Source of the DNA: Mycolicibacterium litorale
GTDB lineage: Bacteria; Actinomycetota; Actinomycetes; Mycobacteriales; Mycobacteriaceae
Length of the DNA: 64,000 nt
Direction: 5' to 3'
Assembly: GCF_014218295.1 (NCBI RefSeq)
Contig: NZ_AP023287.1
Location: forward strand, 3,596,001-3,660,000
Shown here: piece by piece, positions 1 to 64,000 of the stretch
Layout: every line of letters begins with the position of its first letter
How positions within the stretch are numbered: the stretch's first letter is position 1
The notes under the pieces: model-generated
Told to the model about the DNA's origin: nothing
The model's input: only the letters and a program-made list of their open reading frames with translations
The model's database searches: none
Position numbers and translations under genes: made by a program

Positions 1-1461
1 ATCGGTGTAGGGCGCCTCCCCCCAGGCGCCCCAACCGCGCTGAATGAAGTCCTGGCCGTAGCCGGTGGACAGAGCCGGGTCGGGTAGCAGCACGGCGTAG
101 CCCTGCGCCACCATCAGCCACGGGTTCCATCGCCAGTGCCAGGCGTTCCAACTGGCCAGCGGACCGCCGTGCACCCACAGCAGCAGCGGCGCCGGGTTCG
201 TCTCGTCGGCGCCGTGAGGTACGACCAGCCACGACCGCACCGCGACACCGTCGGCGGCGGCCGCGTTCACCTCGCTCAGCGTTCCCGGCAGCGGTGGGGC
301 GTCCACGGTCGGCAGGACGGTGATGGTGCCGTCCGGGTCGATACGTACCGGGTGCGGCGGCGCGCCGTAGTGGTTGCGCAGTGCGTAGATGATGCCGCCG
401 GGCGCGGTGGTGACGTCGGTATAGGTGTAGTCGTCGTCGGTCAGCCGGGTGACCGCGCCGGTGCCCGGGTCGACGAGGAAGATCGGCCCACGGCCGTTGT
501 CGTCGGCGGTCACCACCAGCGTCGATCCGTCGCGGCTCCAGGTGACCGACGTCGGCCACCGGTCCCAGTCCGCGGTCAATTCCCGCAGCGGCTCACCGAA
601 CCGCATGTGGCACAACGTGATTCGTGGTGCCTGCAGTGGTGTGGAGATCGTCTCACGGGTGAACGCGACCGCGGTGCCGTCCGGGGAGATCGCCGGATAC
701 TCCAGGTCGGCCCCCGGATCGTCGGCGATGGTGGTGCGCTCACCGGTGGCCACCTCCACGCGCACCAGCGTTCCGCGGATGGCCGCGCCGGGTGCCGGGT
801 CGTGCCAGGACGTGACGAGGAACGTGCCGTCCTCACTGAGGTCGAGGTCGGCCTCCCGCAGCCCGTCGCCCGGGGCCGGGGTGAGGTCGCGGCCGTCGGC
901 GGCGTCGAGCAGATGTGCGTGGTCGGGGCCGAGATCGCGATCCCAGTAGCGCACCGGGTAACCGCTGTGCAGGATGGCCGACACCTTGTTGTCCTTGCGC
1001 AGCGCCCGCAACCGCTTGTCGTCGTCGAGGTCGGTGGCCGACGCGAGCATCGAGGCGCCGACGACGGTGACGCCGGCGGCCCGGGCGCAGTGCACCGCCG
1101 CGACTCCGCCGGGAACGGCCAGCTCCTCGACCGCCTCACCCCCGGCGGCGGGCAACCGCCACAGCGCGGCGGGCGGGGATTGATCGTCCTTGGTCGGGCG
1201 CGAGGCGAGGAACAGCAGGTCCCCGCCCGGCGTGAAGGCAGGCGCCCGCTCTCCTTTCGCTCCGCGGGTGAGGCGACGGGCGGGGTCGCGGCCCGCGGGG
1301 TCGAGTTCCCAGATGGCGGTGACGAACTCCGTGGCCGTGTCGTCGAGCTCGCTGATCGTCGTCACCACCCGCGACCCGTCGGGCGACACCGCCAGCCCGG
1401 AGACCCGCGGCAGGGCGAGGAAGGCGTCGAGATCGTCGAAGGGCGAGGAGTCGGTGGCCAT
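1..1461 (-). CDS. S9 family peptidase (prolyl oligopeptidase-like), 3' end cut by window
   Basis: Serine peptidase of the prolyl-oligopeptidase/acylaminoacyl-peptidase type, expected to cleave short peptides in the cytosol. The frame is open from the ATG at 1461 to base 1, giving 487 codons with no stop, so the gene continues beyond the window. The N-terminal part reads as the repetitive beta-propeller typical of the family (for example SPDGSRV near residue 26). The start of the alpha/beta hydrolase domain is visible, with the oxyanion-hole motif HGGP at about residue 431. The nucleophile-serine motif and the catalytic Asp and His must lie outside the window. The gene is divergent from the FAD monooxygenase 37 bp away. 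Family is confident; substrate is unknown. Confidence 0.85.
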   Translation of the reverse strand, partial: MATDSSPFDDLDAFLALPRVSGLAVSPDGSRVVTTISELDDTATEFVTAIWELDPAGRDPARRLTRGAKGERAPAFTPGGDLLFLASRPTKDDQSPPAALWRLPAAGGEAVEELAVPGGVAAVHCARAAGVTVVGASMLASATDLDDDKRLRALRKDNKVSAILHSGYPVRYWDRDLGPDHAHLLDAADGRDLTPAPGDGLREADLDLSEDGTFLVTSWHDPAPGAAIRGTLVRVEVATGERTTIADDPGADLEYPAISPDGTAVAFTRETISTPLQAPRITLCHMRFGEPLRELTADWDRWPTSVTWSRDGSTLVVTADDNGRGPIFLVDPGTGAVTRLTDDDYTYTDVTTAPGGIIYALRNHYGAPPHPVRIDPDGTITVLPTVDAPPLPGTLSEVNAAAADGVAVRSWLVVPHGADETNPAPLLLWVHGGPLASWNAWHWRWNPWLMVAQGYAVLLPDPALSTGYGQDFIQRGWGAWGEAPYTD

Positions 1462-1498
1462 GCCATGTCATTAGCACAATCCGCGTTAGGTTCGACCG

Positions 1499-2643
1499 AT
1501 GGCGCAGCGGATCTTGATCGTCGGTGCGGGCATCGCCGGGCTCGCGACCGCGGTGGCGCTTCAGCGACACGGCCTCACGGTCGTGGTCGTCGAGGAGAAG
1601 TCGGACACCTCCGCCGGTGCGGGTATCAGCATCTGGCCGAACGCGCTCGCGGCTCTCGACGCGATCGGCCTCGGCGACGAGGTCCGCGACTCCGGCGGGC
1701 GGGTCACCGCGGGCGCACTGCGGTGGCGCGACGGCACGTGGTTGCGCCGGCCGTCCGCCGACCGGATGGTGCGCGCACTCGGCGAACCGCTGGTGGTGAC
1801 CCGCCGGGCGGACCTGACCAGGATCCTGGCCGACGCGTTGACGCCGGGGACCGTACACGTCGGCGTGGAGGCTCAGGAGATCGCTCGGACCGCCGGCGGG
1901 GTGAGGGTGCGGCTGTCGGACGGGTCGGCGCACGAGGCGGCCGCGGTGATCGGCGCCGACGGCGTCGGATCGATGGTGGCCCGCCACCTCAACGGTCCGC
2001 TGCGGCACCGCTACGCCGGGTACACCGCGTGGCGGGGCATCGCGACGTACGCCCTCGACCCACGGCTGGCCGGGCAGACGCTCGGTGCGGGCACCGAGGT
2101 GGGCCACGTCCCGCTGGGCCCCGACCACACGTATTGGTTCGCCACCGAACGCACCGCCGAGGGCGGTGTGGTGCCGGGAGGTGAGCTCGACTACCTGCGG
2201 CGGAAGTACCGCGACTGGGCCGAGCCGATCCCGTCGCTGCTGGCCGCCACGACGGCGTCCGACGTCCTGCGTAACGACCTCTACGACCGTGATCAGGTAC
2301 GCGTGTGGTCCCGTGGACCGGTGACGCTGGTCGGTGACGCGGCCCATCCGATGCGACCACACCTGGGGCAGGGCGGATGTCAGGGTCTCGAGGACGCCGC
2401 CGTCCTCGCGCGGTTCGTGGCCGGGTCCGGCGATCTGCCGACCGCCTTCGCCCGCTTCGCGCGGTTCCGTCGTGCGCGCGTGCGGGCGCTCGTGCGGGAG
2501 TCGAAGCTGATCGGGCGGGTCGTCAATGTGCGGCCGGCCGCGCTGAGCGCGCTGGCGAGCAGGGCGACGGTCGTGATCCCGGAGGCGGTGGTGGGCCGGC
2601 ATCTGGCGACGGTCGCCGCGCGGTCGGCGTTCACACTGCCCCG

Positions 2644-2647
<4 letters not shown>
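1499..2647 (+). CDS. FAD-dependent monooxygenase (PHBH-like, class A)
   Basis: A 382-residue flavoprotein monooxygenase, expected to hydroxylate an aromatic or similar substrate using FAD, NAD(P)H and O2. The N-terminal Rossmann motif GAGIAG lies at residues 9-14. The second FAD motif, GDAAHPMRPHLGQG, lies at about residues 278-291 and is followed by a helical C-terminus. Length is normal for the family. The ATG start follows the divergent S9 peptidase by 37 bp. The stop codon overlaps the next gene's start (ATGA at 2644-2647), so it is probably translationally coupled to the VOC protein. The substrate cannot be read from the sequence; salicylate-hydroxylase-like and antibiotic-modifying members share these motifs. 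Confidence 0.85.
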
Positions 2648-3857
<1,210 letters not shown>

Positions 3858-3970
3858 GTGTTAGCAATGTGGCGGAAGTTTTAGCAGTTACTTATCTGGC
3901 GTAAAAGGCCTCTGAGAGCGCAAAGGGGCGGCGCCTCGTCGGCGCCGCCCCCTCACATGGCTCGACAGAG

Positions 3971-4558
<588 letters not shown>

Positions 4559-4683
4559 TCATATCCACCGGACGCCCGATCGCGACAGATCACGGCTTGA
4601 TCACGGGACGCCCTGAAGGGCCGATTACGCAGGTCAGCTAGCTATCTACGCAAGCGTCAACAACGCTTCCCGCAGGAGCTTTT

Positions 4684-4699
4684 CGTGAGTCAAATCACG
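4684..4699. promoter_or_regulatory. CRP-like palindrome upstream of rpfE
   Basis: CGTGAGTCAAATCACG is a perfect 5+5 dyad around N6 (CGTGA / TCACG), matching the inner GTGA-N6-TCAC core of mycobacterial CRP sites. A second, degenerate copy (TGTGAGCTGCACCACG) lies at about 4707-4722. They lie about 390-420 bp upstream of the rpfE start codon. The same core is found before the neighbouring rpf gene, which strengthens the case. Confidence 0.5.
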
Positions 4700-5186
4700 T
4701 GGTTTTTGTGAGCTGCACCACGCTGCAAGAGGTTTGACCTGCGGAAATGCGGTCAGGCGGTGGGTCGCGCGAGGTTCGGTCCTACATGAGGCGGAAGGCG
4801 GTTCGCTGCCCGGCGGGCACCGGCGTGAGATCTCCGTGTCATCGAATCAATCTGCAGAACAACGTTTTTCGTTACTTTTGGAATACTCCTGAACCTCAGA
4901 CGTAGGCCGTTGTCGGTGTGTATCCCATTGCGACGCAGTTGAACCCGCGTCATCCGCGGGCTGCCCGGCTTGCGCCCTCCCTGTGGTTGACGCGCGCGAA
5001 ATGCGCTGTACGCGCCTTTTTGGAGAATTGTCGGCGGTAGCCGGCGGACCGAGACGAAGGACATTTGGCCGCTCGGCGCGACGGGACACGCTCTCCCGCA
5101 GGCGATCTGGCCGTATGGAACTACCCGACCCTCAGCCAGATGGGTCGAATACCGCAATTCGAGCGTCCGATGATCACGAACCGATA

Positions 5187-5219
5187 AATGGCGTATTTCC
5201 AAGATCACATACGGCCATT
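5187..5219. terminator. Possible hairpin terminator of korAB-mobA
   Basis: AATGGCGTAT and ATACGGCCATT are inverted copies with one bulged base, separated by 12 nt and about 47 bp beyond the mobA stop in the direction of transcription. No clear T-tract follows. Weak support. Confidence 0.3.
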
Positions 5220-5265
5220 ACTACCGAGAAAGTCTAAGTAATGTCTGGTGACAATTTGCTGGCGA

Positions 5266-5865
5266 TCAGTTCCGGACCGGCAGGTCTGCGGGCGTGTTCG
5301 CGTTGGTCAGCGCCCGCAGCTCCGGAAGGACGATCCGTTGGGTGTCGACGGTGTCCACCAGGGCGCGCATGCTGCGCTCGCCTGCGGCCACCAGCGTGGC
5401 GATCCGCTCGGCCAGCGAGGTTCGGTACACGCCGGCCAGATAGTGGTCGCGGCCGTCCCACGGCAGCACCACGTCGACACCGAGCCGCTCGGCGGGCACG
5501 GCGAGATCGTCCACGAAGTCCATCGTGAGATAGGGCAGGTCCACCGCGCACACGAACGCCCACCGGTGACCGGCTTCGGCGGCCGCGCGCAGTCCACGGC
5601 CGGTGGCCAGCAACGGGCCGACGCCGCGCACCTCGTCGCGCAGTACCTGTGCGGGCAGATCGGGCAGCGGTTGGCCCGGTGCCGCGATGACGAAGACCGG
5701 CGAGCAGCGTTGAGACACGGTGCTCACCACGTACTCGACGAGCGTGACCGGTCCTGACGGACCGTCGATCGTCAGCGTCGCCTTGTCACGGCCCATCCGG
5801 CGGGACGCCCCGCCCGCCAGCACGACCGCGGCCAGCGGTACGGGTGAGGCCTCCCCCGGAGTCAC
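5266..5865 (-). CDS. mobA: Molybdenum cofactor guanylyltransferase MobA
   Basis: A 199-residue nucleotidyltransferase that transfers GMP from GTP to molybdopterin, forming the bis-MGD form used by DMSO-reductase-family enzymes such as the oxidoreductase at 34961-37117. The signature [18 protein letters not shown] lies at about residues 14-31, where the Lys and GG bind the nucleotide. A later DLPYL motif (the Asp binds metal) is at about residue 110. The GTG start at 5865 lies 10 bp after the korB stop, so it is probably the last gene of a korA-korB-mobA operon. This order is the one I recall for M. tuberculosis. Confidence 0.88.
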
Positions 5866-5875
5866 CTAGGTGACG

Positions 5876-6952
5876 TTAGTCGACGGTCCAGGTGTCCTTG
5901 CCGCGAAGCAGCGATTGCAGCGCCGCCGTGTCGTGCGGCCTGGCCTCGCGGGCCGAGCGGACCTGTTCACGGGCCGCGTCGTCGTAGGTGGGCCGGTTCA
6001 CCTGCCGGAAGACGCCCATCACCATGTGGTCGAGGTTCTGCTCGCTCAACCGCGACAACGCGAATGCATACGCCGGGTCGTCGATCTGGGCGTTGTGCAC
6101 CACGATCTCGTCGGCCGAGACGTCCGCGGTCTTGGCGATCTCCAGGCCGTACCCGGACTTCACGACGCAGTACTCGCCGTCGGCGCCGAACGTGATCGGC
6201 TCGCCGTGCCGGACGTTGATCAGTCGCTCTTCAGCGCCCTCTTTACGGAGCGCGTCGAACGAGCCGTCGTTGAAGATCGGGCAGTCCTGCAGGATCTCCA
6301 CCAGGGCGGCGCCGCGGTGCTGGGCCGCGGCCCGCAGCACCTCCGACAGACCCTTGCGGTCGGAGTCGAGCGCGCGACCGACGAACGTGGCCTCCGAGCC
6401 GAGCGCCAGCGAGACCGGGTTGAACGGATAGTCCAGCGAGCCCATCGGCGTCGACTTGGTGATCTTGCCGACCTCGGAGGTCGGCGAGTACTGCCCCTTG
6501 GTCAACCCGTAGATCCGGTTGTTGAACAGCAGGATCGTGATGTTGATGTTGCGGCGCAGCGCATGGATCAGATGGTTGCCACCGATCGACAGCGAGTCGC
6601 CGTCACCGGTCACCACCCACACCGACAGGTCGGGGCGCGCCAGGGCCAAACCGGTCGCGATGGTCGGTGCGCGGCCGTGGATCGAGTGGAACCCGTAGGT
6701 CTCGAGGTAGTACGGGAACCGGCTCGAGCAGCCGATGCCGCTGATGAAGGCGATGTTCTCGCGGCGCAGCCCCAACTCGGGCAGGAAGTTGCGGATGGTG
6801 TTGAGGATGACGTAGTCACCGCATCCGGGGCACCAGCGGACCTCCTGGTCGCTGGTGAAGTCCTTACCCTTCTGCGGCTGGTCCGTGGTGGGCACCCCCG
6901 CCGTCTTCGACAAGGGCGTCAGGCTCAGATCCGTACCGATCAGCTCAGTCAT
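5876..6952 (-). CDS. korB: 2-oxoglutarate:ferredoxin oxidoreductase, beta subunit
   Basis: A 358-residue thiamine-diphosphate subunit of the CoA-dependent 2-oxoglutarate ferredoxin oxidoreductase (2-oxoglutarate + CoA + 2 Fd(ox) to succinyl-CoA + CO2), an alternative to the 2-OG dehydrogenase step of the TCA cycle. The cysteine motif CPGCGDY lies at about residues 41-47. The ThDP/Mg motif begins GDGDSLSIGGNH and ends with NNRIYGLTKGQ. The ATG at 6952 is chosen because ATGA overlaps the korA stop (6949-6952); a longer frame reading back into korA is spurious. Cys residues near the N-terminus could ligate an Fe-S cluster. Confidence in family is high. Confidence 0.93.
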   Translation of the reverse strand: MTELIGTDLSLTPLSKTAGVPTTDQPQKGKDFTSDQEVRWCPGCGDYVILNTIRNFLPELGLRRENIAFISGIGCSSRFPYYLETYGFHSIHGRAPTIATGLALARPDLSVWVVTGDGDSLSIGGNHLIHALRRNINITILLFNNRIYGLTKGQYSPTSEVGKITKSTPMGSLDYPFNPVSLALGSEATFVGRALDSDRKGLSEVLRAAAQHRGAALVEILQDCPIFNDGSFDALRKEGAEERLINVRHGEPITFGADGEYCVVKSGYGLEIAKTADVSADEIVVHNAQIDDPAYAFALSRLSEQNLDHMVMGVFRQVNRPTYDDAAREQVRSAREARPHDTAALQSLLRGKDTWTVD

Positions 6953-8880
6953 GCGCTCGCTCCCACGCCAGTCCCCACGGTGGCCGCAGCCAGCCTCGCG
7001 AACGTGGCCTTCTCGTTTTCCTTGTCTCCCAGCGTGCCGTCGATCGCCGCATCGATGATGCCTTCGACCTCGTCGGCCAGGAATGCCATCCCCTCGACCT
7101 TGGTGACCGACTGAACGTCCACCAGGTACTTCCCCCGAAGCAGCAACGCCAGCTGCCCCATGTTCATTTCCGGCGCGACGACCTTCGGGTACCGCGCCAG
7201 TACCTCGCCGAGGTTGGCCGGGAAGGGGTTGAGATGCCGCAGGTGCGCATGGGCGACCTTGATGCCCTTGCGCCGGGCCCGGCGGCACGCCTCACCGATC
7301 GGACCGTACGAACTGCCCCAGCCGATCAGCAGCAGGTCGGCGTCGCCGGTCGGATCGTCGACCTCGAGGTCGGGGACGGTGATGCCGTCGATCTTGGCCT
7401 GCCGCAACCGGACCATGAGGTCGTGGTTCTTCGGTTCGTAGCTGATGTTGCCCGACCCGTTGGCCTTCTCCAGACCGCCGATCCGGTGTTCGAGGCCGGC
7501 GGTGCCCGGGACGGCGAACTGGCGGGCCAGCGTCTCCGGATCGCGGGCGTACGGCGCGAACTCGTCGCCGGTCTGGGCGAAGGTGTGGTCGATCCGGTCG
7601 TAGTCGGCGATGTCGGGGATGCGCCACGGCTCCGAGCCGTTGGCGATTGCACCGTCGGACAGGATGATCACCGGGGTGCGGTAGGTCAGCGCGATCCGCG
7701 CGGCATCCACCGCGATGTCGAAGCAGTCCGAGGGCGACCGGGGAGCGAGGACCGCCACCGGCGACTCGCCGTTGCGTCCGTAGAGCGCCTGCAGCAGGTC
7801 GGCCTGTTCGGTCTTGGTGGGCAGACCCGTCGAGGGACCGCCACGCTGCACGTCGACGATCACCAGCGGCAGCTCGGTCATCACCCCGAGGCCGATCGCC
7901 TCGGCCTTGAGCGCCACACCAGGGCCCGACGTGCTGGTGACGCCGAGCGCACCGCCGTAGGAGGCGCCGAGCGCCGCGCCGATGCCGGCGATCTCGTCTT
8001 CGGCCTGGAAGGTCAGCACGTTGAAGTTCTTGTGCTTGGACAGCTCGTGGAGGATGTCCGAGGCCGGGGTGATCGGATAGGTGCCGAGCACGACCTGGGT
8101 ATCGGCCAGCACTCCGGCCGCCACGATCCCGTAGGCCAGCGCGGTGTTACCGGAGATCTGCCGGTACTCGCCGGACTTGAGCTTCGCCGGGGACACCTCG
8201 TAGGTGGTGCCGAACGCCTCGGTGGTCTCGCCGTAGTTCCAGCCGGCCTTGAGCGCCAGCACGTTCGCGGCGGCGACATCGGGCTTGCGGGAGAACTTCT
8301 CCTGGATGAACGCCACACTGTGCTCGAGCTCGCGGCCGTACATCCACGACAGCAGACCGAGCGCGAACATGTTCTTCGCGCGCTGGCCGTCCTTCTTCGA
8401 TGCGCCGATCTCCTCGACGGCGCCGAGGGTCAGCGTGGTCATCGGCACGGCCTGCACGACGTAGTCGGAGAGTTCGTCGGTTTCCAACGGGTTGGCGTCG
8501 TAGCCCACCTTCGCGAGGTTGCGCTTGGTGAATTCGTCGGAGTTCGCGATGATCAGGCCGCCTCGGGGCAGATCGGAGACATTGGCCTTGAGCGCCGCCG
8601 GGTTCATCGCCACCAGCACGTCGGGCCGGTCGCCCGCGGTGAGGATGTCGTAGTCGGCGATCTGGATCTGGAACGACGACACGCCGGGCAGGGTCCCCTG
8701 AGGGGCACGGATCTCCGCCGGGTAGTTCGGCTGGGTCGCCAGGTCGTTGCCGAACAGCGCCGCCTCTGAGGTGAACCGGTCACCGGTGAGCTGCATACCG
8801 TCACCGGAGTCACCGGCGAATCGGATGACGACCTTCTCGAGCTTCTGCCGCGGTGCGGCGCCGTTCCCGTTCAGCCCCAT
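6949..8880 (-). CDS. korA: 2-oxoglutarate:ferredoxin oxidoreductase, alpha (gamma-alpha fused) subunit
   Basis: A 643-residue subunit partnering KorB. The N-terminal third (about residues 15-200, beginning VVIRFAGDSGDGMQLTG) is the gamma-type domain. It is followed by the pyrimidine-binding alpha domain with GTYPITPASDILHEL near residue 270, and a C-terminal transketolase-C-like domain (DADLLLIGWGSSYG). Length and fusion order are usual for actinobacterial KorA. The start ATG at 8880 follows the purine-rich GGGAAAGG. It overlaps korB by 4 bp and is probably the first gene of the operon, with the promoter in the 565-bp gap upstream. Confidence 0.93.
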   Translation of the reverse strand: MGLNGNGAAPRQKLEKVVIRFAGDSGDGMQLTGDRFTSEAALFGNDLATQPNYPAEIRAPQGTLPGVSSFQIQIADYDILTAGDRPDVLVAMNPAALKANVSDLPRGGLIIANSDEFTKRNLAKVGYDANPLETDELSDYVVQAVPMTTLTLGAVEEIGASKKDGQRAKNMFALGLLSWMYGRELEHSVAFIQEKFSRKPDVAAANVLALKAGWNYGETTEAFGTTYEVSPAKLKSGEYRQISGNTALAYGIVAAGVLADTQVVLGTYPITPASDILHELSKHKNFNVLTFQAEDEIAGIGAALGASYGGALGVTSTSGPGVALKAEAIGLGVMTELPLVIVDVQRGGPSTGLPTKTEQADLLQALYGRNGESPVAVLAPRSPSDCFDIAVDAARIALTYRTPVIILSDGAIANGSEPWRIPDIADYDRIDHTFAQTGDEFAPYARDPETLARQFAVPGTAGLEHRIGGLEKANGSGNISYEPKNHDLMVRLRQAKIDGITVPDLEVDDPTGDADLLLIGWGSSYGPIGEACRRARRKGIKVAHAHLRHLNPFPANLGEVLARYPKVVAPEMNMGQLALLLRGKYLVDVQSVTKVEGMAFLADEVEGIIDAAIDGTLGDKENEKATFARLAAATVGTGVGASA

Positions 8881-9445
8881 CCCTTGCCTTTCCCACTGTC
8901 AGCAGCGGGTCCACCGGTGTCGCGGCCGCTACGGCGCGCCGCCGGGTGGACGACCCACATACGTTCGCTAGAAGTTGATGTCACTCTCAGTACCGATTAT
9001 TGCACCGTTCTTAGGTTACGCGATACCACAGCGTGTGCTATGGCGCGGCGCAGGGTGCCCGGAATGCGCTGCTCAGCGCCGTGAACCCGGCCGCGAAAAC
9101 GTCGATATGTGGTCTTCGTCACTCTTGGAGAACGCGATTCTCCTAAGAAACAGTTACCGGACGGTAGCTGTGCGCTAGCACTCCGGAGGGCCGCAAATTC
9201 AGGCCCGCCTGCCACCTCGGCCGGCGGTGTGGCGGCGCTCGTGCCACCGGAAACGCAACATGAGGAGCTGACGGTGAGCTCGCCATCCCACCGACAACGG
9301 ATCTCGCCAGGCCGGCGTCCGTGAATCGACGTCCATGTGTTCATTGTGCAGATCGCCGGCGCGTCGGCACGTGCGCGCGCGTGTGAGGTCGGCATCGATT
9401 CGGTGAACAGTGCGTCGCAGACATCCGACCTCCCAGCGCACGGCG
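8881..9445. other. 565-bp intergenic region upstream of korA
   Basis: It lies between korA (leftward) and the reductase gene that ends at 9446. It should hold the korA promoter and the 3' end of the Rieske operon. Short open frames (for example 9199-9441 on the minus strand, 80 codons) have no recognisable features and look random. No hairpin, tRNA or repeat was recognised. Confidence 0.5.
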
Positions 9446-10525
9446 TCACGTCTTGAACCGGCCGGCGAAGCCGCGCAGCGGCAGATCGGCGCTCGTCAGC
9501 AGGCCGGGCGGGGCGGCCACGACCGAGGCGATGGCGTTGAGCGCGGGCAGCCCGGTGACGGTCATGCCGATCGATGCGAACGAATCGGGGTCGGACAGGT
9601 CGACACCGGGTTTCGGGAAGATCATGTGCTTGTTGTAGATGTACGGATCGCCGGCGATCTGGGTGATGTAGCAGCCCTTGATGTCCCAGCTGGGGTCGGT
9701 GTGCGGTGTCATCTGCCATTCGAGGTGGGTCTCGATCCTCGGCACACCGGCGACCATGCCCTGGTACTTGATGTAGCTACCGCCCAGCGATCCCTTGGGC
9801 AGCTGGTACCAGCCGAGGTCGACGTCCTTGGTGCAGGCGCCCAGTTCGTAGGAGAACGTCACCTCGTCGAGGTCGACGTCGAAGCAGTCGGCCATCAGCA
9901 GCACGCTGTCGGCGAACACCCGCGTGTACTTCTCCAGCATCGACGGCAACTGCGGATCGTCGACCGGTCGGCCGTAACCCACCTCCTTCCACGTGTCGGC
10001 GGAGTGGTGGCAGGACACGTCGACGGATTCGATCGTCGTGACGTTCTCGATGTCGGCGACGTCGGCCGAGCACACCACGCCGAGGATCTGGTTGACGCCG
10101 GGGTTCATGCCGGTGCCGTAGAACGTAGAACCACCACGTGCGGCCGCGTCCGCCAGGACCTGGGTGACCGGTCTCCCAGAGTGGTGGGGATGGTTGCGGT
10201 CGCGGTGCCAGCCGGTGATCCAGTCGGCGGTCGTGACGATGTCGATGCCGGCCTCGAGGACCCGCACGTAGAGGTCCTCGTCGGGGAAGACGCCGTGGAA
10301 TGTCAGCACGTCCGGTTTCGCGGCGATGATCTCCTCGACCGAGCCGGTGGCCGTGACGCCGATGGGTGGCAGTCCGACGATCTCACCGGCATCGCGGCCG
10401 ACCTTTTCCGGTGTGTAACAGTGCAATCCGACGAGTTCGAGGTCGGGGTGACTGCCGATGCGTTTGATCATCTCGGTGCCCACGTTGCCGGTGGCGACCT
10501 GGAATACCCGGATCGGTGCGCTCAT
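9446..10525 (-). CDS. NAD(P)H-dependent dihydrodipicolinate-reductase-like oxidoreductase
   Basis: A 359-residue protein with an N-terminal Rossmann motif (ATGNVGTEMI, residues about 10-19) and a DapB-like layout (substrate loop GMNPGVNQILG near residue 140). This type is annotated as the dihydrodipicolinate reductase / amine-dehydrogenase-like family and is unlikely to be the lysine-pathway DapB itself. The ATG at 10525 lies 5 bp after the Rieske oxygenase stop, so the two are co-transcribed. It probably handles the product or a related intermediate of the oxygenase. The reaction is unknown. Confidence 0.75.
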   Translation of the reverse strand: MSAPIRVFQVATGNVGTEMIKRIGSHPDLELVGLHCYTPEKVGRDAGEIVGLPPIGVTATGSVEEIIAAKPDVLTFHGVFPDEDLYVRVLEAGIDIVTTADWITGWHRDRNHPHHSGRPVTQVLADAAARGGSTFYGTGMNPGVNQILGVVCSADVADIENVTTIESVDVSCHHSADTWKEVGYGRPVDDPQLPSMLEKYTRVFADSVLLMADCFDVDLDEVTFSYELGACTKDVDLGWYQLPKGSLGGSYIKYQGMVAGVPRIETHLEWQMTPHTDPSWDIKGCYITQIAGDPYIYNKHMIFPKPGVDLSDPDSFASIGMTVTGLPALNAIASVVAAPPGLLTSADLPLRGFAGRFKT

Positions 10526-10530
10526 CAGAT

Positions 10531-11556
10531 TCAGCCCTTCTCGGTGGTGGATGCGAGCTCGGCCGCGCTGCCGCCGCGGCCGTCGGGATAGAACTGCATG
10601 GCCCAGGTGCGGATCGCGGTGAAGCCCTCGTATTCGGCGCTGGCCAGTGCCGGTGGGTCCGAGTAGCGCTGATGCGACCAGATGTGGATGTCCTGGGCGA
10701 ACTGGCGGATGACTTCCTCGCCGAAGCCGCGCGCCTTGTCGGCGGTCCGCTGGTCGTCCCTGCCGGGCGTCCGACCGATGTAGACCATGAACCGGACATC
10801 GGAGGTGAATTCGTCGACGGGGGTGACCGCGGAGATGGTGCGGTTGTCGACCATCCCCCAACTCTTGGTCACCGCGATGCCGAGGCCACCGTTGATCGCC
10901 TCGACGCCGCTGCGCACATCGTCGATCGACTGCCCCTCGTCGCCCTCGAAGGTGATCGTGAAGTCGACGTAGGAGACCGGCGCGGCGAAGTCGTGCCGGG
11001 TGAACACCGGGACGATGGGCGTCTGGTGCACGAACTTGAAATGGGCGAAGTCCACGCCGTTTTCGAGCACGTACTGCGGGTGCATCTCCAGCGATCCGCG
11101 GAAGAGCCGCTGCTGCGGGTAGTAGTCGGCGGCGCTGCTGCCGTCGGCGAAGGAGTCGAAGACGTCGGGTGCGTCGAAGAACGGCGCTCGGCCCTCGATG
11201 TCGTGCCAGATCCAGATCGCGTCGTTGCGTTCCACCACCGGATAGGTCGTCATCCGCCTGCCGCGGTTGGGCCGCTCCTGGTACGGGATGCACACGTTGC
11301 GGCCTTCGGCGTTCCACTGCCAACCGTGGAAGGGGCACTGGATGACCTCGTCGACGACGTGGCCGCCGTGGCCGAGATGGGCGCCGAGGTGTTCGCAGTA
11401 CGCCTGCATGACGGTCACCCGGCCGGATCGTGACCGCCAGGCCACCATCTCCTCGCCGAAGTAGTGCATCGGGCGCACCTCGCCGACGCCGACCTCGTCG
11501 GACCACGCCACGCAGAACCAGCCGGTCGGCTTCATCGACAACGGCGGCTTGGCCAT
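10531..11556 (-). CDS. Rieske [2Fe-2S] non-haem iron oxygenase (KshA-like alpha subunit)
   Basis: A 341-residue oxygenase component. The Rieske cluster ligands are CEH at about residues 53-55 and CPFH at about residues 73-76. The mononuclear Fe site is carried by NGVDFAHFKFVHQ (D-x2-H-x4-H) at about residues 161-173. The layout resembles 3-ketosteroid 9alpha-hydroxylase KshA and other ring-hydroxylating or cholesterol-ring enzymes; the substrate here is uncertain. The ATG at 11556 is chosen for its strong GGGAGGGGG ribosome site; a longer frame to 11622 runs into the divergent promoter region. It is divergent from a TetR gene, which probably regulates it. No dedicated reductase (KshB-like) gene is adjacent. 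Confidence 0.85.
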   Translation of the reverse strand: MAKPPLSMKPTGWFCVAWSDEVGVGEVRPMHYFGEEMVAWRSRSGRVTVMQAYCEHLGAHLGHGGHVVDEVIQCPFHGWQWNAEGRNVCIPYQERPNRGRRMTTYPVVERNDAIWIWHDIEGRAPFFDAPDVFDSFADGSSAADYYPQQRLFRGSLEMHPQYVLENGVDFAHFKFVHQTPIVPVFTRHDFAAPVSYVDFTITFEGDEGQSIDDVRSGVEAINGGLGIAVTKSWGMVDNRTISAVTPVDEFTSDVRFMVYIGRTPGRDDQRTADKARGFGEEVIRQFAQDIHIWSHQRYSDPPALASAEYEGFTAIRTWAMQFYPDGRGGSAAELASTTEKG

Positions 11557-11616
11557 CGGTGGCCCCCTCCCCGCAGCAGAACGCTCAGCGCAAAGAATCA
11601 CAGTGGGTTGGTTGAA

Positions 11617-11626
11617 AGTCAAGACT
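11617..11626. promoter_or_regulatory. Small dyad in the Rieske/TetR divergent promoter
   Basis: AGTC-AA-GACT is a short perfect dyad within the 88-bp gap between the divergent Rieske and TetR genes, 18 bp before the TetR start. It could be half of a TetR operator. At 4+4 bases it may be chance. Confidence 0.25.
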
Positions 11627-11644
11627 CGCTGTTAGGCTCGTGCC

Positions 11645-12274
11645 GTGTCCGCCACCGCGACCAGCGGGTCTCGTCGCCCGAACCGGCGCGGCCAGGCCAC
11701 CCGCGAGGCCATGCTGGACGCCGCGCTGCGCTCGCTGGCCTCCGGGGATGTCGGCGCGGCCTCGGCCAACCGGATCGCCAGGGAGATCGGCGCCACCTGG
11801 GGTGCGGTCAAGTACCAGTTCGGCGACATCGACGGGCTGTGGGCGGCCGTGCTGCACCGCACCGCCGAGAGGCGTGGCCGACTGCCGGCGCGGCCCCCGT
11901 CCGGGGCGTCCCTGCAGGCGCGGGTGGCCGCGATCATCGACACCCTCTACGACGGCTTGACCGCACCGGATTCGCGGGCGATCGAGACGCTGCGCCGCTC
12001 CCTCCCCCGCGACGGCGCCGAGCTGGAGCGGCTCTATCCGCAGACCGCGGCCGAACTGCAGTCGTGGGGCCGCAGCTGGATCGAGGCCTGCCAGACCGCA
12101 TTCGCCGACGTCGACGTCGACCGGCAACGCATCCGCGAAGTCGCCTCGTTCATCCCCGGCGCGATGCGGGGCCTCGTCTCCGAACGTCAACTCGGTTCCT
12201 ACTACGACCTCGACTTGGCTCGCCGCGGCCTGACCAACGCCATCGTCACCTACCTCCAGGCGCCGCCTCGTTGA
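11645..12274 (+). CDS. TetR/AcrR family transcriptional regulator
   Basis: A 209-residue regulator. The N-terminal helix-turn-helix is at about residues 20-65 (ATREAMLDAALRSLA, then IAREIGATWGAVKYQFGDIDGL), followed by a ligand-binding C-terminal helical domain. The GTG start at 11645 leaves 88 bp to the divergent Rieske oxygenase gene, the classical arrangement for autoregulation and control of the divergent operon. fdhD follows after 23 bp on the same strand, so it may share a transcript. The effector is unknown. Confidence 0.85.
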   Translation: MSATATSGSRRPNRRGQATREAMLDAALRSLASGDVGAASANRIAREIGATWGAVKYQFGDIDGLWAAVLHRTAERRGRLPARPPSGASLQARVAAIIDTLYDGLTAPDSRAIETLRRSLPRDGAELERLYPQTAAELQSWGRSWIEACQTAFADVDVDRQRIREVASFIPGAMRGLVSERQLGSYYDLDLARRGLTNAIVTYLQAPPR

Positions 12275-12297
12275 CGTCGCGGCCTACGCTGTGACAC

Positions 12298-13122
12298 ATG
12301 GGTCGTGTCACCGCGCGGCGGCGCGTCCACCACGTCACCGCCGACACCAGCGTCGCCCGGCCGGACACGCTGGTGGTCGAAGAGCCACTGGAGATCCGTG
12401 TCGGCGGCGAACCCCTCACCGTCACCATGCGCACCCCCGGCTCGGATGTCGAACTCGCCCAAGGCTTTCTGCTGACCGAAGGGGTGATCGGCCACCGCGA
12501 TGACGTGCTGACGGTGCGGTACTGCCGCGGGGCCGGCGACGACGGCGTCAACACCTACAACGTGCTCGACGTCGCGCTGGCGCCGCACGTGCCCCCGCCG
12601 TCGACCGACGTCCGCCGCAACTTCTACACCACCTCGTCGTGCGGCGTGTGCGGGAAAGCCTCCCTGGAGGCGGTGCAACAGGTCAGCAGGCACGGCCCCG
12701 GCGACGATCCGTCACGGGTCAGCGCGGAGACCCTGTCGGCACTGCCCGACCGGTTGCGGATCGCACAGAAGGTGTTCGCCGCCACCGGTGGGCTGCACGG
12801 CGCGGCACTGTTCACCGCCGACGGCGAGATGCTCGTCGTGCGCGAGGACATCGGAAGGCACAACGCCGTCGACAAGGTGATCGGCTGGGCGGTGGAGGCC
12901 GGTCGCATCCCGCTGACGGGGACGGTGCTTCTGGTCAGCGGCCGCGCCTCGTTCGAGCTGACGCAGAAGGCGGTGATGGCGGGCATTCCGATGCTGGCCG
13001 CGGTGTCGGCGCCGTCGTCGCTGGCCGTCGACCTCGCCGCCCAGTCGGGCCTCACTCTGGTGGCGTTCCTGCGCGGCCAGTCGATGAACGTCTACACCCG
13101 CCCGGACCGCGTCATCCACTGA
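12298..13122 (+). CDS. fdhD: Formate dehydrogenase accessory sulfurtransferase FdhD
   Basis: A 274-residue sulfurtransferase that moves sulfur from a cysteine desulfurase to the Mo-bisMGD cofactor of formate dehydrogenases. The redox Cys motif SCGVCGK lies near residues 114-120, preceded by [11 protein letters not shown]. The C-terminal motif [17 protein letters not shown] is typical. Length is normal. No formate dehydrogenase gene is adjacent; the bis-MGD oxidoreductase at 34961-37117 or a remote FDH could be its client. It converges on clpX, with a strong hairpin between them. Confidence 0.92.
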
Positions 13123-13130
13123 GCCACCGC

Positions 13131-13189
13131 CCGAGAATGCACTGAGGGTCGTGAACCTTCACGGTTCACGACCCTCAGTGCAATCTCGG
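13131..13189. terminator. Long perfect hairpin between fdhD and clpX (bidirectional terminator)
   Basis: Arms 13131-13157 and 13163-13189 pair over 27 bp with a single mismatch (13137/13183) around a 5-nt loop (TTCAC). It sits exactly between two convergent stop codons (fdhD at 13122, clpX at 13195). There is no long T-tract, as is common for mycobacterial hairpin terminators. The length and perfection are unusual; a dispersed palindromic element is an alternative. Confidence 0.75.
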
Positions 13190-13194
13190 TGAGG

Positions 13195-14475
<1,281 letters not shown>

Positions 14476-14784
14476 GGTGGTGGGGTCCTACTTTCCTGTT
14501 CGACGTCGGTCACTCGGATCAGTGGGTGGCTCGGGGCCGTTGACGAGGCCCTGTCGGGCCTTGTTCCCGACGCTACCCGTTAACTCCGGCGCGGTGCGAC
14601 TGTTAGTGCCGAATCGCGCTGGTGGTATTCAGCTGTCGCGCCAACATATCGCCTGACTCAGCCGGTTGCCGCGTGCCACGCGCCGCCGTGTCTCTGGCGT
14701 GTCGTCACCGTGACCGGGGCGAGCGGCTGAGGCCGACAATACCTGCGAACGGCATTGTCGGCCTCGGCCCGATTCGTCGGAAGA
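14476..14784. other. 309-bp intergenic region between clpP2 and clpX
   Basis: It contains the clpP1P2 terminator hairpin (14729-14765), then presumably the clpX promoter in the rest. No open reading frame or RNA gene was recognised. Confidence 0.6.
14729..14765 (-). terminator. Hairpin terminator of the clpP1-clpP2 operon
   Basis: GAGGCCGACAAT (14729-14740) and ATTGTCGGCCTC (14754-14765) are perfect 12-bp arms with a 13-nt loop, starting 19 bp beyond the clpP2 stop. No strong T-tract follows. Confidence 0.7.
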
Positions 14785-15432
14785 TCAGGAGGTCTGCGCG
14801 GACAGCTTGCGGTACTCCAGCACGGTGTCGATGATCCCGTAGTCCTTGGCCTCTTCGGCGGTCAGGATCTTGTCGCGGTCGGTGTCCTTGCGGATCACCT
14901 CGGCATCCTTGCCGGTGTGGCGGGCCAGCGTGGTCTCCATCAGCGTCCGCATCCGCTCGATCTCCTTGGCCTGGATCTCCAGATCGGAGAACTGGCCCTG
15001 GATCACGCCGGACAGCGCGGGCTGGTGAATGAGGATGCGTGCGTTGGGAAGTGCGAGCCGCTTACCGGGGGTGCCCGCGGCCAGCAGCACCGCGGCGGCC
15101 GAGGCGGCCTGCCCGAGGCAGACCGTCTGGATGTCGGCCCGCACGTACTGCATGGTGTCGTAGATCGCCATCAGGCTGGTGAAGGAGCCGCCCGGCGAGT
15201 TGATGTACATGGTGATGTCGCGGTCGGGATCGAGCGACTCGAGCACCAGCAGCTGGGCCATGATGTCGTTCGCCGACGCGTCGTCCACCTGCACACCGAG
15301 GAAGATGATGCGTTCCTCGAACAGCTTGTTGTACGGGTTGGACTCCTTGACACCGAAGCTCGAATGCTCGATGAACGACGGCAGGATGTAGCGCGCCTGC
15401 GGTTGGAGGCGAGGATCGGTCTGGTTGCTCAT
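14785..15432 (-). CDS. clpP2: ATP-dependent Clp protease proteolytic subunit ClpP2
   Basis: A 215-residue serine protease subunit. Together with ClpP1 it forms the essential mycobacterial ClpP1P2 tetradecamer. Catalytic Ser111 lies in GQAASAAAV and His136 in ARILIHQP; the acidic residue follows downstream. The ATG at 15432 is chosen because TAATG overlaps the clpP1 stop by one base; a longer frame into clpP1 is spurious. The N-terminal extension before the ClpP core is typical of ClpP2. It is the second gene of the clpP1P2 operon. Confidence 0.96.
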
Positions 15433-16028
15433 TAGGGGGCCACTCCGTCGTTGATGCTGGCGCTGGTGATGATGTGGTCGACGAATCCGTATTCGAGCGC
15501 TTCCTGAGCGGTGAACCAACGGTCGCGGTCCGAGTCGGCCTCAATGCGCTCGATCGTCTGTCCGGTGAATTCCGCGTTGAGGCGGAACATCTCCTTCTTG
15601 ATCGCCGCGAACTGCTCGGCCTGGATCGCGATGTCGGCCGCGCCACCGGTGATGCCACCGAGCGGCTGGTGCATCAGGATGCGGGCGTGCGGCAGCGCGT
15701 AGCGCTTTCCCTTGGTGCCCGCGGCGAGCAGGAACTCACCCATCGATGCCGCCATCCCCATCGCGTACGTGGCGACGTCGCACGGTGCCAGCACCATCGT
15801 GTCGTAGATCGCCATGCCGGCGCTGATCGAACCGCCGGGCGAGTTGATGTAGAGGTGGATGTCCTTCGTCGGGTCCTCCGCCGAGAGCAGCAAGATCTGG
15901 GCGCACAGGCGGTTGGCGATGTCGTCGTCCACCTGTGAGCCGAGGAAGATGATGCGCTCGGCGAGCAGCCGCTCGTAGACCGAGTCCTGAAGCGTGAGGC
16001 CCGGCGCCCCGCCACGCATAACAGTCAC
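15432..16028 (-). CDS. clpP1: ATP-dependent Clp protease proteolytic subunit ClpP1
   Basis: A 198-residue ClpP paralogue with catalytic Ser95 ([10 protein letters not shown]) and His120 (ARILMHQP). It forms the mixed ClpP1P2 complex with the downstream gene. The GTG at 16028 is used; the ATG three codons in (16019) is an alternative. It overlaps clpP2 by one base. A ClgR-like box lies about 130 bp upstream, beside the tig stop codon, consistent with the known ClgR control of clp genes. Confidence 0.95.
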
Positions 16029-16156
16029 GACTGGATACCTGCTTTCTCTTACGTCTTGGGTCCGCCAGTTCGCGGTGTTCGTCGGAGTGTTCGTCGAAGT
16101 GTTCTGCTACCGACACTAACCAACCTGCGTGAGCGTGCACTCCCTGACAGGCGCGC

Positions 16157-16171
16157 GTTCGCTCACAGCGT
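16157..16171 (-). promoter_or_regulatory. ClgR-like operator upstream of clpP1
   Basis: Read towards clpP1, the sequence is ACGCTGTGAGCGAAC. The published-style actinobacterial ClgR box is roughly WCGCYNANRGCGWWS, and this matches all but one position (T where A is expected). ClgR is the known activator of clpP1P2 in actinobacteria. It abuts the tig stop and sits about 130 bp before the clpP1 start. Confidence 0.55.
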
Positions 16172-17586
16172 CACTTGGCCTCGTCGGCCTCGTCGGCCTC
16201 GTCGGCTTCGGTGGCCTCGTCCTCGTCCTCGGTGTCGGCCTCGGTCGCCTCGGCCTGCGCACCGCCCGACGGCCCGAAGAACTCGGTGGTGTCGATGTCG
16301 TTGCCGTCGGTGTCCTTGACGGTGGCGCCGTGCACCACGGCCGCGATGGTCAGGCCGCGCCGCACGTCGGCGAACATGGCGGGCAGCTGGTTCTGCTGCT
16401 GCAGGATCTGCAGCAGCTGCTGGGGTTCGAGGCCGTACTGGCGCGACATCAGGACCAGGCGCTCGGTCAGATCGCCCTGGCCGACCTGGACCTCCAGCTT
16501 GTCGGCGAGGGCGTCCATCAGAAGCTGGGTCTTGACGGCCTTCTCCGCCTCGGTGCGGGTGGTGGCGTCGAACTCCTCACGGCTGCTGCCCTGCTCGGCC
16601 AGTTGCTCGGCGAAGCGGTCCTCGTCGTGGTCGAGGCCGTGGATGGCGTTGTGCAGCGTGTCGTCGATCTGGGCCTGCACGATCTTCTCGGGCAGCGGCA
16701 CCTCGGTCTGCTCGAGCAGCAGCTCCAGCGCCTTGTCGCGGATCTGCTCGGCCTGCTGGACGCGCTTCACGCGACGGACCTGTTCGGTCAGGCTCTCCCT
16801 GAGCTCGTCGATCGTGTCGAATTCGCTGGCGAGCTGCGCGAATTCGTCGTCGGGCTCGGGCAGTTCGCGTTCCTTGATGGACTTCACCGTGACGGTGACC
16901 AGCGCTTCCTTACCGGCGTGCTCACCGGCGGCCAGCGTGGTGGTGAACTCCTTGCTCTCGCCCTCCGACAGGCCGACGATCGCCTCGTCGAGACCCTCGA
17001 TCAGCTGGCCGGAGCCGACCTCGTGGGACAGGCCCTCGGTCTTGGCCTCCGGCACGTCCTGGCCGTCGACGGTGGCCGACAGGTCGATCGAGACGAAGTC
17101 GCCGTTCTGCGCGGGGCGGTCGACACCGGTCAGGGTGCCGAAGCGGGCGCGCAGGTTCTGCAGCTCGGTGTCGACCTCCTCGTCGGTGACCTCGATCGGG
17201 TCGACGGTGATGGTCAGCGCGGACAGGTCGGGCAGCTCGATCTCGGGACGGACGTCGACCTCGGCGGTGAACACCAGGTCCTCGCCGTACTCCTTCTTGG
17301 TGATCTCGATCTCGGGCTGGCCCAACGGCTGCACCGCCTGGGTCGTGACGGCCTCGGTGTAGCGGCCGGGCACGGCCTCCCCGACCACCTGGTCGAGCAT
17401 CGCCTCGCGGCCGACGCGGGCCTCGAGCAGTTTGCGCGGCGCCTTACCGGGCCGGAACCCGGGCAGCCGGACCTGCTTGGCGAGCTCCTTGAACGCCCGG
17501 TCGAAATCCGGTTCGAGTTCCGTGAAGGGCACCTCCACGTTGATGCGCACCCGGGTGGGGCTCAACTTCTCGACGGTGCTCTTCAC
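16171..17586 (-). CDS. tig: Trigger factor (ribosome-associated chaperone, peptidyl-prolyl isomerase)
   Basis: A 471-residue chaperone that binds nascent chains at the ribosome exit. The N-terminal ribosome-binding domain carries the signature [12 protein letters not shown] (residues about 44-55). The FKBP-like PPIase domain is about 160-245 ([11 protein letters not shown]), followed by a helical C-terminal domain. The last 45 or so residues are a repetitive Glu/Asp/Ala tail ([15 protein letters not shown]), as in other mycobacterial Tig proteins. It is transcribed leftward towards clpP1 from just downstream of tRNA-Pro. Confidence 0.96.
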
Positions 17587-17649
17587 TGCGGTCTCTCCTC
17601 ATGTCTGGGTACTGATGTCGATTCGGTGCGGGTCATGTCGGTGCGGTTG

Positions 17650-17723
17650 TCGGGGTGACAGGATTTGAACCTGCGGCCTTCCGCTCCCAAAGCGGATGCG
17701 CTACCAAGCTGCGCTACACCCCG
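17650..17723 (-). tRNA. tRNA-Pro (anticodon TGG)
   Basis: A 74-nt cloverleaf. The acceptor stem CGGGGTG pairs with CACCCCG, with discriminator A. The anticodon stem TCCGC/GCGGA encloses the loop TTTGGGA (anticodon TGG), and the T-loop is TTCAAAT. No CCA is encoded. Confidence 0.95.
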
Positions 17724-17862
17724 CGCCGTCGCGGTCCGCACCGCGCGCTGACGCGTGGCGCTGACCACGCGAGATCCTACGTCTTGCGCACCGGCCATCC
17801 GCGCGCGAGGCAGCCAATTGGCGTTGTTCCGGTGCGCGCCGGTACGATCCTCTGCGCAACGT

Positions 17863-17933
17863 GCGGGCGTAGCTCAATGGTAGAGCCCTAGTCTTCCAAA
17901 CTAGCTACGCGGGTTCGATTCCCGTCGCCCGCT
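17863..17933 (+). tRNA. tRNA-Gly (anticodon TCC)
   Basis: A 71-nt cloverleaf. The acceptor stem GCGGGCG pairs with CGCCCGC, with discriminator T. The anticodon stem CTAGT/ACTAG encloses the loop CTTCCAA (anticodon TCC), and the T-loop is TTCGATT. No CCA is encoded. It marks the left edge of the polysaccharide cluster. Confidence 0.95.
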
Positions 17934-17940
17934 CCGAGGA

Positions 17941-17970
17941 GCCGCCCCACTGAGGGCGGCTTTCCTCTTT
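17941..17970 (+). terminator. Intrinsic terminator after tRNA-Gly
   Basis: GCCGCCC, a 6-nt loop (CACTGA), GGGCGGC, then TTTCCTCTTT. This is a perfect 7-bp GC stem with a T-rich tail, 7 bp after the tRNA. Confidence 0.85.
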
Positions 17971-18102
17971 CCGGCCTCCGGTTCACCTCGGCCCTCGAGC
18001 CCTTCTGCAACCTTCCATAAGTTGCTCTTTCAAATATCGGTTCGTGCATATAGCCTGTCCAGGGCGCTCGCTGACGCGGGTGAAAATTCGGGGGGCTTTG
18101 CA

Positions 18103-20712
18103 GTGGGGAATCATTCATGCCGCATGGGCGGCGCAGCATTCGCGGTCGGCATCGGGCTGCTTCTTTCGCCGGGTGTCGCGGCAGCCGATCCGGCTGCCGA
18201 CGCCACCGGAGGCGTCTCCGCCGACGCACCGGCGGATGCGCCGGCGGCCGAATCCGGTGACCGCGACGATCAGGTCGATACCGACAACGAAGCCGACGAC
18301 GATCCGGCCGACGATGCGGACGAGGCAGCCGACCCGAGTGAGGAGCCGCTGAGCGACGACGCCGAGGCGCCGTCGGAGCCCGTCGACGACACCGTCGACG
18401 AGGAGCTCGACGAGGTCGGCGAGACCGTCCGGCACGACTCGAACGACAACGACCCCGACGACGGCACCGCCTCGGCGCCCGCCGACGAACCCGTCGAAAC
18501 ACCCGTCGACGAGATCGCCGTCGACGTCCCGGACGAGGTCGTCGATGCCGAAGAGCCCGTCACACCCGTCGTCGAGGAGCCCGTCGTCGAGGAGCCCGTC
18601 GTCGAGGAGCCCGCGGTCGAGGTCCCCGCGGCGCAACCCGAAGCCGATGCCGACCCCGCCGCCGATGCCGAGGTGACCCCCGCGCCACCCGCACCCGCAG
18701 ACGAGGCCAGACCGCAGGGCCTCGTCCAGACGGTCGCGAACGCCTTCGGTCTCGGCGGCACGCCCGCTCCGGTCGAATCGCCCGCGATGTGGGCCGTGCT
18801 GGCGTGGGCACGCCGTCAGTTCTTCGGCGCGACGGCCACCACCACCGTCGGCCGGCAGAGCACCTCGTCGTCATCGACGACGTCCACACCGATCACCACC
18901 GTCAACGTCAAGGACTACGGAGCGGTCGGCGACGGCATCACCGACGATTCGGCCGCGATCAAGGCCGCCGAAGCCGCCCTGACATCCGGTCAGCGGCTCT
19001 ACTTCCCGGAGGGCACCTACCGGTTCGCACAGCAGAATCCGGCGGGCAACGCCGCGGTCCTGCTCAAGGGGCTCTCCGACGTGACCGTCGAGTTCGCGCC
19101 CGGGGCACGACTGTTGATGGACAACCTCGACGCCGACGGCCACGGCACGAGCCACGGCATCCGCGTGGAGGGTGCCGCGTCCAACGTCACGATCCTCAAC
19201 GCGACGGTCGAGTGGAAGACCAGGCCGTCGGCGCGCAGCTTCGGCGACGGCTTCTCCATCCTCGGCTGGGCGTCGAACACCCCGCCCCCGCCGGGTTGGA
19301 CCGGATCCACCGGAACCGTCTCGAACGTGTCGCTCGTCAACGCGACCGTGATCAACGCCCCCCAGACCGGGGCGGTCTTCATGGGCGCCTCCGACGTGAC
19401 GGTCACCAACTTCACCGCCATCGGCACCCGGGGCGACGGGCTGCACTTCAACTCCAACCGCCGGGTCACGGTCAACGGTCTCCTGGCACAGAACACCGGT
19501 GACGACGGCCTGGCGTTCGTCACCTACTACCACCCGACCCAGCCGTGGACGTACGGTCCCGGCGACGGACCGTTCAATCAGCCCGGACTCGGCGAGTGGA
19601 ACAACGGCGGCTCGGTGGCCTCCCACATCACCGTGACGGGCGGCTCGGCCAGTGGCGTCCGGGTGCAGGGCGGCTACGACATCACCATCACCGACGTCAC
19701 CGTCTCCGGCAAGGAGTTCGGCATCCAGGTCAACTCGGCCAAGGCCACCGGCCCCGGTGACTGGACCAGCCTGGCGTCTCGCGACATCGACATCTCCGAT
19801 GTCACCATCGACGACGTCCAGACCGGGATCGTCCTGGCCACCAACAACATCGACGGCACCGAGGACTCGATGTGGTGGGACTTCGCCGGCCTGACCATCA
19901 GTGACGTCACCATCCACAACGCCCGCAACTGGTCGGTCGCCGTCGAGACGCCCGCGTCGACGACGAGCGCGTTCGCCGGTCTCACCCTGCGCAACATCCA
20001 CGCGGAGGTCGACGGTGCCGTCGGACCGCTCGGCGGCGGGAAGGGCGGGATTCTGCTTGCCTCGCTTCGAGATTCGGTGATCGACAACGTGCGACTGGTG
20101 TCGGTCCACGCCAGCGACATCAATGTGCTGGGGGCGTCGCAGATCCGCCACCAGTACAGTGTCGCGGATCTGCCGTCGTCGAATCTGACGATCGACGACC
20201 TGGTTCTCGAGGGCCCGGGCCGGATCCTCATCCAGGACATCGCGGGTCTGCAGGTCGGTACCGTGGCGTCCTACGGCGCCCAGGGCGCTGCCGTCGAACT
20301 CTTCCGGGTGAGAGACGCCTCGTTCGGCACCATCGGCGCCTACCTGCCCGGCCGCGGAACCGGTGCGGGCTGGGGCGTGCGCCTGCTGCAGGTCGACGAC
20401 CTGGACGTGGCGGACATCGTGGTGACCACCGACGACCACATCGGATCCTCCTGGTGGGCAGTGGAACTCGGCGGCGGCAATCCGGCCGAGGACATCGCGG
20501 GCAACGGTGTGCGGATCGAGAACGTCACCTACGTGAGCGACCGCGACGCCACCGGGTCGGACATCGTCGTGCAGGGCGGTCCGTACGGCCCGGTCAACTG
20601 GTACATCAACGCCACGTGGCTGCACCAGGGTGAGGCGTCACCGCAATGGCGGTCGGCGCTGTGGGGCGACACCACGCCGGCGTCTCACATCCTCAGCAAC
20701 CCGGACTCCTGA
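18103..20712 (+). CDS. Secreted right-handed beta-helix (pectate-lyase/GH28-like) protein with acidic linker
   Basis: An 869-residue exported protein. The GTG at 18103 is preferred: a GGGGG ribosome site precedes it and a signal peptide follows (residues 1-28, cleavage after VAAA). Residues 29-205 form an extremely acidic Asp/Glu/Pro/Ala linker with VVEEP repeats. A short segment with AMWAVLAWARRQFF follows. The beta-helix domain starts at about residue 266 (VNVKDYGAVGDGITDDSAAI), the pectate-lyase-superfamily entry motif. GDGLHFN and NTGDDGLAF carry the conserved Asp residues seen in GH28-type active sites. It probably cleaves, modifies or binds the polymer made by this cluster. It is clearly paralogous to the lipoprotein at 26407-27954. 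The catalytic activity is inferred. Confidence 0.82.
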   Translation: MGNHSCRMGGAAFAVGIGLLLSPGVAAADPAADATGGVSADAPADAPAAESGDRDDQVDTDNEADDDPADDADEAADPSEEPLSDDAEAPSEPVDDTVDEELDEVGETVRHDSNDNDPDDGTASAPADEPVETPVDEIAVDVPDEVVDAEEPVTPVVEEPVVEEPVVEEPAVEVPAAQPEADADPAADAEVTPAPPAPADEARPQGLVQTVANAFGLGGTPAPVESPAMWAVLAWARRQFFGATATTTVGRQSTSSSSTTSTPITTVNVKDYGAVGDGITDDSAAIKAAEAALTSGQRLYFPEGTYRFAQQNPAGNAAVLLKGLSDVTVEFAPGARLLMDNLDADGHGTSHGIRVEGAASNVTILNATVEWKTRPSARSFGDGFSILGWASNTPPPPGWTGSTGTVSNVSLVNATVINAPQTGAVFMGASDVTVTNFTAIGTRGDGLHFNSNRRVTVNGLLAQNTGDDGLAFVTYYHPTQPWTYGPGDGPFNQPGLGEWNNGGSVASHITVTGGSASGVRVQGGYDITITDVTVSGKEFGIQVNSAKATGPGDWTSLASRDIDISDVTIDDVQTGIVLATNNIDGTEDSMWWDFAGLTISDVTIHNARNWSVAVETPASTTSAFAGLTLRNIHAEVDGAVGPLGGGKGGILLASLRDSVIDNVRLVSVHASDINVLGASQIRHQYSVADLPSSNLTIDDLVLEGPGRILIQDIAGLQVGTVASYGAQGAAVELFRVRDASFGTIGAYLPGRGTGAGWGVRLLQVDDLDVADIVVTTDDHIGSSWWAVELGGGNPAEDIAGNGVRIENVTYVSDRDATGSDIVVQGGPYGPVNWYINATWLHQGEASPQWRSALWGDTTPASHILSNPDS
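18568..18612 (+). repeat. Three 15-bp tandem repeats coding VVEEP
   Basis: GTCGTCGAGGAGCCC is repeated exactly three times (18568, 18583, 18598) inside the acidic linker of the beta-helix protein. The next unit is diverged (GCGGTCGAG...). It may vary in copy number between strains. Confidence 0.85.
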
Positions 20713-22070
20713 TACCGCAGATCCGTGTTGACCCCCCACGGATCGACGTCCTCGCCGAAGTACCGAGCGACGCTGCCCATCGCGCTGAGCATCGCGTGAT
20801 CCTGGTTGTCGTAATGGTGCATCCCGTTGCGGCCCATCGGCCGAAGCGACGGGTGCTCCCTGCGTAGGTAGTCGCGGATCACCGCGACGCTCGCCTCCCG
20901 GGCGGGGTCGTAGACGGGATAGGCGAACTGCGAGCGGACGATCATCATGCGCTCGACGGTGCCGGCACCCATGCCCAGCACCCGCAGATCCCGTTCGACG
21001 ATTCGCGCCATCTCGTCGTCGCTCGCCGCCCACAGATCGCCGCCGGATGTGGTGAAGTACTCCAGGCCGAGGTGGGCGCCGTGCCAGTGCGGCGGAGACA
21101 GTTCGGTCGACCACCGCGTGTAGTTCTGGATCCGCCCCACCCGCACCTCGGGACCCGGGGTGTACACCCAGTTGTAGGGCAGCTCGTGCCGTTGCCCGAG
21201 CGCGACGCCGACGGTGATCAGCGCGCGGTGCGTGAGGGCGGCGGCGGCGTCCCGGACCCGTTGTGGCGGAGCCGGTTCCAATGCGTCCACCAGCATCCGC
21301 AGCGGCATGCTGGAGAACACCGCATCGCCGGACGCCGTCTGCCCGTTCTCCAGCTCCACCGTCCATCCCCCGCCGCTCGACCGGACGGCGGCCACCGGCG
21401 AGCGCAGCGACAGGACCGCGCCGCCGTCGGCCGCAGCCGCCGCGGCCGCCTCCCACAGTTGACCGGGCCCGAGCCGGGGGTAGAGGAACACGTCGCGGGC
21501 GGCGAACCCGTCGGCGTCCCGCCAGCGGATCGGCCGTATCCGCTGGTTCGCCCAATCGCTGGTCAGGTCGGACGGATCCGCCAACCACGTCTTGCGGACG
21601 TATCCCTCGAAGAAGAGGCCGTACCAGTGCGTGCCGAATTCACCGATGCCCCAGTCCTCGAAGCTCTCGCGCGCGGTGCGACGCATTCGGTGCCGCAGCC
21701 GTCCCCACGCCAACGAGCCGAGCCCGCGCGCTCCGCTGCGCAGACCGAGCTGAGTCAGCAGCTCCCGGCCGACGAGGGGGTACCGCACGTGGTGACCGTC
21801 GACCAGCATGGCGGAGCGCCGAGCGACGGCGACCCACTGGTCGGCCGGCAGCAGCGATCGCCAGATGTCAAGGACCGCTTCGCTTCTGGTGAAGAACCGG
21901 TGTCCTCCGGCGTCGACGCGCCAGCCGTGCAGGCACGGGGTCCTGGCGAGCCCACCGACTTCCCCCGACGCCTCGTACAGCCGTGGCGTCACACCGCGTT
22001 TGACCAGCTCGAGTGCCGCGGTCAGGCCGGCGGGGCCGGCGCCGATGATCAGCGGACTCCTGGTCGACAC
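20685..22070 (-). CDS. UDP-galactopyranose-mutase/amine-oxidase-like FAD protein
   Basis: A 461-residue flavoprotein with the N-terminal dinucleotide-binding motif IIGAGPAGLTAALEL, then EASGEVGG and GGHRFFT. These are characteristic of a UGM/protoporphyrinogen-oxidase-like family often found in sugar-polymer loci. It may isomerise or oxidise a nucleotide sugar or a lipid-linked sugar. The GTG start at 22070 lies 4 bp after the end of the prenyltransferase frame, so they are in one operon. Its 3' end overlaps the convergent beta-helix gene by 28 bp. The exact reaction cannot be assigned. Confidence 0.75.
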   Translation of the reverse strand: MSTRSPLIIGAGPAGLTAALELVKRGVTPRLYEASGEVGGLARTPCLHGWRVDAGGHRFFTRSEAVLDIWRSLLPADQWVAVARRSAMLVDGHHVRYPLVGRELLTQLGLRSGARGLGSLAWGRLRHRMRRTARESFEDWGIGEFGTHWYGLFFEGYVRKTWLADPSDLTSDWANQRIRPIRWRDADGFAARDVFLYPRLGPGQLWEAAAAAAADGGAVLSLRSPVAAVRSSGGGWTVELENGQTASGDAVFSSMPLRMLVDALEPAPPQRVRDAAAALTHRALITVGVALGQRHELPYNWVYTPGPEVRVGRIQNYTRWSTELSPPHWHGAHLGLEYFTTSGGDLWAASDDEMARIVERDLRVLGMGAGTVERMMIVRSQFAYPVYDPAREASVAVIRDYLRREHPSLRPMGRNGMHHYDNQDHAMLSAMGSVARYFGEDVDPWGVNTDLRYQESGLLRM

Positions 22071-22074
22071 GGCG

Positions 22075-22740
22075 TCACCGTCCGCGGCGCTGGGGGAAGC
22101 GGCGATACTCCGCCACGAGGGCGTCGACCTGTCCCGGTCGGAGGTCGTTGAGCGGTGTGGTCAGAAAGACCAGTTGCGCGTACTGGCACTGCAGCGGCAG
22201 GAACCCGCTGAGCAACGGTTCGGCAGTGGTGCGGATGACCAGATCGACGTCCTCGATCTCGAAGGCGGCGGTGATGTCACAGCCTTCGCGCTGGGCACGC
22301 CGGTGCGCCTCGCGCAGTTCGTCGGCCGCGTCTTATGCCGCCAGGATGTTGATCCGGAACTGGTCACCGCCCATGGCGTTCTCGAGGTCCTCGGCGGCCT
22401 GGACGTATTCGGCTGGTAGCACCGTCCGATCGCCATGCAGTCTCACCGCGCACGTGGCGGGATCGAAGTTAGCGGGAATCAGGGAGGTGAAGAATTCGGT
22501 GGACGCCGCATAAACGGCATTCAATTCATCGTCTCGCCGCGCGAGGTTCGCACGGCTCAGGTTGTAGACCGACACCGTTTGCACACCGAGTTCGCGCAAT
22601 GTCAGGAGAATGTCGGTGACTTTTTGTGCGCCGCGCAGATATGCCTCGGCCAGTGTGACGCCATTGGCGTCCGCCCAGCGCCGCAGTCCGTCGGGAATCA
22701 GACCCACATGCGCCGGCCCCCCGGTCGGCAATAACCCCAC
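22075..22740 (-). pseudogene. Cis-prenyltransferase (UppS-like) gene with in-frame TAA stop
   Basis: A 222-codon frame that reads as an undecaprenyl-diphosphate-synthase-family protein but is split by TAA at 22333-22335. The N-terminal 135 residues contain HVGLIPDGLRRWA (the family's HVxxIxDGNxRWA, with the catalytic Asp kept and Asn replaced by Leu) and SRANLARRDDEL (family S-x-x-N-x-x-R). The stop falls after NILAA, exactly where the family has the Tyr of the NYGGR motif. The same frame then continues for 85 codons with the C-terminal hallmarks (DLVIRTTAEPLLSGF, YAQLVF, LRPGQVDALVAEY). A single TAC/TAT to TAA change explains it. It would supply a polyprenyl carrier for the cluster. It may be a recent null, a sequencing error or a readthrough case. 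The gene is somewhat lower in GC than its neighbours. Confidence 0.85.
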
Positions 22741-22769
22741 TTATCGATAGTAGCCGGATTGCTCCACGG

Positions 22770-22795
22770 ATAATCCGATACGGGCGACGGATTAT
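22770..22795 (-). repeat. Small hairpin between glycosylphosphotransferase and prenyltransferase genes
   Basis: ATAATCCG (22770-22777) and CGGATTAT (22788-22795) form an 8-bp perfect stem with a 10-nt loop across the glycosylphosphotransferase stop codon, in a locally AT-rich gap. It could modulate downstream expression. Function is not proven. Confidence 0.4.
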
Positions 22796-24327
22796 TCCTC
22801 GGTCGGCCGCAATACCGCCAGAACGGTCAACACCAGGATCTTGATATCCAGGAGAAGCGACCAGTTCTCGATGTAGTAGTTGTCGAATTCCGCCCGGTCG
22901 GCGATCGAGGTCTGCCCGCGCAGACCGTGCACCTGAGCCCAGCCGGTGATGCCGGCCTTCACCCGGTGCCGCTCCCCGTAGCGGCGTATGTGCATCTCGA
23001 ACAGCTCGACGAACTCCGGCCGCTCGGGGCGCGGGCCGACGAGGGCCATGTCGCCCTTGAGGACGTTGAGCAGCTGAGGCAACTCGTCCAGCGACGTCTT
23101 GCGCATGATCTTGCCGATCCGCGTGCGCCGGTCGTCCCCCTCGACCCCGCCGGGTGCCGCCCCCTCCTTCAGCTGGAAGGCGGCGTCGGCGGGATCTGCG
23201 GGACGCATGCTGCGGAATTTCAGGCAGTCGAACACCTTGCCGTCGCGTCCGACGCGGGGCTGCCGGAAGAAGATCGGTCCGGGTGAGCTCAGCTTGACCA
23301 GAAGCGCCAGCCCGAGGAAAACCGGTGAGATCACCAACAACACCACCGCCGCGATCGACCGGCCGAGGGCGTGCTTCATGGCGAACTGCCAACCCGTGAG
23401 ATCGACCGGCGCGAGGACCATCAGCGGCACCCCGCCCAGGTGCTCGATCCGCGCGTTGCCGTTGACGACGTCCATCATCCGGGGCACGACACGCACCCGC
23501 ATGCCCAGCCGGTGCGCCTCCTGGGCGCAGCGTGACAGCTGCTCACCCGGAACCGCCGACGGCGCGACGATCAGATCCTCGGCACCGGTGGCGCGGGCGG
23601 CGACCTCGAAGTTGTCGATCGACCCGTAGTAGGGCACATCAACCAGGTCGGCGTCACTGGGCCGGACCTCGTCGAGCACGCCGACGGGACGCAGGCCGTA
23701 ATCGGGCACCTGGGCCATCCGCGTGATGAGTTGGTTGGTGATCGGACCGGAGCCCACGATGAGTGCCGGCGCGCCGAAGCGGTACCGACGCCGCAGATAG
23801 CGCTGCGCGACCGACCTCGTCAGCCGGACCGCGGGCAGTACGACCGCCCCGCACAGCCATACCCTGATCATGACGTCACTCGGCCGGACGTGCGGCGTGA
23901 CCTGCTCGCCCGTCTGGAAGGGCGGCACCAGCACCGTGATGATCGCCAACGTCGCGAGCGCCGCGACCGCGACCGCCGTCTCCACCGGCTCGAGCTCGTC
24001 GATGAAGCTGCGATTGAGCTTCCGCTTGTACAGCGACCGGGAGGTCAGCACGATCAGCAGGATGGGCACGAACAGCCACGAGATCAGCAGGATGTTGCGG
24101 TTGTCCTGTTGATTGCCGATCCACAGATGCGCCAGCACCACGGCCCACGCGGCCGCCCAGACGTCGAGCGCCACGGTGATCGCGATGTACCCGGATTCGT
24201 TGCGCATGCGCTGAAACCAGCGGGGCGGAGCGGAGACTGGCGTGCGTGTGGACGGCGTAGCCGCCCGTTGACGGGGAACCGTCACCTGACTACTGGAAGT
24301 CATCGATCGCCGCCCGCACGTTTGCAT
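22792..24327 (-). CDS. Exopolysaccharide polyprenyl glycosylphosphotransferase (WbaP/WcaJ family)
   Basis: A 511-residue initiating enzyme that transfers a sugar-1-phosphate from a nucleotide sugar to a polyprenyl phosphate in the membrane. It has four N-terminal membrane segments (about residues 45-170), then a CoA-binding-like domain (ALIVGSGPITNQLI, about 195). A further membrane helix sits near residue 335. The catalytic domain has KFRSMRP, then SLDELPQLLNVLKGDMALVGPRPERP near residue 440, which is the family signature. The start may be the ATG at 24327 or the one at 24303; neither has a strong ribosome site. It heads the run towards the UppS-like and FAD genes. The sugar is unknown. Confidence 0.92.
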   Translation of the reverse strand: MQTCGRRSMTSSSQVTVPRQRAATPSTRTPVSAPPRWFQRMRNESGYIAITVALDVWAAAWAVVLAHLWIGNQQDNRNILLISWLFVPILLIVLTSRSLYKRKLNRSFIDELEPVETAVAVAALATLAIITVLVPPFQTGEQVTPHVRPSDVMIRVWLCGAVVLPAVRLTRSVAQRYLRRRYRFGAPALIVGSGPITNQLITRMAQVPDYGLRPVGVLDEVRPSDADLVDVPYYGSIDNFEVAARATGAEDLIVAPSAVPGEQLSRCAQEAHRLGMRVRVVPRMMDVVNGNARIEHLGGVPLMVLAPVDLTGWQFAMKHALGRSIAAVVLLVISPVFLGLALLVKLSSPGPIFFRQPRVGRDGKVFDCLKFRSMRPADPADAAFQLKEGAAPGGVEGDDRRTRIGKIMRKTSLDELPQLLNVLKGDMALVGPRPERPEFVELFEMHIRRYGERHRVKAGITGWAQVHGLRGQTSIADRAEFDNYYIENWSLLLDIKILVLTVLAVLRPTEE

Positions 24328-24459
24328 CCATGTGCCACACCCCTGCCTCCCCTTGCAGGTTCAACCTTAATTTAGCCGCGGCGGGGAGGGAAGAAAATCA
24401 GCGGCCCGGCAGAAGACGAATTTGCCGGAGTGTGCACCCACCGTCAGGTGGCGTGCGCG

Positions 24460-25176
24460 TCAACGTGGTTGGGAGCTACCCGATCCGAACATCCGCTCGG
24501 CGGCGAGATGGGCGAGGTCGCTGAGGATCTGCACGTGCCCGGTGCCCCACAACCGCGGTTTGTCGTCGAATACGCACAGCGTTCCGACCGCGTGGTCCTC
24601 GTGGTCGATCAACGGTATGCCGAGATACGCCACGACGGTGCCGTCGAGTACCGCCGGATGATTGCGGAACACCGGATCGGTTCGGGCGTCTTCGAGTAGT
24701 AATGCCGAGCCGTTTGCCACCGCGTATTGACATACCGACCGATCGAGTGGTGTCTGGCGCTCTTCTTCAGAAGTTCCCATTCCCACCGAGCTCTTGAAGA
24801 ACTGCCGGTCGACGTCCACCAGGGACATCGCCGCCGTCGGCGCGTCCAGCGCCGCGGCGGCCGCGCGGGTGATGCGGTCGTAGACCTCCTCCGGAGGCGT
24901 GTCGAGCAGCCCGGTGGCATACAGCGCCTGCAGGCGGCCGGGGTCGGTCACCTCGGCCTCGACACTGGGCATCTCGGCCTCGGCAAAGACCTTGCACTCG
25001 TTGAGGTGAGCCATCAGCTCCTCGACGGAGCCGCGTCCGCTGCGCCTCAGATCGGCCACCATCTGTGACCCTACGGCCCGGGCAACGTAGGAGACGACGT
25101 CTTCGCCTGCCTCGCGCGCACATTCCTCGAGCAGACGGTTGAGATAATCGTCGAACCCTGTCAGAGAGCCGGTCAT
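24460..25176 (-). CDS. GAF-domain sensor protein without an output domain
   Basis: A 238-residue protein. The N-terminal 90 residues are helical and unassigned. A GAF domain follows at about residues 95-235 (LLDTPPEEVYDRITR, SLVDVDRQFFKSSVG, then LGIPLIDHEDHAVGTLCVFD). No kinase, GGDEF or HTH part is attached, so it probably works through a partner or by small-molecule binding. The ATG at 25176 is chosen; the longer frame to 25320 invades the divergent promoter. It lies 132 bp upstream of the glycosylphosphotransferase and is divergent from a glycosyltransferase, suggesting a regulatory role in the polymer locus. Confidence 0.75.
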   Translation of the reverse strand: MTGSLTGFDDYLNRLLEECAREAGEDVVSYVARAVGSQMVADLRRSGRGSVEELMAHLNECKVFAEAEMPSVEAEVTDPGRLQALYATGLLDTPPEEVYDRITRAAAAALDAPTAAMSLVDVDRQFFKSSVGMGTSEEERQTPLDRSVCQYAVANGSALLLEDARTDPVFRNHPAVLDGTVVAYLGIPLIDHEDHAVGTLCVFDDKPRLWGTGHVQILSDLAHLAAERMFGSGSSQPR

Positions 25177-25291
25177 TCGAGAAACGGTATCCGAACCAGC
25201 CGACGCGGTGCACGTGAACAGGTGTGACCAAGTGGGGACGTCGACGCCGCGACGTAGCCTTGTTGAAAATGCACCATCAGGAGGCGGCCGA

Positions 25292-26410
25292 GTGGATCTG
25301 TTGTTCGACGCCAGGCACATCCGGCAGAGCGGTATCGGGACCTACATCCGCACTCAGTTGCCCTACCTGGAGGATGCGGCGGCGCGCAACGGGCTCTCCC
25401 TGGCGGTGCTGGCCGATCCCGACTCCCGGCCCGCGCTGCGACCGAGCACCGACATCATCCCGGCCTGTCCGTCGAATGCCGCGATGTACTCCGCGGCCGA
25501 ACAGGCGGCGTGGCGCCGCGCGTTGGAGCAGACGAGACCGCGCGCGGTGTGGCTGCCGCACTATCCCTATCCGTTGGCCCGCCTGCTTCCCGGTCTGCGC
25601 CGCACGTCGCTGTACGTCACAGTGCACGACACCATCCACCTGCTTCCCGAAGCCGTCAGCGGGCAGAGCCGCGCCCGCCGCCTGTATGCCCGCGCGATGC
25701 TCAAGGCCGACGCCAGACACTGTCGCCGGATCTTCACCGTCTCCGAAGCGACCGCGGCGACGCTGAAGGAGATCGAACCGTCGGCGCGGGTTCTGGTCAC
25801 CCCGATACCGGTGGACGAGGTGTGGCTGTCGCCGGCCGACCCGGCGTTGGCACCGGTGCGCGGCCGCTGTCTGCTCTACGTCGGAAACACCAAGCGGCAC
25901 AAGAACCTTCCATTGGTGATCGAGGTGTTCTCGGGTCTGACCGGGACTGTCCCCCACAAGCTGGTGATCGCCGGCGGCGGCGCCTCTCTGCGCACGCTCG
26001 ACCATCGGGTCCGCAGGCTTGCCGAGGACAACCCGGACCGGGTGCTGGTGACCGGGCAACTGGACTTCGCCGCCCTGCGCGCGCTCGTTGCCTCCGCGGA
26101 GTTGTTGATCATGCCGTCGCTGTACGAGGGCGCCGGACTCCCGCCGCTGGAGGCGATGGCGTCGCGAACCGCCGTGCTGGCGTCCGACATTCCCGCGCTG
26201 CGGGAGACCTGTGGTGACGGGGCGGAGTATTTCAATCCACACCGACCCGACGAGCTCGCACGGCTGCTGCGCACCTATTGCGCCGACGACGCGGCCAGGG
26301 CCGAGTTGGCCGAGCGCGGCCACGCCCACGTGTTGGCCCGCCAGCAGCGTACCCGCGCGACCGCCGCGGCCGACGCGATCTGCGCCGACCTCGGTGGCGC
26401 CACGACGTGA
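25292..26410 (+). CDS. Glycosyltransferase, GT4 family
   Basis: A 372-residue GT-B fold retaining glycosyltransferase, cytosolic or membrane-peripheral. The GTG at 25292 is chosen because AGGAGG lies 8 bp before it and it starts at the family's normal N-terminus (VDLLFDARHIRQSGIGTYI). The donor-binding C-terminal half has LLYVGNTKRHKNL (about residue 200) and the E-x7-E motif PSLYEGAGLPPLEAMA (about 285). It is divergent from the GAF gene, and its stop overlaps the next gene's GTG (GTGA). It probably adds one sugar of the repeat unit; donor and acceptor are unknown. Confidence 0.88.
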   Translation: MDLLFDARHIRQSGIGTYIRTQLPYLEDAAARNGLSLAVLADPDSRPALRPSTDIIPACPSNAAMYSAAEQAAWRRALEQTRPRAVWLPHYPYPLARLLPGLRRTSLYVTVHDTIHLLPEAVSGQSRARRLYARAMLKADARHCRRIFTVSEATAATLKEIEPSARVLVTPIPVDEVWLSPADPALAPVRGRCLLYVGNTKRHKNLPLVIEVFSGLTGTVPHKLVIAGGGASLRTLDHRVRRLAEDNPDRVLVTGQLDFAALRALVASAELLIMPSLYEGAGLPPLEAMASRTAVLASDIPALRETCGDGAEYFNPHRPDELARLLRTYCADDAARAELAERGHAHVLARQQRTRATAAADAICADLGGATT

Positions 26411-27954
26411 GACTGTCGAGGCGCGCACTGCTGGCGCGCGCGCCCGCCGCGGCCGCCGCGGCCGCGCTCGCCGCATGCGCACTGGACGGACGACCCACCG
26501 TCGTCGACGTCCGCGCGTTCGGGGCACGCGGTGACGGGATCGCCGACGACTCGCAGGCGATCCAGGCGGCCGCGGCGGCGCTCCGGCCCGAGGGCATACT
26601 TCGCTTCCCCAGGGGCGTCTACCGATTCGCGCAGCGCTGGCCGCCGGGGGGCGCGGCGATCGTCCTGTCCGGAACCACCGACGTCACCGTCGAATTCGAC
26701 CCGGGCGCCGAACTCTACATGGACAACCTCCACCCGACCGAACGCACCGGCAGCAGTCACGGCGTGCTCGTCCGCGGGCCGGTGTCACGAGTCACGCTGC
26801 GCGACATCAACATCCGCTGGGCTGACGGTGCGCGGCGATCACTCGGTGACGGCATCCGGGTCGAGGGTATGCCCACCGCGGGCGAGGATCCGCCGAGCGG
26901 CTGGCCGGGGCAGGACACACCGGTCGACGGCGTCGTCGTCTCCGGCTGCACCGTGCGGTCGAGCCCCCAGACCGGGGTCGTCATGCTCGGGGTCTCCGAC
27001 ATCGAGGTGACCGGGCTGCGGGTGACCGACAGCGGAGCCGACGGTCTGCATTTCAACGCATGCCGCAACGCCGTGGTCGACGGCTTCAGCGCCGTCAACA
27101 CCGGTGACGACGGGCTCGCGCTCGTCACCTACTTCACCCCGCAACCCGCGTTCGACGCCCCCTCGCACACGTTTTCGTTCCCCGACCTGACCGAGTGGTC
27201 GAACACCGACTTCAGGGTCTCGAACGTCAACGTGTTCGGCTGCCGGGCCAACGGTGTCCGGCTGGCGGGCGCGGCCGGTGTCGACATCCGGGGTCTCGAC
27301 GTCGTGGCGGTGCACTCCGGCTCGGCGTTCCTGGTCGACTCCGCCGAACCGGGCACCGACGTCGGATGGAATTACGTCGCCACCCGCGGAGTGCGGCTCG
27401 GCGACCTCACCGCCACGGACTGCGACATGGGCATCCACCTGCTCGCCCGACCGGGTGCCTCGGGCGACGCGCGGTTCACCGACTTCGACGTCCACGTCGA
27501 CGACGCGAAGATCGACGACTGCGCGACGTGGGCCGTGCGGGCCGAATCGCTGACCGACCGGCACACGACCGGCCTGCGCATCGACACCTGCAGTGTCACA
27601 GCGAGTTCCACCACGGGCGGCAACGGCGGGCTGGGGATCGCCACCTCGCGTGCGATCAGCTTCGGCGACATGTCGATCCGCCACTCCGAACCGGTCGTCG
27701 TGGTCGATGCCGTCGACGCCGAGGAGCTCACCGTCGACCATCTGAGCGTGGCGATCACCCGGCCGGATCCGCCCGACTCCGCCGCGAAATACGTGGTGTC
27801 GCTCGAGGATTCCAGCGGTGACATCGAGGAGCTGACGATCGGCTGGCCCGCGGCCCCCCGCTCGTGGATTCCGGTCCGGCGGTCGGCAGCGCTCGCCCTG
27901 CCGAACCTGACCGTCACTCCCCCGGTCGCGACCTCCTCGGTCCAGCGCCCCTGA
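26407..27954 (+). CDS. Tat-exported beta-helix lipoprotein (pectate-lyase/GH28-like)
   Basis: A 515-residue protein starting at the GTG that overlaps the upstream stop. The N-terminus combines a twin-arginine-like motif (LSRRALLAR) with a lipobox (LAAC, Cys24), so it is predicted to be Tat-exported and membrane-anchored by lipid. The beta-helix follows (VDVRAFGARGDGIADDSQAI, about residue 34), with GADGLHFN and NTGDDGLAL matching the same positions in the secreted paralogue at 18103-20712. It lacks the acidic linker. It is co-transcribed with a glycosyltransferase and is probably a periplasmic polymer-processing enzyme (hydrolase, lyase or epimerase). It converges on the polymerase gene with 41 bp overlap. 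Confidence 0.83.
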   Translation: MRLSRRALLARAPAAAAAAALAACALDGRPTVVDVRAFGARGDGIADDSQAIQAAAAALRPEGILRFPRGVYRFAQRWPPGGAAIVLSGTTDVTVEFDPGAELYMDNLHPTERTGSSHGVLVRGPVSRVTLRDINIRWADGARRSLGDGIRVEGMPTAGEDPPSGWPGQDTPVDGVVVSGCTVRSSPQTGVVMLGVSDIEVTGLRVTDSGADGLHFNACRNAVVDGFSAVNTGDDGLALVTYFTPQPAFDAPSHTFSFPDLTEWSNTDFRVSNVNVFGCRANGVRLAGAAGVDIRGLDVVAVHSGSAFLVDSAEPGTDVGWNYVATRGVRLGDLTATDCDMGIHLLARPGASGDARFTDFDVHVDDAKIDDCATWAVRAESLTDRHTTGLRIDTCSVTASSTTGGNGGLGIATSRAISFGDMSIRHSEPVVVVDAVDAEELTVDHLSVAITRPDPPDSAAKYVVSLEDSSGDIEELTIGWPAAPRSWIPVRRSAALALPNLTVTPPVATSSVQRP

Positions 27955-29221
27955 GCTTGCCTGCCACCAGTGCACATCCGCCGGTCAGCAGCAGCAGGAA
28001 GACGACGATGCCATAACTGAGAATCTGCACCCGCCACACCTCGAGGAAGCAGTAGGCCACCACACCCGCGGAGCCGGCGATCACGGGACTGAAGCTGAAC
28101 ATGCGCGCGAAGACGTACCCGGCGAACCCGTACGCCAGGATGGTGTAGAGCCAGCCCCACGCCCCGTGTTCGGCGTAGATGTCGGCGAAGACGGAGTTGG
28201 TGAAGAAGTTGCCCGCGAAGGTGACCGAATAGCCGTAGACCGACGACTGTTTCCAGCTGTCGTCCTTGGCGACCTTGTTGAACTGCAGGAAGGTGGGTTT
28301 GACCGCGTCCATCGACGACACCGCGCCGCCCCGGTTCTCCCAGGCCCCGCTGACCACCGCGTCGGACACCCCGAGGGAGACCTGCGCCGGCACCGCGAGA
28401 TACGCCCCCGACTGGTAGACGTTCATCGCCACCGGGTTCGAGACGCCGGCCTCCCGGTAGTAGTTGGCGTTGCGGAAGTAGTTGAGGGCGGTGAGCACAC
28501 CGAATCCGGTGAGCGCGATCAGTCCGACCGCGATCCACGTGCGCGCCGCGGAACCGCCCGTCACGCGCCGCGGTTGACGGCCTCGCACCCACGCCGCCAG
28601 GAAAACGGCGCACGCCATCAGCAGGGCCAGTCGTGAGGCGATCATGGCGTTGGCGACCAGGAGCAGCACCGCCCCCACCATGTACGGCCATCCGATGACC
28701 TTCTTGCGCCACAGATACACCCCGATGGGCGCGGCCAGGATGGTGGCGTACCGCAGGGTCTGCGGGCCGGCGAAACCGGAGAGTGCGTTGCTGAAGTCAT
28801 TGGCGGTCTGTTCGCTCAGCGATGCGATGATGGCGGGGATCCCGCCCACCTTCCAGAACGAGTACCCCACTCCGAGAACGCCGGCGGTCAGGAGCAGGAA
28901 GAAGTAGCGCCGTTCGAACCGGGCGGTGCTCGTCGGTTCGTCACCGGTGGTGGGCCGCGAACGCTGTGTGCCCCACCAGTATCCGACCATCGAGACCATC
29001 ACGATCGCGCAGTACCACAGCACCAGCAGCGCGATCCCCCGTCCGGTGACCTCGGCCGGAGTGGAGAACCCGGTCAGCGCCTCGGATGCGGCCTCCGGTT
29101 GCCCCAGTCGCTGACGGGCGAACAGCGCCGACCACGCCAGGAAGGACATACCGACCGGCGCCAGGATCAACACCGCGGGCGTGAACCACGCGGGCGCGCG
29201 GGCGCTTCCGGTGGTGGTCAT
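27914..29221 (-). CDS. O-antigen/EPS polymerase-like integral membrane protein (Wzy-type)
   Basis: A 435-residue polytopic membrane protein with about ten hydrophobic segments and a large external loop (about residues 265-340, between ALNYFRNANYY and YSVTFAGNFFTNS). This topology fits polymerases that join lipid-linked repeat units outside the membrane. The ATG at 29221 overlaps the flippase stop (ATGA). It is the last gene of the four-gene Wzz-GT-Wzx-Wzy run. The assignment rests on topology and context, since Wzy sequences are poorly conserved; a WaaL-type ligase is the main alternative. Confidence 0.7.
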   Translation of the reverse strand: MTTTGSARAPAWFTPAVLILAPVGMSFLAWSALFARQRLGQPEAASEALTGFSTPAEVTGRGIALLVLWYCAIVMVSMVGYWWGTQRSRPTTGDEPTSTARFERRYFFLLLTAGVLGVGYSFWKVGGIPAIIASLSEQTANDFSNALSGFAGPQTLRYATILAAPIGVYLWRKKVIGWPYMVGAVLLLVANAMIASRLALLMACAVFLAAWVRGRQPRRVTGGSAARTWIAVGLIALTGFGVLTALNYFRNANYYREAGVSNPVAMNVYQSGAYLAVPAQVSLGVSDAVVSGAWENRGGAVSSMDAVKPTFLQFNKVAKDDSWKQSSVYGYSVTFAGNFFTNSVFADIYAEHGAWGWLYTILAYGFAGYVFARMFSFSPVIAGSAGVVAYCFLEVWRVQILSYGIVVFLLLLTGGCALVAGKLRGAGPRRSRPGE

Positions 29222-30384
29222 CCGGACCGCTGACGCAGTCGCCGGACGCCGAACGCCGCCGCGTAGTCCGGTGCCCCTCTGACCGCGGCACAGTGGTAGA
29301 CCACGGCGGTGATCAACTCGGACACCGCGAAGGCCACGAAGATCGCCGCGGTGCTCTGCCACACCAGCAGGAAACCGACGCTGATCGCCAGATAGACGAC
29401 GGTGCTGGCGCCGCGGATCCAGAACACGAGAACCGTCTTGCCCGCCTTGCGCAGCGCGGCGAACGGCACGGTGGACACCAGCATCAGTGCTTTCCACAGG
29501 CAGGCCAGCAGCATCGCGGCGACGCCGACGCCCTGCCACGCCGGACCGAAGACCAGGCTGCCGATGCCGCCGAACGCGGCGACGAGCACCGCCACCATGC
29601 CGACGACGAACACCGCGACGAATGCCTTCAGCTCACCGCGGTGCCCGTGCGCGAGCAGGCGGTACCGGCCGTAGGCGAGGATCGGCTCCAACGCCCCCGC
29701 GACCGTCGAGATGACCCGGAACGTGACCGAGGCCGCCGGTCCCACCAGGACCAGCAGCAGCGAGGTGATCGCCGGTTGCACGGCGCCGACGACCGCCGTC
29801 TCCGCGGTCACCCAACTCGATCTGCGGACATCCGGGGGAAACCCCATCCGCGGCATCGTCTTGCGGGGACGGTAGCGAACCACGACCGCGAGCAGGGCGC
29901 CCACCGCCAGCACCCGAACGCAGTGCGGATTGTGGTGGGCGGCCAGCCACAGTGCGACCAGGCTGGCGACGATCAAGGCCGCCGCGGCCAGGCCCTCGCT
30001 CTTCCACTCGCCGGTGACCACCCCGATCGAGCGGGTCATCAGCAGGCCGGTCATCACCCCGATGGCGCTGGCCATCAGCACCGCCGACGACGCGACCGGC
30101 GGCCCGAACACCAGCAGTCCGCATGCCACGACGCTCAACGCCACCACCCATGTGGGCAGTCCCAGGTCGCCGTCGGCGTCGGGGGTCGCCAGCCGCCCCT
30201 CGACGACGAACGCGTTGAACAGCTGTGCGACGTAGACGCCGACGGCGAGCGCCAACGCGAGGAAACCCTGCGTCTCGATCGGCGCGATGCGCGCGTAGAT
30301 GGCGATGAAGATCGCCGGGAAGACGTTGAGCGCAAGACCGGCGACCACCTGTACGGCGGTGTGCAGGTGCCTGCTGTCAGCCAT
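29218..30384 (-). CDS. Polysaccharide flippase-like membrane protein (Wzx/MATE type)
   Basis: A 388-residue protein of about 12 hydrophobic segments (first VQVVAGLALNVFPAIFIAIYA, last near LITAVVYHCAAV). It probably flips the lipid-linked repeat unit across the membrane. The ATG at 30384 is used; the gene overlaps the glycosyltransferase stop by 8 bp and the polymerase start by 4 bp, so translation is coupled. No close family signature is visible, so the call relies on topology and on its place between a glycosyltransferase and a Wzy-like gene. Confidence 0.7.
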   Translation of the reverse strand: MADSRHLHTAVQVVAGLALNVFPAIFIAIYARIAPIETQGFLALALAVGVYVAQLFNAFVVEGRLATPDADGDLGLPTWVVALSVVACGLLVFGPPVASSAVLMASAIGVMTGLLMTRSIGVVTGEWKSEGLAAAALIVASLVALWLAAHHNPHCVRVLAVGALLAVVVRYRPRKTMPRMGFPPDVRRSSWVTAETAVVGAVQPAITSLLLVLVGPAASVTFRVISTVAGALEPILAYGRYRLLAHGHRGELKAFVAVFVVGMVAVLVAAFGGIGSLVFGPAWQGVGVAAMLLACLWKALMLVSTVPFAALRKAGKTVLVFWIRGASTVVYLAISVGFLLVWQSTAAIFVAFAVSELITAVVYHCAAVRGAPDYAAAFGVRRLRQRSG

Positions 30385-31495
30385 GGCGGTGGGTCGCCAA
30401 CGTCTCCGCCACCACGTCGGCCATCTTCGCGCGGAACGCCTCCGGCGAGAAGTGTTCGGCGCGTTGCCGAATGGCGCCAGGGTCGAACAGACCGTTGTCG
30501 AAGGAGGCGAACGCCTCGGCGAAATTGGTGACGATCTCGGCGTCGGTGTGGCCGGTGACGAAGGTCCCGGTGACACCGTCGACGACGCTGTCGAGCGCGC
30601 CACCGACCCCGAGCGCGACCACCGGCGTGCCGCACGCCATGGCCTCGACGGGGGTGATGCCGAAGTCCTCCTCCCCCGGCATGACCATCGCCCTGGCGCG
30701 GCGGTAGAGGTCGCGGAACTCCTCGTTGGACACCCGGCCGAGGAAGGTGACGTCGCCGCCTTCGGCGAGCTTGCGGCATCGGGCGGCTTCCCGCCCGTCG
30801 CCGGCCACCACCAGCTTCACCCCGGCATTCACGGCCGCCCTGATGGCGATGTCCGGGCGCTTGTAGGCGACCAGGCGGCCGGCCAGCAGGAAGTAGTCGC
30901 CACGGGTCTGCGCCGCGTCCGGGGTGTAGAAGTCGATGTCGACCGGCGGGTGAACCACCCGGGCCTCGCGATTCCAGTGGTCCTTGATCCGCTGGGCCAC
31001 GGTGGTGCTGTTGGCCACGATCGAGGTGATCTTCGGGGCGGCGTCGAGTTCGACCGCGATCGCCAGCCGGGACAGCACGTCCAGCGCCAGGCGGCCGGGT
31101 AGCGACGGGGCCTCTTCGCGGCGCATCTTCTTGTCCCAGGCCCACCGTGCCGGGGAGTGCACGTACACGATCGTCGGTCTGGGCCCTGCGGCCTTGACCG
31201 CGGCGGCGGCGAAGGCGTGATGGCTGATGAGCACCGCGTCCGCCGAACCGAAGTCGCGGCGCCGCAACCAGCCCGGTACGAGCGGGAGCAACGGGGCATA
31301 GGTGCGGTAGCGCGCCGCGCGGTACGCCGACGACAGCGCTCCGGTCCGCACGCGTGCGCTGAACGGCGCGGTGACCCGGGGATCGACGATGGGGATGTGG
31401 ATCGGCGCATCGGGCCACTGCCGGGCGAATTCGGCGACGACGTTCTCCGAGCCGGCGATCTCGGTCAGTCGTTCGTGGACGATCGCGACCGTCAC
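30377..31495 (-). CDS. Glycosyltransferase, GT4 family (second)
   Basis: A 372-residue GT-B enzyme. The GTG at 31495 overlaps the upstream stop (GTGA). The N-terminus MTVAIVHERLTEIAGSENVV is the usual GT4 opening. The donor domain has LLAGRLVAYKRPDIAIRA (about residue 210) and the E-x7-E motif EEDFGITPVEAMACGTPVV (about 285), with a GVGGALDSVVDG tail typical of mannosyl- or rhamnosyl-type GT4 enzymes. It probably extends the lipid-linked repeat unit on the inner face of the membrane. It is not close in sequence to the other GT4 in the cluster, so the two probably add different sugars. Confidence 0.9.
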   Translation of the reverse strand: MTVAIVHERLTEIAGSENVVAEFARQWPDAPIHIPIVDPRVTAPFSARVRTGALSSAYRAARYRTYAPLLPLVPGWLRRRDFGSADAVLISHHAFAAAAVKAAGPRPTIVYVHSPARWAWDKKMRREEAPSLPGRLALDVLSRLAIAVELDAAPKITSIVANSTTVAQRIKDHWNREARVVHPPVDIDFYTPDAAQTRGDYFLLAGRLVAYKRPDIAIRAAVNAGVKLVVAGDGREAARCRKLAEGGDVTFLGRVSNEEFRDLYRRARAMVMPGEEDFGITPVEAMACGTPVVALGVGGALDSVVDGVTGTFVTGHTDAEIVTNFAEAFASFDNGLFDPGAIRQRAEHFSPEAFRAKMADVVAETLATHRHG

Positions 31496-32757
31496 TGCAT
31501 ACTCCGCTCGTCGCTCGGCTGTGGTGAAGGTGGTGAATCCGGTTGGCGTCTCGGCAGCAGCGCGCCGAGCGCCCTGCGGTAGGTGAACACCGCCACCACG
31601 GGCGCCTCGCCGGCGGCGGTCGCCGCCCGCAGCGCCACCGCCTGTTCGGAGGTGTCGCCGTCGAGCCGGGCCACCAGCACGATGGCGCTCGCCGCGCCGA
31701 CCGCGGCCGGTGTGAGCGCCGCATCGCCGACCACTCCGCCGTCGACCACCCGCGCGGCATACGGCTCCGCCGCGCGCTCGGCCGCCCACTGCTCGAGCAG
31801 CGTGGCGACCACGGCGCTGCCCGAGGACGCGGATGCCCCGACGACGAGGATCTCCCCTCCCCGCACGGTCGACGGGATCTGCGAGTAGAGGGTCCTGGCG
31901 AGTCGAAGCTGCTCGTCGTCGTGCCGGCCACCGGGGGGTGTGGCGCCGAGATCGACGGCGGGCAGCAGCACACCGTCGACGCTGTCGGTCAGCGTGGCCG
32001 CCATCGCGCCGCGCCCTGAACGCCGCCGTCGCGCCAGCAGCACCGCCACCGCACCCGCGCCGCCGACCAGCCCGCCGAGGAACACCCCGATCAGCCACTG
32101 GCCGGAGCTGGGGTGGTTCGGTGTCGGCGGTTGCACGACCAGCAACGTGGCGGCCTCCTCGGCCTGAAGTTCGACGCTCTCCCGCAACCGGGCGAGTTCC
32201 TGCATCCTCGGGACGTCCGCGGTGTCCCGCTGCTGCCACTGCGTGAGCGCGGGGAGGATGGCGCGGAGTTGCTCGTCGACGCGCTGTGCGAGCTCCTGGC
32301 GATACAGGTCGATCGCCACCTGGACGGTTCTCATCGCCTCCTCGCGGGATTTGCTGCTGGTGCTGATCGTGACGACGGCCGACTCGCTGGCTTGTGCGAC
32401 GTTGAGGACCGCCGGCTCGTCCAGCGCCATTTTCCTGGCGACGGCCTGGGCGAAACCCTCGCCGGACAGATAGGCGATTTCGCCGCCGACGAAATTGCTC
32501 GTATTGCCCTGGTTGTCCGGCGTCACCTGACTCGCCCCTGCCGCGATCGCGGTCAGGTCCGCCGGATTCTGTAGACGCACAAAGGCTGTCGCGGTCGTAT
32601 CGGATCCCAGTGCCGCGAACGCCGCACCGCCGACCAGCGCACCAGCGCAGAGCCCGACGAGCGCGGCCACGATGAGTTTTGTTCGCACCAGGCGCGATTC
32701 CAGCGAAGAAATCAACCCGACCGCGGGCGCCGGAACCCTCGACACATTGGCAGACAA
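31492..32757 (-). CDS. Wzz-like chain-length protein with degenerate ATPase half
   Basis: A 421-residue protein. Transmembrane segment 1 is about residues 28-50, a mostly helical external domain (about 51-215) follows, and transmembrane segment 2 is about 220-242. A cytoplasmic half (about 245-400) then resembles the tyrosine-kinase/ExoP ATPase fold. Where Walker A should be, it reads VVGASASSGSAVVATLL, with no Lys, and no clear Walker B is seen. The C-terminus lacks a Tyr cluster. It probably sets chain length without kinase activity. The start is TTG at 32757; the GTG at 32745 is possible. It is the first gene of the Wzz-GT-Wzx-Wzy run. Confidence 0.75.
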   Translation of the reverse strand: MSANVSRVPAPAVGLISSLESRLVRTKLIVAALVGLCAGALVGGAAFAALGSDTTATAFVRLQNPADLTAIAAGASQVTPDNQGNTSNFVGGEIAYLSGEGFAQAVARKMALDEPAVLNVAQASESAVVTISTSSKSREEAMRTVQVAIDLYRQELAQRVDEQLRAILPALTQWQQRDTADVPRMQELARLRESVELQAEEAATLLVVQPPTPNHPSSGQWLIGVFLGGLVGGAGAVAVLLARRRRSGRGAMAATLTDSVDGVLLPAVDLGATPPGGRHDDEQLRLARTLYSQIPSTVRGGEILVVGASASSGSAVVATLLEQWAAERAAEPYAARVVDGGVVGDAALTPAAVGAASAIVLVARLDGDTSEQAVALRAATAAGEAPVVAVFTYRRALGALLPRRQPDSPPSPQPSDERSMQ

Positions 32758-32972
32758 CTCCGCGGCACTCCGTCCTGACCCTCGATGCGACCAATATCGT
32801 AATGGCCCGGTTCCATTCGCCGGGCAGACTCAGTATCGGCGATGAACCAGTAAACACGTTGTCCCTTCAACAAGCTGGGCGGCGCGTCCCTCTTTTTGGG
32901 AAGGCGATTTGCCGGTAACGTCCGGCGCCAGGGGGTGACGAGGGAAGCCCACTGACTCGGAACTGGAGCGGC

Positions 32973-34946
32973 GTGTCTGTCGGGTTTACTCGTGCGATTG
33001 CCTGCCGAATCGTCAGCCTGTTCGTGTCGTTGACGGTGGTGACGGCGCTGTGTGCGCCGACCGCCGCGCAGGCCGCCCCGCTCAACGCCGACCCCTCCGC
33101 CGGCGGGGAGGTCGCGCTGCCGTGGCGCACCTTGGGTCTGCCCGGCGACCTCACCCTGGTCGGCGCCAATACCAATCAGGATTTCGCGCTGCCCGTGCCC
33201 ACGGGTTTCACACCCACCCGACTACGCGGATTGATCCACGCGCCGGTCGATTTCGGCGCCGGGTTCGTCGAGATCACCGACACCACCGGCAGATTCCTGG
33301 CGACGGTGAACCTGCCTGCCGTGGCACCGGATCAGGCCGTGGTGCCGTTCGACGTCGACATCTCCCCGGCGCGGGTGAGCGCAGGCGAGGTCGGGCTGTC
33401 GTTCACCGTGCGCGAAGCCGCGATCGCGGCCGACGACCGGTGCGGGTTGGGCGAACAGGTCGAGATCAGCGATCTCAGCACCGTGTTCGCCGGTATCGAA
33501 CCGGCGCCGACCACGGTGGCCTCCTTCTTTCCCCCTGTGCTGCAACGGCTGACGATCTACGCGCCGATCGACGCCGACGACGGCGAGGAGCAGGCCGTGC
33601 TCACGCTGGCGTCCGCGGTGGCGCGGATGTACCGGCCGCAGACCACCGCGATCACGGTGGTCAAGCAGCCCCGTGGCGCCGTACCGCCGGCGGCACCGCA
33701 GTTCACCCGAGCGGTCGTCGTCGAGAACGGAGATGCCGGGGTGGCCGTCGTCAACCCCGACACGGCCGACGTGTACCTGAAGCTGACCGGGCGCGGCGAC
33801 CAACTCGCCGCTCAGGCGTCGCTGGTGACCAACCAGGTGCAGTCGTTGGTGCAGGTGCCCGACGCGCGGGTCGACCAGGCCGGGTCCCGAGGCGACTCGG
33901 TGGGCGACGACCTGACGTTCGGGGCGTTGAACATGAACGGTGAGGGCTCGGTGCTGCGCACGTCGACGTTCACCGTCGGCGCCGACCGCGCCGCCCTGGG
34001 CGCCGGGCGCGTCGAGGGGCTGCAGGTGCACCTGCTCGCCACCCACACACCGGTACAGGCGCTGGACTCGGCTTCGGTGACGGTGAAAGTGAACGGGCAG
34101 GCGGTGCACACCGCCGCACTGGGCGACAGTGGCCGCGTCGACGCCGTGTTCGAGGTGCCGGGCCAATTCCTCGGGCAGCGAGTCAATTTCGACTTCGACC
34201 TGACGTACAGCCCGCGCCAGCTGTGTTCGCCGACCATCGCGCCGGTGAGCTTCCAGCTCGACCCGCGTTCGACGCTGACGGTGCGGCGCGGCGGCCCCCC
34301 GCTCGGCGGATTCGACGGGCTGCCTTCGGAATTCAGCCCGGAATTCCTCGTCGCGCTCGACGGCAGCAATCCCAATCAGCTGCACTACGCGACGCAGGTG
34401 ATCGCCGACATCGCCCAGCGAACCGATACCACGCTGATGCCGCGTGTCGTCGACGTGAACGCCGCGGCCGACGCCGGTATGGGCGCCCTGATCGTCGCCA
34501 ATGCCGCCACCATCGAGCAGACCTCGCTGCGGCCACCCGTCGGCGGTGAGAGCTCCGAGGTCCAGGTGGATCTGCGCGACCAGCTTCGGGCCCAGATCAA
34601 TCGTGGCCTTGGCTCGATCCAGGCGTTCGCCGACGCGCCGCGCGACCGCACGGTCGTTCTCGTGACGACCAGCGGGGCGTGGTCACTGGTCGAACCGCTC
34701 TTCGGCTACATCGATCAGCAGCCGGACGGCTGGTCCAGCCTCACCGGCGACGTTCTGGCCGCCGGCGCGGAGGGCCGCGTCACCAACCTGACCATCGGGG
34801 CCGGCGACAGCGCACCGGCCGCTCCGCGAGACACCGGCGACCGGCAGGTATGGGCCGCCGTCGGCGCCGGGATCGTCGTCCTCATCGCGCTCGCGGCGGG
34901 CGCGGCGGTGTGGTGGCGGAGCCGCCGCGGAGCGGCCCAGCGCTGA
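32973..34946 (+). CDS. BcsB-like membrane-anchored extracytoplasmic protein
   Basis: A 657-residue protein with a signal peptide (residues about 1-34, cleavage near AQA) and a C-terminal membrane helix (about 628-648) ending WWRSRRGAAQR. The large extracytoplasmic part resembles BcsB, the periplasmic partner of cellulose synthase (for example FFPPVLQRLTIYAP near residue 190, and a conserved Cys pair region). BcsB normally escorts glucan emerging from BcsA, but no BcsA/GT2 gene is in the window, so it may bind the heteropolymer made here. The GTG start follows GGAG. It is divergent from the wzz-like gene across 215 bp that should hold both promoters. Confidence 0.68.
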   Translation: MSVGFTRAIACRIVSLFVSLTVVTALCAPTAAQAAPLNADPSAGGEVALPWRTLGLPGDLTLVGANTNQDFALPVPTGFTPTRLRGLIHAPVDFGAGFVEITDTTGRFLATVNLPAVAPDQAVVPFDVDISPARVSAGEVGLSFTVREAAIAADDRCGLGEQVEISDLSTVFAGIEPAPTTVASFFPPVLQRLTIYAPIDADDGEEQAVLTLASAVARMYRPQTTAITVVKQPRGAVPPAAPQFTRAVVVENGDAGVAVVNPDTADVYLKLTGRGDQLAAQASLVTNQVQSLVQVPDARVDQAGSRGDSVGDDLTFGALNMNGEGSVLRTSTFTVGADRAALGAGRVEGLQVHLLATHTPVQALDSASVTVKVNGQAVHTAALGDSGRVDAVFEVPGQFLGQRVNFDFDLTYSPRQLCSPTIAPVSFQLDPRSTLTVRRGGPPLGGFDGLPSEFSPEFLVALDGSNPNQLHYATQVIADIAQRTDTTLMPRVVDVNAAADAGMGALIVANAATIEQTSLRPPVGGESSEVQVDLRDQLRAQINRGLGSIQAFADAPRDRTVVLVTTSGAWSLVEPLFGYIDQQPDGWSSLTGDVLAAGAEGRVTNLTIGAGDSAPAAPRDTGDRQVWAAVGAGIVVLIALAAGAAVWWRSRRGAAQR

Positions 34947-34960
34947 GCCGGCGCGGCCGC

Positions 34961-37117
34961 TCAGCTGGCGACGGCCTCGCCCGCGAGCTTCCGCACCTCC
35001 ACGAGGTTGTCGCCGTAGACACCCGCGTTGCCGAGCCCGCAGTGCCGGTCGGCGGTGATCGCGTTGACCGTCGTTCGGGATCCGCCGCCCTGCCAGTGCC
35101 CGACGTTGGCCATGACGAGCCCCGGCATCAGGTCCGGCTCGTAGGCGGCCGGGCCCACGAAGGATCCACGGTCGTTGAACACCCGCACCATCTCACCCTC
35201 GGCGATACCGCGGGCGGCGGCGTCGTCGGGATGGATGAAGACCCGCTGGCCGCCCTGGACGCGCTGCTTGTCCGGGGCGTTGCCGTACTGGCTGTTGAGG
35301 AACGCATGCGGCTTCGGAGAGATGATGGCTAGCGGGTACCGTTGCGCCAGCTCCGGATTCGACTGCGGTGATTCGAACGGGGGCACATAGTCCGGCACCG
35401 GGTCGACATATCCGCCGGGCTGCATTCCCTCGTACATCGACCGCCACACCGGAACCACGAAGTTGCCGCCCTCGGCGAGGCTGGACTTGAACTCGCATTT
35501 GCCCGACGGTGTGGGGAAGTTGCCCTCGGCGTGCGGCGCCCGGGTGTCCGGTGTTCCGACATTCAGCCGCATCCACCCGACCTCCTCGAGCTTCTCGTAG
35601 GTGATGCCCTGCAGCGCCGGCGCCTCCCAGTCGTGGAAGTCGATCAGCATCTGGCGGTCGGTGCGGTTCCAGTACGCCATCGACTCCTCGTCGAACTCCA
35701 TCGTTTTGGCCAGCCGACGGAACAGTTCGACGTTGGGGATGGCTTCACCTGGCGGTGCGATCGCCGGTTGGTTGAGTGAGATGTAGAGGTGTCCCCAGGT
35801 CACCATGATGTCGAGTTGTTCGGCCTGCATGGTCGCCGGGAGCACCAGATCGGCGTACTTGGCGGTGTCGGTGATGAAGTGCTCGCTGACGACGGTGAAG
35901 AGGTCCTCGCGCATCAGCCCGCGCATCGTCTTCTCCTGCGCGGGGCCCTGGGACACCGGATTCGAGTTGTACACGAACAGCGACTTGATCGGCGGGTCGA
36001 GCTCGAGTTCACCGGTGAGCGCCATCCCGAGGTCGAGTTCGTTGACCACACGCGTGCCCTCGGGGATCCACTGCGGCATGCAGATCTTGTCGAAGCTGGT
36101 CGGGAACTCCCAGATCGGCATCTCCATCGTCCCGCCGCCGACGTGACGCCACGCCCCGACGAGTGCGGGCAGACAGGTGATGGCGCGGATCGCCTGTCCC
36201 CCACCGCGGCTGCGCTCCAGCGCCACTCCCTGACGGATCGCCGCCGGCTGGCTGGTGGCGTACTCGCGCGCGAGCGTGCGCACGTCGTCGGCGGGCACCC
36301 CGGTGATCTCCTCCACCCGTTCGGGTGGGTACTTCGCGGCGCGGGCGGCGAGTTCCTCGAAGCCCACCGTGTACTTCTCGACGTAGTCGGTGTCGGTGAG
36401 CCCCTGGGCGATGATCTCGTGGATCATCCCCATCGCGAGAGCGCCGTCGGTTCCGGGACGGACGCGGATGTGCCAGTCCGCCTGCCGCGCGGTCCGATTG
36501 CGCACCGGATCGATGACGACGATCTTCGCGCCGTTCTTCTTGCGCGCCTCGAGCAGGAACGGCCAGCCGTGCAGGTTCGTGCTGGTCATGTTCATGCCCC
36601 ACACGATGATGTACTTCGAGTGCGCCATCGACTCGACGTCGAGGCCACCCGACCCGCCGACCGTCATGTGCCACGCCGTCGAGGAGCCGGACTCGCAGTA
36701 GGTCTTCTCCGCCACCGTCGACCCCAGCCGGTTGAAGAACGCGTCGCCGGCGGTCAACCCGTTGAGCACGCCCTGGTGGCCGAGATAGGCGTGCGGCATG
36801 ATCGCCTGGCTGCCGTACTCGTCGATGATCGCCGTCCACCGCCGCTTGATCTCCGCCAGCGCGTCGTCCCACGAGATGCGCTCGAACGCACCCGAACCCT
36901 TCGGGCCCACCCGGCGCATCGGGTAGAGCAGGCGGTCGGACTGGTAGTGGTGTTCGTGGAAGTTCTTGACCTTGACGCACAGGTTGCCCTTGGTCATCGG
37001 ATGGTTCGGATCACCTTGGACGTCAACGAGTTTGCCGTCCTCGACGTGGTAGAGCATCGCGCACGTGTCCGGGCAGTCGTGCGGGCACGCACCACGCACG
37101 ATGGTCAGTTCCTTCAC
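34961..37117 (-). CDS. Molybdopterin-dependent oxidoreductase (DMSO-reductase family)
   Basis: A 718-residue bis-MGD enzyme. The N-terminal [4Fe-4S] motif is C-x3-C-x3-C (ACPHDCPDTC, residues about 10-19) with the fourth Cys in KGNLCVKV. The Mo-ligand region reads KTYCESGSS (about residue 148), so a Cys ligand is plausible. The cofactor-binding C-terminal domain starts near ISPKPHAFLNSQYGN. There is no signal peptide, so it is probably cytosolic; no electron-transfer subunit is adjacent. The GTG at 37117 has GAGG upstream and is preferred to the longer frame. The substrate is unknown; thiosulfate/polysulfide-type and acetylene-hydratase-like members share this layout. Confidence 0.85.
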   Translation of the reverse strand: MKELTIVRGACPHDCPDTCAMLYHVEDGKLVDVQGDPNHPMTKGNLCVKVKNFHEHHYQSDRLLYPMRRVGPKGSGAFERISWDDALAEIKRRWTAIIDEYGSQAIMPHAYLGHQGVLNGLTAGDAFFNRLGSTVAEKTYCESGSSTAWHMTVGGSGGLDVESMAHSKYIIVWGMNMTSTNLHGWPFLLEARKKNGAKIVVIDPVRNRTARQADWHIRVRPGTDGALAMGMIHEIIAQGLTDTDYVEKYTVGFEELAARAAKYPPERVEEITGVPADDVRTLAREYATSQPAAIRQGVALERSRGGGQAIRAITCLPALVGAWRHVGGGTMEMPIWEFPTSFDKICMPQWIPEGTRVVNELDLGMALTGELELDPPIKSLFVYNSNPVSQGPAQEKTMRGLMREDLFTVVSEHFITDTAKYADLVLPATMQAEQLDIMVTWGHLYISLNQPAIAPPGEAIPNVELFRRLAKTMEFDEESMAYWNRTDRQMLIDFHDWEAPALQGITYEKLEEVGWMRLNVGTPDTRAPHAEGNFPTPSGKCEFKSSLAEGGNFVVPVWRSMYEGMQPGGYVDPVPDYVPPFESPQSNPELAQRYPLAIISPKPHAFLNSQYGNAPDKQRVQGGQRVFIHPDDAAARGIAEGEMVRVFNDRGSFVGPAAYEPDLMPGLVMANVGHWQGGGSRTTVNAITADRHCGLGNAGVYGDNLVEVRKLAGEAVAS

Positions 37118-37267
37118 GGGGGTCCTCCTGGGCTGAGGTGGGTGACTCCAGTTAGGACGAGGTTTGTGGCCCGGCAATTGCACGCACATTAAGCTGCTGT
37201 GACTCGTGGGGGCCTCCGCCGATTTCGCGCGGCGCGAACGGAATGGGCAGGTCGGTACCCTGGACGC

Positions 37268-38257
37268 ATGAACGGCGTTCTGCTCGTCCTGATCATCGTG
37301 GTCGTCGCCGCGCTCGCGCTGGCGGTCTACAGCTCCTCGAAGGCGTCGGGCCGGCGGACCGCCGAGTCACTGGCCGATGCCAAGGCCGACGCCCGGCGGG
37401 TGATCGAGCGGCTCGGCGGCCAGGTGCTCAACCTCACCGGCACCGACGAGGCGTCCAAACAGGCGCTGGCCGACGCGTCGGAGCGCTACACCGCCGCGTC
37501 GTCGCAGATCGAGCAGGCCACCTCCGCGCGGCAGGCCGAACTGGCCAAGGAGAGCGCGATCGAAGGCCTGTACTACGTGCGCGCCGCGCGCACCGCGATG
37601 GGGATGGACCCCGGTCCGGAGCTCGAGACGCTCGCCGGCCAGCGCTCGGCCGGTGCGGTCACCGAGGACCGCCGCGTGCAGTTCGAGGGCAGGGAGATCG
37701 AAGCGTCACCGACGCCGTCGCAGCGCACCCCGAACTACTACCCCGGCGGCCGGGTGGCCGGCCGTCCGGTGCCGGCCGGCTGGTACTCCGAACCGTGGTG
37801 GAAGCCGGCCCTGGTCGCCGGCGCGTGGGGCCTCGGCTCGGTGCTGCTGTTCGACGCGTTGTTCTCCGGAATGCACGGCAGCGGCTACGAGCAGGGCTTC
37901 GCGCAGGGCTACGACCAGGGCTATGACCAGGGCTTCGATCAGGGCCAGGACCCCGGATTCGACGGCGGCGGCGACGGTGGCGGCTGGGACAGTGGTGGCG
38001 ACGGCGGCGGCTGGGGCGATTTCGGGGGCGGGGACTTCGGGGCGGGGACTTCGGCGGGTTCTAGCCGCCCCCGCTCAGATTCGGCTTTCGAGCCGCGCCG
38101 ACACCCCGGCCTCCTGCAGGTCCAGCCGTTCCAGCATCGCGCGGACCGCCTCGTCCTCGATGCGGCCGGCGTCCCGTTCGGCGATCAGCGCGTTGCGCTG
38201 TGCGCACAACACGTCGCGGTAGAGCTGCGAGAACACCTCCGCGCGCGGCGTGTGTGA
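37268..38257 (+). CDS. DUF1542-like membrane protein, apparently frameshifted near its 3' end
   Basis: A single N-terminal membrane helix (residues about 4-19) is followed by a helical/coiled region (RRTAESLADAKADARRVIERL to about 105). A Pro/Tyr region with a second hydrophobic stretch comes next (about 180-195), then a Gln/Gly/Asp-rich tail (YDQGYDQGFDQG, then GGGWGDFGGGDFG). The frame as read runs to 38257, deep into the antiporter gene on the other strand. A one-base insertion at the G-run 38039-38042 would give GGGDFGGF and then stop at TAG 38062-38064, 11 bp before the antiporter stop. The true product is therefore probably about 265 residues. Function is unknown. Confidence 0.7.
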   Translation: MNGVLLVLIIVVVAALALAVYSSSKASGRRTAESLADAKADARRVIERLGGQVLNLTGTDEASKQALADASERYTAASSQIEQATSARQAELAKESAIEGLYYVRAARTAMGMDPGPELETLAGQRSAGAVTEDRRVQFEGREIEASPTPSQRTPNYYPGGRVAGRPVPAGWYSEPWWKPALVAGAWGLGSVLLFDALFSGMHGSGYEQGFAQGYDQGYDQGFDQGQDPGFDGGGDGGGWDSGGDGGGWGDFGGGDFGAGTSAGSSRPRSDSAFEPRRHPGLLQVQPFQHRADRLVLDAAGVPFGDQRVALCAQHVAVELREHLRARRV

Positions 38258-39757
38258 TTCCGGATCGGGCATCTCGTCGGCGTCCTGCGCGTGCCGGGCG
38301 ATCGTCTGCCGGATGTTGGCCAACGTCGCGGCGTCGAGTCCGGGCGGCGGGGCGTCGGTGAAGCGGGTCAGCACCTCGTCGGCGGCCGCGTGCACCACCT
38401 GTTCGGCCTTACGTGTCTCCGCCTCGTCGGACTGCAGGTCCTGAACGAAAGACGGTTGCAGCCAACGGATCAGCAACGGCAGCGTCCACCCCTGCAGCAG
38501 CAGCGTGCCGACGCTGACGGCGAAGGCGATCGCCTGGATCGTGGCGCGTTCGGGGAACGGCTCACCGTCGACCGTCGTCAACGGTAGGCCCGATGCGGCG
38601 GCCAGCGTGACCACCCCGCGCATCCCGGTCCACGACACGACGACGTTCTCCTGCCACGTCATCGACCTCCGGTCGGCCAGCGCCGACAGCCGCCCCTGGC
38701 CACCTCGTCGTCGCACCCCCAGTGCCCCACGGCCGCCCTCCTCGGGAACCGGAACGCTGAACCTGGACTCCACCTTGCGCGACAGCACCCCGCGGCCGAA
38801 CATGACGAACACGCACACCGGCCGGATCAGCAGCACCACCAGCAGCACGACGAGGGACGCCACCGCCACCTCGGCCAGCGACTCGTGCGCCTCGTTGAGG
38901 TCCTCGAGCACGAACCGCAGCTGCAGTCCGATGTAGGCGAACACGAACGCCTCGAGCATCACGTCGACCGAGTTCCACACGTACCGTTCCTGCAGCCGAG
39001 TCTGGTAGCCGGCGTCGAGTGAGCCGTGGCCGACGACGAATCCGGCGACCACGACGGCCAGCACCCCGGAGGCGTGCAGGTGCTCGGCACAGATGAACGC
39101 CGCGAACGGGACCACCAGACCCTGGATGGTCTCGAGGCCGGGGTTGGCCAGCCGGCGCCGGATCCACAACGTGACGAAACCCAGCGGGGCCCCGACGAGC
39201 GGGCCGAGCACCGCGCTGTACGAGAACAGCAGCACCGGGTTCTCGATGAACGCGCGGCTGGCCGCCACCTGCGCCACCGCGATCGAGAACAGCGACAGCG
39301 CGGCGGCGTCGTTGACCAAGCTCTCGCCGGTCAGTATCGCCATCACCTTCTTCGGCAGCCCGAGCCGGCGGCCCACCGCGACGGCGGTCACCGCGTCCGG
39401 CGGCGCCACGACCGCACCGAGGATCAGCGCGACACCGAAGGTCAGCGACGGCACCAGCCAGGACGCCAACCCGGCGACCGCGAACGTGGTGATGACCACC
39501 AGCCCGACCCCGAGGCCGAGGATCGGTTTGATGTTGCGCAGGAACGTCGGGAACGAGAAGTTCAGCGCGGCCGAGTACAGCAGCGGCGGCAGCACCACCG
39601 ACAGCAGCACCTCGGAGTCCAGTTCGACACCGTTGAAGTCCGGCATGAACGACACCGCGAACCCGACGACGACCAGGACGAGGGCGGGTTCCAGACCGCG
39701 GCGGTGGGCGATGGCGGTGACCACGATGGCGCCGACGACGACGAGGATCAATTCCAC
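38075..39757 (-). CDS. Na+/H+ antiporter (CPA1 family)
   Basis: A 560-residue cation/proton exchanger with about 12 membrane segments (residues 1-420). LGAVVAPPDAVTAVAVGRRLGLP and ILTGESLVNDAAALSLF (about residues 113-160) carry the ND pair typical of electroneutral or electrogenic CPA1 exchangers. The last 130 residues form a soluble helical tail. The GTG start at 39757 lies 45 bp beyond the nei stop, so it may be the last member of the leftward rpiB-nei run. It probably exports Na+ (or K+) in exchange for H+ for pH and salt homeostasis. Confidence 0.9.
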   Translation of the reverse strand: MELILVVVGAIVVTAIAHRRGLEPALVLVVVGFAVSFMPDFNGVELDSEVLLSVVLPPLLYSAALNFSFPTFLRNIKPILGLGVGLVVITTFAVAGLASWLVPSLTFGVALILGAVVAPPDAVTAVAVGRRLGLPKKVMAILTGESLVNDAAALSLFSIAVAQVAASRAFIENPVLLFSYSAVLGPLVGAPLGFVTLWIRRRLANPGLETIQGLVVPFAAFICAEHLHASGVLAVVVAGFVVGHGSLDAGYQTRLQERYVWNSVDVMLEAFVFAYIGLQLRFVLEDLNEAHESLAEVAVASLVVLLVVLLIRPVCVFVMFGRGVLSRKVESRFSVPVPEEGGRGALGVRRRGGQGRLSALADRRSMTWQENVVVSWTGMRGVVTLAAASGLPLTTVDGEPFPERATIQAIAFAVSVGTLLLQGWTLPLLIRWLQPSFVQDLQSDEAETRKAEQVVHAAADEVLTRFTDAPPPGLDAATLANIRQTIARHAQDADEMPDPESHTPRAEVFSQLYRDVLCAQRNALIAERDAGRIEDEAVRAMLERLDLQEAGVSARLESRI

Positions 39758-39802
39758 CGGGAGATTGTCGCCGCTGACCGCGACCCGCGCCGCGCTACCC
39801 GC

Positions 39803-40609
39803 TCAGCTCTGGCAGGTCGGGCACCAGAACAGGTTGCGGCCCTCGAGCACGGCGGTGCTGATGGGGGTGCCGCAGATCCGGCACGGCTCACCCGGGCGGC
39901 GGTAGACGTAGGTGCGGGGCCGGCCGGTGCGGTACGAGGGGGCACCGTGGTCGTCCTCGGGCCGCACGGTGACGATCTGGCCGCGTCGCACACCGACTTT
40001 CATCAAGTCGACGAGGTCGGTCCACATCGCGTCGAACTCGCCCGGTTCGACGTTGGTGCCGAGCCGGTAGGGGTCGATGCGGTGACGGTAGAGCAGTTCG
40101 TTGCGGTAGACGTTGCCGACGCCGGCGATCACCGTCTGGTCCATGAGCAGGGCCCCGACAGGCCGGCGCGACCGGTTCATCCGCGTCCATGCCGGCGCCG
40201 GGTCGGCGTCGCGGCGCAGCGGGTCCGGCCCGAGTCGCGCCAGGATCTCCGACACCTGCGCCTCGTCGACGACCTCGCAGGCGGTGGGACCGCGCAGGTC
40301 GGTGCCGTAGCCGGTGCCGACCATGCGCATCCGCACCTGTCCCACCGGGTCGGGCGCGGGTTCGTCGGCCGACACCGCGAACTCGTCGAACCGTCCGTAC
40401 AACCCGAGGTGCACGTGCACGATGCGGCCGCCGCGGTAATGGTGGAACAGGTGTTTACCCCACACGCTGGCACCGGTGAAGGTGCGGCCGTCGACCATCG
40501 CGGCGCCCTCGGCGAACCGCCCCTGCGGGCTGCTCACCCGCACGCGCGTGCCCTTGTACCGCTTCTGGTGCAACCGGGCGAGCCGGTGCAGGGTGTGGCC
40601 CTCGGGCAT
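39803..40609 (-). CDS. nei: Formamidopyrimidine-DNA glycosylase/endonuclease VIII (Nei1-like)
   Basis: A 268-residue base-excision repair glycosylase/AP lyase for oxidised bases. The N-terminus MPEGHT provides Pro2 (Schiff base) and Glu3. The helix-two-turn-helix region is LLMDQTVIAGVGNVYRNELLY (about residues 155-175). The C-terminal zinc finger has CRIC and, at the end, CPTC. As I recall, the order and length match M. tuberculosis Nei1 (Rv2464c). It begins 3 bp after the rpiB stop, so it is co-transcribed. Confidence 0.92.
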   Translation of the reverse strand: MPEGHTLHRLARLHQKRYKGTRVRVSSPQGRFAEGAAMVDGRTFTGASVWGKHLFHHYRGGRIVHVHLGLYGRFDEFAVSADEPAPDPVGQVRMRMVGTGYGTDLRGPTACEVVDEAQVSEILARLGPDPLRRDADPAPAWTRMNRSRRPVGALLMDQTVIAGVGNVYRNELLYRHRIDPYRLGTNVEPGEFDAMWTDLVDLMKVGVRRGQIVTVRPEDDHGAPSYRTGRPRTYVYRRPGEPCRICGTPISTAVLEGRNLFWCPTCQS

Positions 40610-40612
40610 CCG

Positions 40613-41101
40613 CTACGCCGGTGCTCCCGGCACCGCAGGCGCTTGGTGGGTGCGCTCGTACTCGGCGAGGATGTCGATACGGCGCTGGTGGCGTTCGGCT
40701 TCCGACCACGGCGTCGCCAGGAACGCGTCGACGATCGCCAGCGCGTCGGACTCGGAGTGCATGCGCCCACCGATCCCGATGAGCTGGGCGTTGTTGTGCT
40801 CGCGCGCCAGTTTTGCCGTCTCCACACTCCACGCCAGCGCGCAGCGGGCGCCCGGCACCTTGTTCGCGGCGATCTGCTCGCCGTTGCCCGAACCGCCCAG
40901 CACGATGCCGAGGCTTCCCGGGTCGGCGACCGTCTTCTCCGCCGCGGCGATGCAGAAGGCCGGATAGTCGTCGTCGGCGTCGTAGCCGAACGCGCCGCAG
41001 TCCACCGGATCGTGACCGGCGCTGCGGAGGTGGTCGATGATCACCTGCTTCAGCTCGTAGCCGGCGTGGTCAGCTCCCAGGTAGACGCGCATGGCGGCCA
41101 T
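40613..41101 (-). CDS. rpiB: Ribose-5-phosphate isomerase B
   Basis: A 162-residue isomerase interconverting ribose-5-phosphate and ribulose-5-phosphate in the pentose-phosphate pathway. The motif MRVYLGADHAGYELK opens the protein, and the active-site segment LGGSGNGEQIAANKVPGARCALAW (about residues 68-91) has Ser in place of the E. coli-type catalytic Cys, as in mycobacterial enzymes that use Glu/Ser. The start ATG may be 41101 or 41092. It lies between the 2OG oxygenase (10 bp) and nei (3 bp) and is probably in their operon. Confidence 0.93.
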   Translation of the reverse strand: MAAMRVYLGADHAGYELKQVIIDHLRSAGHDPVDCGAFGYDADDDYPAFCIAAAEKTVADPGSLGIVLGGSGNGEQIAANKVPGARCALAWSVETAKLAREHNNAQLIGIGGRMHSESDALAIVDAFLATPWSEAERHQRRIDILAEYERTHQAPAVPGAPA

Positions 41102-41111
41102 TCTGACAGGT

Positions 41112-42065
41112 TCAGCCGACGGTGATCGCGTCGAGGCGCTCCTTGATGAAGTCCGACGACGTGACGGGGGCCAGACCGGACACCTTGCCGATCGGCGGGC
41201 CGAGCGGCGTCACGACGGCGTCGTGGCCGGCCTCGTAGAAGTAGATCAGCGACACCAGGTCTTCCTCGGGTGCGTCGGGCTGCGGCGGCAGCACGCGGTG
41301 ACGGCCCGAGGGCCAGCGCCGCCCACTCCAGTACTCGAGCAGGTCACCGATGTTGACCGTCAGCGCGTCCGCCCGGTACGGCGCATCGGCCCACCCGTCG
41401 GCTTCCGAGAACACCTGCAGCCCACCGGCTCCCGGCTCGCGGTCGAGGATGGTCACGGTGCCGAAATCGGTGTGCGGGCCGATGCGGAACTGTCCGGGCT
41501 CGGGGTCTCCGACGACGCTCACCGGCGGGTAGTGGTTGATGTTCATCGTCCACGTCGGCCGGCTCGCGAGCTGTTCGAACGGGTTGGCCGGTAGCCGCAG
41601 CGCATGGGCGAACAGAGCCAGCAGATCGTCGGCGACGCGGCGCATCTCCGCGGTGTAGGCGGTGACCAGCCGGCGCAGCGCGGGCACCTCGTCGGGCCAC
41701 ACGTTGGGCGCGAACCAGATCCGGTCGACGTCCGGATCGCCCGTGGGGGTGTCGGCGCCCAGGCTGAAGCTCTCCTTCAGATCCGGCGGCGTCTCGGTGC
41801 CCTCGGCGTAGCCGTTGGCCTCGGCGCCGGGGCCGATCCAGCCGTGCCCGCCGACCGGCACCGAGTACCGCCGCTTGACCGCATCGGGCTGGGCGAAGAA
41901 GGCGCGGGCCGCGGCGCGGACGTCGGCGGCGAGCACGGGATCGACGCCGTGTCCGGTGACCAGGATGAACCCTGCGCGCTGCAGCCCCTCGTCGACCTCG
42001 GCGGCGACCGCGTCGGCCTCGGCTCCTCCGGCGTACCACCGGGACAGGTCGATGGTGGCGATCAT
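41112..42065 (-). CDS. 2-oxoglutarate/Fe(II)-dependent oxygenase (isopenicillin-N-synthase-like)
   Basis: A 317-residue oxygenase. The N-terminal DIOX_N-like domain (IDLSRWYAGG, then RAGFILVTGHGV) is followed by the double-stranded beta-helix core. The Fe ligands are the H-x-D of GPHTDFGTVTIL (about residues 210-221) and a distal His in SGRHRVLPP (about 266); the LVSLIYFY region follows where 2-oxoglutarate binding is expected. The ATG at 42065 is preferred. It may oxidise a small metabolite or a nucleobase-like compound; the adjacent cytosine-deaminase-like gene (46 bp) hints at base metabolism, but this is only context. Confidence 0.82.
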   Translation of the reverse strand: MIATIDLSRWYAGGAEADAVAAEVDEGLQRAGFILVTGHGVDPVLAADVRAAARAFFAQPDAVKRRYSVPVGGHGWIGPGAEANGYAEGTETPPDLKESFSLGADTPTGDPDVDRIWFAPNVWPDEVPALRRLVTAYTAEMRRVADDLLALFAHALRLPANPFEQLASRPTWTMNINHYPPVSVVGDPEPGQFRIGPHTDFGTVTILDREPGAGGLQVFSEADGWADAPYRADALTVNIGDLLEYWSGRRWPSGRHRVLPPQPDAPEEDLVSLIYFYEAGHDAVVTPLGPPIGKVSGLAPVTSSDFIKERLDAITVG

Positions 42066-42111
42066 TCGGCGAGTCCCTCTGCCACGCCATCCATGCTCTT
42101 CGCGCGAGCGC

Positions 42112-42618
42112 TCATCGGCCGATGTCCTCGTTCCACAGTTCCGGATGCGCGGCGATGAACTCACTCATCATCGACACACAGCGCTCGTCGTCGACGACCG
42201 TGACGTCGACGCCGTGTTCGGCCAGCCACTCGTGTCCACCGGTGAAGGTGCGGCTCTCCCCCACGATCAGGGTGCCGATGTTGAACTGCCGTACCAATCC
42301 GCTGCAGTACCAGCACGGCGACAGGGTCGTCACCATCACGGTGGAGCGGTAGTCACGCTGGCGTCCCGCGTTGCGGAAGGCGTCGGTCTCGGCGTGCACC
42401 GACGGGTCGTCGTCCTGCACACGGCGGTTGTGGCCGCTGCCCAGTACGACGCCGTCGGCGCTGAACAGTGCGGCACCGATCGGAATACCGCCCTCGGACA
42501 GGCCTTTTCGCGCTTCGGCGTAGGCGACGTCGAGCATGTCGGCGACGCTGGTCATGCGGGCTGAAGTAGGCACAGCCAAAGGTAACACCAGGGACGGTTC
42601 GGTGATTGTCACCGTCAC
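42112..42618 (-). CDS. Cytidine/deoxycytidylate-deaminase-family nucleobase deaminase (cytosine-deaminase-like)
   Basis: A 168-residue zinc deaminase. The motif HAETDAFRNAG supplies the His ligand and catalytic Glu (about residues 76-86). The motif SPCWYCSGLV supplies the two Cys ligands (about 100-109). The sequence resembles yeast-type cytosine deaminase, which converts cytosine to uracil; guanine or other base substrates remain possible. The start is GTG 42618 as given. A GTG at 42612 has a better spaced GAGG, and the ATG at 42555 is a shorter option. It is divergent from the flavodoxin-fold gene. Confidence 0.8.
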   Translation of the reverse strand: MTVTITEPSLVLPLAVPTSARMTSVADMLDVAYAEARKGLSEGGIPIGAALFSADGVVLGSGHNRRVQDDDPSVHAETDAFRNAGRQRDYRSTVMVTTLSPCWYCSGLVRQFNIGTLIVGESRTFTGGHEWLAEHGVDVTVVDDERCVSMMSEFIAAHPELWNEDIGR

Positions 42619-42692
42619 ACCCTCGTATCGACCGCCTCCGGCCGCAACCGGAGCGCAGAAACAAACCGGCGTCCCGCGGCATTGAAGCTGTC

Positions 42693-43325
42693 GTGAAGCT
42701 TCTCGTGATCAGTGCCAGTCCGCGCCACGACGGCAACTCCCATGCGCTGGCCCGCGCGGCGATCGAGGGTGCCCGCGGCGCCGGTCACGACGTCGAGCAC
42801 GTCTACCTCGACGACTACGTCCAACGACTGCTGGACAACTGCCGGCTGTGCCGCAGCCCGCACGACGGCCGGTGTTCACTGGACGACCGGTACGCCGAAC
42901 TGCTGCTGGACGAGATCCTGCCCGCCGACGGCGTCGTCTTCGCGATGCCGCTGTACTTCTACGGCATGCCGGGCCGGCTCAAGACCGTGTTCGACCGGTT
43001 GTTCTGCTACACCGCCAACAGCGCACCGGAGCGCGACAGGGTGATGGACGGCATCGTGGGCAAGAAGGTCGGCGTGCTGATCTCGTGCGAGGAGAACTAC
43101 GTCGGCGCCACGCACGGTGTGGCCGCCCAGTTCCAGGAACTGACCCGGTACCTGCACCAGGACCTCGTCGGCATCGTCGTCGGCAACGCCAACAGCCGCG
43201 GCGAGATCGTCTGCGATCCGAGCGATCCGATCACCCGCGCCCGCGACCTCGGCGCCCGCCTGTTCGACACCAGCGTCACCGACTACCGGATCGACACGGC
43301 ACGGTCGAACCGCGTGTGGACGTGA
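42693..43325 (+). CDS. NAD(P)H-dependent FMN reductase / flavodoxin-fold oxidoreductase
   Basis: A 210-residue flavodoxin-fold protein. The FMN phosphate loop SASPRHDGNSHALA lies at residues about 7-20, and the PLYFYGMPGRLKTVFDR segment at about 90-106. A CRLCRSPHDGRCSLDD cluster (about 50-65) is typical of iron-sulfur-flavoprotein-like NAD(P)H oxidoreductases. The GTG at 42693 is chosen; it begins MKLLVISASPR. It is convergent with the acyl-CoA ligase gene, with 3 bp between stops. It probably reduces flavins, quinones or nitro compounds. Confidence 0.82.
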   Translation: MKLLVISASPRHDGNSHALARAAIEGARGAGHDVEHVYLDDYVQRLLDNCRLCRSPHDGRCSLDDRYAELLLDEILPADGVVFAMPLYFYGMPGRLKTVFDRLFCYTANSAPERDRVMDGIVGKKVGVLISCEENYVGATHGVAAQFQELTRYLHQDLVGIVVGNANSRGEIVCDPSDPITRARDLGARLFDTSVTDYRIDTARSNRVWT

Positions 43326-43328
43326 GGG

Positions 43329-45152
43329 TCAGCGCTGGTAGAACGAGTCGAGCAGGTCCTTCTGCTTCTCCTCCACCACCGACCGCTTGACCTTCAACGA
43401 CGGTGTCAGCTCGTTGTTCTCGATGGAGAGGTCGTGGTCGAGAATCGCCCACTTCTTGATGGTCTCCCACCGGTTGAGCTCGGAGTTCAGCCTGTCGATG
43501 TACTCCCCGATCATCTCCCGGACCCTGTCGGACTTCACCAGCTCGCCGTACGGAGTGCCGCCCATGCCGTGCTCGTCGGCCCAGCTCGAGATGGCGTCGG
43601 GGTCCAGCGTCAGCAACGCCACACAGAAGTTGCGCGATTCGCCGAACACCAGCATGTGGCCGGCATACGGGCACATCGCCATGAACCGGCCTTCGATGGC
43701 CGGTGGCGCAACATATTTCCCGCCCGAGGTCTTGAACAACTCCTTGAGCCTGCCGGTGATCGTGAGGAAGCCGTCGTCGTCGAGCTGGCCGCGGTCACCG
43801 GTGCGCAGCCACCCGTCCTCGGTGAGCGTCTCGGCGGTCTTGTCGGGCAGGTTGTGGTAGCCGTCCATCACGCACGGGCCCTTGATCTGGACCTCGCCGT
43901 CGTCGTTGATCCGCACCTCGCTGCCGTCGAACACCTGCCCGACGGTGCCGAGCCGGTAGTTCTCCAGCCGGTTGATGAAGGCGCCGGCGGCGGTCTCGGT
44001 GAGCCCGTAGCCCTCGAGGATCAGCAGACCGGCGGCGTGGAACCACTCCGCGATATCGCGGTTCAGTGGCGCCGACCCGGAGATCATGAACCGGATCCGG
44101 CCGCCGAACACCTCGCGGACCTTGCCGAACACCAGGCGGTCGAACACGCTGTGCGCCAACGCCAGTGGCGGCGGCACCGACTTGCCTTCGCGCCTGCGCC
44201 TGCTGACCTGACGGCCCACCGCGAACGCCGCGTTGAACAGCTTCTCCTTGACGCCGTGCTGGGACATCACGACTTTGGCGTGGGCCTTCTCGAAGATCCG
44301 CGGCGCCGCGCCCATGAACGTCGGCTTCACCGTGCCCATGTTCTCGACGATCTTGTCCACCCGGCCGTCGATGGCACTGGCGAACCCGCAGGCCAGCTGG
44401 GCCGAGATCAGCACCTTGCCGAACGCGTGCGCCAGCGGCAGCCACAGCAGCTGCAGATCGTCCTCGTCGAGGATGCCGAACCCGGCGATGGTGTCACCCT
44501 CGTACACCCAGGCCCGGTGAGCGAGCCTGACGCCCTTGGGTTTCCCGGTGGTACCCGAGGTGTAGATCAGCGTCGCGAGCTGATCGGAGGTGATCGCGGC
44601 CGAACGGTCGCGCACCGCGGACGGGTTCTGTTCGAGGTGTTGCCTGCCGAGCTCGAGGACATCGCCGAGGCTCAGCACCCAGTCGCCGTCGCCCTCACCG
44701 TCGAACAGCACCACCTTCTCCAGGCCCGGCAGATCGCCACGGTTGTCGTGCAGCTTCTCTAGCTGGGCCTCGTCCTCGGCGAACACGAACCGCGAGTCGG
44801 AGTCGCTGAGGATGTAGGCGGTGTCGCCGGCGTTCGTCGTCGGGTACACGGTGGTGGTGGCGGCCCCCGCGCACATGATCGCCAGGTCGGCCAGGATCCA
44901 TTCGTACCGCGTCCCCGACGCGATGCCCACGCGCTGTTCGGATTCCACACCCAGCGCCAGCAGCCCGGCGGCCAGCGCCTCGACCTGCTCGGCCGCTTGC
45001 TGCCAGGTCAGCGACGTCCACGTGCCGTTCTCGAGTCGGCGGAACGCCTCACGTTGCGCCGATTTCTCGACACGGTCGAAGAACATCGTGGCGACGTTCA
45101 CCGACTTCGATTCGGAGGTGGTGCCGGGCCGCTCTTGGCTGTCGATGGACAT
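43329..45152 (-). CDS. Long-chain fatty-acid-CoA ligase (FadD15-like)
   Basis: A 607-residue AMP-forming synthetase that activates fatty acids to acyl-CoA through acyl-AMP. Motif P-loop-like YTSGTTGKPKG lies at about residue 197. The A5-type EGYGLTETAAG is near 355, GDRGQLDDDGFLTITGRLKE near 440, and the C-terminal lysine region (KVKRSVV) near 590. The layout matches the FadD15 type of long-chain enzyme. The ATG at 45152 is used; the extended frame to 45221 is unlikely. It is expected in lipid metabolism at the membrane. Which acyl chain it uses is unknown. Confidence 0.88.
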   Translation of the reverse strand: MSIDSQERPGTTSESKSVNVATMFFDRVEKSAQREAFRRLENGTWTSLTWQQAAEQVEALAAGLLALGVESEQRVGIASGTRYEWILADLAIMCAGAATTTVYPTTNAGDTAYILSDSDSRFVFAEDEAQLEKLHDNRGDLPGLEKVVLFDGEGDGDWVLSLGDVLELGRQHLEQNPSAVRDRSAAITSDQLATLIYTSGTTGKPKGVRLAHRAWVYEGDTIAGFGILDEDDLQLLWLPLAHAFGKVLISAQLACGFASAIDGRVDKIVENMGTVKPTFMGAAPRIFEKAHAKVVMSQHGVKEKLFNAAFAVGRQVSRRRREGKSVPPPLALAHSVFDRLVFGKVREVFGGRIRFMISGSAPLNRDIAEWFHAAGLLILEGYGLTETAAGAFINRLENYRLGTVGQVFDGSEVRINDDGEVQIKGPCVMDGYHNLPDKTAETLTEDGWLRTGDRGQLDDDGFLTITGRLKELFKTSGGKYVAPPAIEGRFMAMCPYAGHMLVFGESRNFCVALLTLDPDAISSWADEHGMGGTPYGELVKSDRVREMIGEYIDRLNSELNRWETIKKWAILDHDLSIENNELTPSLKVKRSVVEEKQKDLLDSFYQR

Positions 45153-45269
45153 CGTCGTCTCCGGGGCTCGAGGCGGGCGTCGGTTCCGCCCCTGGGTGGG
45201 GCGGAACCGATGTTCGCACACTCTTTACCCGGTGTGCGCCGTTTCAATGCCCAGGTCACCCACCTGCGA

Positions 45270-45890
45270 TCAGTCGAACGACGGCCGCTCCGTGCGGGTG
45301 CGCTTGAGCTCCCAGAAATGCGGATACGACGCGAAGGTGACCGAGGCGTCCCACAGCTTGCCGGCCTCCTCGCCGCGGGGGATCTTCGACAGCACGGGAC
45401 CGAAGAACGCCACGCCGTTGACGTGGATGGTGGGGGTACCGACGTCCTCGCCGACCGGGTCCATCCCCGCGTGATGACTCGCGCGCAGCGCGTCGTCATA
45501 GTCACCGGACGTCGCGGCCTGGGCGAGTTCGGCAGGCAGGCCGACCTCGGCCAGCGATTCGGCGATCACGGCGGTGAAGTCGGGGTCGGACTCGCGGTAG
45601 TTCTGGTTGTGGATCCGGGTGCCCATCGCGGTGTAGAGCGGGGCGAGGATCTCTGAGCCTTTGGCCTGTTCCGCGGCGATCGCGACCCGCACCGGACCCC
45701 ACGCCTTCTTCATCGCCTCCTGGTACTCCTCGGGGAGGTCACGGCCTTCGTTGAGCACCGCGAGGCTCATCACGTGGAAGTTCACGTCGATGTCGCGGAC
45801 CTTCTCGACCTCGAGGATCCAGCGGGAGGTGATCCAGCACCACGGGCACAGCGGGTCGAACCAGAAATCGGCTTTCGACTTCTCGGCCAT
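45270..45890 (-). CDS. DsbA-family thioredoxin-fold oxidoreductase (mycothiol-linked, Rv2466c-like)
   Basis: A 206-residue cytosolic protein with the active-site motif CPWC at residues 15-18 ([15 protein letters not shown]), a DsbA-type helical insert and the cis-Pro region [10 protein letters not shown] (about 152-161). From memory it matches the mycothiol-dependent reductase Rv2466c, which lies beside pepN in M. tuberculosis and helps redox balance and prodrug reduction. The ATG at 45890 is chosen. It is divergent from the DUF732 gene by 188 bp. There is no signal peptide. Confidence 0.85.
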
Positions 45891-46078
45891 CAGCGAGATC
45901 CTTTCGGTGAGAGAACACAGTTCCGTGGTGCACAACTTCGCATCCGGGCCAGGTGTTCCCCACCACGCGATCTCCACACCGGAGCCCCGGCACACCGCAT
46001 GTGCGACAACCTTGACCCAACCGTGTTGTCGCTGTGACCCGAGTAAACCAGTGTGGCAGTGGACAGACGAGGAGCACC

Positions 46079-46465
46079 ATGTCCGCAACGAATCGAAACC
46101 GGTGGTTGGTGGCGGCGTGTGCCGCCGTGGTCACCGGCGCCATGATGACGGCCCCCGCCGCGGCCGCCGACCCGGTCGACATCGACAGGGCCTTCCTGAA
46201 CGCGCTCAACCGGGCGGGGGTGCGCTACGACAACCCCGTGGACACCGTCGCACTCGGCAAACGGGTGTGCCCGATGCTCGTCGAACCGGGCAAGGATTTC
46301 GCCAAAGTGGTCGCGACCGTCCGCAACGACGGCATCCCACCCGACCTGGCGGCGTTCTTCGCCGGGATCGCCGTCCAGATGTACTGCCCGCAGATGGTGT
46401 CGTCGATCGGCAACGGCACCTTCCTGAACTGGCTGCAGACGACGAGGTTGCCCGGCGCCCGATAG
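46079..46465 (+). CDS. Secreted DUF732-family protein
   Basis: A 128-residue exported protein. The signal peptide is residues about 1-30 (hydrophobic [15 protein letters not shown], cleavage after AAA). The mature part has [15 protein letters not shown], then ALGKRVC with a Cys pair (RVC and MYC) expected to form a disulfide, as in the mycobacterial DUF732 family. GAGGAG precedes the ATG. It lies 9 bp upstream of pepN on the same strand. Function is unknown in the family. Confidence 0.8.
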
Positions 46466-46474
46466 GTTGGGGAG

Positions 46475-49072
46475 GTGGCACTTCCCAACCTGACCCGCGA
46501 GGCGGCCGTCGAGCGCGCGGCGCTGATCACCGTCGACAACTACCGCATCGAACTCGACCTCACCGACGGTGCCGGCGCACCCGGTGATAAGACGTTCCGC
46601 TCGACGACCACCGTCACGTTCGACGCGACGGCGGGCGCCGACACCTACATCGACATCGCGGCGGACACCATCCGCGCGGCCACCCTCAACGGCCGTGACA
46701 TCGACGTGTCCGGCTACGACGAGTCCACCGGGATCCCGCTGACCGGCCTGGCCGAGCGCAACGAGCTCGTCGTCGACGCCGACTGCCGGTACTCGAACAC
46801 CGGTGAGGGGCTGCACCGCTTCGTCGACCCGGTCGACGACGAGGTGTACCTGTATTCGCAGTTCGAGACCGCCGATGCCAAGCGGATGTTCGCCTGCTTC
46901 GACCAGCCCGACCTCAAGGCGACGTTCGACGTCACCGTGACCGCCCCCGCGCACTGGGAGGTGGTGTCCAACGGCGCGCTGGAGGGCACCCGCACCGATA
47001 CAGATTCGGCCGGCGCCACCAAGACGCACGTGTTCGTGCAGACCCCGCGGATGAGCACCTACCTCGTCGCGCTGATCGCCGGGCCGTACGCCCGCTGGGA
47101 CGACCTGTACCGCGACGAGCACGGCGAGATCCCGCTCGGCCTGTTCTGCCGCAGGTCGCTGGCCGAGTTCATGGACGCCGAGCGGCTCTTCACCGAGACC
47201 AAACAGGGATTCGGCTTCTATCACGACAACTTCGGTGTGCCCTACGCGTTCGGGAAGTACGACCAGCTGTTCGTGCCCGAGTTCAACGCGGGCGCGATGG
47301 AGAACGCCGGCGCGGTGACGTTCCTGGAGGACTACGTCTTCCGCAGCAAGGTCACCCGCGCCTCCTACGAGCGCCGCGCCGAGACCGTGCTGCACGAGAT
47401 GGCGCACATGTGGTTCGGCGACCTGGTGACCATGCAGTGGTGGGACGACCTGTGGCTCAACGAGTCGTTCGCGACCTTCGCGTCGGTGCTGTGCCAGGCC
47501 GAGGCGACGGAGTACACCGAGGCGTGGACGACGTTCGCCAACGTGGAGAAGTCCTGGGCCTACCGCCAGGACCAGCTGCCCTCGACACATCCGGTCGCCG
47601 CCGACATCCCCGACCTGCACGCCGTCGAGGTGAACTTCGACGGCATCACCTACGCCAAGGGCGCCAGCGTCCTCAAGCAGCTGGTGGCCTACGTGGGCAA
47701 GGAGTCGTTCCTGGCCGGGCTGCGCGACTACTTCCGCGACCACGCCTTCGGCAACGCCACGTTCGGGGACCTGCTGGGTGCGCTGGAGAAGTCCTCGGGC
47801 CGCGACCTGTCCGGCTGGGGACGCCAATGGCTCAAGACCACCGGTCTCAACACGCTGCGCGCCGATTTCGACGTCGACTCCGACGGCCGGTTCACCCGAT
47901 TCGCGATCTCCCAGAGCGGTGCCGCACCCGGCGCCGGTGAGACCCGCGTACACCGGCTGGCCGTCGGCGTGTACGACGACGACCCCACCACCGGCAAGCT
48001 GGTCCGCGTGCACCGCGAGGAACTCGACGTCGAGGGCGAGAGCACCGATGTTGCTGCACTGCAGGGAGTTTCGCGCGGAAAACTGGTACTGGTCAACGAC
48101 GACGACCTGACCTACTGCGCCTTGCGACTGGATCCGGACTCGCTGCAGACGGTGCTGAGCCGCATCGCCGACATCGCCGAACCGCTGCCGCGCACGCTGG
48201 CGTGGTCGGCGGCCTGGGAGATGACCCGCGAAGCCGAGCTCAAGGCCCGCGAGTTCGTGGCTCTGGTGATGAGCGGGGTGCACGCCGAGACCGAGGTCGG
48301 GGTGGCGCAGCGGCTGCTGCTGCAGGCGCAGACCGCGCTGAACTCCTACGCCGATCCGCAGTGGGCGCAGGAGTTCGGGTGGCCCGCGTTCGCCGACCGG
48401 CTGCTGGACCTGGCACGCGAATCGGCGCCGGGTTCGGACCATCAGCTGGCGTTCGTCAACGCGCTGTGCAACTCCGTGCTGTCGCGCAACCACGTCGCGG
48501 TGCTGGCGACGCTGCTCGACAACGAACCGGCCGAGGTGAACCTGCCGGGCCTGGTCCTCGACACCGATCTGCGCTGGCGCATCGTCACGGCGCTGGCCGC
48601 CAGCGGCGACATCGACGCGGACGGGCCCGAGACGCCGTTCATCGACGCCGAGGCGCAGCGCGATCCGACGGCGGCCGGCCGGCGCCACGCCGCGGCCGCG
48701 TCGGCGGCGCGCCCGCAGCCCGCGGTGAAGGAGGCGGCGTGGCAGCAGGTGATCGAGGACGACACGCTGGCCAACATCACGACGCGGTCGATCGTCGGCG
48801 GCATCGTGCAGCCGGGGCAGCAGGCCCTGCTGGCGCCGTTCGCCGAGAAGTACTTCGCCGCCATCGGCGGAGTGTGGGAACGCCGCTCGAGTGAGGTCGC
48901 GCAGACCGTGGTGGTCGGCCTCTATCCGTCGTGGGAGATCAGCGACGAGGGGCTGGCGGCGGCGGACCGCTTCCTCGACGGAGACGTGCCACCGGCCCTG
49001 CGGCGGCTGGTCCTCGAAGGCCGCGCCGGTGTCGAGCGGGCCCTGCGCGCGCGGCGGTTCGACGCGAGCTGA
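46475..49072 (+). CDS. pepN: Aminopeptidase N (M1 zinc metallopeptidase)
   Basis: An 865-residue M1 aminopeptidase that removes N-terminal residues from peptides in the cytosol. The substrate-recognition motif GAMEN (FNAGAMENAGAVTF) is at about residue 272. The zinc site HEMAH-x18-E is at about 307, with WFGDLVT and the NESFA segment. An ERAP1-type C-terminal helical domain fills the last 350 residues. The GTG start at 46475 follows a GGGAGG ribosome site. Length is normal. Terminator-like inverted repeats follow. Confidence 0.95.
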   Translation: MALPNLTREAAVERAALITVDNYRIELDLTDGAGAPGDKTFRSTTTVTFDATAGADTYIDIAADTIRAATLNGRDIDVSGYDESTGIPLTGLAERNELVVDADCRYSNTGEGLHRFVDPVDDEVYLYSQFETADAKRMFACFDQPDLKATFDVTVTAPAHWEVVSNGALEGTRTDTDSAGATKTHVFVQTPRMSTYLVALIAGPYARWDDLYRDEHGEIPLGLFCRRSLAEFMDAERLFTETKQGFGFYHDNFGVPYAFGKYDQLFVPEFNAGAMENAGAVTFLEDYVFRSKVTRASYERRAETVLHEMAHMWFGDLVTMQWWDDLWLNESFATFASVLCQAEATEYTEAWTTFANVEKSWAYRQDQLPSTHPVAADIPDLHAVEVNFDGITYAKGASVLKQLVAYVGKESFLAGLRDYFRDHAFGNATFGDLLGALEKSSGRDLSGWGRQWLKTTGLNTLRADFDVDSDGRFTRFAISQSGAAPGAGETRVHRLAVGVYDDDPTTGKLVRVHREELDVEGESTDVAALQGVSRGKLVLVNDDDLTYCALRLDPDSLQTVLSRIADIAEPLPRTLAWSAAWEMTREAELKAREFVALVMSGVHAETEVGVAQRLLLQAQTALNSYADPQWAQEFGWPAFADRLLDLARESAPGSDHQLAFVNALCNSVLSRNHVAVLATLLDNEPAEVNLPGLVLDTDLRWRIVTALAASGDIDADGPETPFIDAEAQRDPTAAGRRHAAAASAARPQPAVKEAAWQQVIEDDTLANITTRSIVGGIVQPGQQALLAPFAEKYFAAIGGVWERRSSEVAQTVVVGLYPSWEISDEGLAAADRFLDGDVPPALRRLVLEGRAGVERALRARRFDAS

Positions 49073-49082
49073 CCTCACCTCT

Positions 49083-49151
49083 CCGCGCGAGCGTGCGGGT
49101 CTGCACACGACACACCGGGTGCCGTACAGCAGTTCGCGCACGCTCGCGCGG
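49083..49151. repeat. 15-bp perfect inverted repeat between pepN and the HNH gene
   Basis: CCGCGCGAGCGTGCG (49083-49097) and its exact complement (49137-49151) are separated by 39 bp. The arm word (GCGAGCGTGCG) recurs in related form near 16129 and 49543. It may terminate pepN transcription or be one copy of a dispersed palindromic element. Confidence 0.6.
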
Positions 49152-49163
49152 CATCCTCATGCG

Positions 49164-49532
49164 GTGGCCGTCAATCGAACTCGAAGGGCACGTGCGGCGC
49201 GCAGGCGAAAGCTGCGGATGGATCGCGTCGTCAATGACCTCACCGCCGACGAGTGGTCGGCGCTCAAGGAGGCGTGGAACGGATGCGCCTACTGTGGGGC
49301 GACCGACGGCACGATGCAGCGCGACTGCGTCATGGCGATATCACGGGGCGGGCGGTACACGCTCGACAACGTCGTACCCGCGTGCGCGTCCTGCAACACC
49401 AGCAAGTGCAATGACGAGGTCACCGGATGGATGCGCCGTAAACGCCTCGACGAGCGCAGGTTCCTGACCCGTTACGTGGAGATCCGCGGCGCCCTGCTGC
49501 GGGCGCGCGAGGACGCCACGGCAGAGGGCTGA
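49164..49532 (+). CDS. HNH endonuclease-domain protein
   Basis: A 122-residue protein. The GTG at 49164 gives a basic N-terminus (VNRTRRARAARRRKLR); an ATG at 49218 is possible. CAYCG and CASCN form the zinc-binding pairs, and QRDCVMAISRGGRYTLDNVVPAC contains the HNH-type metal loop, but the usual first His of the motif is replaced by QRDC here. It may be a DNA-binding zinc module rather than an active nuclease. The next HNH gene is at 50398-51066. Confidence 0.75.
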   Translation: MAVNRTRRARAARRRKLRMDRVVNDLTADEWSALKEAWNGCAYCGATDGTMQRDCVMAISRGGRYTLDNVVPACASCNTSKCNDEVTGWMRRKRLDERRFLTRYVEIRGALLRAREDATAEG

Positions 49533-49560
49533 CGGCTTCGCGAGGGTGCGCACACGCAGA

Positions 49561-49603
49561 CCGGCGAGCGGCGTGTCGTGGGACAGACACGCGCGCTCGC
49601 CGG
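49561..49603. terminator. Hairpin between convergent HNH and DUF5130-like genes
   Basis: Arms 49561-49577 (CCGGCGAGCGGCGTGTC) and 49586-49603 pair over 17 bp with one bulged G and an 8-nt loop. It lies between stop codons at 49532 and 49611 and is probably a bidirectional terminator. Confidence 0.65.
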
Positions 49604-49610
49604 GATGAGA

Positions 49611-50096
49611 TCAGCGGGGTGAGACGCCCGCCGACAGCACTCGAATGGCGCTGATCAGGCCGTCCATGAGGTTGCCCTCCTTGAACGACGCGGCGGCCGC
49701 CGAGACACCCAGCGGTGCGGCGGTCTCGATGCCGCGGCCCTTGACGTCGATGCCGTAGACCACCTCGATCGCGTGCTGGTCCGGCGAGACCGCCAGCAGC
49801 ACGGCATTGTTGGGGGTCGGCACCTGGGCCAGGATCTCGCGCGCCGTGGCGGCGGTGTCGGCACCGAGGTCGCCGATGTAGACCGCGAACCGGGCCTTCG
49901 CCGCCCGCGAGCCGTACTTCAGCGCATCGTCGAGCACCACCAGGTCCTTGGTGGCGAACGGATAGTCCACCGACAGCGTGCCCGGTTCGGTGACCCCGGA
50001 GAGGCGCCCGCTCGAGGTCACCGCCCAGCCGTAGGGCAGACCCTGGCGTTCGACCGCCGCGCGGTGACCGGTGACCTTGACTTCACCACTTGCCAC
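49611..50096 (-). CDS. TPM-domain / DUF5130-family protein
   Basis: A 161-residue protein. The GTG at 50096 (GGAGG 8 bp upstream) is preferred to a TTG at 50111. The sequence [23 protein letters not shown], then [20 protein letters not shown] and a late [11 protein letters not shown], is a TPM-like fold. The family is of unknown function and is sometimes membrane-associated; no signal peptide is obvious here. It overlaps the CtaJ-like gene by 14 bp, so the two are coupled. Confidence 0.75.
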
Positions 50097-50370
50097 TTGC
50101 GCCGCCTCCAATCGTCACGGGATGAGAGTGATGCTCGCCGACGTTGCCGCCCTCGGCGGCGGTGTCGGCCTGGACGCTGCGACCCGTCGTGGCCGTATGG
50201 TGCCCCGACGGTTCTTCAGCCGCCCACAGGATCGGCGAATGCCGCCACGGCTCGGACATCTTGTAGCTCGCCGGGTGCGGACCCTTGCCCCGCCAGATCA
50301 GCAGGGCGAGGATCGCGGTCAGTCCCAACGGCACGAGGACGAAGAGAGAGTGCATCACGGGGGTGCTCAC
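50083..50370 (-). CDS. ctaJ: aa3-type cytochrome c oxidase small subunit CtaJ-like
   Basis: A 95-residue protein with one N-terminal membrane segment (residues about 8-26, [18 protein letters not shown]), then a conserved polar stretch ([27 protein letters not shown]) and a His-rich tail ending [10 protein letters not shown]. From memory this fits CtaJ, a small accessory subunit seen in the mycobacterial III2-IV2 supercomplex. Identification rests on size, topology and that recollection. The GTG at 50370 is used. It overlaps the DUF5130-like gene downstream. Confidence 0.7.
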
Positions 50371-50397
50371 GATCCCAAACGGTATCTCACGCCCGGT

Positions 50398-51066
50398 TCA
50401 GGCCGCTCCCTCACCCAGATATCGCACCCATGCGGGGTCGAGTTCCTTGACCGTCGACAGGAGCCGCCAGTGCTGCCCCTTGGGCGGCAGCGGCGCACAC
50501 CGCAGCGTCCAGCCCAGTTCGGCGAGCAGATGGTCGGCCTTGCGGTGATTGCACGGCGCGCATGCGGCCACGCAGTTCTCCCACGAATGGTCGCCGCCCC
50601 GGCTGCGGGGAACCACGTGGTCGACGGTGTCGGCCTTGGCGCCGCAGTACGCGCACCGGAACCGGTCGCGGTGCATCAGCGCCGCCCGGGTCATCGGGAC
50701 GCGGGCCCGATACGGCACCCGGACGAAACTGCGCAGCCGGATCACCGTCGGGACCGTGATGCTGCGGGTGGCCGAGTGGATCACCGGCCCGGCGGGATCG
50801 TCGTGGACGACGTCGGCCTTACCGCACATCAGCATGATGACCGCCCTGCGCAGCGGCAGCGCGGTCAGCGGCTCGTAGGTGGAGTTCAGCAGCAGGACGC
50901 GGCGACGGCCCCACAGCGAGGCGTCGTGCACCGGGACCGGGGGCTCTCCGCCGTGGATCTCGACGCTGTGCAGCACACGGGCGCTCGCCGCGGGACCCGG
51001 GGGGCCGGCCGCGGCCGCACGCTTGTGGCCGGCCGATCTCGACGGGCTTCTCTTGCGTTGCGCCAT
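50398..51066 (-). CDS. HNH endonuclease family protein
   Basis: A 222-residue protein with a basic N-terminus ([11 protein letters not shown]). The HNH core is [37 protein letters not shown] and HRK, in which the [10 protein letters not shown] carries the catalytic His and two CxxC pairs bind zinc. The ATG at 51066 has GGAGGACG directly upstream and gives the same length as M. tuberculosis Rv2469c as I recall. It is divergent from glbO. Role unknown. Confidence 0.85.
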
Positions 51067-51206
51067 ACGTCCTCCGAGGAGACAGTCCACCATGGATCGG
51101 CGGTCGGCGCACGGCAATTCGGAACGAGTACGCAGGTCAGTCCGGTGAACATCCAGTGACGGCGCCGGTTCGGCGGCCGGCGACCCCGACAGGCCACAAT
51201 GGACAC

Positions 51207-51602
51207 GTGACGCAACCAGCGCGGTCGTTCTACGACGAAGTCGGTGGCCACGAGACGTTCCGCGCGATCGTGGCGCGGTTCTACGAGCTGGTCCGCGAGG
51301 ACGAGATCCTGCGACCGCTCTACCCGGAGGACGAACTCGAAGCCGCCGAGGTGCGGCTGCTGATGTTCCTCGAACAGTACTGGGGCGGGCCGCGGACGTA
51401 CTCCGATCAACGGGGACACCCGCGGCTGCGGATGCGTCACGCCCCGTTCCGCATCGGTTACCTCGAACGCGACGCCTGGCTGCGCTGTATGCACACCGCC
51501 GTCGCGGAGATCGATTCGGCCACGCTGGACGACGAACACCGCAGGGAGCTGCTCGGCTACCTCGAGATGGCCGCGCAGTCGATGGTCAATTCGCCGTTCT
51601 GA
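51207..51602 (+). CDS. glbO: Truncated haemoglobin GlbO (trHbO, group II)
   Basis: A 131-residue group II truncated globin that binds O2 and other gases near the membrane. The GTG at 51207 begins [18 protein letters not shown]. The haem-pocket region [21 protein letters not shown] (about residues 59-79) contains the Trp/Tyr distal site and the proximal His; the C-terminus ([17 protein letters not shown]) is near identical to mycobacterial GlbO as I recall. The preceding 17 in-frame codons have no support. aglA follows after 24 bp. Confidence 0.93.
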
Positions 51603-51626
51603 GCCCCGGCGGCCACAATGGGCGCA

Positions 51627-53189
51627 ATGACAGAGCCGAGCCCCTGGTGGTCCCGCGCGGTGTTCTATCAGGTCTATCCGCGGTCCTTCCGCGACAGCGA
51701 CGGTGACGGGGTCGGCGACCTCGACGGCGTCACCGCCGGACTGGACTACCTGGTGGAGCTGGGCGTCGACGCGCTGTGGCTCAACCCGGTCACCGTCTCC
51801 CCCATGGCCGACCACGGCTACGACGTCGCCGATCCGCGCGACATCGACCCCCTGTTCGGCGGTATCGAGGCCATGGACCGGCTGATCGCCGCCGCCCACG
51901 AACGCGACATCCGCATCACGATGGATCTGGTGCCCAACCACACCAGTTCGCAGCACCCGTGGTTCCAGGCGGCGCTGGCCGCCGGTCCCGGCAGCGCGCA
52001 GCGCGAGCGCTATCTGTTCCGCGACGGCACCGGACCCGACGGTCTGCTTCCGCCGAACAACTGGATCTCCATCTTCGGCGGGCCGGCCTGGACGCGGATC
52101 GTGGAGCCGGACGGCCGGCCCGGCCAGTGGTACCTGCACCTGTTCGACCCCGAGCAGCCCGACCTGAACTGGGAAAATCCCGAAGTCTTCGAAGATCTCG
52201 AGAAGACGTTGCGGTTCTGGCTGGACCGCGGCGTCGACGGCTTCCGCATCGACGTGGCGCACGGGATGAGCAAGCCCCCGGACCTGCCCGACATGCAGAT
52301 CGCCGAGAACAGGATGCTCGCGGACATGGACAGCGATCCGCGGTTCAACCACGAAGGCGTCCACGACATCCACCGCAACATCCGCTCGGTGCTCGACGAC
52401 TATCCGGGCGCGGTCGCCGTCGGCGAGGTCTGGGTGTACGACAACGCCGCGTTCGCCGCCTACCTGCGGCCCGACGAACTGCACCTGGGGTTCAACTTCC
52501 GCCTGGTGCGCGCGGAGTTCGACGCCGAGGAGATCCGCGACGCGATCGAGAACAGCCTGGCCGCCGTCGCGCTGGAGAACGCGACGCCGACGTGGACGCT
52601 GTCCAATCACGACGTCGAGCGGGAGGTCACCCGTTACGGCGGCGGCGCGCTCGGGCTGGCGCGCGCGAAGGCGATGGCACTGGTGATGCTGGCGCTTCCC
52701 GGCGTGGTGTTCGTCTACAACGGCGAAGAGCTCGGCCTGCCGAACGTCGACCTCCCCGACGAGGTCCTGCAGGATCCGGTGTGGGAACGCTCCGACCGCA
52801 CCGAACGAGGTCGCGACGGCTGCCGCGTGCCGATGCCGTGGCGCGGTGACGCTCCCCCGTTCGGCTTCTCGACCACAGCCGACACGTGGCTGCCGATGCC
52901 CCCCGACTGGGCGGCGCTGACCGTGGAACGGCAGCTGGCCGACCCGGAGTCCACGCTGCACTTCTTCCGGCGGGCCCTGCGCCTGCGCCGCCAGCGCGGC
53001 GGCGGCAGCGCACTGACGGGGCTGTCCGCCGAGGGCGGGGTGCTGACGCTGCGGACCGCGAGCGGGCTGACGTGTGTGCTGAACGCAGGCGAGCGGCCGG
53101 TGGAGCTACCCACCGGTGAGGTGCTGCTGGCCAGCACCGCTCTCGCCGGCGGCCAGCTTCCGCCCGGCGCGGCGGCCTGGATGGTCTGA
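51627..53189 (+). CDS. aglA: Alpha-glucosidase / GH13 glycoside hydrolase
   Basis: A 520-residue alpha-amylase-family enzyme that probably hydrolyses alpha-1,4-linked glucosides, or trehalose-like substrates, in the cytosol. The N-terminus AVFYQVYPRSFRDSDGDGVGDL is the GH13 beta1 motif. The nucleophile Asp lies in GFRIDVAHGM (about residue 208), the acid/base Glu in GEVWVYD (about 264), and the third Asp in LSNHDVER (about 325). The ATG at 51627 is chosen; one at 51618 is in frame. There is no signal peptide. It converges on the next gene with 4 bp between stops. Confidence 0.9.
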   Translation: MTEPSPWWSRAVFYQVYPRSFRDSDGDGVGDLDGVTAGLDYLVELGVDALWLNPVTVSPMADHGYDVADPRDIDPLFGGIEAMDRLIAAAHERDIRITMDLVPNHTSSQHPWFQAALAAGPGSAQRERYLFRDGTGPDGLLPPNNWISIFGGPAWTRIVEPDGRPGQWYLHLFDPEQPDLNWENPEVFEDLEKTLRFWLDRGVDGFRIDVAHGMSKPPDLPDMQIAENRMLADMDSDPRFNHEGVHDIHRNIRSVLDDYPGAVAVGEVWVYDNAAFAAYLRPDELHLGFNFRLVRAEFDAEEIRDAIENSLAAVALENATPTWTLSNHDVEREVTRYGGGALGLARAKAMALVMLALPGVVFVYNGEELGLPNVDLPDEVLQDPVWERSDRTERGRDGCRVPMPWRGDAPPFGFSTTADTWLPMPPDWAALTVERQLADPESTLHFFRRALRLRRQRGGGSALTGLSAEGGVLTLRTASGLTCVLNAGERPVELPTGEVLLASTALAGGQLPPGAAAWMV

Positions 53190-53193
53190 CCGG

Positions 53194-53853
53194 CTACCGC
53201 AACACCACGGCCGGGTCGCCGCGGCGGCGAAGCACCGAGCCGAACCGGGCGTCGATCCGCAACCACGTGGCCGAGACACGGATCCGCACGATGTCGTCGG
53301 CGCTCAGCGCCGCGCTGTCCGGCGGCAGGAAACCCATTGCGGTGAGCGCGAATACACACCGCATCGGCACCCCGACGCGGTGCTCTCCTCCGCTGACCGC
53401 GATGACCTCCTGATCGAGCAGCGAGGTCGGCGGGCCGTGGGCGCCGCCGTGCTCGCGGGCCAGCGCACCACCGCGCGAGGCCAGGTCGAGCATCACGCGG
53501 GCCGGCACGTCGTCGAGGTGAGTGAACCCCGTGTCCGGCGGAACCGCGCCACGCCACGCCGAATCCATCGGGAAGCCGGTATCGACGAACCCCGACGGGT
53601 CCATCCCGGCCAGACCGGCCACGAGCGCGTCGGCGCCCGCGCAGAGATCCCTCGGGCGCACCCGCCCATGCACCACCCGGCTGGCCAGCACGTCGAAACC
53701 CGTTGCCACGAAAGCGACGACGTCCCCGCCGGCCCGCTCCCGGAATCGCACCACCGCGGCGTCGTCGAGGCGCAGGGCCCGCCCGGCGAACACCGCCAGA
53801 TCGTCGCGCTGAGCCCAATCGGCCAGCCAGAGCCCGCGCTCGGGGCCGGTCAT
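53194..53853 (-). CDS. Conserved hypothetical protein (Rv2474c-like)
   Basis: A 219-residue protein. The ATG at 53853 overlaps the thioesterase stop (ATGA). Family not recognised. The N-terminal half (RGLWLADWAQRDDLAVFAGRALRLDDAAVVRFRER) looks alpha/beta, and the C-terminal half ends in a basic RRRGDPAVVLR. A protein of this size follows the thioesterase and gdh genes in M. tuberculosis as I recall. It is coupled to the thioesterase in a leftward operon with gdh. Function unknown. Confidence 0.75.
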   Translation of the reverse strand: MTGPERGLWLADWAQRDDLAVFAGRALRLDDAAVVRFRERAGGDVVAFVATGFDVLASRVVHGRVRPRDLCAGADALVAGLAGMDPSGFVDTGFPMDSAWRGAVPPDTGFTHLDDVPARVMLDLASRGGALAREHGGAHGPPTSLLDQEVIAVSGGEHRVGVPMRCVFALTAMGFLPPDSAALSADDIVRIRVSATWLRIDARFGSVLRRRGDPAVVLR

Positions 53854-54263
53854 CGCAGGTAGCGCTGCAGGTATTCGCGCTGCTCGGGGGACAACCGCTC
53901 CAGCCGCTGCTCCTCGATGTGCACGGCGGCCAGCTGCGTCTCGGCGATGACCGACGGCTTGGAGTCCGCCGGCGCACCGACCGAGCGGACCTCGTATCCG
54001 ATCGTGAAGTCCACGGCCCGTACGCGTTTCGTCCACATCGTCACCTGAAGGGGTGAGTCGATGAGACGCAGCTGCCCCTTGTAGGAGATGTGCACCTCGG
54101 CGATCAGCAGACCGATGTCGGTGATCCGTGCTTCGAACGGCTCACGCAGGAAGGGGATCCGGGCCTCTTCGAGGATGGTGACCATCGTGGCGTGATTGAT
54201 GTGCTGGTACATGTCGATGTCGGACCACCGCACGTGCACCGGCGCCACAAAACCCACTGTCAC
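53850..54263 (-). CDS. Acyl-CoA thioesterase, hotdog fold (4HBT)
   Basis: A 137-residue thioesterase likely to hydrolyse an acyl-CoA. Motif [25 protein letters not shown] (residues about 12-36) contains the conserved Asp and the hotdog helix. The GTG start overlaps the gdh stop (GTGA), and its stop overlaps the next gene, so the three genes are translationally linked. The substrate is unknown. Confidence 0.88.
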
Positions 54264-57200
54264 CCGGAAGACCCCGTTCCACTCGTTCGTGTCATGCTGC
54301 GAATCTGGCGTGCCGCCACCGACAGGGTGGCCAGGTCACGTTCGTCGTCCTCGTAGATCTCGGTGAGCGTGCGACGTGCCCGCGCCACCCGGGACCCGTT
54401 GGTCATCTCCCACTCGGCGATCTTCTCCTCGCCGCTCTCGTCCGGTTCTCCGACGGCCAGCACGTCGAAGCACAGCGACCGCAGCGATCCGTAGATGTCG
54501 TCGCGAATCGCCAAGCGTGCCAGCGAATGCCAGCGGTCGCCGCGGGGAAGCTGGGACACCGCGGTCAGCAGGCTGTCGGTATTGAGATGGTCCATCAGCG
54601 CGAAGTAGGTGTCGGCGACCTCCGCGGGATCGCGGTCGTCGATGTCGGCGATGTCGATGATGTCGAGGAGGCTGAACTGGTACAGCCCCGTGGCCACCGC
54701 GTAGGCGAGTTCCTTCGACGCCCCGTGCGAGCAGAACTCGCCGGCCTCCTTGGCGACGATGGCCTCGTCGTCACCGCGCAGCCACTCCTCCATGCGCGGA
54801 GTCAGCGCCGCCACCTTGTCGGCGAACCGGTTGATCTCGGCACCCACGGCCAGCGGCTGCGGCCGGTAGTTCAGCAGCCAGCGCGCCGCCCGGTCGATCA
54901 GCCGGCGCAGGTCGAGCGTCATCCGGTCGCTCACCGCGACCGGCAGGTCGGCGGCGCGAATCTGGCGCCACACGTCGCCCACCCGGAAGATCGCGTTGAC
55001 CGCGACGAAGCTGCGCACCGCGTCGACCGGGCCCACCCCGGCGTCCTCGGTGATGCGGTACGCGTAGGTGATGCCACTGGTGTCGACGACGTCGTTGACC
55101 AGCATCGTGGTGACGATCTCCCGGCGCAGCTGGTGTGACCGGGTGTCGGCGGCGAACCGCTCACGCAGGGTCGACGGGAAGTACCGCGGCAGCCGGGCGG
55201 CGAACACCTCCTGGTCGGGCAGCTCGCTGGCCAGCAGATCGGCCTTGAGCGCCAGTTTGACGTGGGCCATCAACGTCGCCAGCTCCGGTGAGGTGAGGCC
55301 CATCCCGGCGTCGATCCGACGGCGGATCTCCTTGGGTGTCGGCAGCGCCTCGAGCTCGCGGTTCATCCCTCGTTCGGTGACGAAATGGTCGATCATCCGG
55401 GCGTGCACCGGCAGCAGACTCGCCGCGTTGGCCCGGCTGGTGCCCATCAGGTCGTTCTGGTCGCGGTTGTCCGACAGCACCAGTTCGCCGACCTCGTCGG
55501 TCATCGACAGCAGGAGGTCGGTGCGGTCGTCGGCGCTCACCTTGCCCGCGGTGACCAGCGAGTCGATGAGGATCTTGATGTTGACCTCGTGGTCGGAACA
55601 GTCCACGCCGGCCGAGTTGTCCAGGGCGTCGGTGTTGATGCGGCCGCCGGTCAGATCGAATTCGATGCGCCCGCGGGAGGTGACGCCGAGGTTGCCGCCC
55701 TCCCCGATCACCTTGGCGCGCACCTGATTCGCGTTCACCCGCACCGGATCGTTGGCGCGGTCGCCGACATCGGCGTCGGATTCGGTCTCCGCCTTGACGT
55801 AGGTGCCGATGCCACCGTTCCACAACAGGTCGACCGGCGCTCTGAGGATCGCCCTGATCAGGGCGGGCGGCGTCATCTCGTCGACGCCGTCGTCGAGGCC
55901 GAGCGCCGCGCGCACCTGAGGGCTCACCGGAATCGACTTGTGTTCGCGGCTGTAGACGCCGCCACCCTCGCTGATCAGGGATCGGTCGTAGTCGTCCCAC
56001 GATGAGCGGGGCAGTTCGAACAGCCGCTTGCGTTCCCGGAACGACGTCGCCGCATCCGGGTCCGGGTCGAGGAACACGTGCCGGTGGTCGAACGCGGCGA
56101 CGAGGCGGATGTGCTCGGACAGCAGCATGCCGTTGCCGAAGACGTCGCCGCTCATGTCACCGATGCCGACGACGGTGAAGTCCTCGCGCTGGGTGTCGAC
56201 GCCCATCTCCCGGAAGTGGCGTTTGACCGACTCCCACGCACCCTTGGCGGTGATGCCCATCGCCTTGTGGTCGTAGCCGACCGACCCGCCGGACGCGAAC
56301 GCGTCGCCCAGCCAGAAGCCGTAGTTGCCGGCGACCTCGTTGGCGATGTCGGAGAACGTCGCGGTGCCCTTGTCGGCGGCCACCACGAGGTATGCGTCGT
56401 CGCCGTCGCGGCGGACCACCTCGGGTGGGGGCACCACCTCGCCGCTGACCTTGTCGACGTTGTCGGTGACGTCCAGCAGACCGCTGATGAACAACCGGTA
56501 GCAGTCCACCCCTTCGGCCCGCTGCGCGTCGCGGTCGGCGGCGGCGTCCCCGGTCGGGACGGGCGGCTGTTTGACCACGAAGCCGCCCTTGGCGCCGACC
56601 GGCACGATGACGGCGTTCTTGACGGCCTGCGCCTTGACCAGGCCGAGGATCTCGGTGCGGAAGTCCTCCCGCCGATCCGACCACCGCAACCCGCCGCGCG
56701 CGACGTGACCGAACCGCAGGTGCACGCCCTCCACCCGCGGCGAGTACACGAAGATCTCGAATTTCGGCCTGGGCAGCGGTAATTCGTCGATCAGCCCGGG
56801 GTCGAGTTTGATCGACAGGACGTCGCGCGCCCGGGCCGACTCGGTCCGCGTCACGAAATGGTTGGTGCGCAGCGTGGCCTGGATCATCGAGGCGAATGCG
56901 CGCAGCACCCGGTCGGTGTCCAGACCTGTGAGGGCGTCGATGTCGGCGGTGACGGCCGCCGCCGCGCTCTGGGCGTCACGTTCCTTGGCGCCCTCGGTCG
57001 GGTCGAAGAGCGCCTCGAACAGCTCGACCAGTGAGCGGGCGGTGTGCGGGTTGTCGTTGACCACCGATTCGATGAACGACTGGCTGTACGGAAAACCCGC
57101 TTGCCGCAGGTACTTCGCGTACGCGCGCAGCACCGTCACCTGCGGCCAGGTCAGTCCCGACCGCAGCACCAGTTCGTTGAACCGGTCGATCTCCATGCGC

Positions 57201-59095
57201 CCGTACCAGATCGCGGTGACCGCATCGGCGAACCTGGCCGCGGTCGCATCGCGGCTCACCCTGTCCTCCGCGGCGTCCGGCATGGTGTGGTGCGGCCGGA
57301 TCTTGAACTGGTAGATCCACACCGCCAGCCCGTCGGCGCGGGTGACGGTGAACGGCCGCTCCTCGAGGACCACGACACCCATCGACTGCAGCATCGGCAG
57401 CAGCTGACTCAGCGACGCCGACCGGCCACCGAGGTACCAGGTGAGCTTGCCGACCCGGTCCTTGCCGCCTTCGGCGAACACCAGCTTGACCGAATCGTCC
57501 TGCAGCGCCTCGACGATCGCGATGTCGCCGATCGCCTCATCCGGAGTGACCGCCTGCTTGTAGTCCTCGGGGAAGGCGTCGGCGTAGTGCTCGGCGACCT
57601 CCTGGTCGAGGCCACCGGAGGTGACGGCACCGAGCAACCGGTCGCCCCAGGTGCGGGCCGCCTCGGTGAGCCGGCGCTGGATGCGCTCCTCGTTCTCCGG
57701 TGAGCTGTCGACGTCCCCCGGCCGGGAGCCCTCCGGCAGCCGGACGGTGAAATGCACAACAGCCCATGGGGATTCGCTTACCCGCGCGGAATAGTCGATG
57801 CTCACGCCGCCGAGTTCACGGACCAGGATGTCCTGCATCTCGAGCCGGACGGCGGTGGTGTAGCGGTCACGCGGCAGGTACACCAGGCAGGCCACGAAAT
57901 GCGCGAGGCTGTCGACCCGCAGGAACAGCAGCGTGCGCCGCCGCGAGCCCAGATCGATGACGGCCATCGCCATCTCGAGCAGGTCGTCGGCCTGCAGCGC
58001 GAACAGCTCCGGACGCGGGATGGTCTGGATGATGTCGAGCAGCAGCTGTGCCGGATGACTCGGGTCGCGCTGCGCGATGGCCAGCGCCTCGTTGACGCGT
58101 CGCGAGATCAGCGGAATCCCGAGCACGTTCGCGTTCATCGCGGCGACGGTGAACAGGCCGACGAACCGGTGTTCGACGGCGTCGTACCCGTCACCCCCGG
58201 CGCCCTGCTCGCGGATGACGACGATGTAGGGGTTGGCGCCGTAGCGCACGTAGCTGGGGATCGTGGCCTGCGCCAGCGTCAGCAGTTCCCCCTCGCTGGT
58301 CAGCGGCGGCAGAACGTCCTCCCTCAGCCGGAGCACGCCCAGGCGGCTGTCGGGGTCGACCGACGACGCGGTGTCGGTCACCGGGCAGCGCTGACATCCG
58401 AGCAGCACGAAGTGGCCGTCGGCGAGCCACCGCGCCAGGGCGGCGACGTCCTTGCGTTCCGGGGCGCTGAAGTGACCGTCGGCGTCGGCCTCCACGTCGT
58501 TGGCCAGCGACTGGAGCCGGGCGACCATCGCGCTCCCGTCGACGGCGACCTGGCGGGCGTCGGCGAGGATGCGCGGCAGCATGCGCCTGGCCGACTCGAC
58601 CGCCGAGCGGTCGGCGGTTTCGGCGAGCTCGATGTGGATCCACGCCTCGTCGACACCATCGCCGCCGTCGACATCCGCGGCGGGACGTGCGTCGATCAAC
58701 TCACCCGAGCCGTCGCGGCGCACCCGCATGACCGGGTTCATGATCGCCCGGTAGGCCACCCCGAGCCGGTGCAGCAGCACGGTCACCGAATCGATGAGCA
58801 TCGGCGCGTGCTCGGTCACCACCTGCAGCGCCGGTCCGACACCGTCCGGCTCGTCGGGGTCGTACGCCGCGACGAGGGTCTCCCCCGGCTGCCTGTGCTG
58901 GGCGAGCCGGTGATGCGCACGCACCAGGTCCGACGACTCCAGCATGTCGGCGGGGTCCACCGGCCCCGTCGTCGCGGTGTCGGACTCCGATTCGCCTTCG
59001 TGCGGACCGCGGTACGTCTCGACGTAGGCCTTCGCCAACCGGTCGAGCGTGTCCGTCGAAGGATCACCCGTAGCGCCGGCGCCGGTTCCCGTCAT
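54260..59095 (-). CDS. gdh: NAD-dependent glutamate dehydrogenase, large (180 kDa) type
   Basis: A 1611-residue enzyme of the large NAD-GDH class (glutamate + NAD+ to 2-oxoglutarate + NH3). The long N-terminal half carries ACT-like regulatory folds, with the catalytic part in the C-terminal 700 residues ([20 protein letters not shown] around residue 795, then [10 protein letters not shown] with the substrate lysine region and GEGGNLG). In mycobacteria this enzyme is bound by the FHA protein GarA. The ATG at 59095 has GGAG upstream. It is followed, in overlap, by the thioesterase gene. Confidence 0.95.
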
Positions 59096-59155
59096 GCGGA
59101 TCACTCCTGACTCACACCCGCGCACCGTCCGTCGTTGGACGGTGCACGAGCGACA

Positions 59156-60829
<1,674 letters not shown>

Positions 60830-60901
60830 TGCCGTGGTGTTGCCTTTCTCAGAGCGTGCTGGTGTTGCCGCGGGCCCCATCCTAGGCGTGGCCGGATGAA
60901 G

Positions 60902-61387
60902 CTAGGCGGACAGTGGGAGCGCCTCCACGTCGGCGGCGTCGCCCGGGTCGGTGTGGCCGCTCTCGACCTCACCGCCGTCGTCCCCGGAACCCACCTCCCG
61001 GGGTGCGTCCCCGGTGCCGGTGCCGCCCGACTGTCGCAGGGTCTCGATCCGCGCGACACAGCGGCTGAGATCGGGCCCCACCGCAGTGGCACGTACCTCG
61101 ACCGATGTGCGGCGCACACCCTCGCGGTCGTCGTACTCACTGGTGTGGACATGTCCAACAACGATCACGGCGTCACCCTTCCCGAGCGAGGCGCCGACCC
61201 CGGTCACCAGTTTGCCCCAGCAGCTGACGCTGACGAACAGCGAGTTGCCCGGCTCCCATCCGCCCTCGGTGGTACGCCGCCGCGAGTTGCTCGCCATCCG
61301 GAACCTCATCACCTCCTGATCGCCGACGCGCTGCCGGTACGGGTTGTTGACGATGTTGCCGACGACGGTGATGGGGGTCTCGAACAT
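60902..61387 (-). CDS. Single-stranded DNA-binding protein (second SSB)
   Basis: A 161-residue OB-fold SSB-type protein. Residues about 1-115 are the OB fold (TVVGNIVNNPYRQRVGDQEVMRFRMASNSRRR, then SLFVSVSCWGKLVTGV). The tail is Gly/Ser/Asp/Glu-rich and ends in PLSA, without the DIPF/DDDIPF motif of the main SSB, so protein recruitment is probably different. The ATG at 61387 is used. The size equals M. tuberculosis Rv2478c as I recall, and it probably acts in repair or recombination. Confidence 0.87.
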   Translation of the reverse strand: MFETPITVVGNIVNNPYRQRVGDQEVMRFRMASNSRRRTTEGGWEPGNSLFVSVSCWGKLVTGVGASLGKGDAVIVVGHVHTSEYDDREGVRRTSVEVRATAVGPDLSRCVARIETLRQSGGTGTGDAPREVGSGDDGGEVESGHTDPGDAADVEALPLSA

Positions 61388-61529
61388 GGTGCGCCTCGAT
61401 TCGTGTCTGATCCACTTGGCCGGCGGCTTCTCGCCGGTACGGCCATTCACCGCCCGACCTCCGACACGGGGCACCACCCGCGACGCGACCGGAGGCGGCC
61501 TGTGGATCAAACGCGCGCTGTGGACAACG

Positions 61530-63539
61530 TCAGCGGCCCTCGCGACGCGCCAGCTCGGCCAGCATCGCGTTGTAGGCGGTCAGGTCGGCGTCGTGGTCAC
61601 GCTCGGCCGCCCGGTCCAGCCGTTTGGCATCGCGGTTGTCACTGCGCCGCCACTGGATGAGCAGCGCGAGCAACACCAGCACCAGCGGGATCTCCCCCGC
61701 CGCCCAGGCGATGCTGCCGCCGAGTTTCTGGTCACCCAGCAGATCGTTGTGCCACCCGAGGTCCAGCGACCGGTAGAAGCCCTCGGCGAGCACCGTCTGC
61801 ATCCCCATCAGCACCACGCCGAAGAACGCGTGCAGCGGCAGCGAGGCGAAGACGATCGCGAGTTTGGCCAGCTGCGGGATGCGTCGCGGGGTCGGATCGA
61901 CACCGATCACCACCCAGTAGAAGAGATAACCACTGAGCAGGAAGTGGATGTTCATCAGCACGTGCGCGGCGTGGTCGCCGGCGCCCGCCTCGAAGATGCC
62001 GCCGAAGTAGAGCCCGTAGAAACCCGCGACGAACAACGTGAGCGCGACGATCGGGTGGGTGAGGGACCGCGACACCCGGGAGTGCAGCGCCGCCAGCAGC
62101 CACTCCCGCGGGCCCGGCGGTTGCCCCTTGCCCGCCGTCGGCAGTGCGCGCAGCGCCATCGTCACCGGCGCACCGAGCACCAGCAGGATCGGCACCAGCA
62201 TCGACAACAGCATGTGCGCGACCATGTGGACGCTGAACATCGCCGGCATGTAGCGCCCGAGACCGGAGGAGGTGGTGATCAGCAGCGTCGCGCAGCCGAG
62301 GAGCCAGGCGACGGTGCGACCGACCGGCCACGCGTCGCCGCGCCGCCGCAGCCGCCACAGCCCGGCCAGGTAGACCGCGGCGAACACGATCGCCGCGGTG
62401 CCGAGGATGAGGTCGAACCGCCAGTCGAACAGGATCCGGGACGCGGTCGGCGGGCCGGCGAGGTCGTATCCGATCTCGACCTCCACCGGGGACGGCTGCT
62501 GCCCCGGCGGGGGCGGCGGCGTGCGGCCGAGCCCGACCGCGATCCCGAACGTCAACCCGAACAGGGCGGCTTCCATCAGCGCCAGCCGCACCAGTGGGCC
62601 CCGCCGGTCGGGGTCGGCGGTGAGACCGGCGACGCCCTTGCGGCGCTGCAGGTAGCCGAGCACGCCGAGCACCGCGAGCGCCACCACTTTCGCGAGTACC
62701 AGGACGCCGTACTCGGTGCGGAACAGGTCGGCGGGCGAGATCCGCACCAGCGCGTTGATCACCCCGCTGAGCGCCATCGCGACGAAGCACCACAGCGCCA
62801 ACGCGGAGAACCGGCGCGCGGCCACCGCGCCGTGCTCACCGCCGCGCAGCGCGTGGACCAGCAGTACCAGCAGGCCACCGGCCCACAGGGAGCCGGCGAC
62901 GAGGTGGATGAGCAGGCTGTTGGTGGCCAGGTCGTGTGCGCCGCCGGAGGACGAATGCCCGGTCAGGACCAACGGCATCAGGGTGAGCAGCGAACCGGCG
63001 AACAGCGGCGGAGTCCAGGCCCACCGCAACACCGGCAGGCTGGCGAGCGTCACCACGGCGGCCAGCAGCGCCGTCCACCGCCACGCGCCTGCCACGTCCA
63101 CCAGGCCGGCGACCGACCAGATCTCGAGCGGGTTGAGATGGTCGCGCAGTGGCTGCCCCGACACGTCCGACACGGTCAGCGGGACGAGCAGCACCGCGCA
63201 CACCGTCCACACCGCCGACGCCGCCGTGCCCAGCCGCAGCGCCCGGTAGCCGGCGACGTCGAGCACACCGTTGGGTTGCGGCGGCACCAGGAACGCGGCG
63301 AACAGGAACGCGCCGACGGCCGTCACGGCGGCGATCTCGCCCGCGGCGCGCACGAAGGGCAGCCCGTAGGTGGTGACGGGCCCCGGATCGGGCAGGCCGG
63401 TCGTGGTCAGGGCATCCGCCAGCGACAGCGCACCGATCCCGGCGGCGACGACGCCGGCCAGCACTGCCACACCGACCAGCACCGGCCACACCGGGCTCGT
63501 TCGGCGGCTGCTGTCCGCCTTCACCGCGACCGTGCTCAT
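61530..63539 (-). CDS. CopD-CtaG fusion membrane protein (copper/cytochrome oxidase assembly)
   Basis: A 669-residue polytopic protein of about 14-16 membrane segments. The N-terminal half resembles CopD copper-resistance/import proteins (segments ending at about residue 330). A linker (QQPSPVEVEIGYD) follows, then a C-terminal CtaG-like (caa3 oxidase assembly) half with MFSVHMVAHMLLSMLVP and GFYGLYFGG. This fusion is known in actinobacteria and probably delivers copper to cytochrome c oxidase. The ATG at 63539 is chosen over the 10-codon longer frame. It is followed on the same strand by ssb. Confidence 0.88.
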   Translation of the reverse strand: MSTVAVKADSSRRTSPVWPVLVGVAVLAGVVAAGIGALSLADALTTTGLPDPGPVTTYGLPFVRAAGEIAAVTAVGAFLFAAFLVPPQPNGVLDVAGYRALRLGTAASAVWTVCAVLLVPLTVSDVSGQPLRDHLNPLEIWSVAGLVDVAGAWRWTALLAAVVTLASLPVLRWAWTPPLFAGSLLTLMPLVLTGHSSSGGAHDLATNSLLIHLVAGSLWAGGLLVLLVHALRGGEHGAVAARRFSALALWCFVAMALSGVINALVRISPADLFRTEYGVLVLAKVVALAVLGVLGYLQRRKGVAGLTADPDRRGPLVRLALMEAALFGLTFGIAVGLGRTPPPPPGQQPSPVEVEIGYDLAGPPTASRILFDWRFDLILGTAAIVFAAVYLAGLWRLRRRGDAWPVGRTVAWLLGCATLLITTSSGLGRYMPAMFSVHMVAHMLLSMLVPILLVLGAPVTMALRALPTAGKGQPPGPREWLLAALHSRVSRSLTHPIVALTLFVAGFYGLYFGGIFEAGAGDHAAHVLMNIHFLLSGYLFYWVVIGVDPTPRRIPQLAKLAIVFASLPLHAFFGVVLMGMQTVLAEGFYRSLDLGWHNDLLGDQKLGGSIAWAAGEIPLVLVLLALLIQWRRSDNRDAKRLDRAAERDHDADLTAYNAMLAELARREGR

Positions 63540-63580
63540 GTTCCCAGGGTATGGCGTGTGCGCCGTCACGCCGGTGCGGG

Positions 63581-64000
63581 TCAGCCCGCCTTCGCGCGTT
63601 TGCGTTCGGCTTCGCGTTCCACGAACTGCTCGCGCGCGTACTGGTCGACCAGATCCATGTCCGCCAGGATGTCGCCGAGTTCCTCACAGAAGGCCCTGCG
63701 CCGCTGCTCCAGGTCGGGGCCGGGCTCGAACAACCGCTGATCCGCGGCGACCTGCCGAGCCGTCGCGAACAACAGTGCCGACACCGACTCGTTGCTGCGC
63801 ACCCGGTCCTGGGCCACGTACTGGCGGCCCAGACCAAGTGCCCGCGTCGTGAGCTCCTTCTCGTCGATCTCGGCGGGGGCGTCGCGCAGCGCGCTGGACA
63901 GGATCTCGTACGCCTCGAAGAACGGTCGCAGCATCGCACCGGCCATCAGCGGCCGCTTGGCACGCAGCAGCGCCAGGATCTGCTCACCGCCTGCGGCGAC
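63581..64000 (-). CDS. plsB: Glycerol-3-phosphate acyltransferase PlsB, C-terminal part (5' end cut by window)
   Basis: The frame is open to base 64000 (140 codons in the window), so this is the C-terminal end of a longer gene. The sequence [26 protein letters not shown], then [22 protein letters not shown] and a Glu/Arg/Lys-rich end ([12 protein letters not shown]) fits the C-terminal region of mycobacterial PlsB. PlsB makes lysophosphatidate from glycerol-3-phosphate and acyl-CoA/ACP. The acyltransferase HxxxxD motif must be outside the window. The family call rests on similarity I remember and on gene order. Confidence 0.72.

What the first reader, a model, noticed from the sequence alone, without database searches (positions are those of the whole stretch)
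18103..34946. A Wzx/Wzy-type polysaccharide locus in a mycobacterial core region
Seventeen kilobases between tRNA-Gly and a molybdoenzyme encode a full assembly line. The parts seen directly are an initiating glycosylphosphotransferase, two GT4 enzymes, a 12-segment flippase-like protein, a Wzy-like protein, a Wzz-like protein, a BcsB-like protein, a UGM-like flavoprotein, a UppS-like gene, a GAF protein and two beta-helix proteins. Four genes (wzz, GT, wzx, wzy) overlap head to tail. I know of no characterised mycobacterial polymer made this way; mycobacterial surface glycans are usually built by membrane GT-C enzymes. The polymer, its sugars and its role are unknown.
Basis: partly seen in the sequence, partly recalled or inferred. 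Interest (0 to 1): 0.88.

Follow-up and report, generated by a model that had tools for sequence, protein, structure and literature searches.

The report
Mycobacterial sugar-polymer locus with BcsB
A mycobacterium carries a near-complete set of genes for building a surface sugar polymer by the Wzx/Wzy route, together with a protein shaped like the cellulose-secretion part BcsB, which may help the polymer out of the cell.

Summary
Between tRNA-Gly and a molybdoenzyme lie 12 genes of a Wzx/Wzy-type polysaccharide locus. The initiating transferase passes the TIGR03025 cut-off; the flippase has the MOP fold (best Foldseek match WzxE); relatives of the polymerase match O-ag_pol_Wzy, though the window's own does not. 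The locus is accessory: flippase in 7 of 128 genus genomes; polymerase relatives also in Rhodococcus, Williamsia and Gordonia. All 25 genus hits at 47% identity or more lie by Wzx-, Wzy- or Wzz-like genes, 22 of 25 divergent from a wzz-type gene, 0 of 25 within 5 kb of a CelA-like synthase, against 43 of 86 more distant BcsB hits. This suggests a BcsB subfamily serving Wzx/Wzy polymers. (2) GAF, transferase, UppS-like and UGM-like genes form a separable module; the last two travel as a pair (22 of 22 UppS-like hits). (3) The UppS-like gene is cut by an in-frame stop here; 10 of 10 compared relatives are open. Polymer, sugars and role are unknown; the Wzz assignment rests on position and architecture.

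The parts
17863..17935 (+). tRNA-Gly (tcc), left border; tRNA-Pro at 17649-17723 (minus) and trigger factor at 16171-17586 (minus) beyond it
   Evidence: ARAGORN; Pfam Trigger_N/C
18103..20712 (+). A: beta-helix protein, 869 aa, signal-like N-terminus (by eye) and long acidic/proline-rich region; start codon uncertain
   Evidence: PF12708 55.4 bits (cut-off 27), PF13229 33.9 (25.9), PF00295 GH28 28.7 (22.9)
20685..22070 (-). B: UGM-like FAD protein
   Evidence: NCBIfam NF005547 (hypothetical protein) 710.6 bits (cut-off 380); best PDB match by profile UDP-galactopyranose mutase 4dsg, 6.3e-30
22075..22740 (-). C: UppS-like gene (cis-prenyltransferase family), interrupted by in-frame TAA at 22333-22335
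   Evidence: both pieces match PF01255 (61.5 and 35.3 bits, cut-off 27); 10 of 10 compared relatives have a sense codon there
22792..24327 (-). D: polyprenyl glycosylphosphotransferase, 511 aa
   Evidence: PF02397 213.2 bits; TIGR03025 396.7 bits (cut-off 295.55)
24460..25176 (-). E: GAF-domain protein (start uncertain)
   Evidence: PF01590 3.5e-14; an E relative lies by the D relative in 15 of the 18 fetched loci with a D hit (not in L083, L085, L086)
25292..26410 (+). F: GT4 glycosyltransferase (start uncertain, 25208 possible)
   Evidence: PF00534 6.9e-25; PDB matches of 3.5e-9 and weaker, PimA among them
26407..27954 (+). G: beta-helix protein with Tat-lipoprotein-like signal (read by eye), overlaps F by 4 bases
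   Evidence: PF13229 32.8 bits (25.9), PF12708 28.5 bits (27); signal
27914..29221 (-). H: Wzy-like polymerase, 435 aa
   Evidence: 17 of 33 alignment members match PF14296, the window's own not; names
29218..30384 (-). I: Wzx-like flippase, 388 aa; all-helical model, about 12 membrane segments by my count (simple scan counts 10)
   Evidence: AlphaFold2 model; MOP fold
30377..31495 (-). J: GT4 glycosyltransferase
   Evidence: PF00534 8.4e-25; best PDB match WbaZ-1 2f9f 1.9e-15 over residues 198-318
31492..32757 (-). K: Wzz-like protein, 421 aa; by eye two membrane segments around an extracytoplasmic part and a degenerate P-loop-like C-terminal part (simple scan counts 4 hydrophobic segments)
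   Evidence: alignment; place beside bcsB equals that of PF02706 genes in other loci; no family match of its own
32758..32972 (.). stretch between divergent K and L, presumed promoter region
   Evidence: coordinates; no sigma-70-type match; comparable gaps of 216-744 bases in 22 of 25 loci
32973..34946 (+). L: BcsB-fold protein, 657 aa, signal-like N-terminus (by eye), C-terminal helix 625-656

Best explanation
The locus builds a heteropolysaccharide by the Wzx/Wzy route. Supported by family or fold: D is a glycosylphosphotransferase, F and J are GT4 enzymes, I is a MOP-fold flippase, H belongs with Wzy polymerases, L has the BcsB fold, A and G are beta-helix proteins of the pectate lyase/GH28 type. 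Inferred: D puts a hexose phosphate on polyprenyl phosphate; F and J extend it to a unit of at least three sugars; I flips it; H polymerises it outside the plasma membrane; K sets chain length; L, anchored in the plasma membrane by its C-terminal helix, works with K in the periplasm and hands the chain on towards the mycomembrane, in the place that outer-membrane export proteins hold in Gram-negative Wzx/Wzy systems; A and G trim or remodel the chain outside. B and C serve the initiation step (sugar or carrier supply); C is broken in this strain, so the polymer may be altered here, or C may be dispensable.
For: TIGR03025 and PF02397 above cut-off; Wzx fold; PF14296 in 17 of 33 Wzy alignment members; BcsB fold full length. 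Same gene set and order in two other mycobacteria at 67-88% identity, rearranged in others; F, G, H, I and J together in Williamsia and Rhodococcus-type loci L083, L084, L088. In 7 of 7 genus genomes with this Wzx, a K-type gene lies within 5 kb and a BcsB hit within 10 kb. L-type BcsB is divergent from a Wzz-type gene in 22 of 25 loci, several with Wzx/Wzy/Wzz genes confirmed by Pfam.
Against: No polymer has been seen. The window's Wzy does not itself match PF14296. K matches no Wzz family; its profile links only weakly to PF02706-type proteins (probability 13.9, E 0.002, and in the C-terminal part only). The Wzx profile does not convincingly link to PF13440 flippases (probability 3.8) and its fold is shared with MATE drug transporters, one of which leads the second look. 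No PDB relative of I by profile and none meaningful of H. BcsB is recognised by fold, hardly by sequence (4 of 30 members reach PF03170 at E <= 0.1; no BcsB in the PDB by profile). Only 6 of the 25 L-type BcsB hits have a listed transferase within 20 kb, so initiation is often encoded elsewhere. C is interrupted here.
Confidence: 0.82

Rival explanations
1. The product is not a free or capsular polymer but a short or wall-linked glycan: H joins or caps the oligosaccharide on a lipid, protein or the wall, and K and L have other roles.
For: Polymerases and ligases of this kind are related (general knowledge); K is not recognised as Wzz; mycobacterial glycans are often lipid- or wall-linked (general knowledge).
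Against: H relatives match polymerase family PF14296, none the ligase family PF04932; a K-type gene lies beside bcsB in 7 of 7 type-1 mycobacterial loci; two polymer-acting beta-helix proteins lie in the locus.
Confidence: 0.15
2. L is not an export part but a surface carbohydrate-binding protein with the BcsB fold; its place beside wzz reflects shared regulation only.
For: No experiment; its N-terminal part resembles carbohydrate-binding modules; BcsB working without BcsA is unknown to me.
Confidence: 0.3
3. The pathway is going out of use in this strain; the stop in C marks the decay (or is a sequencing error).
For: TAA in C; 10 of 10 compared relatives open, 21 of 22 genus hits without a stop.
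Against: The other eleven genes are open. G177 and G338 have the type-1 locus and no C hit at E <= 1e-30 anywhere, so C need not be part of polymer assembly.
Confidence: 0.25
4. Ordinary membrane transport and sugar metabolism genes, grouped by chance.
For: Wzx- and Wzz-like proteins lack Pfam matches.
Against: Fold, family and gene-order evidence.
Confidence: 0.02

Closest known systems
Wzx/Wzy-dependent capsule and exopolysaccharide pathway (e.g. wps and imp clusters of Actinoplanes missouriensis, PMC13390465, passages seen)
   Same: initiating sugar phosphate transferase, GTs, MOP-fold flippase, Wzy-type polymerase, gene in the Wzz position
   Different: in a mycobacterium; flippase and co-polymerase too diverged for Pfam; a BcsB-fold protein and no Wza/OPX gene in the locus; GAF, UppS-like and UGM-like partners of the transferase
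Bcs cellulose synthase-secretion system (BcsA-BcsB)
   Same: L has the full BcsB fold and a C-terminal helix
   Different: no CelA-like synthase within 5 kb of any of 25 close L relatives; no genus genome reaches the CelA cut-off
Second mycobacterial locus type (wzy2/wzz2, mostly wzx2) with L-type BcsB, seen in L082 and L135-L143
   Same: divergent bcsB-wzz pair; L-type BcsB; flippase and polymerase
   Different: recognised families: PF13440, PF04932 and PF02706 in L082 and PF13440 in L137; the rest by tblastn to L082
UDP-galactopyranose mutase (eukaryotic type)
   Same: B's profile aligns over residues 6-330; aligned His, Trp, Tyr and Arg kept in 11 of 11; the C-terminal Tyr and Asn-Gln positions also, but that part aligns only weakly
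   Different: where UGM has a UDP-binding Arg (role recalled) B has Glu/Asp in 11 of 11; its constant neighbour is a UppS-like gene
cis-prenyltransferases (UppS, decaprenyl diphosphate synthase)
   Same: family PF01255; catalytic Asp region kept
   Different: Arg and Glu of the isopentenyl diphosphate site (roles recalled) are Leu and Gln/His in 10 of 10 relatives

Membership tests
Wzx/Wzy-dependent polysaccharide pathway | polyprenyl glycosylphosphotransferase | tested here: met
   TIGR03025 396.7 bits vs 295.55; PF02397 213.2 bits
Wzx/Wzy-dependent polysaccharide pathway | MOP-superfamily flippase | tested here: met
Wzx/Wzy-dependent polysaccharide pathway | Wzy polymerase | tested here: met
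   through relatives: 17 of 33 alignment members match PF14296, best 1.7e-7; the window's protein itself does not
Wzx/Wzy-dependent polysaccharide pathway | Wzz/PCP co-polymerase | tested here: inconclusive
   no PF02706 in 7 of 7 members; profile link weak; position conserved
Wzx/Wzy-dependent polysaccharide pathway | outer-membrane export protein (Wza/OPX), a feature of the Gram-negative systems | tested here: not met
   none among the 12 genes by Pfam; the rest of the genome was not searched for it
Wzx/Wzy-dependent polysaccharide pathway | repeat-unit polymer lost when wzy is removed | not testable with these tools
   bench experiment
BcsB | full-length BcsB fold | tested here: met
BcsB | sequence family PF03170 above cut-off | tested here: not met
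   17.1 bits vs 21; 4 of 30 members at E <= 0.1
Bcs cellulose system | BcsA synthase beside BcsB | tested here: not met
   0 of 25 close relatives have a CelA-profile hit within 5 kb; so not filed as a cellulose system
UDP-galactopyranose mutase | UGM family and substrate-site residues | tested here: inconclusive
   closest in PDB by profile; most aligned residues kept, one Arg position not; its NCBIfam equivalog is named hypothetical protein
UppS cis-prenyltransferase | open gene with both substrate sites | tested here: not met
   interrupted in the window; second-site Arg and Glu (roles recalled) not kept in 10 of 10 relatives

The most novel reading that the evidence does not exclude
Mycobacteria have a further way of getting a Wzx/Wzy polymer through a double envelope: a dedicated BcsB subfamily, encoded divergently from the co-polymerase gene, forms a periplasmic collar over the Wzz-Wzy complex and conducts the chain to the mycomembrane, independent of any cellulose synthase. 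The same part serves several exchangeable flippase/polymerase cassettes, so these loci behave like an antigen system with a constant export part. The UppS-like/UGM-like pair would be a second novelty: a carrier-binding protein without its isopentenyl site, working with a mutase-like flavoenzyme at the initiation step, perhaps on a lipid-linked sugar.
Probability: 0.45. Interest if true: 0.86.

Novelty: new variant of a known kind. Interest (0 to 1): 0.72.

Why it matters
How polysaccharides cross the mycomembrane is, as far as I know, an open question. A BcsB subfamily tied to Wzx/Wzy loci gives named genes to test it with in environmental species. 25 of 128 sampled genomes of the genus carry an L-type BcsB by such genes, and the paper listings I saw show no described product, which bears on colony form, biofilms and how environmental mycobacteria meet other organisms.

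Tried and rejected
Cellulose locus because of BcsB: rejected, no CelA-like synthase near L; the second BcsB of this genome (G000:C1:621065-622948) does have a CelA-like GT2 beside it. A conserved stop read through in C was considered because both pieces are in one frame; rejected, as the window alone has a stop among 11 compared. Island by composition: GC of the region (0.66-0.71) does not stand out in the window. Profile links of K to Wzz and of I to PF13440 flippases were sought and are weak. PDB sequence searches with H, I and L gave nothing useful. PF14296 finds nothing in the whole own genome. A candidate Wzy of L149 matches no Pfam family, nor does the 2-TM gene of L148. Not run: the third protein search, a structure of H, a search for OPX genes in the rest of the genome.

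Literature: ten searches; no mycobacterial Wzx/Wzy polymer in the listings seen (20 of 36 papers, 15 of 26, 10 of 14, 15 of 70; the other searches listed all or found none). Passages only were seen of PMC6364259 (M. neoaurum and M. cosmeticum hold genes for putative cellulose synthase parts; M. tuberculosis does not seem to encode BcsA or BcsB), PMC12167362 (no BcsA or BcsB orthologues in M. tuberculosis; EpsH of M. marinum has a BcsA domain), PMC7112194 (no mention of mycobacteria) and PMC13390465.

Limits of the counts: one search used the 150 GPT rows that one search listed (more were not listed), so transferase neighbourhoods are lower bounds. In one search I pasted the CelA rows down to E 3.1e-7 and left out weaker rows and second fragments of the same genes; by eye none of those lies within 5 kb of a BcsB hit of 47% or more. 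rests on two peptide patterns. Species names given to G handles are inferred from equal contig lengths. An alignment of type-2 Wzy proteins failed because the L142 hit holds a stop; not examined.

Full report
Setting. The window is G000:C1:3596001-3660000 of a single-contig genome of 5,634,149 bases. Apart from a 99% entry without source (taken as the window's own), the best named match of the Wzy protein by identity is Mycolicibacterium baixiangningiae at 90%. Left of the locus lie clpX, clpP, trigger factor, tRNA-Pro and tRNA-Gly; right of it a molybdopterin oxidoreductase.

Anatomy. Twelve genes fill 18103-34946. Minus-strand run K-J-I-H (wzz-like, GT4, wzx-like, wzy-like), overlapping by 4, 8 and 4 bases; plus-strand pair F-G (GT4, beta-helix protein with a lipoprotein-like signal) overlapping by 4 bases; minus-strand E (GAF), D (glycosylphosphotransferase), C (UppS-like) and B (UGM-like); plus-strand A (large beta-helix protein) and L (BcsB fold). 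C is divided by TAA at 22333-22335; both pieces match PF01255; 10 of 10 compared relatives have a sense codon there; of 22 genus hits only the window's has a stop.

Polymerase. H itself has no PF14296 match, but 17 of 33 members of its alignment do at E <= 0.1 (best 1.7e-7; the next family, DUF3810, reaches 5 of 33), and several relatives are named O-antigen polymerase or oligosaccharide repeat unit polymerase by their sources.

Initiation module. E-D-C-B also occurs without H and I relatives in the fetched 20 kb (tblastn; ORF lists by eye): near tRNA-Gly and trigger factor in G197 and G335, beside gene P in G399, by ribosomal-protein-like genes (by eye) in G334 and, with a type-2 locus, in G408. 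Strong B hits (over 400 bits) number 23 in 22 of 128 genomes; C hits at E <= 1e-30 number 22 in 21 of 128. C has B within 200 bases in 22 of 22, B has C in 22 of 23, and 18 of 22 C hits have a listed transferase within 3 kb, in G386 and G370 only a distant one (29% and 36% identical). In a family-wide sample C is found in 4 of 301 genomes, all of the window's genus. B keeps most aligned UGM positions but has Glu/Asp where UGM has an Arg; C keeps the catalytic Asp region but not the Arg and Glu of the second-substrate site (residue roles recalled).

Distribution. Wzx in 7 of 128 genus genomes; K-type gene in 9 of 128 at E <= 1e-10; Wzy in 8 of 301 family genomes, one a partial hit at 2.2e-4; 22 loci in the named genome collection, found through two peptide patterns: 16 mycobacterial (one MAG and one uncultured among them), 3 Rhodococcus, 2 Gordonia, 1 Williamsia. 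The two closest loci (G382, G337) keep the gene order and stand at the same tRNA site, with about 6.7 and 4.5 kb between A and the tRNA where the window has under 0.2 kb. So the locus is an accessory cassette, here in a site that other species also use.

Function. The best-supported reading is a Wzx/Wzy heteropolysaccharide of at least three sugars per unit, with beta-helix proteins that act on it outside the cell. D's sugar is not assigned: it passes TIGR03025 but not the cut-offs of the WcaJ or WbaP models. J's nearest solved relative is the mannosyltransferase WbaZ-1. The role of L as periplasmic export part is inferred from fold and gene neighbourhood only.

Literature. Ten searches of the open-licence library; no described mycobacterial Wzx/Wzy polymer in the listings seen, which were partial for the larger result sets; most subscription papers are not held. 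The closest described actinobacterial case seen is Actinoplanes missouriensis (PMC13390465, passages).

Noticed in passing
G000:C1:1403867-1419179 (L086, L153): Two further glycosylphosphotransferases and a K-type Wzz-like gene (40% identical), with GT4-like and beta-helix-like matches nearby and purK/purE-like genes between (by eye): perhaps another polymer locus of the same genome.
   Followed up: partly
G000:C1:621065-624156 (L087): A second BcsB-like gene directly beside a CelA-like GT2: a synthase-type pair distinct from L.
   Followed up: partly
G000:C1:3851070-3852527 (L085): A fourth glycosylphosphotransferase, 59% identical to D, with no other match to the locus in the fetched 20 kb; neighbours look like lipid-metabolism genes by eye.
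   Followed up: no
L082, L135-L143: A second, recurrent mycobacterial Wzx/Wzy locus type with an L-type BcsB.
   Followed up: partly
L142:6204-7514: The type-2 Wzy match of L142 holds a stop codon; cause not examined.
   Followed up: no
window 34961-37189: The molybdoenzyme is an optional neighbour: in L078 gene P follows L directly; an fdhD gene lies at 12298-13122.
   Followed up: partly
window 37199-38257: Gene P, found beside this site in other species, has no Pfam match.
   Followed up: no
L083:3530-6792: The Williamsia locus carries two tandem G-type beta-helix genes.
   Followed up: no
   Followed up: no
L080:5275-6573: Membrane acyltransferase (PF01757) next to the type-1 locus, hinting at an acylated polymer there.
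   Followed up: no
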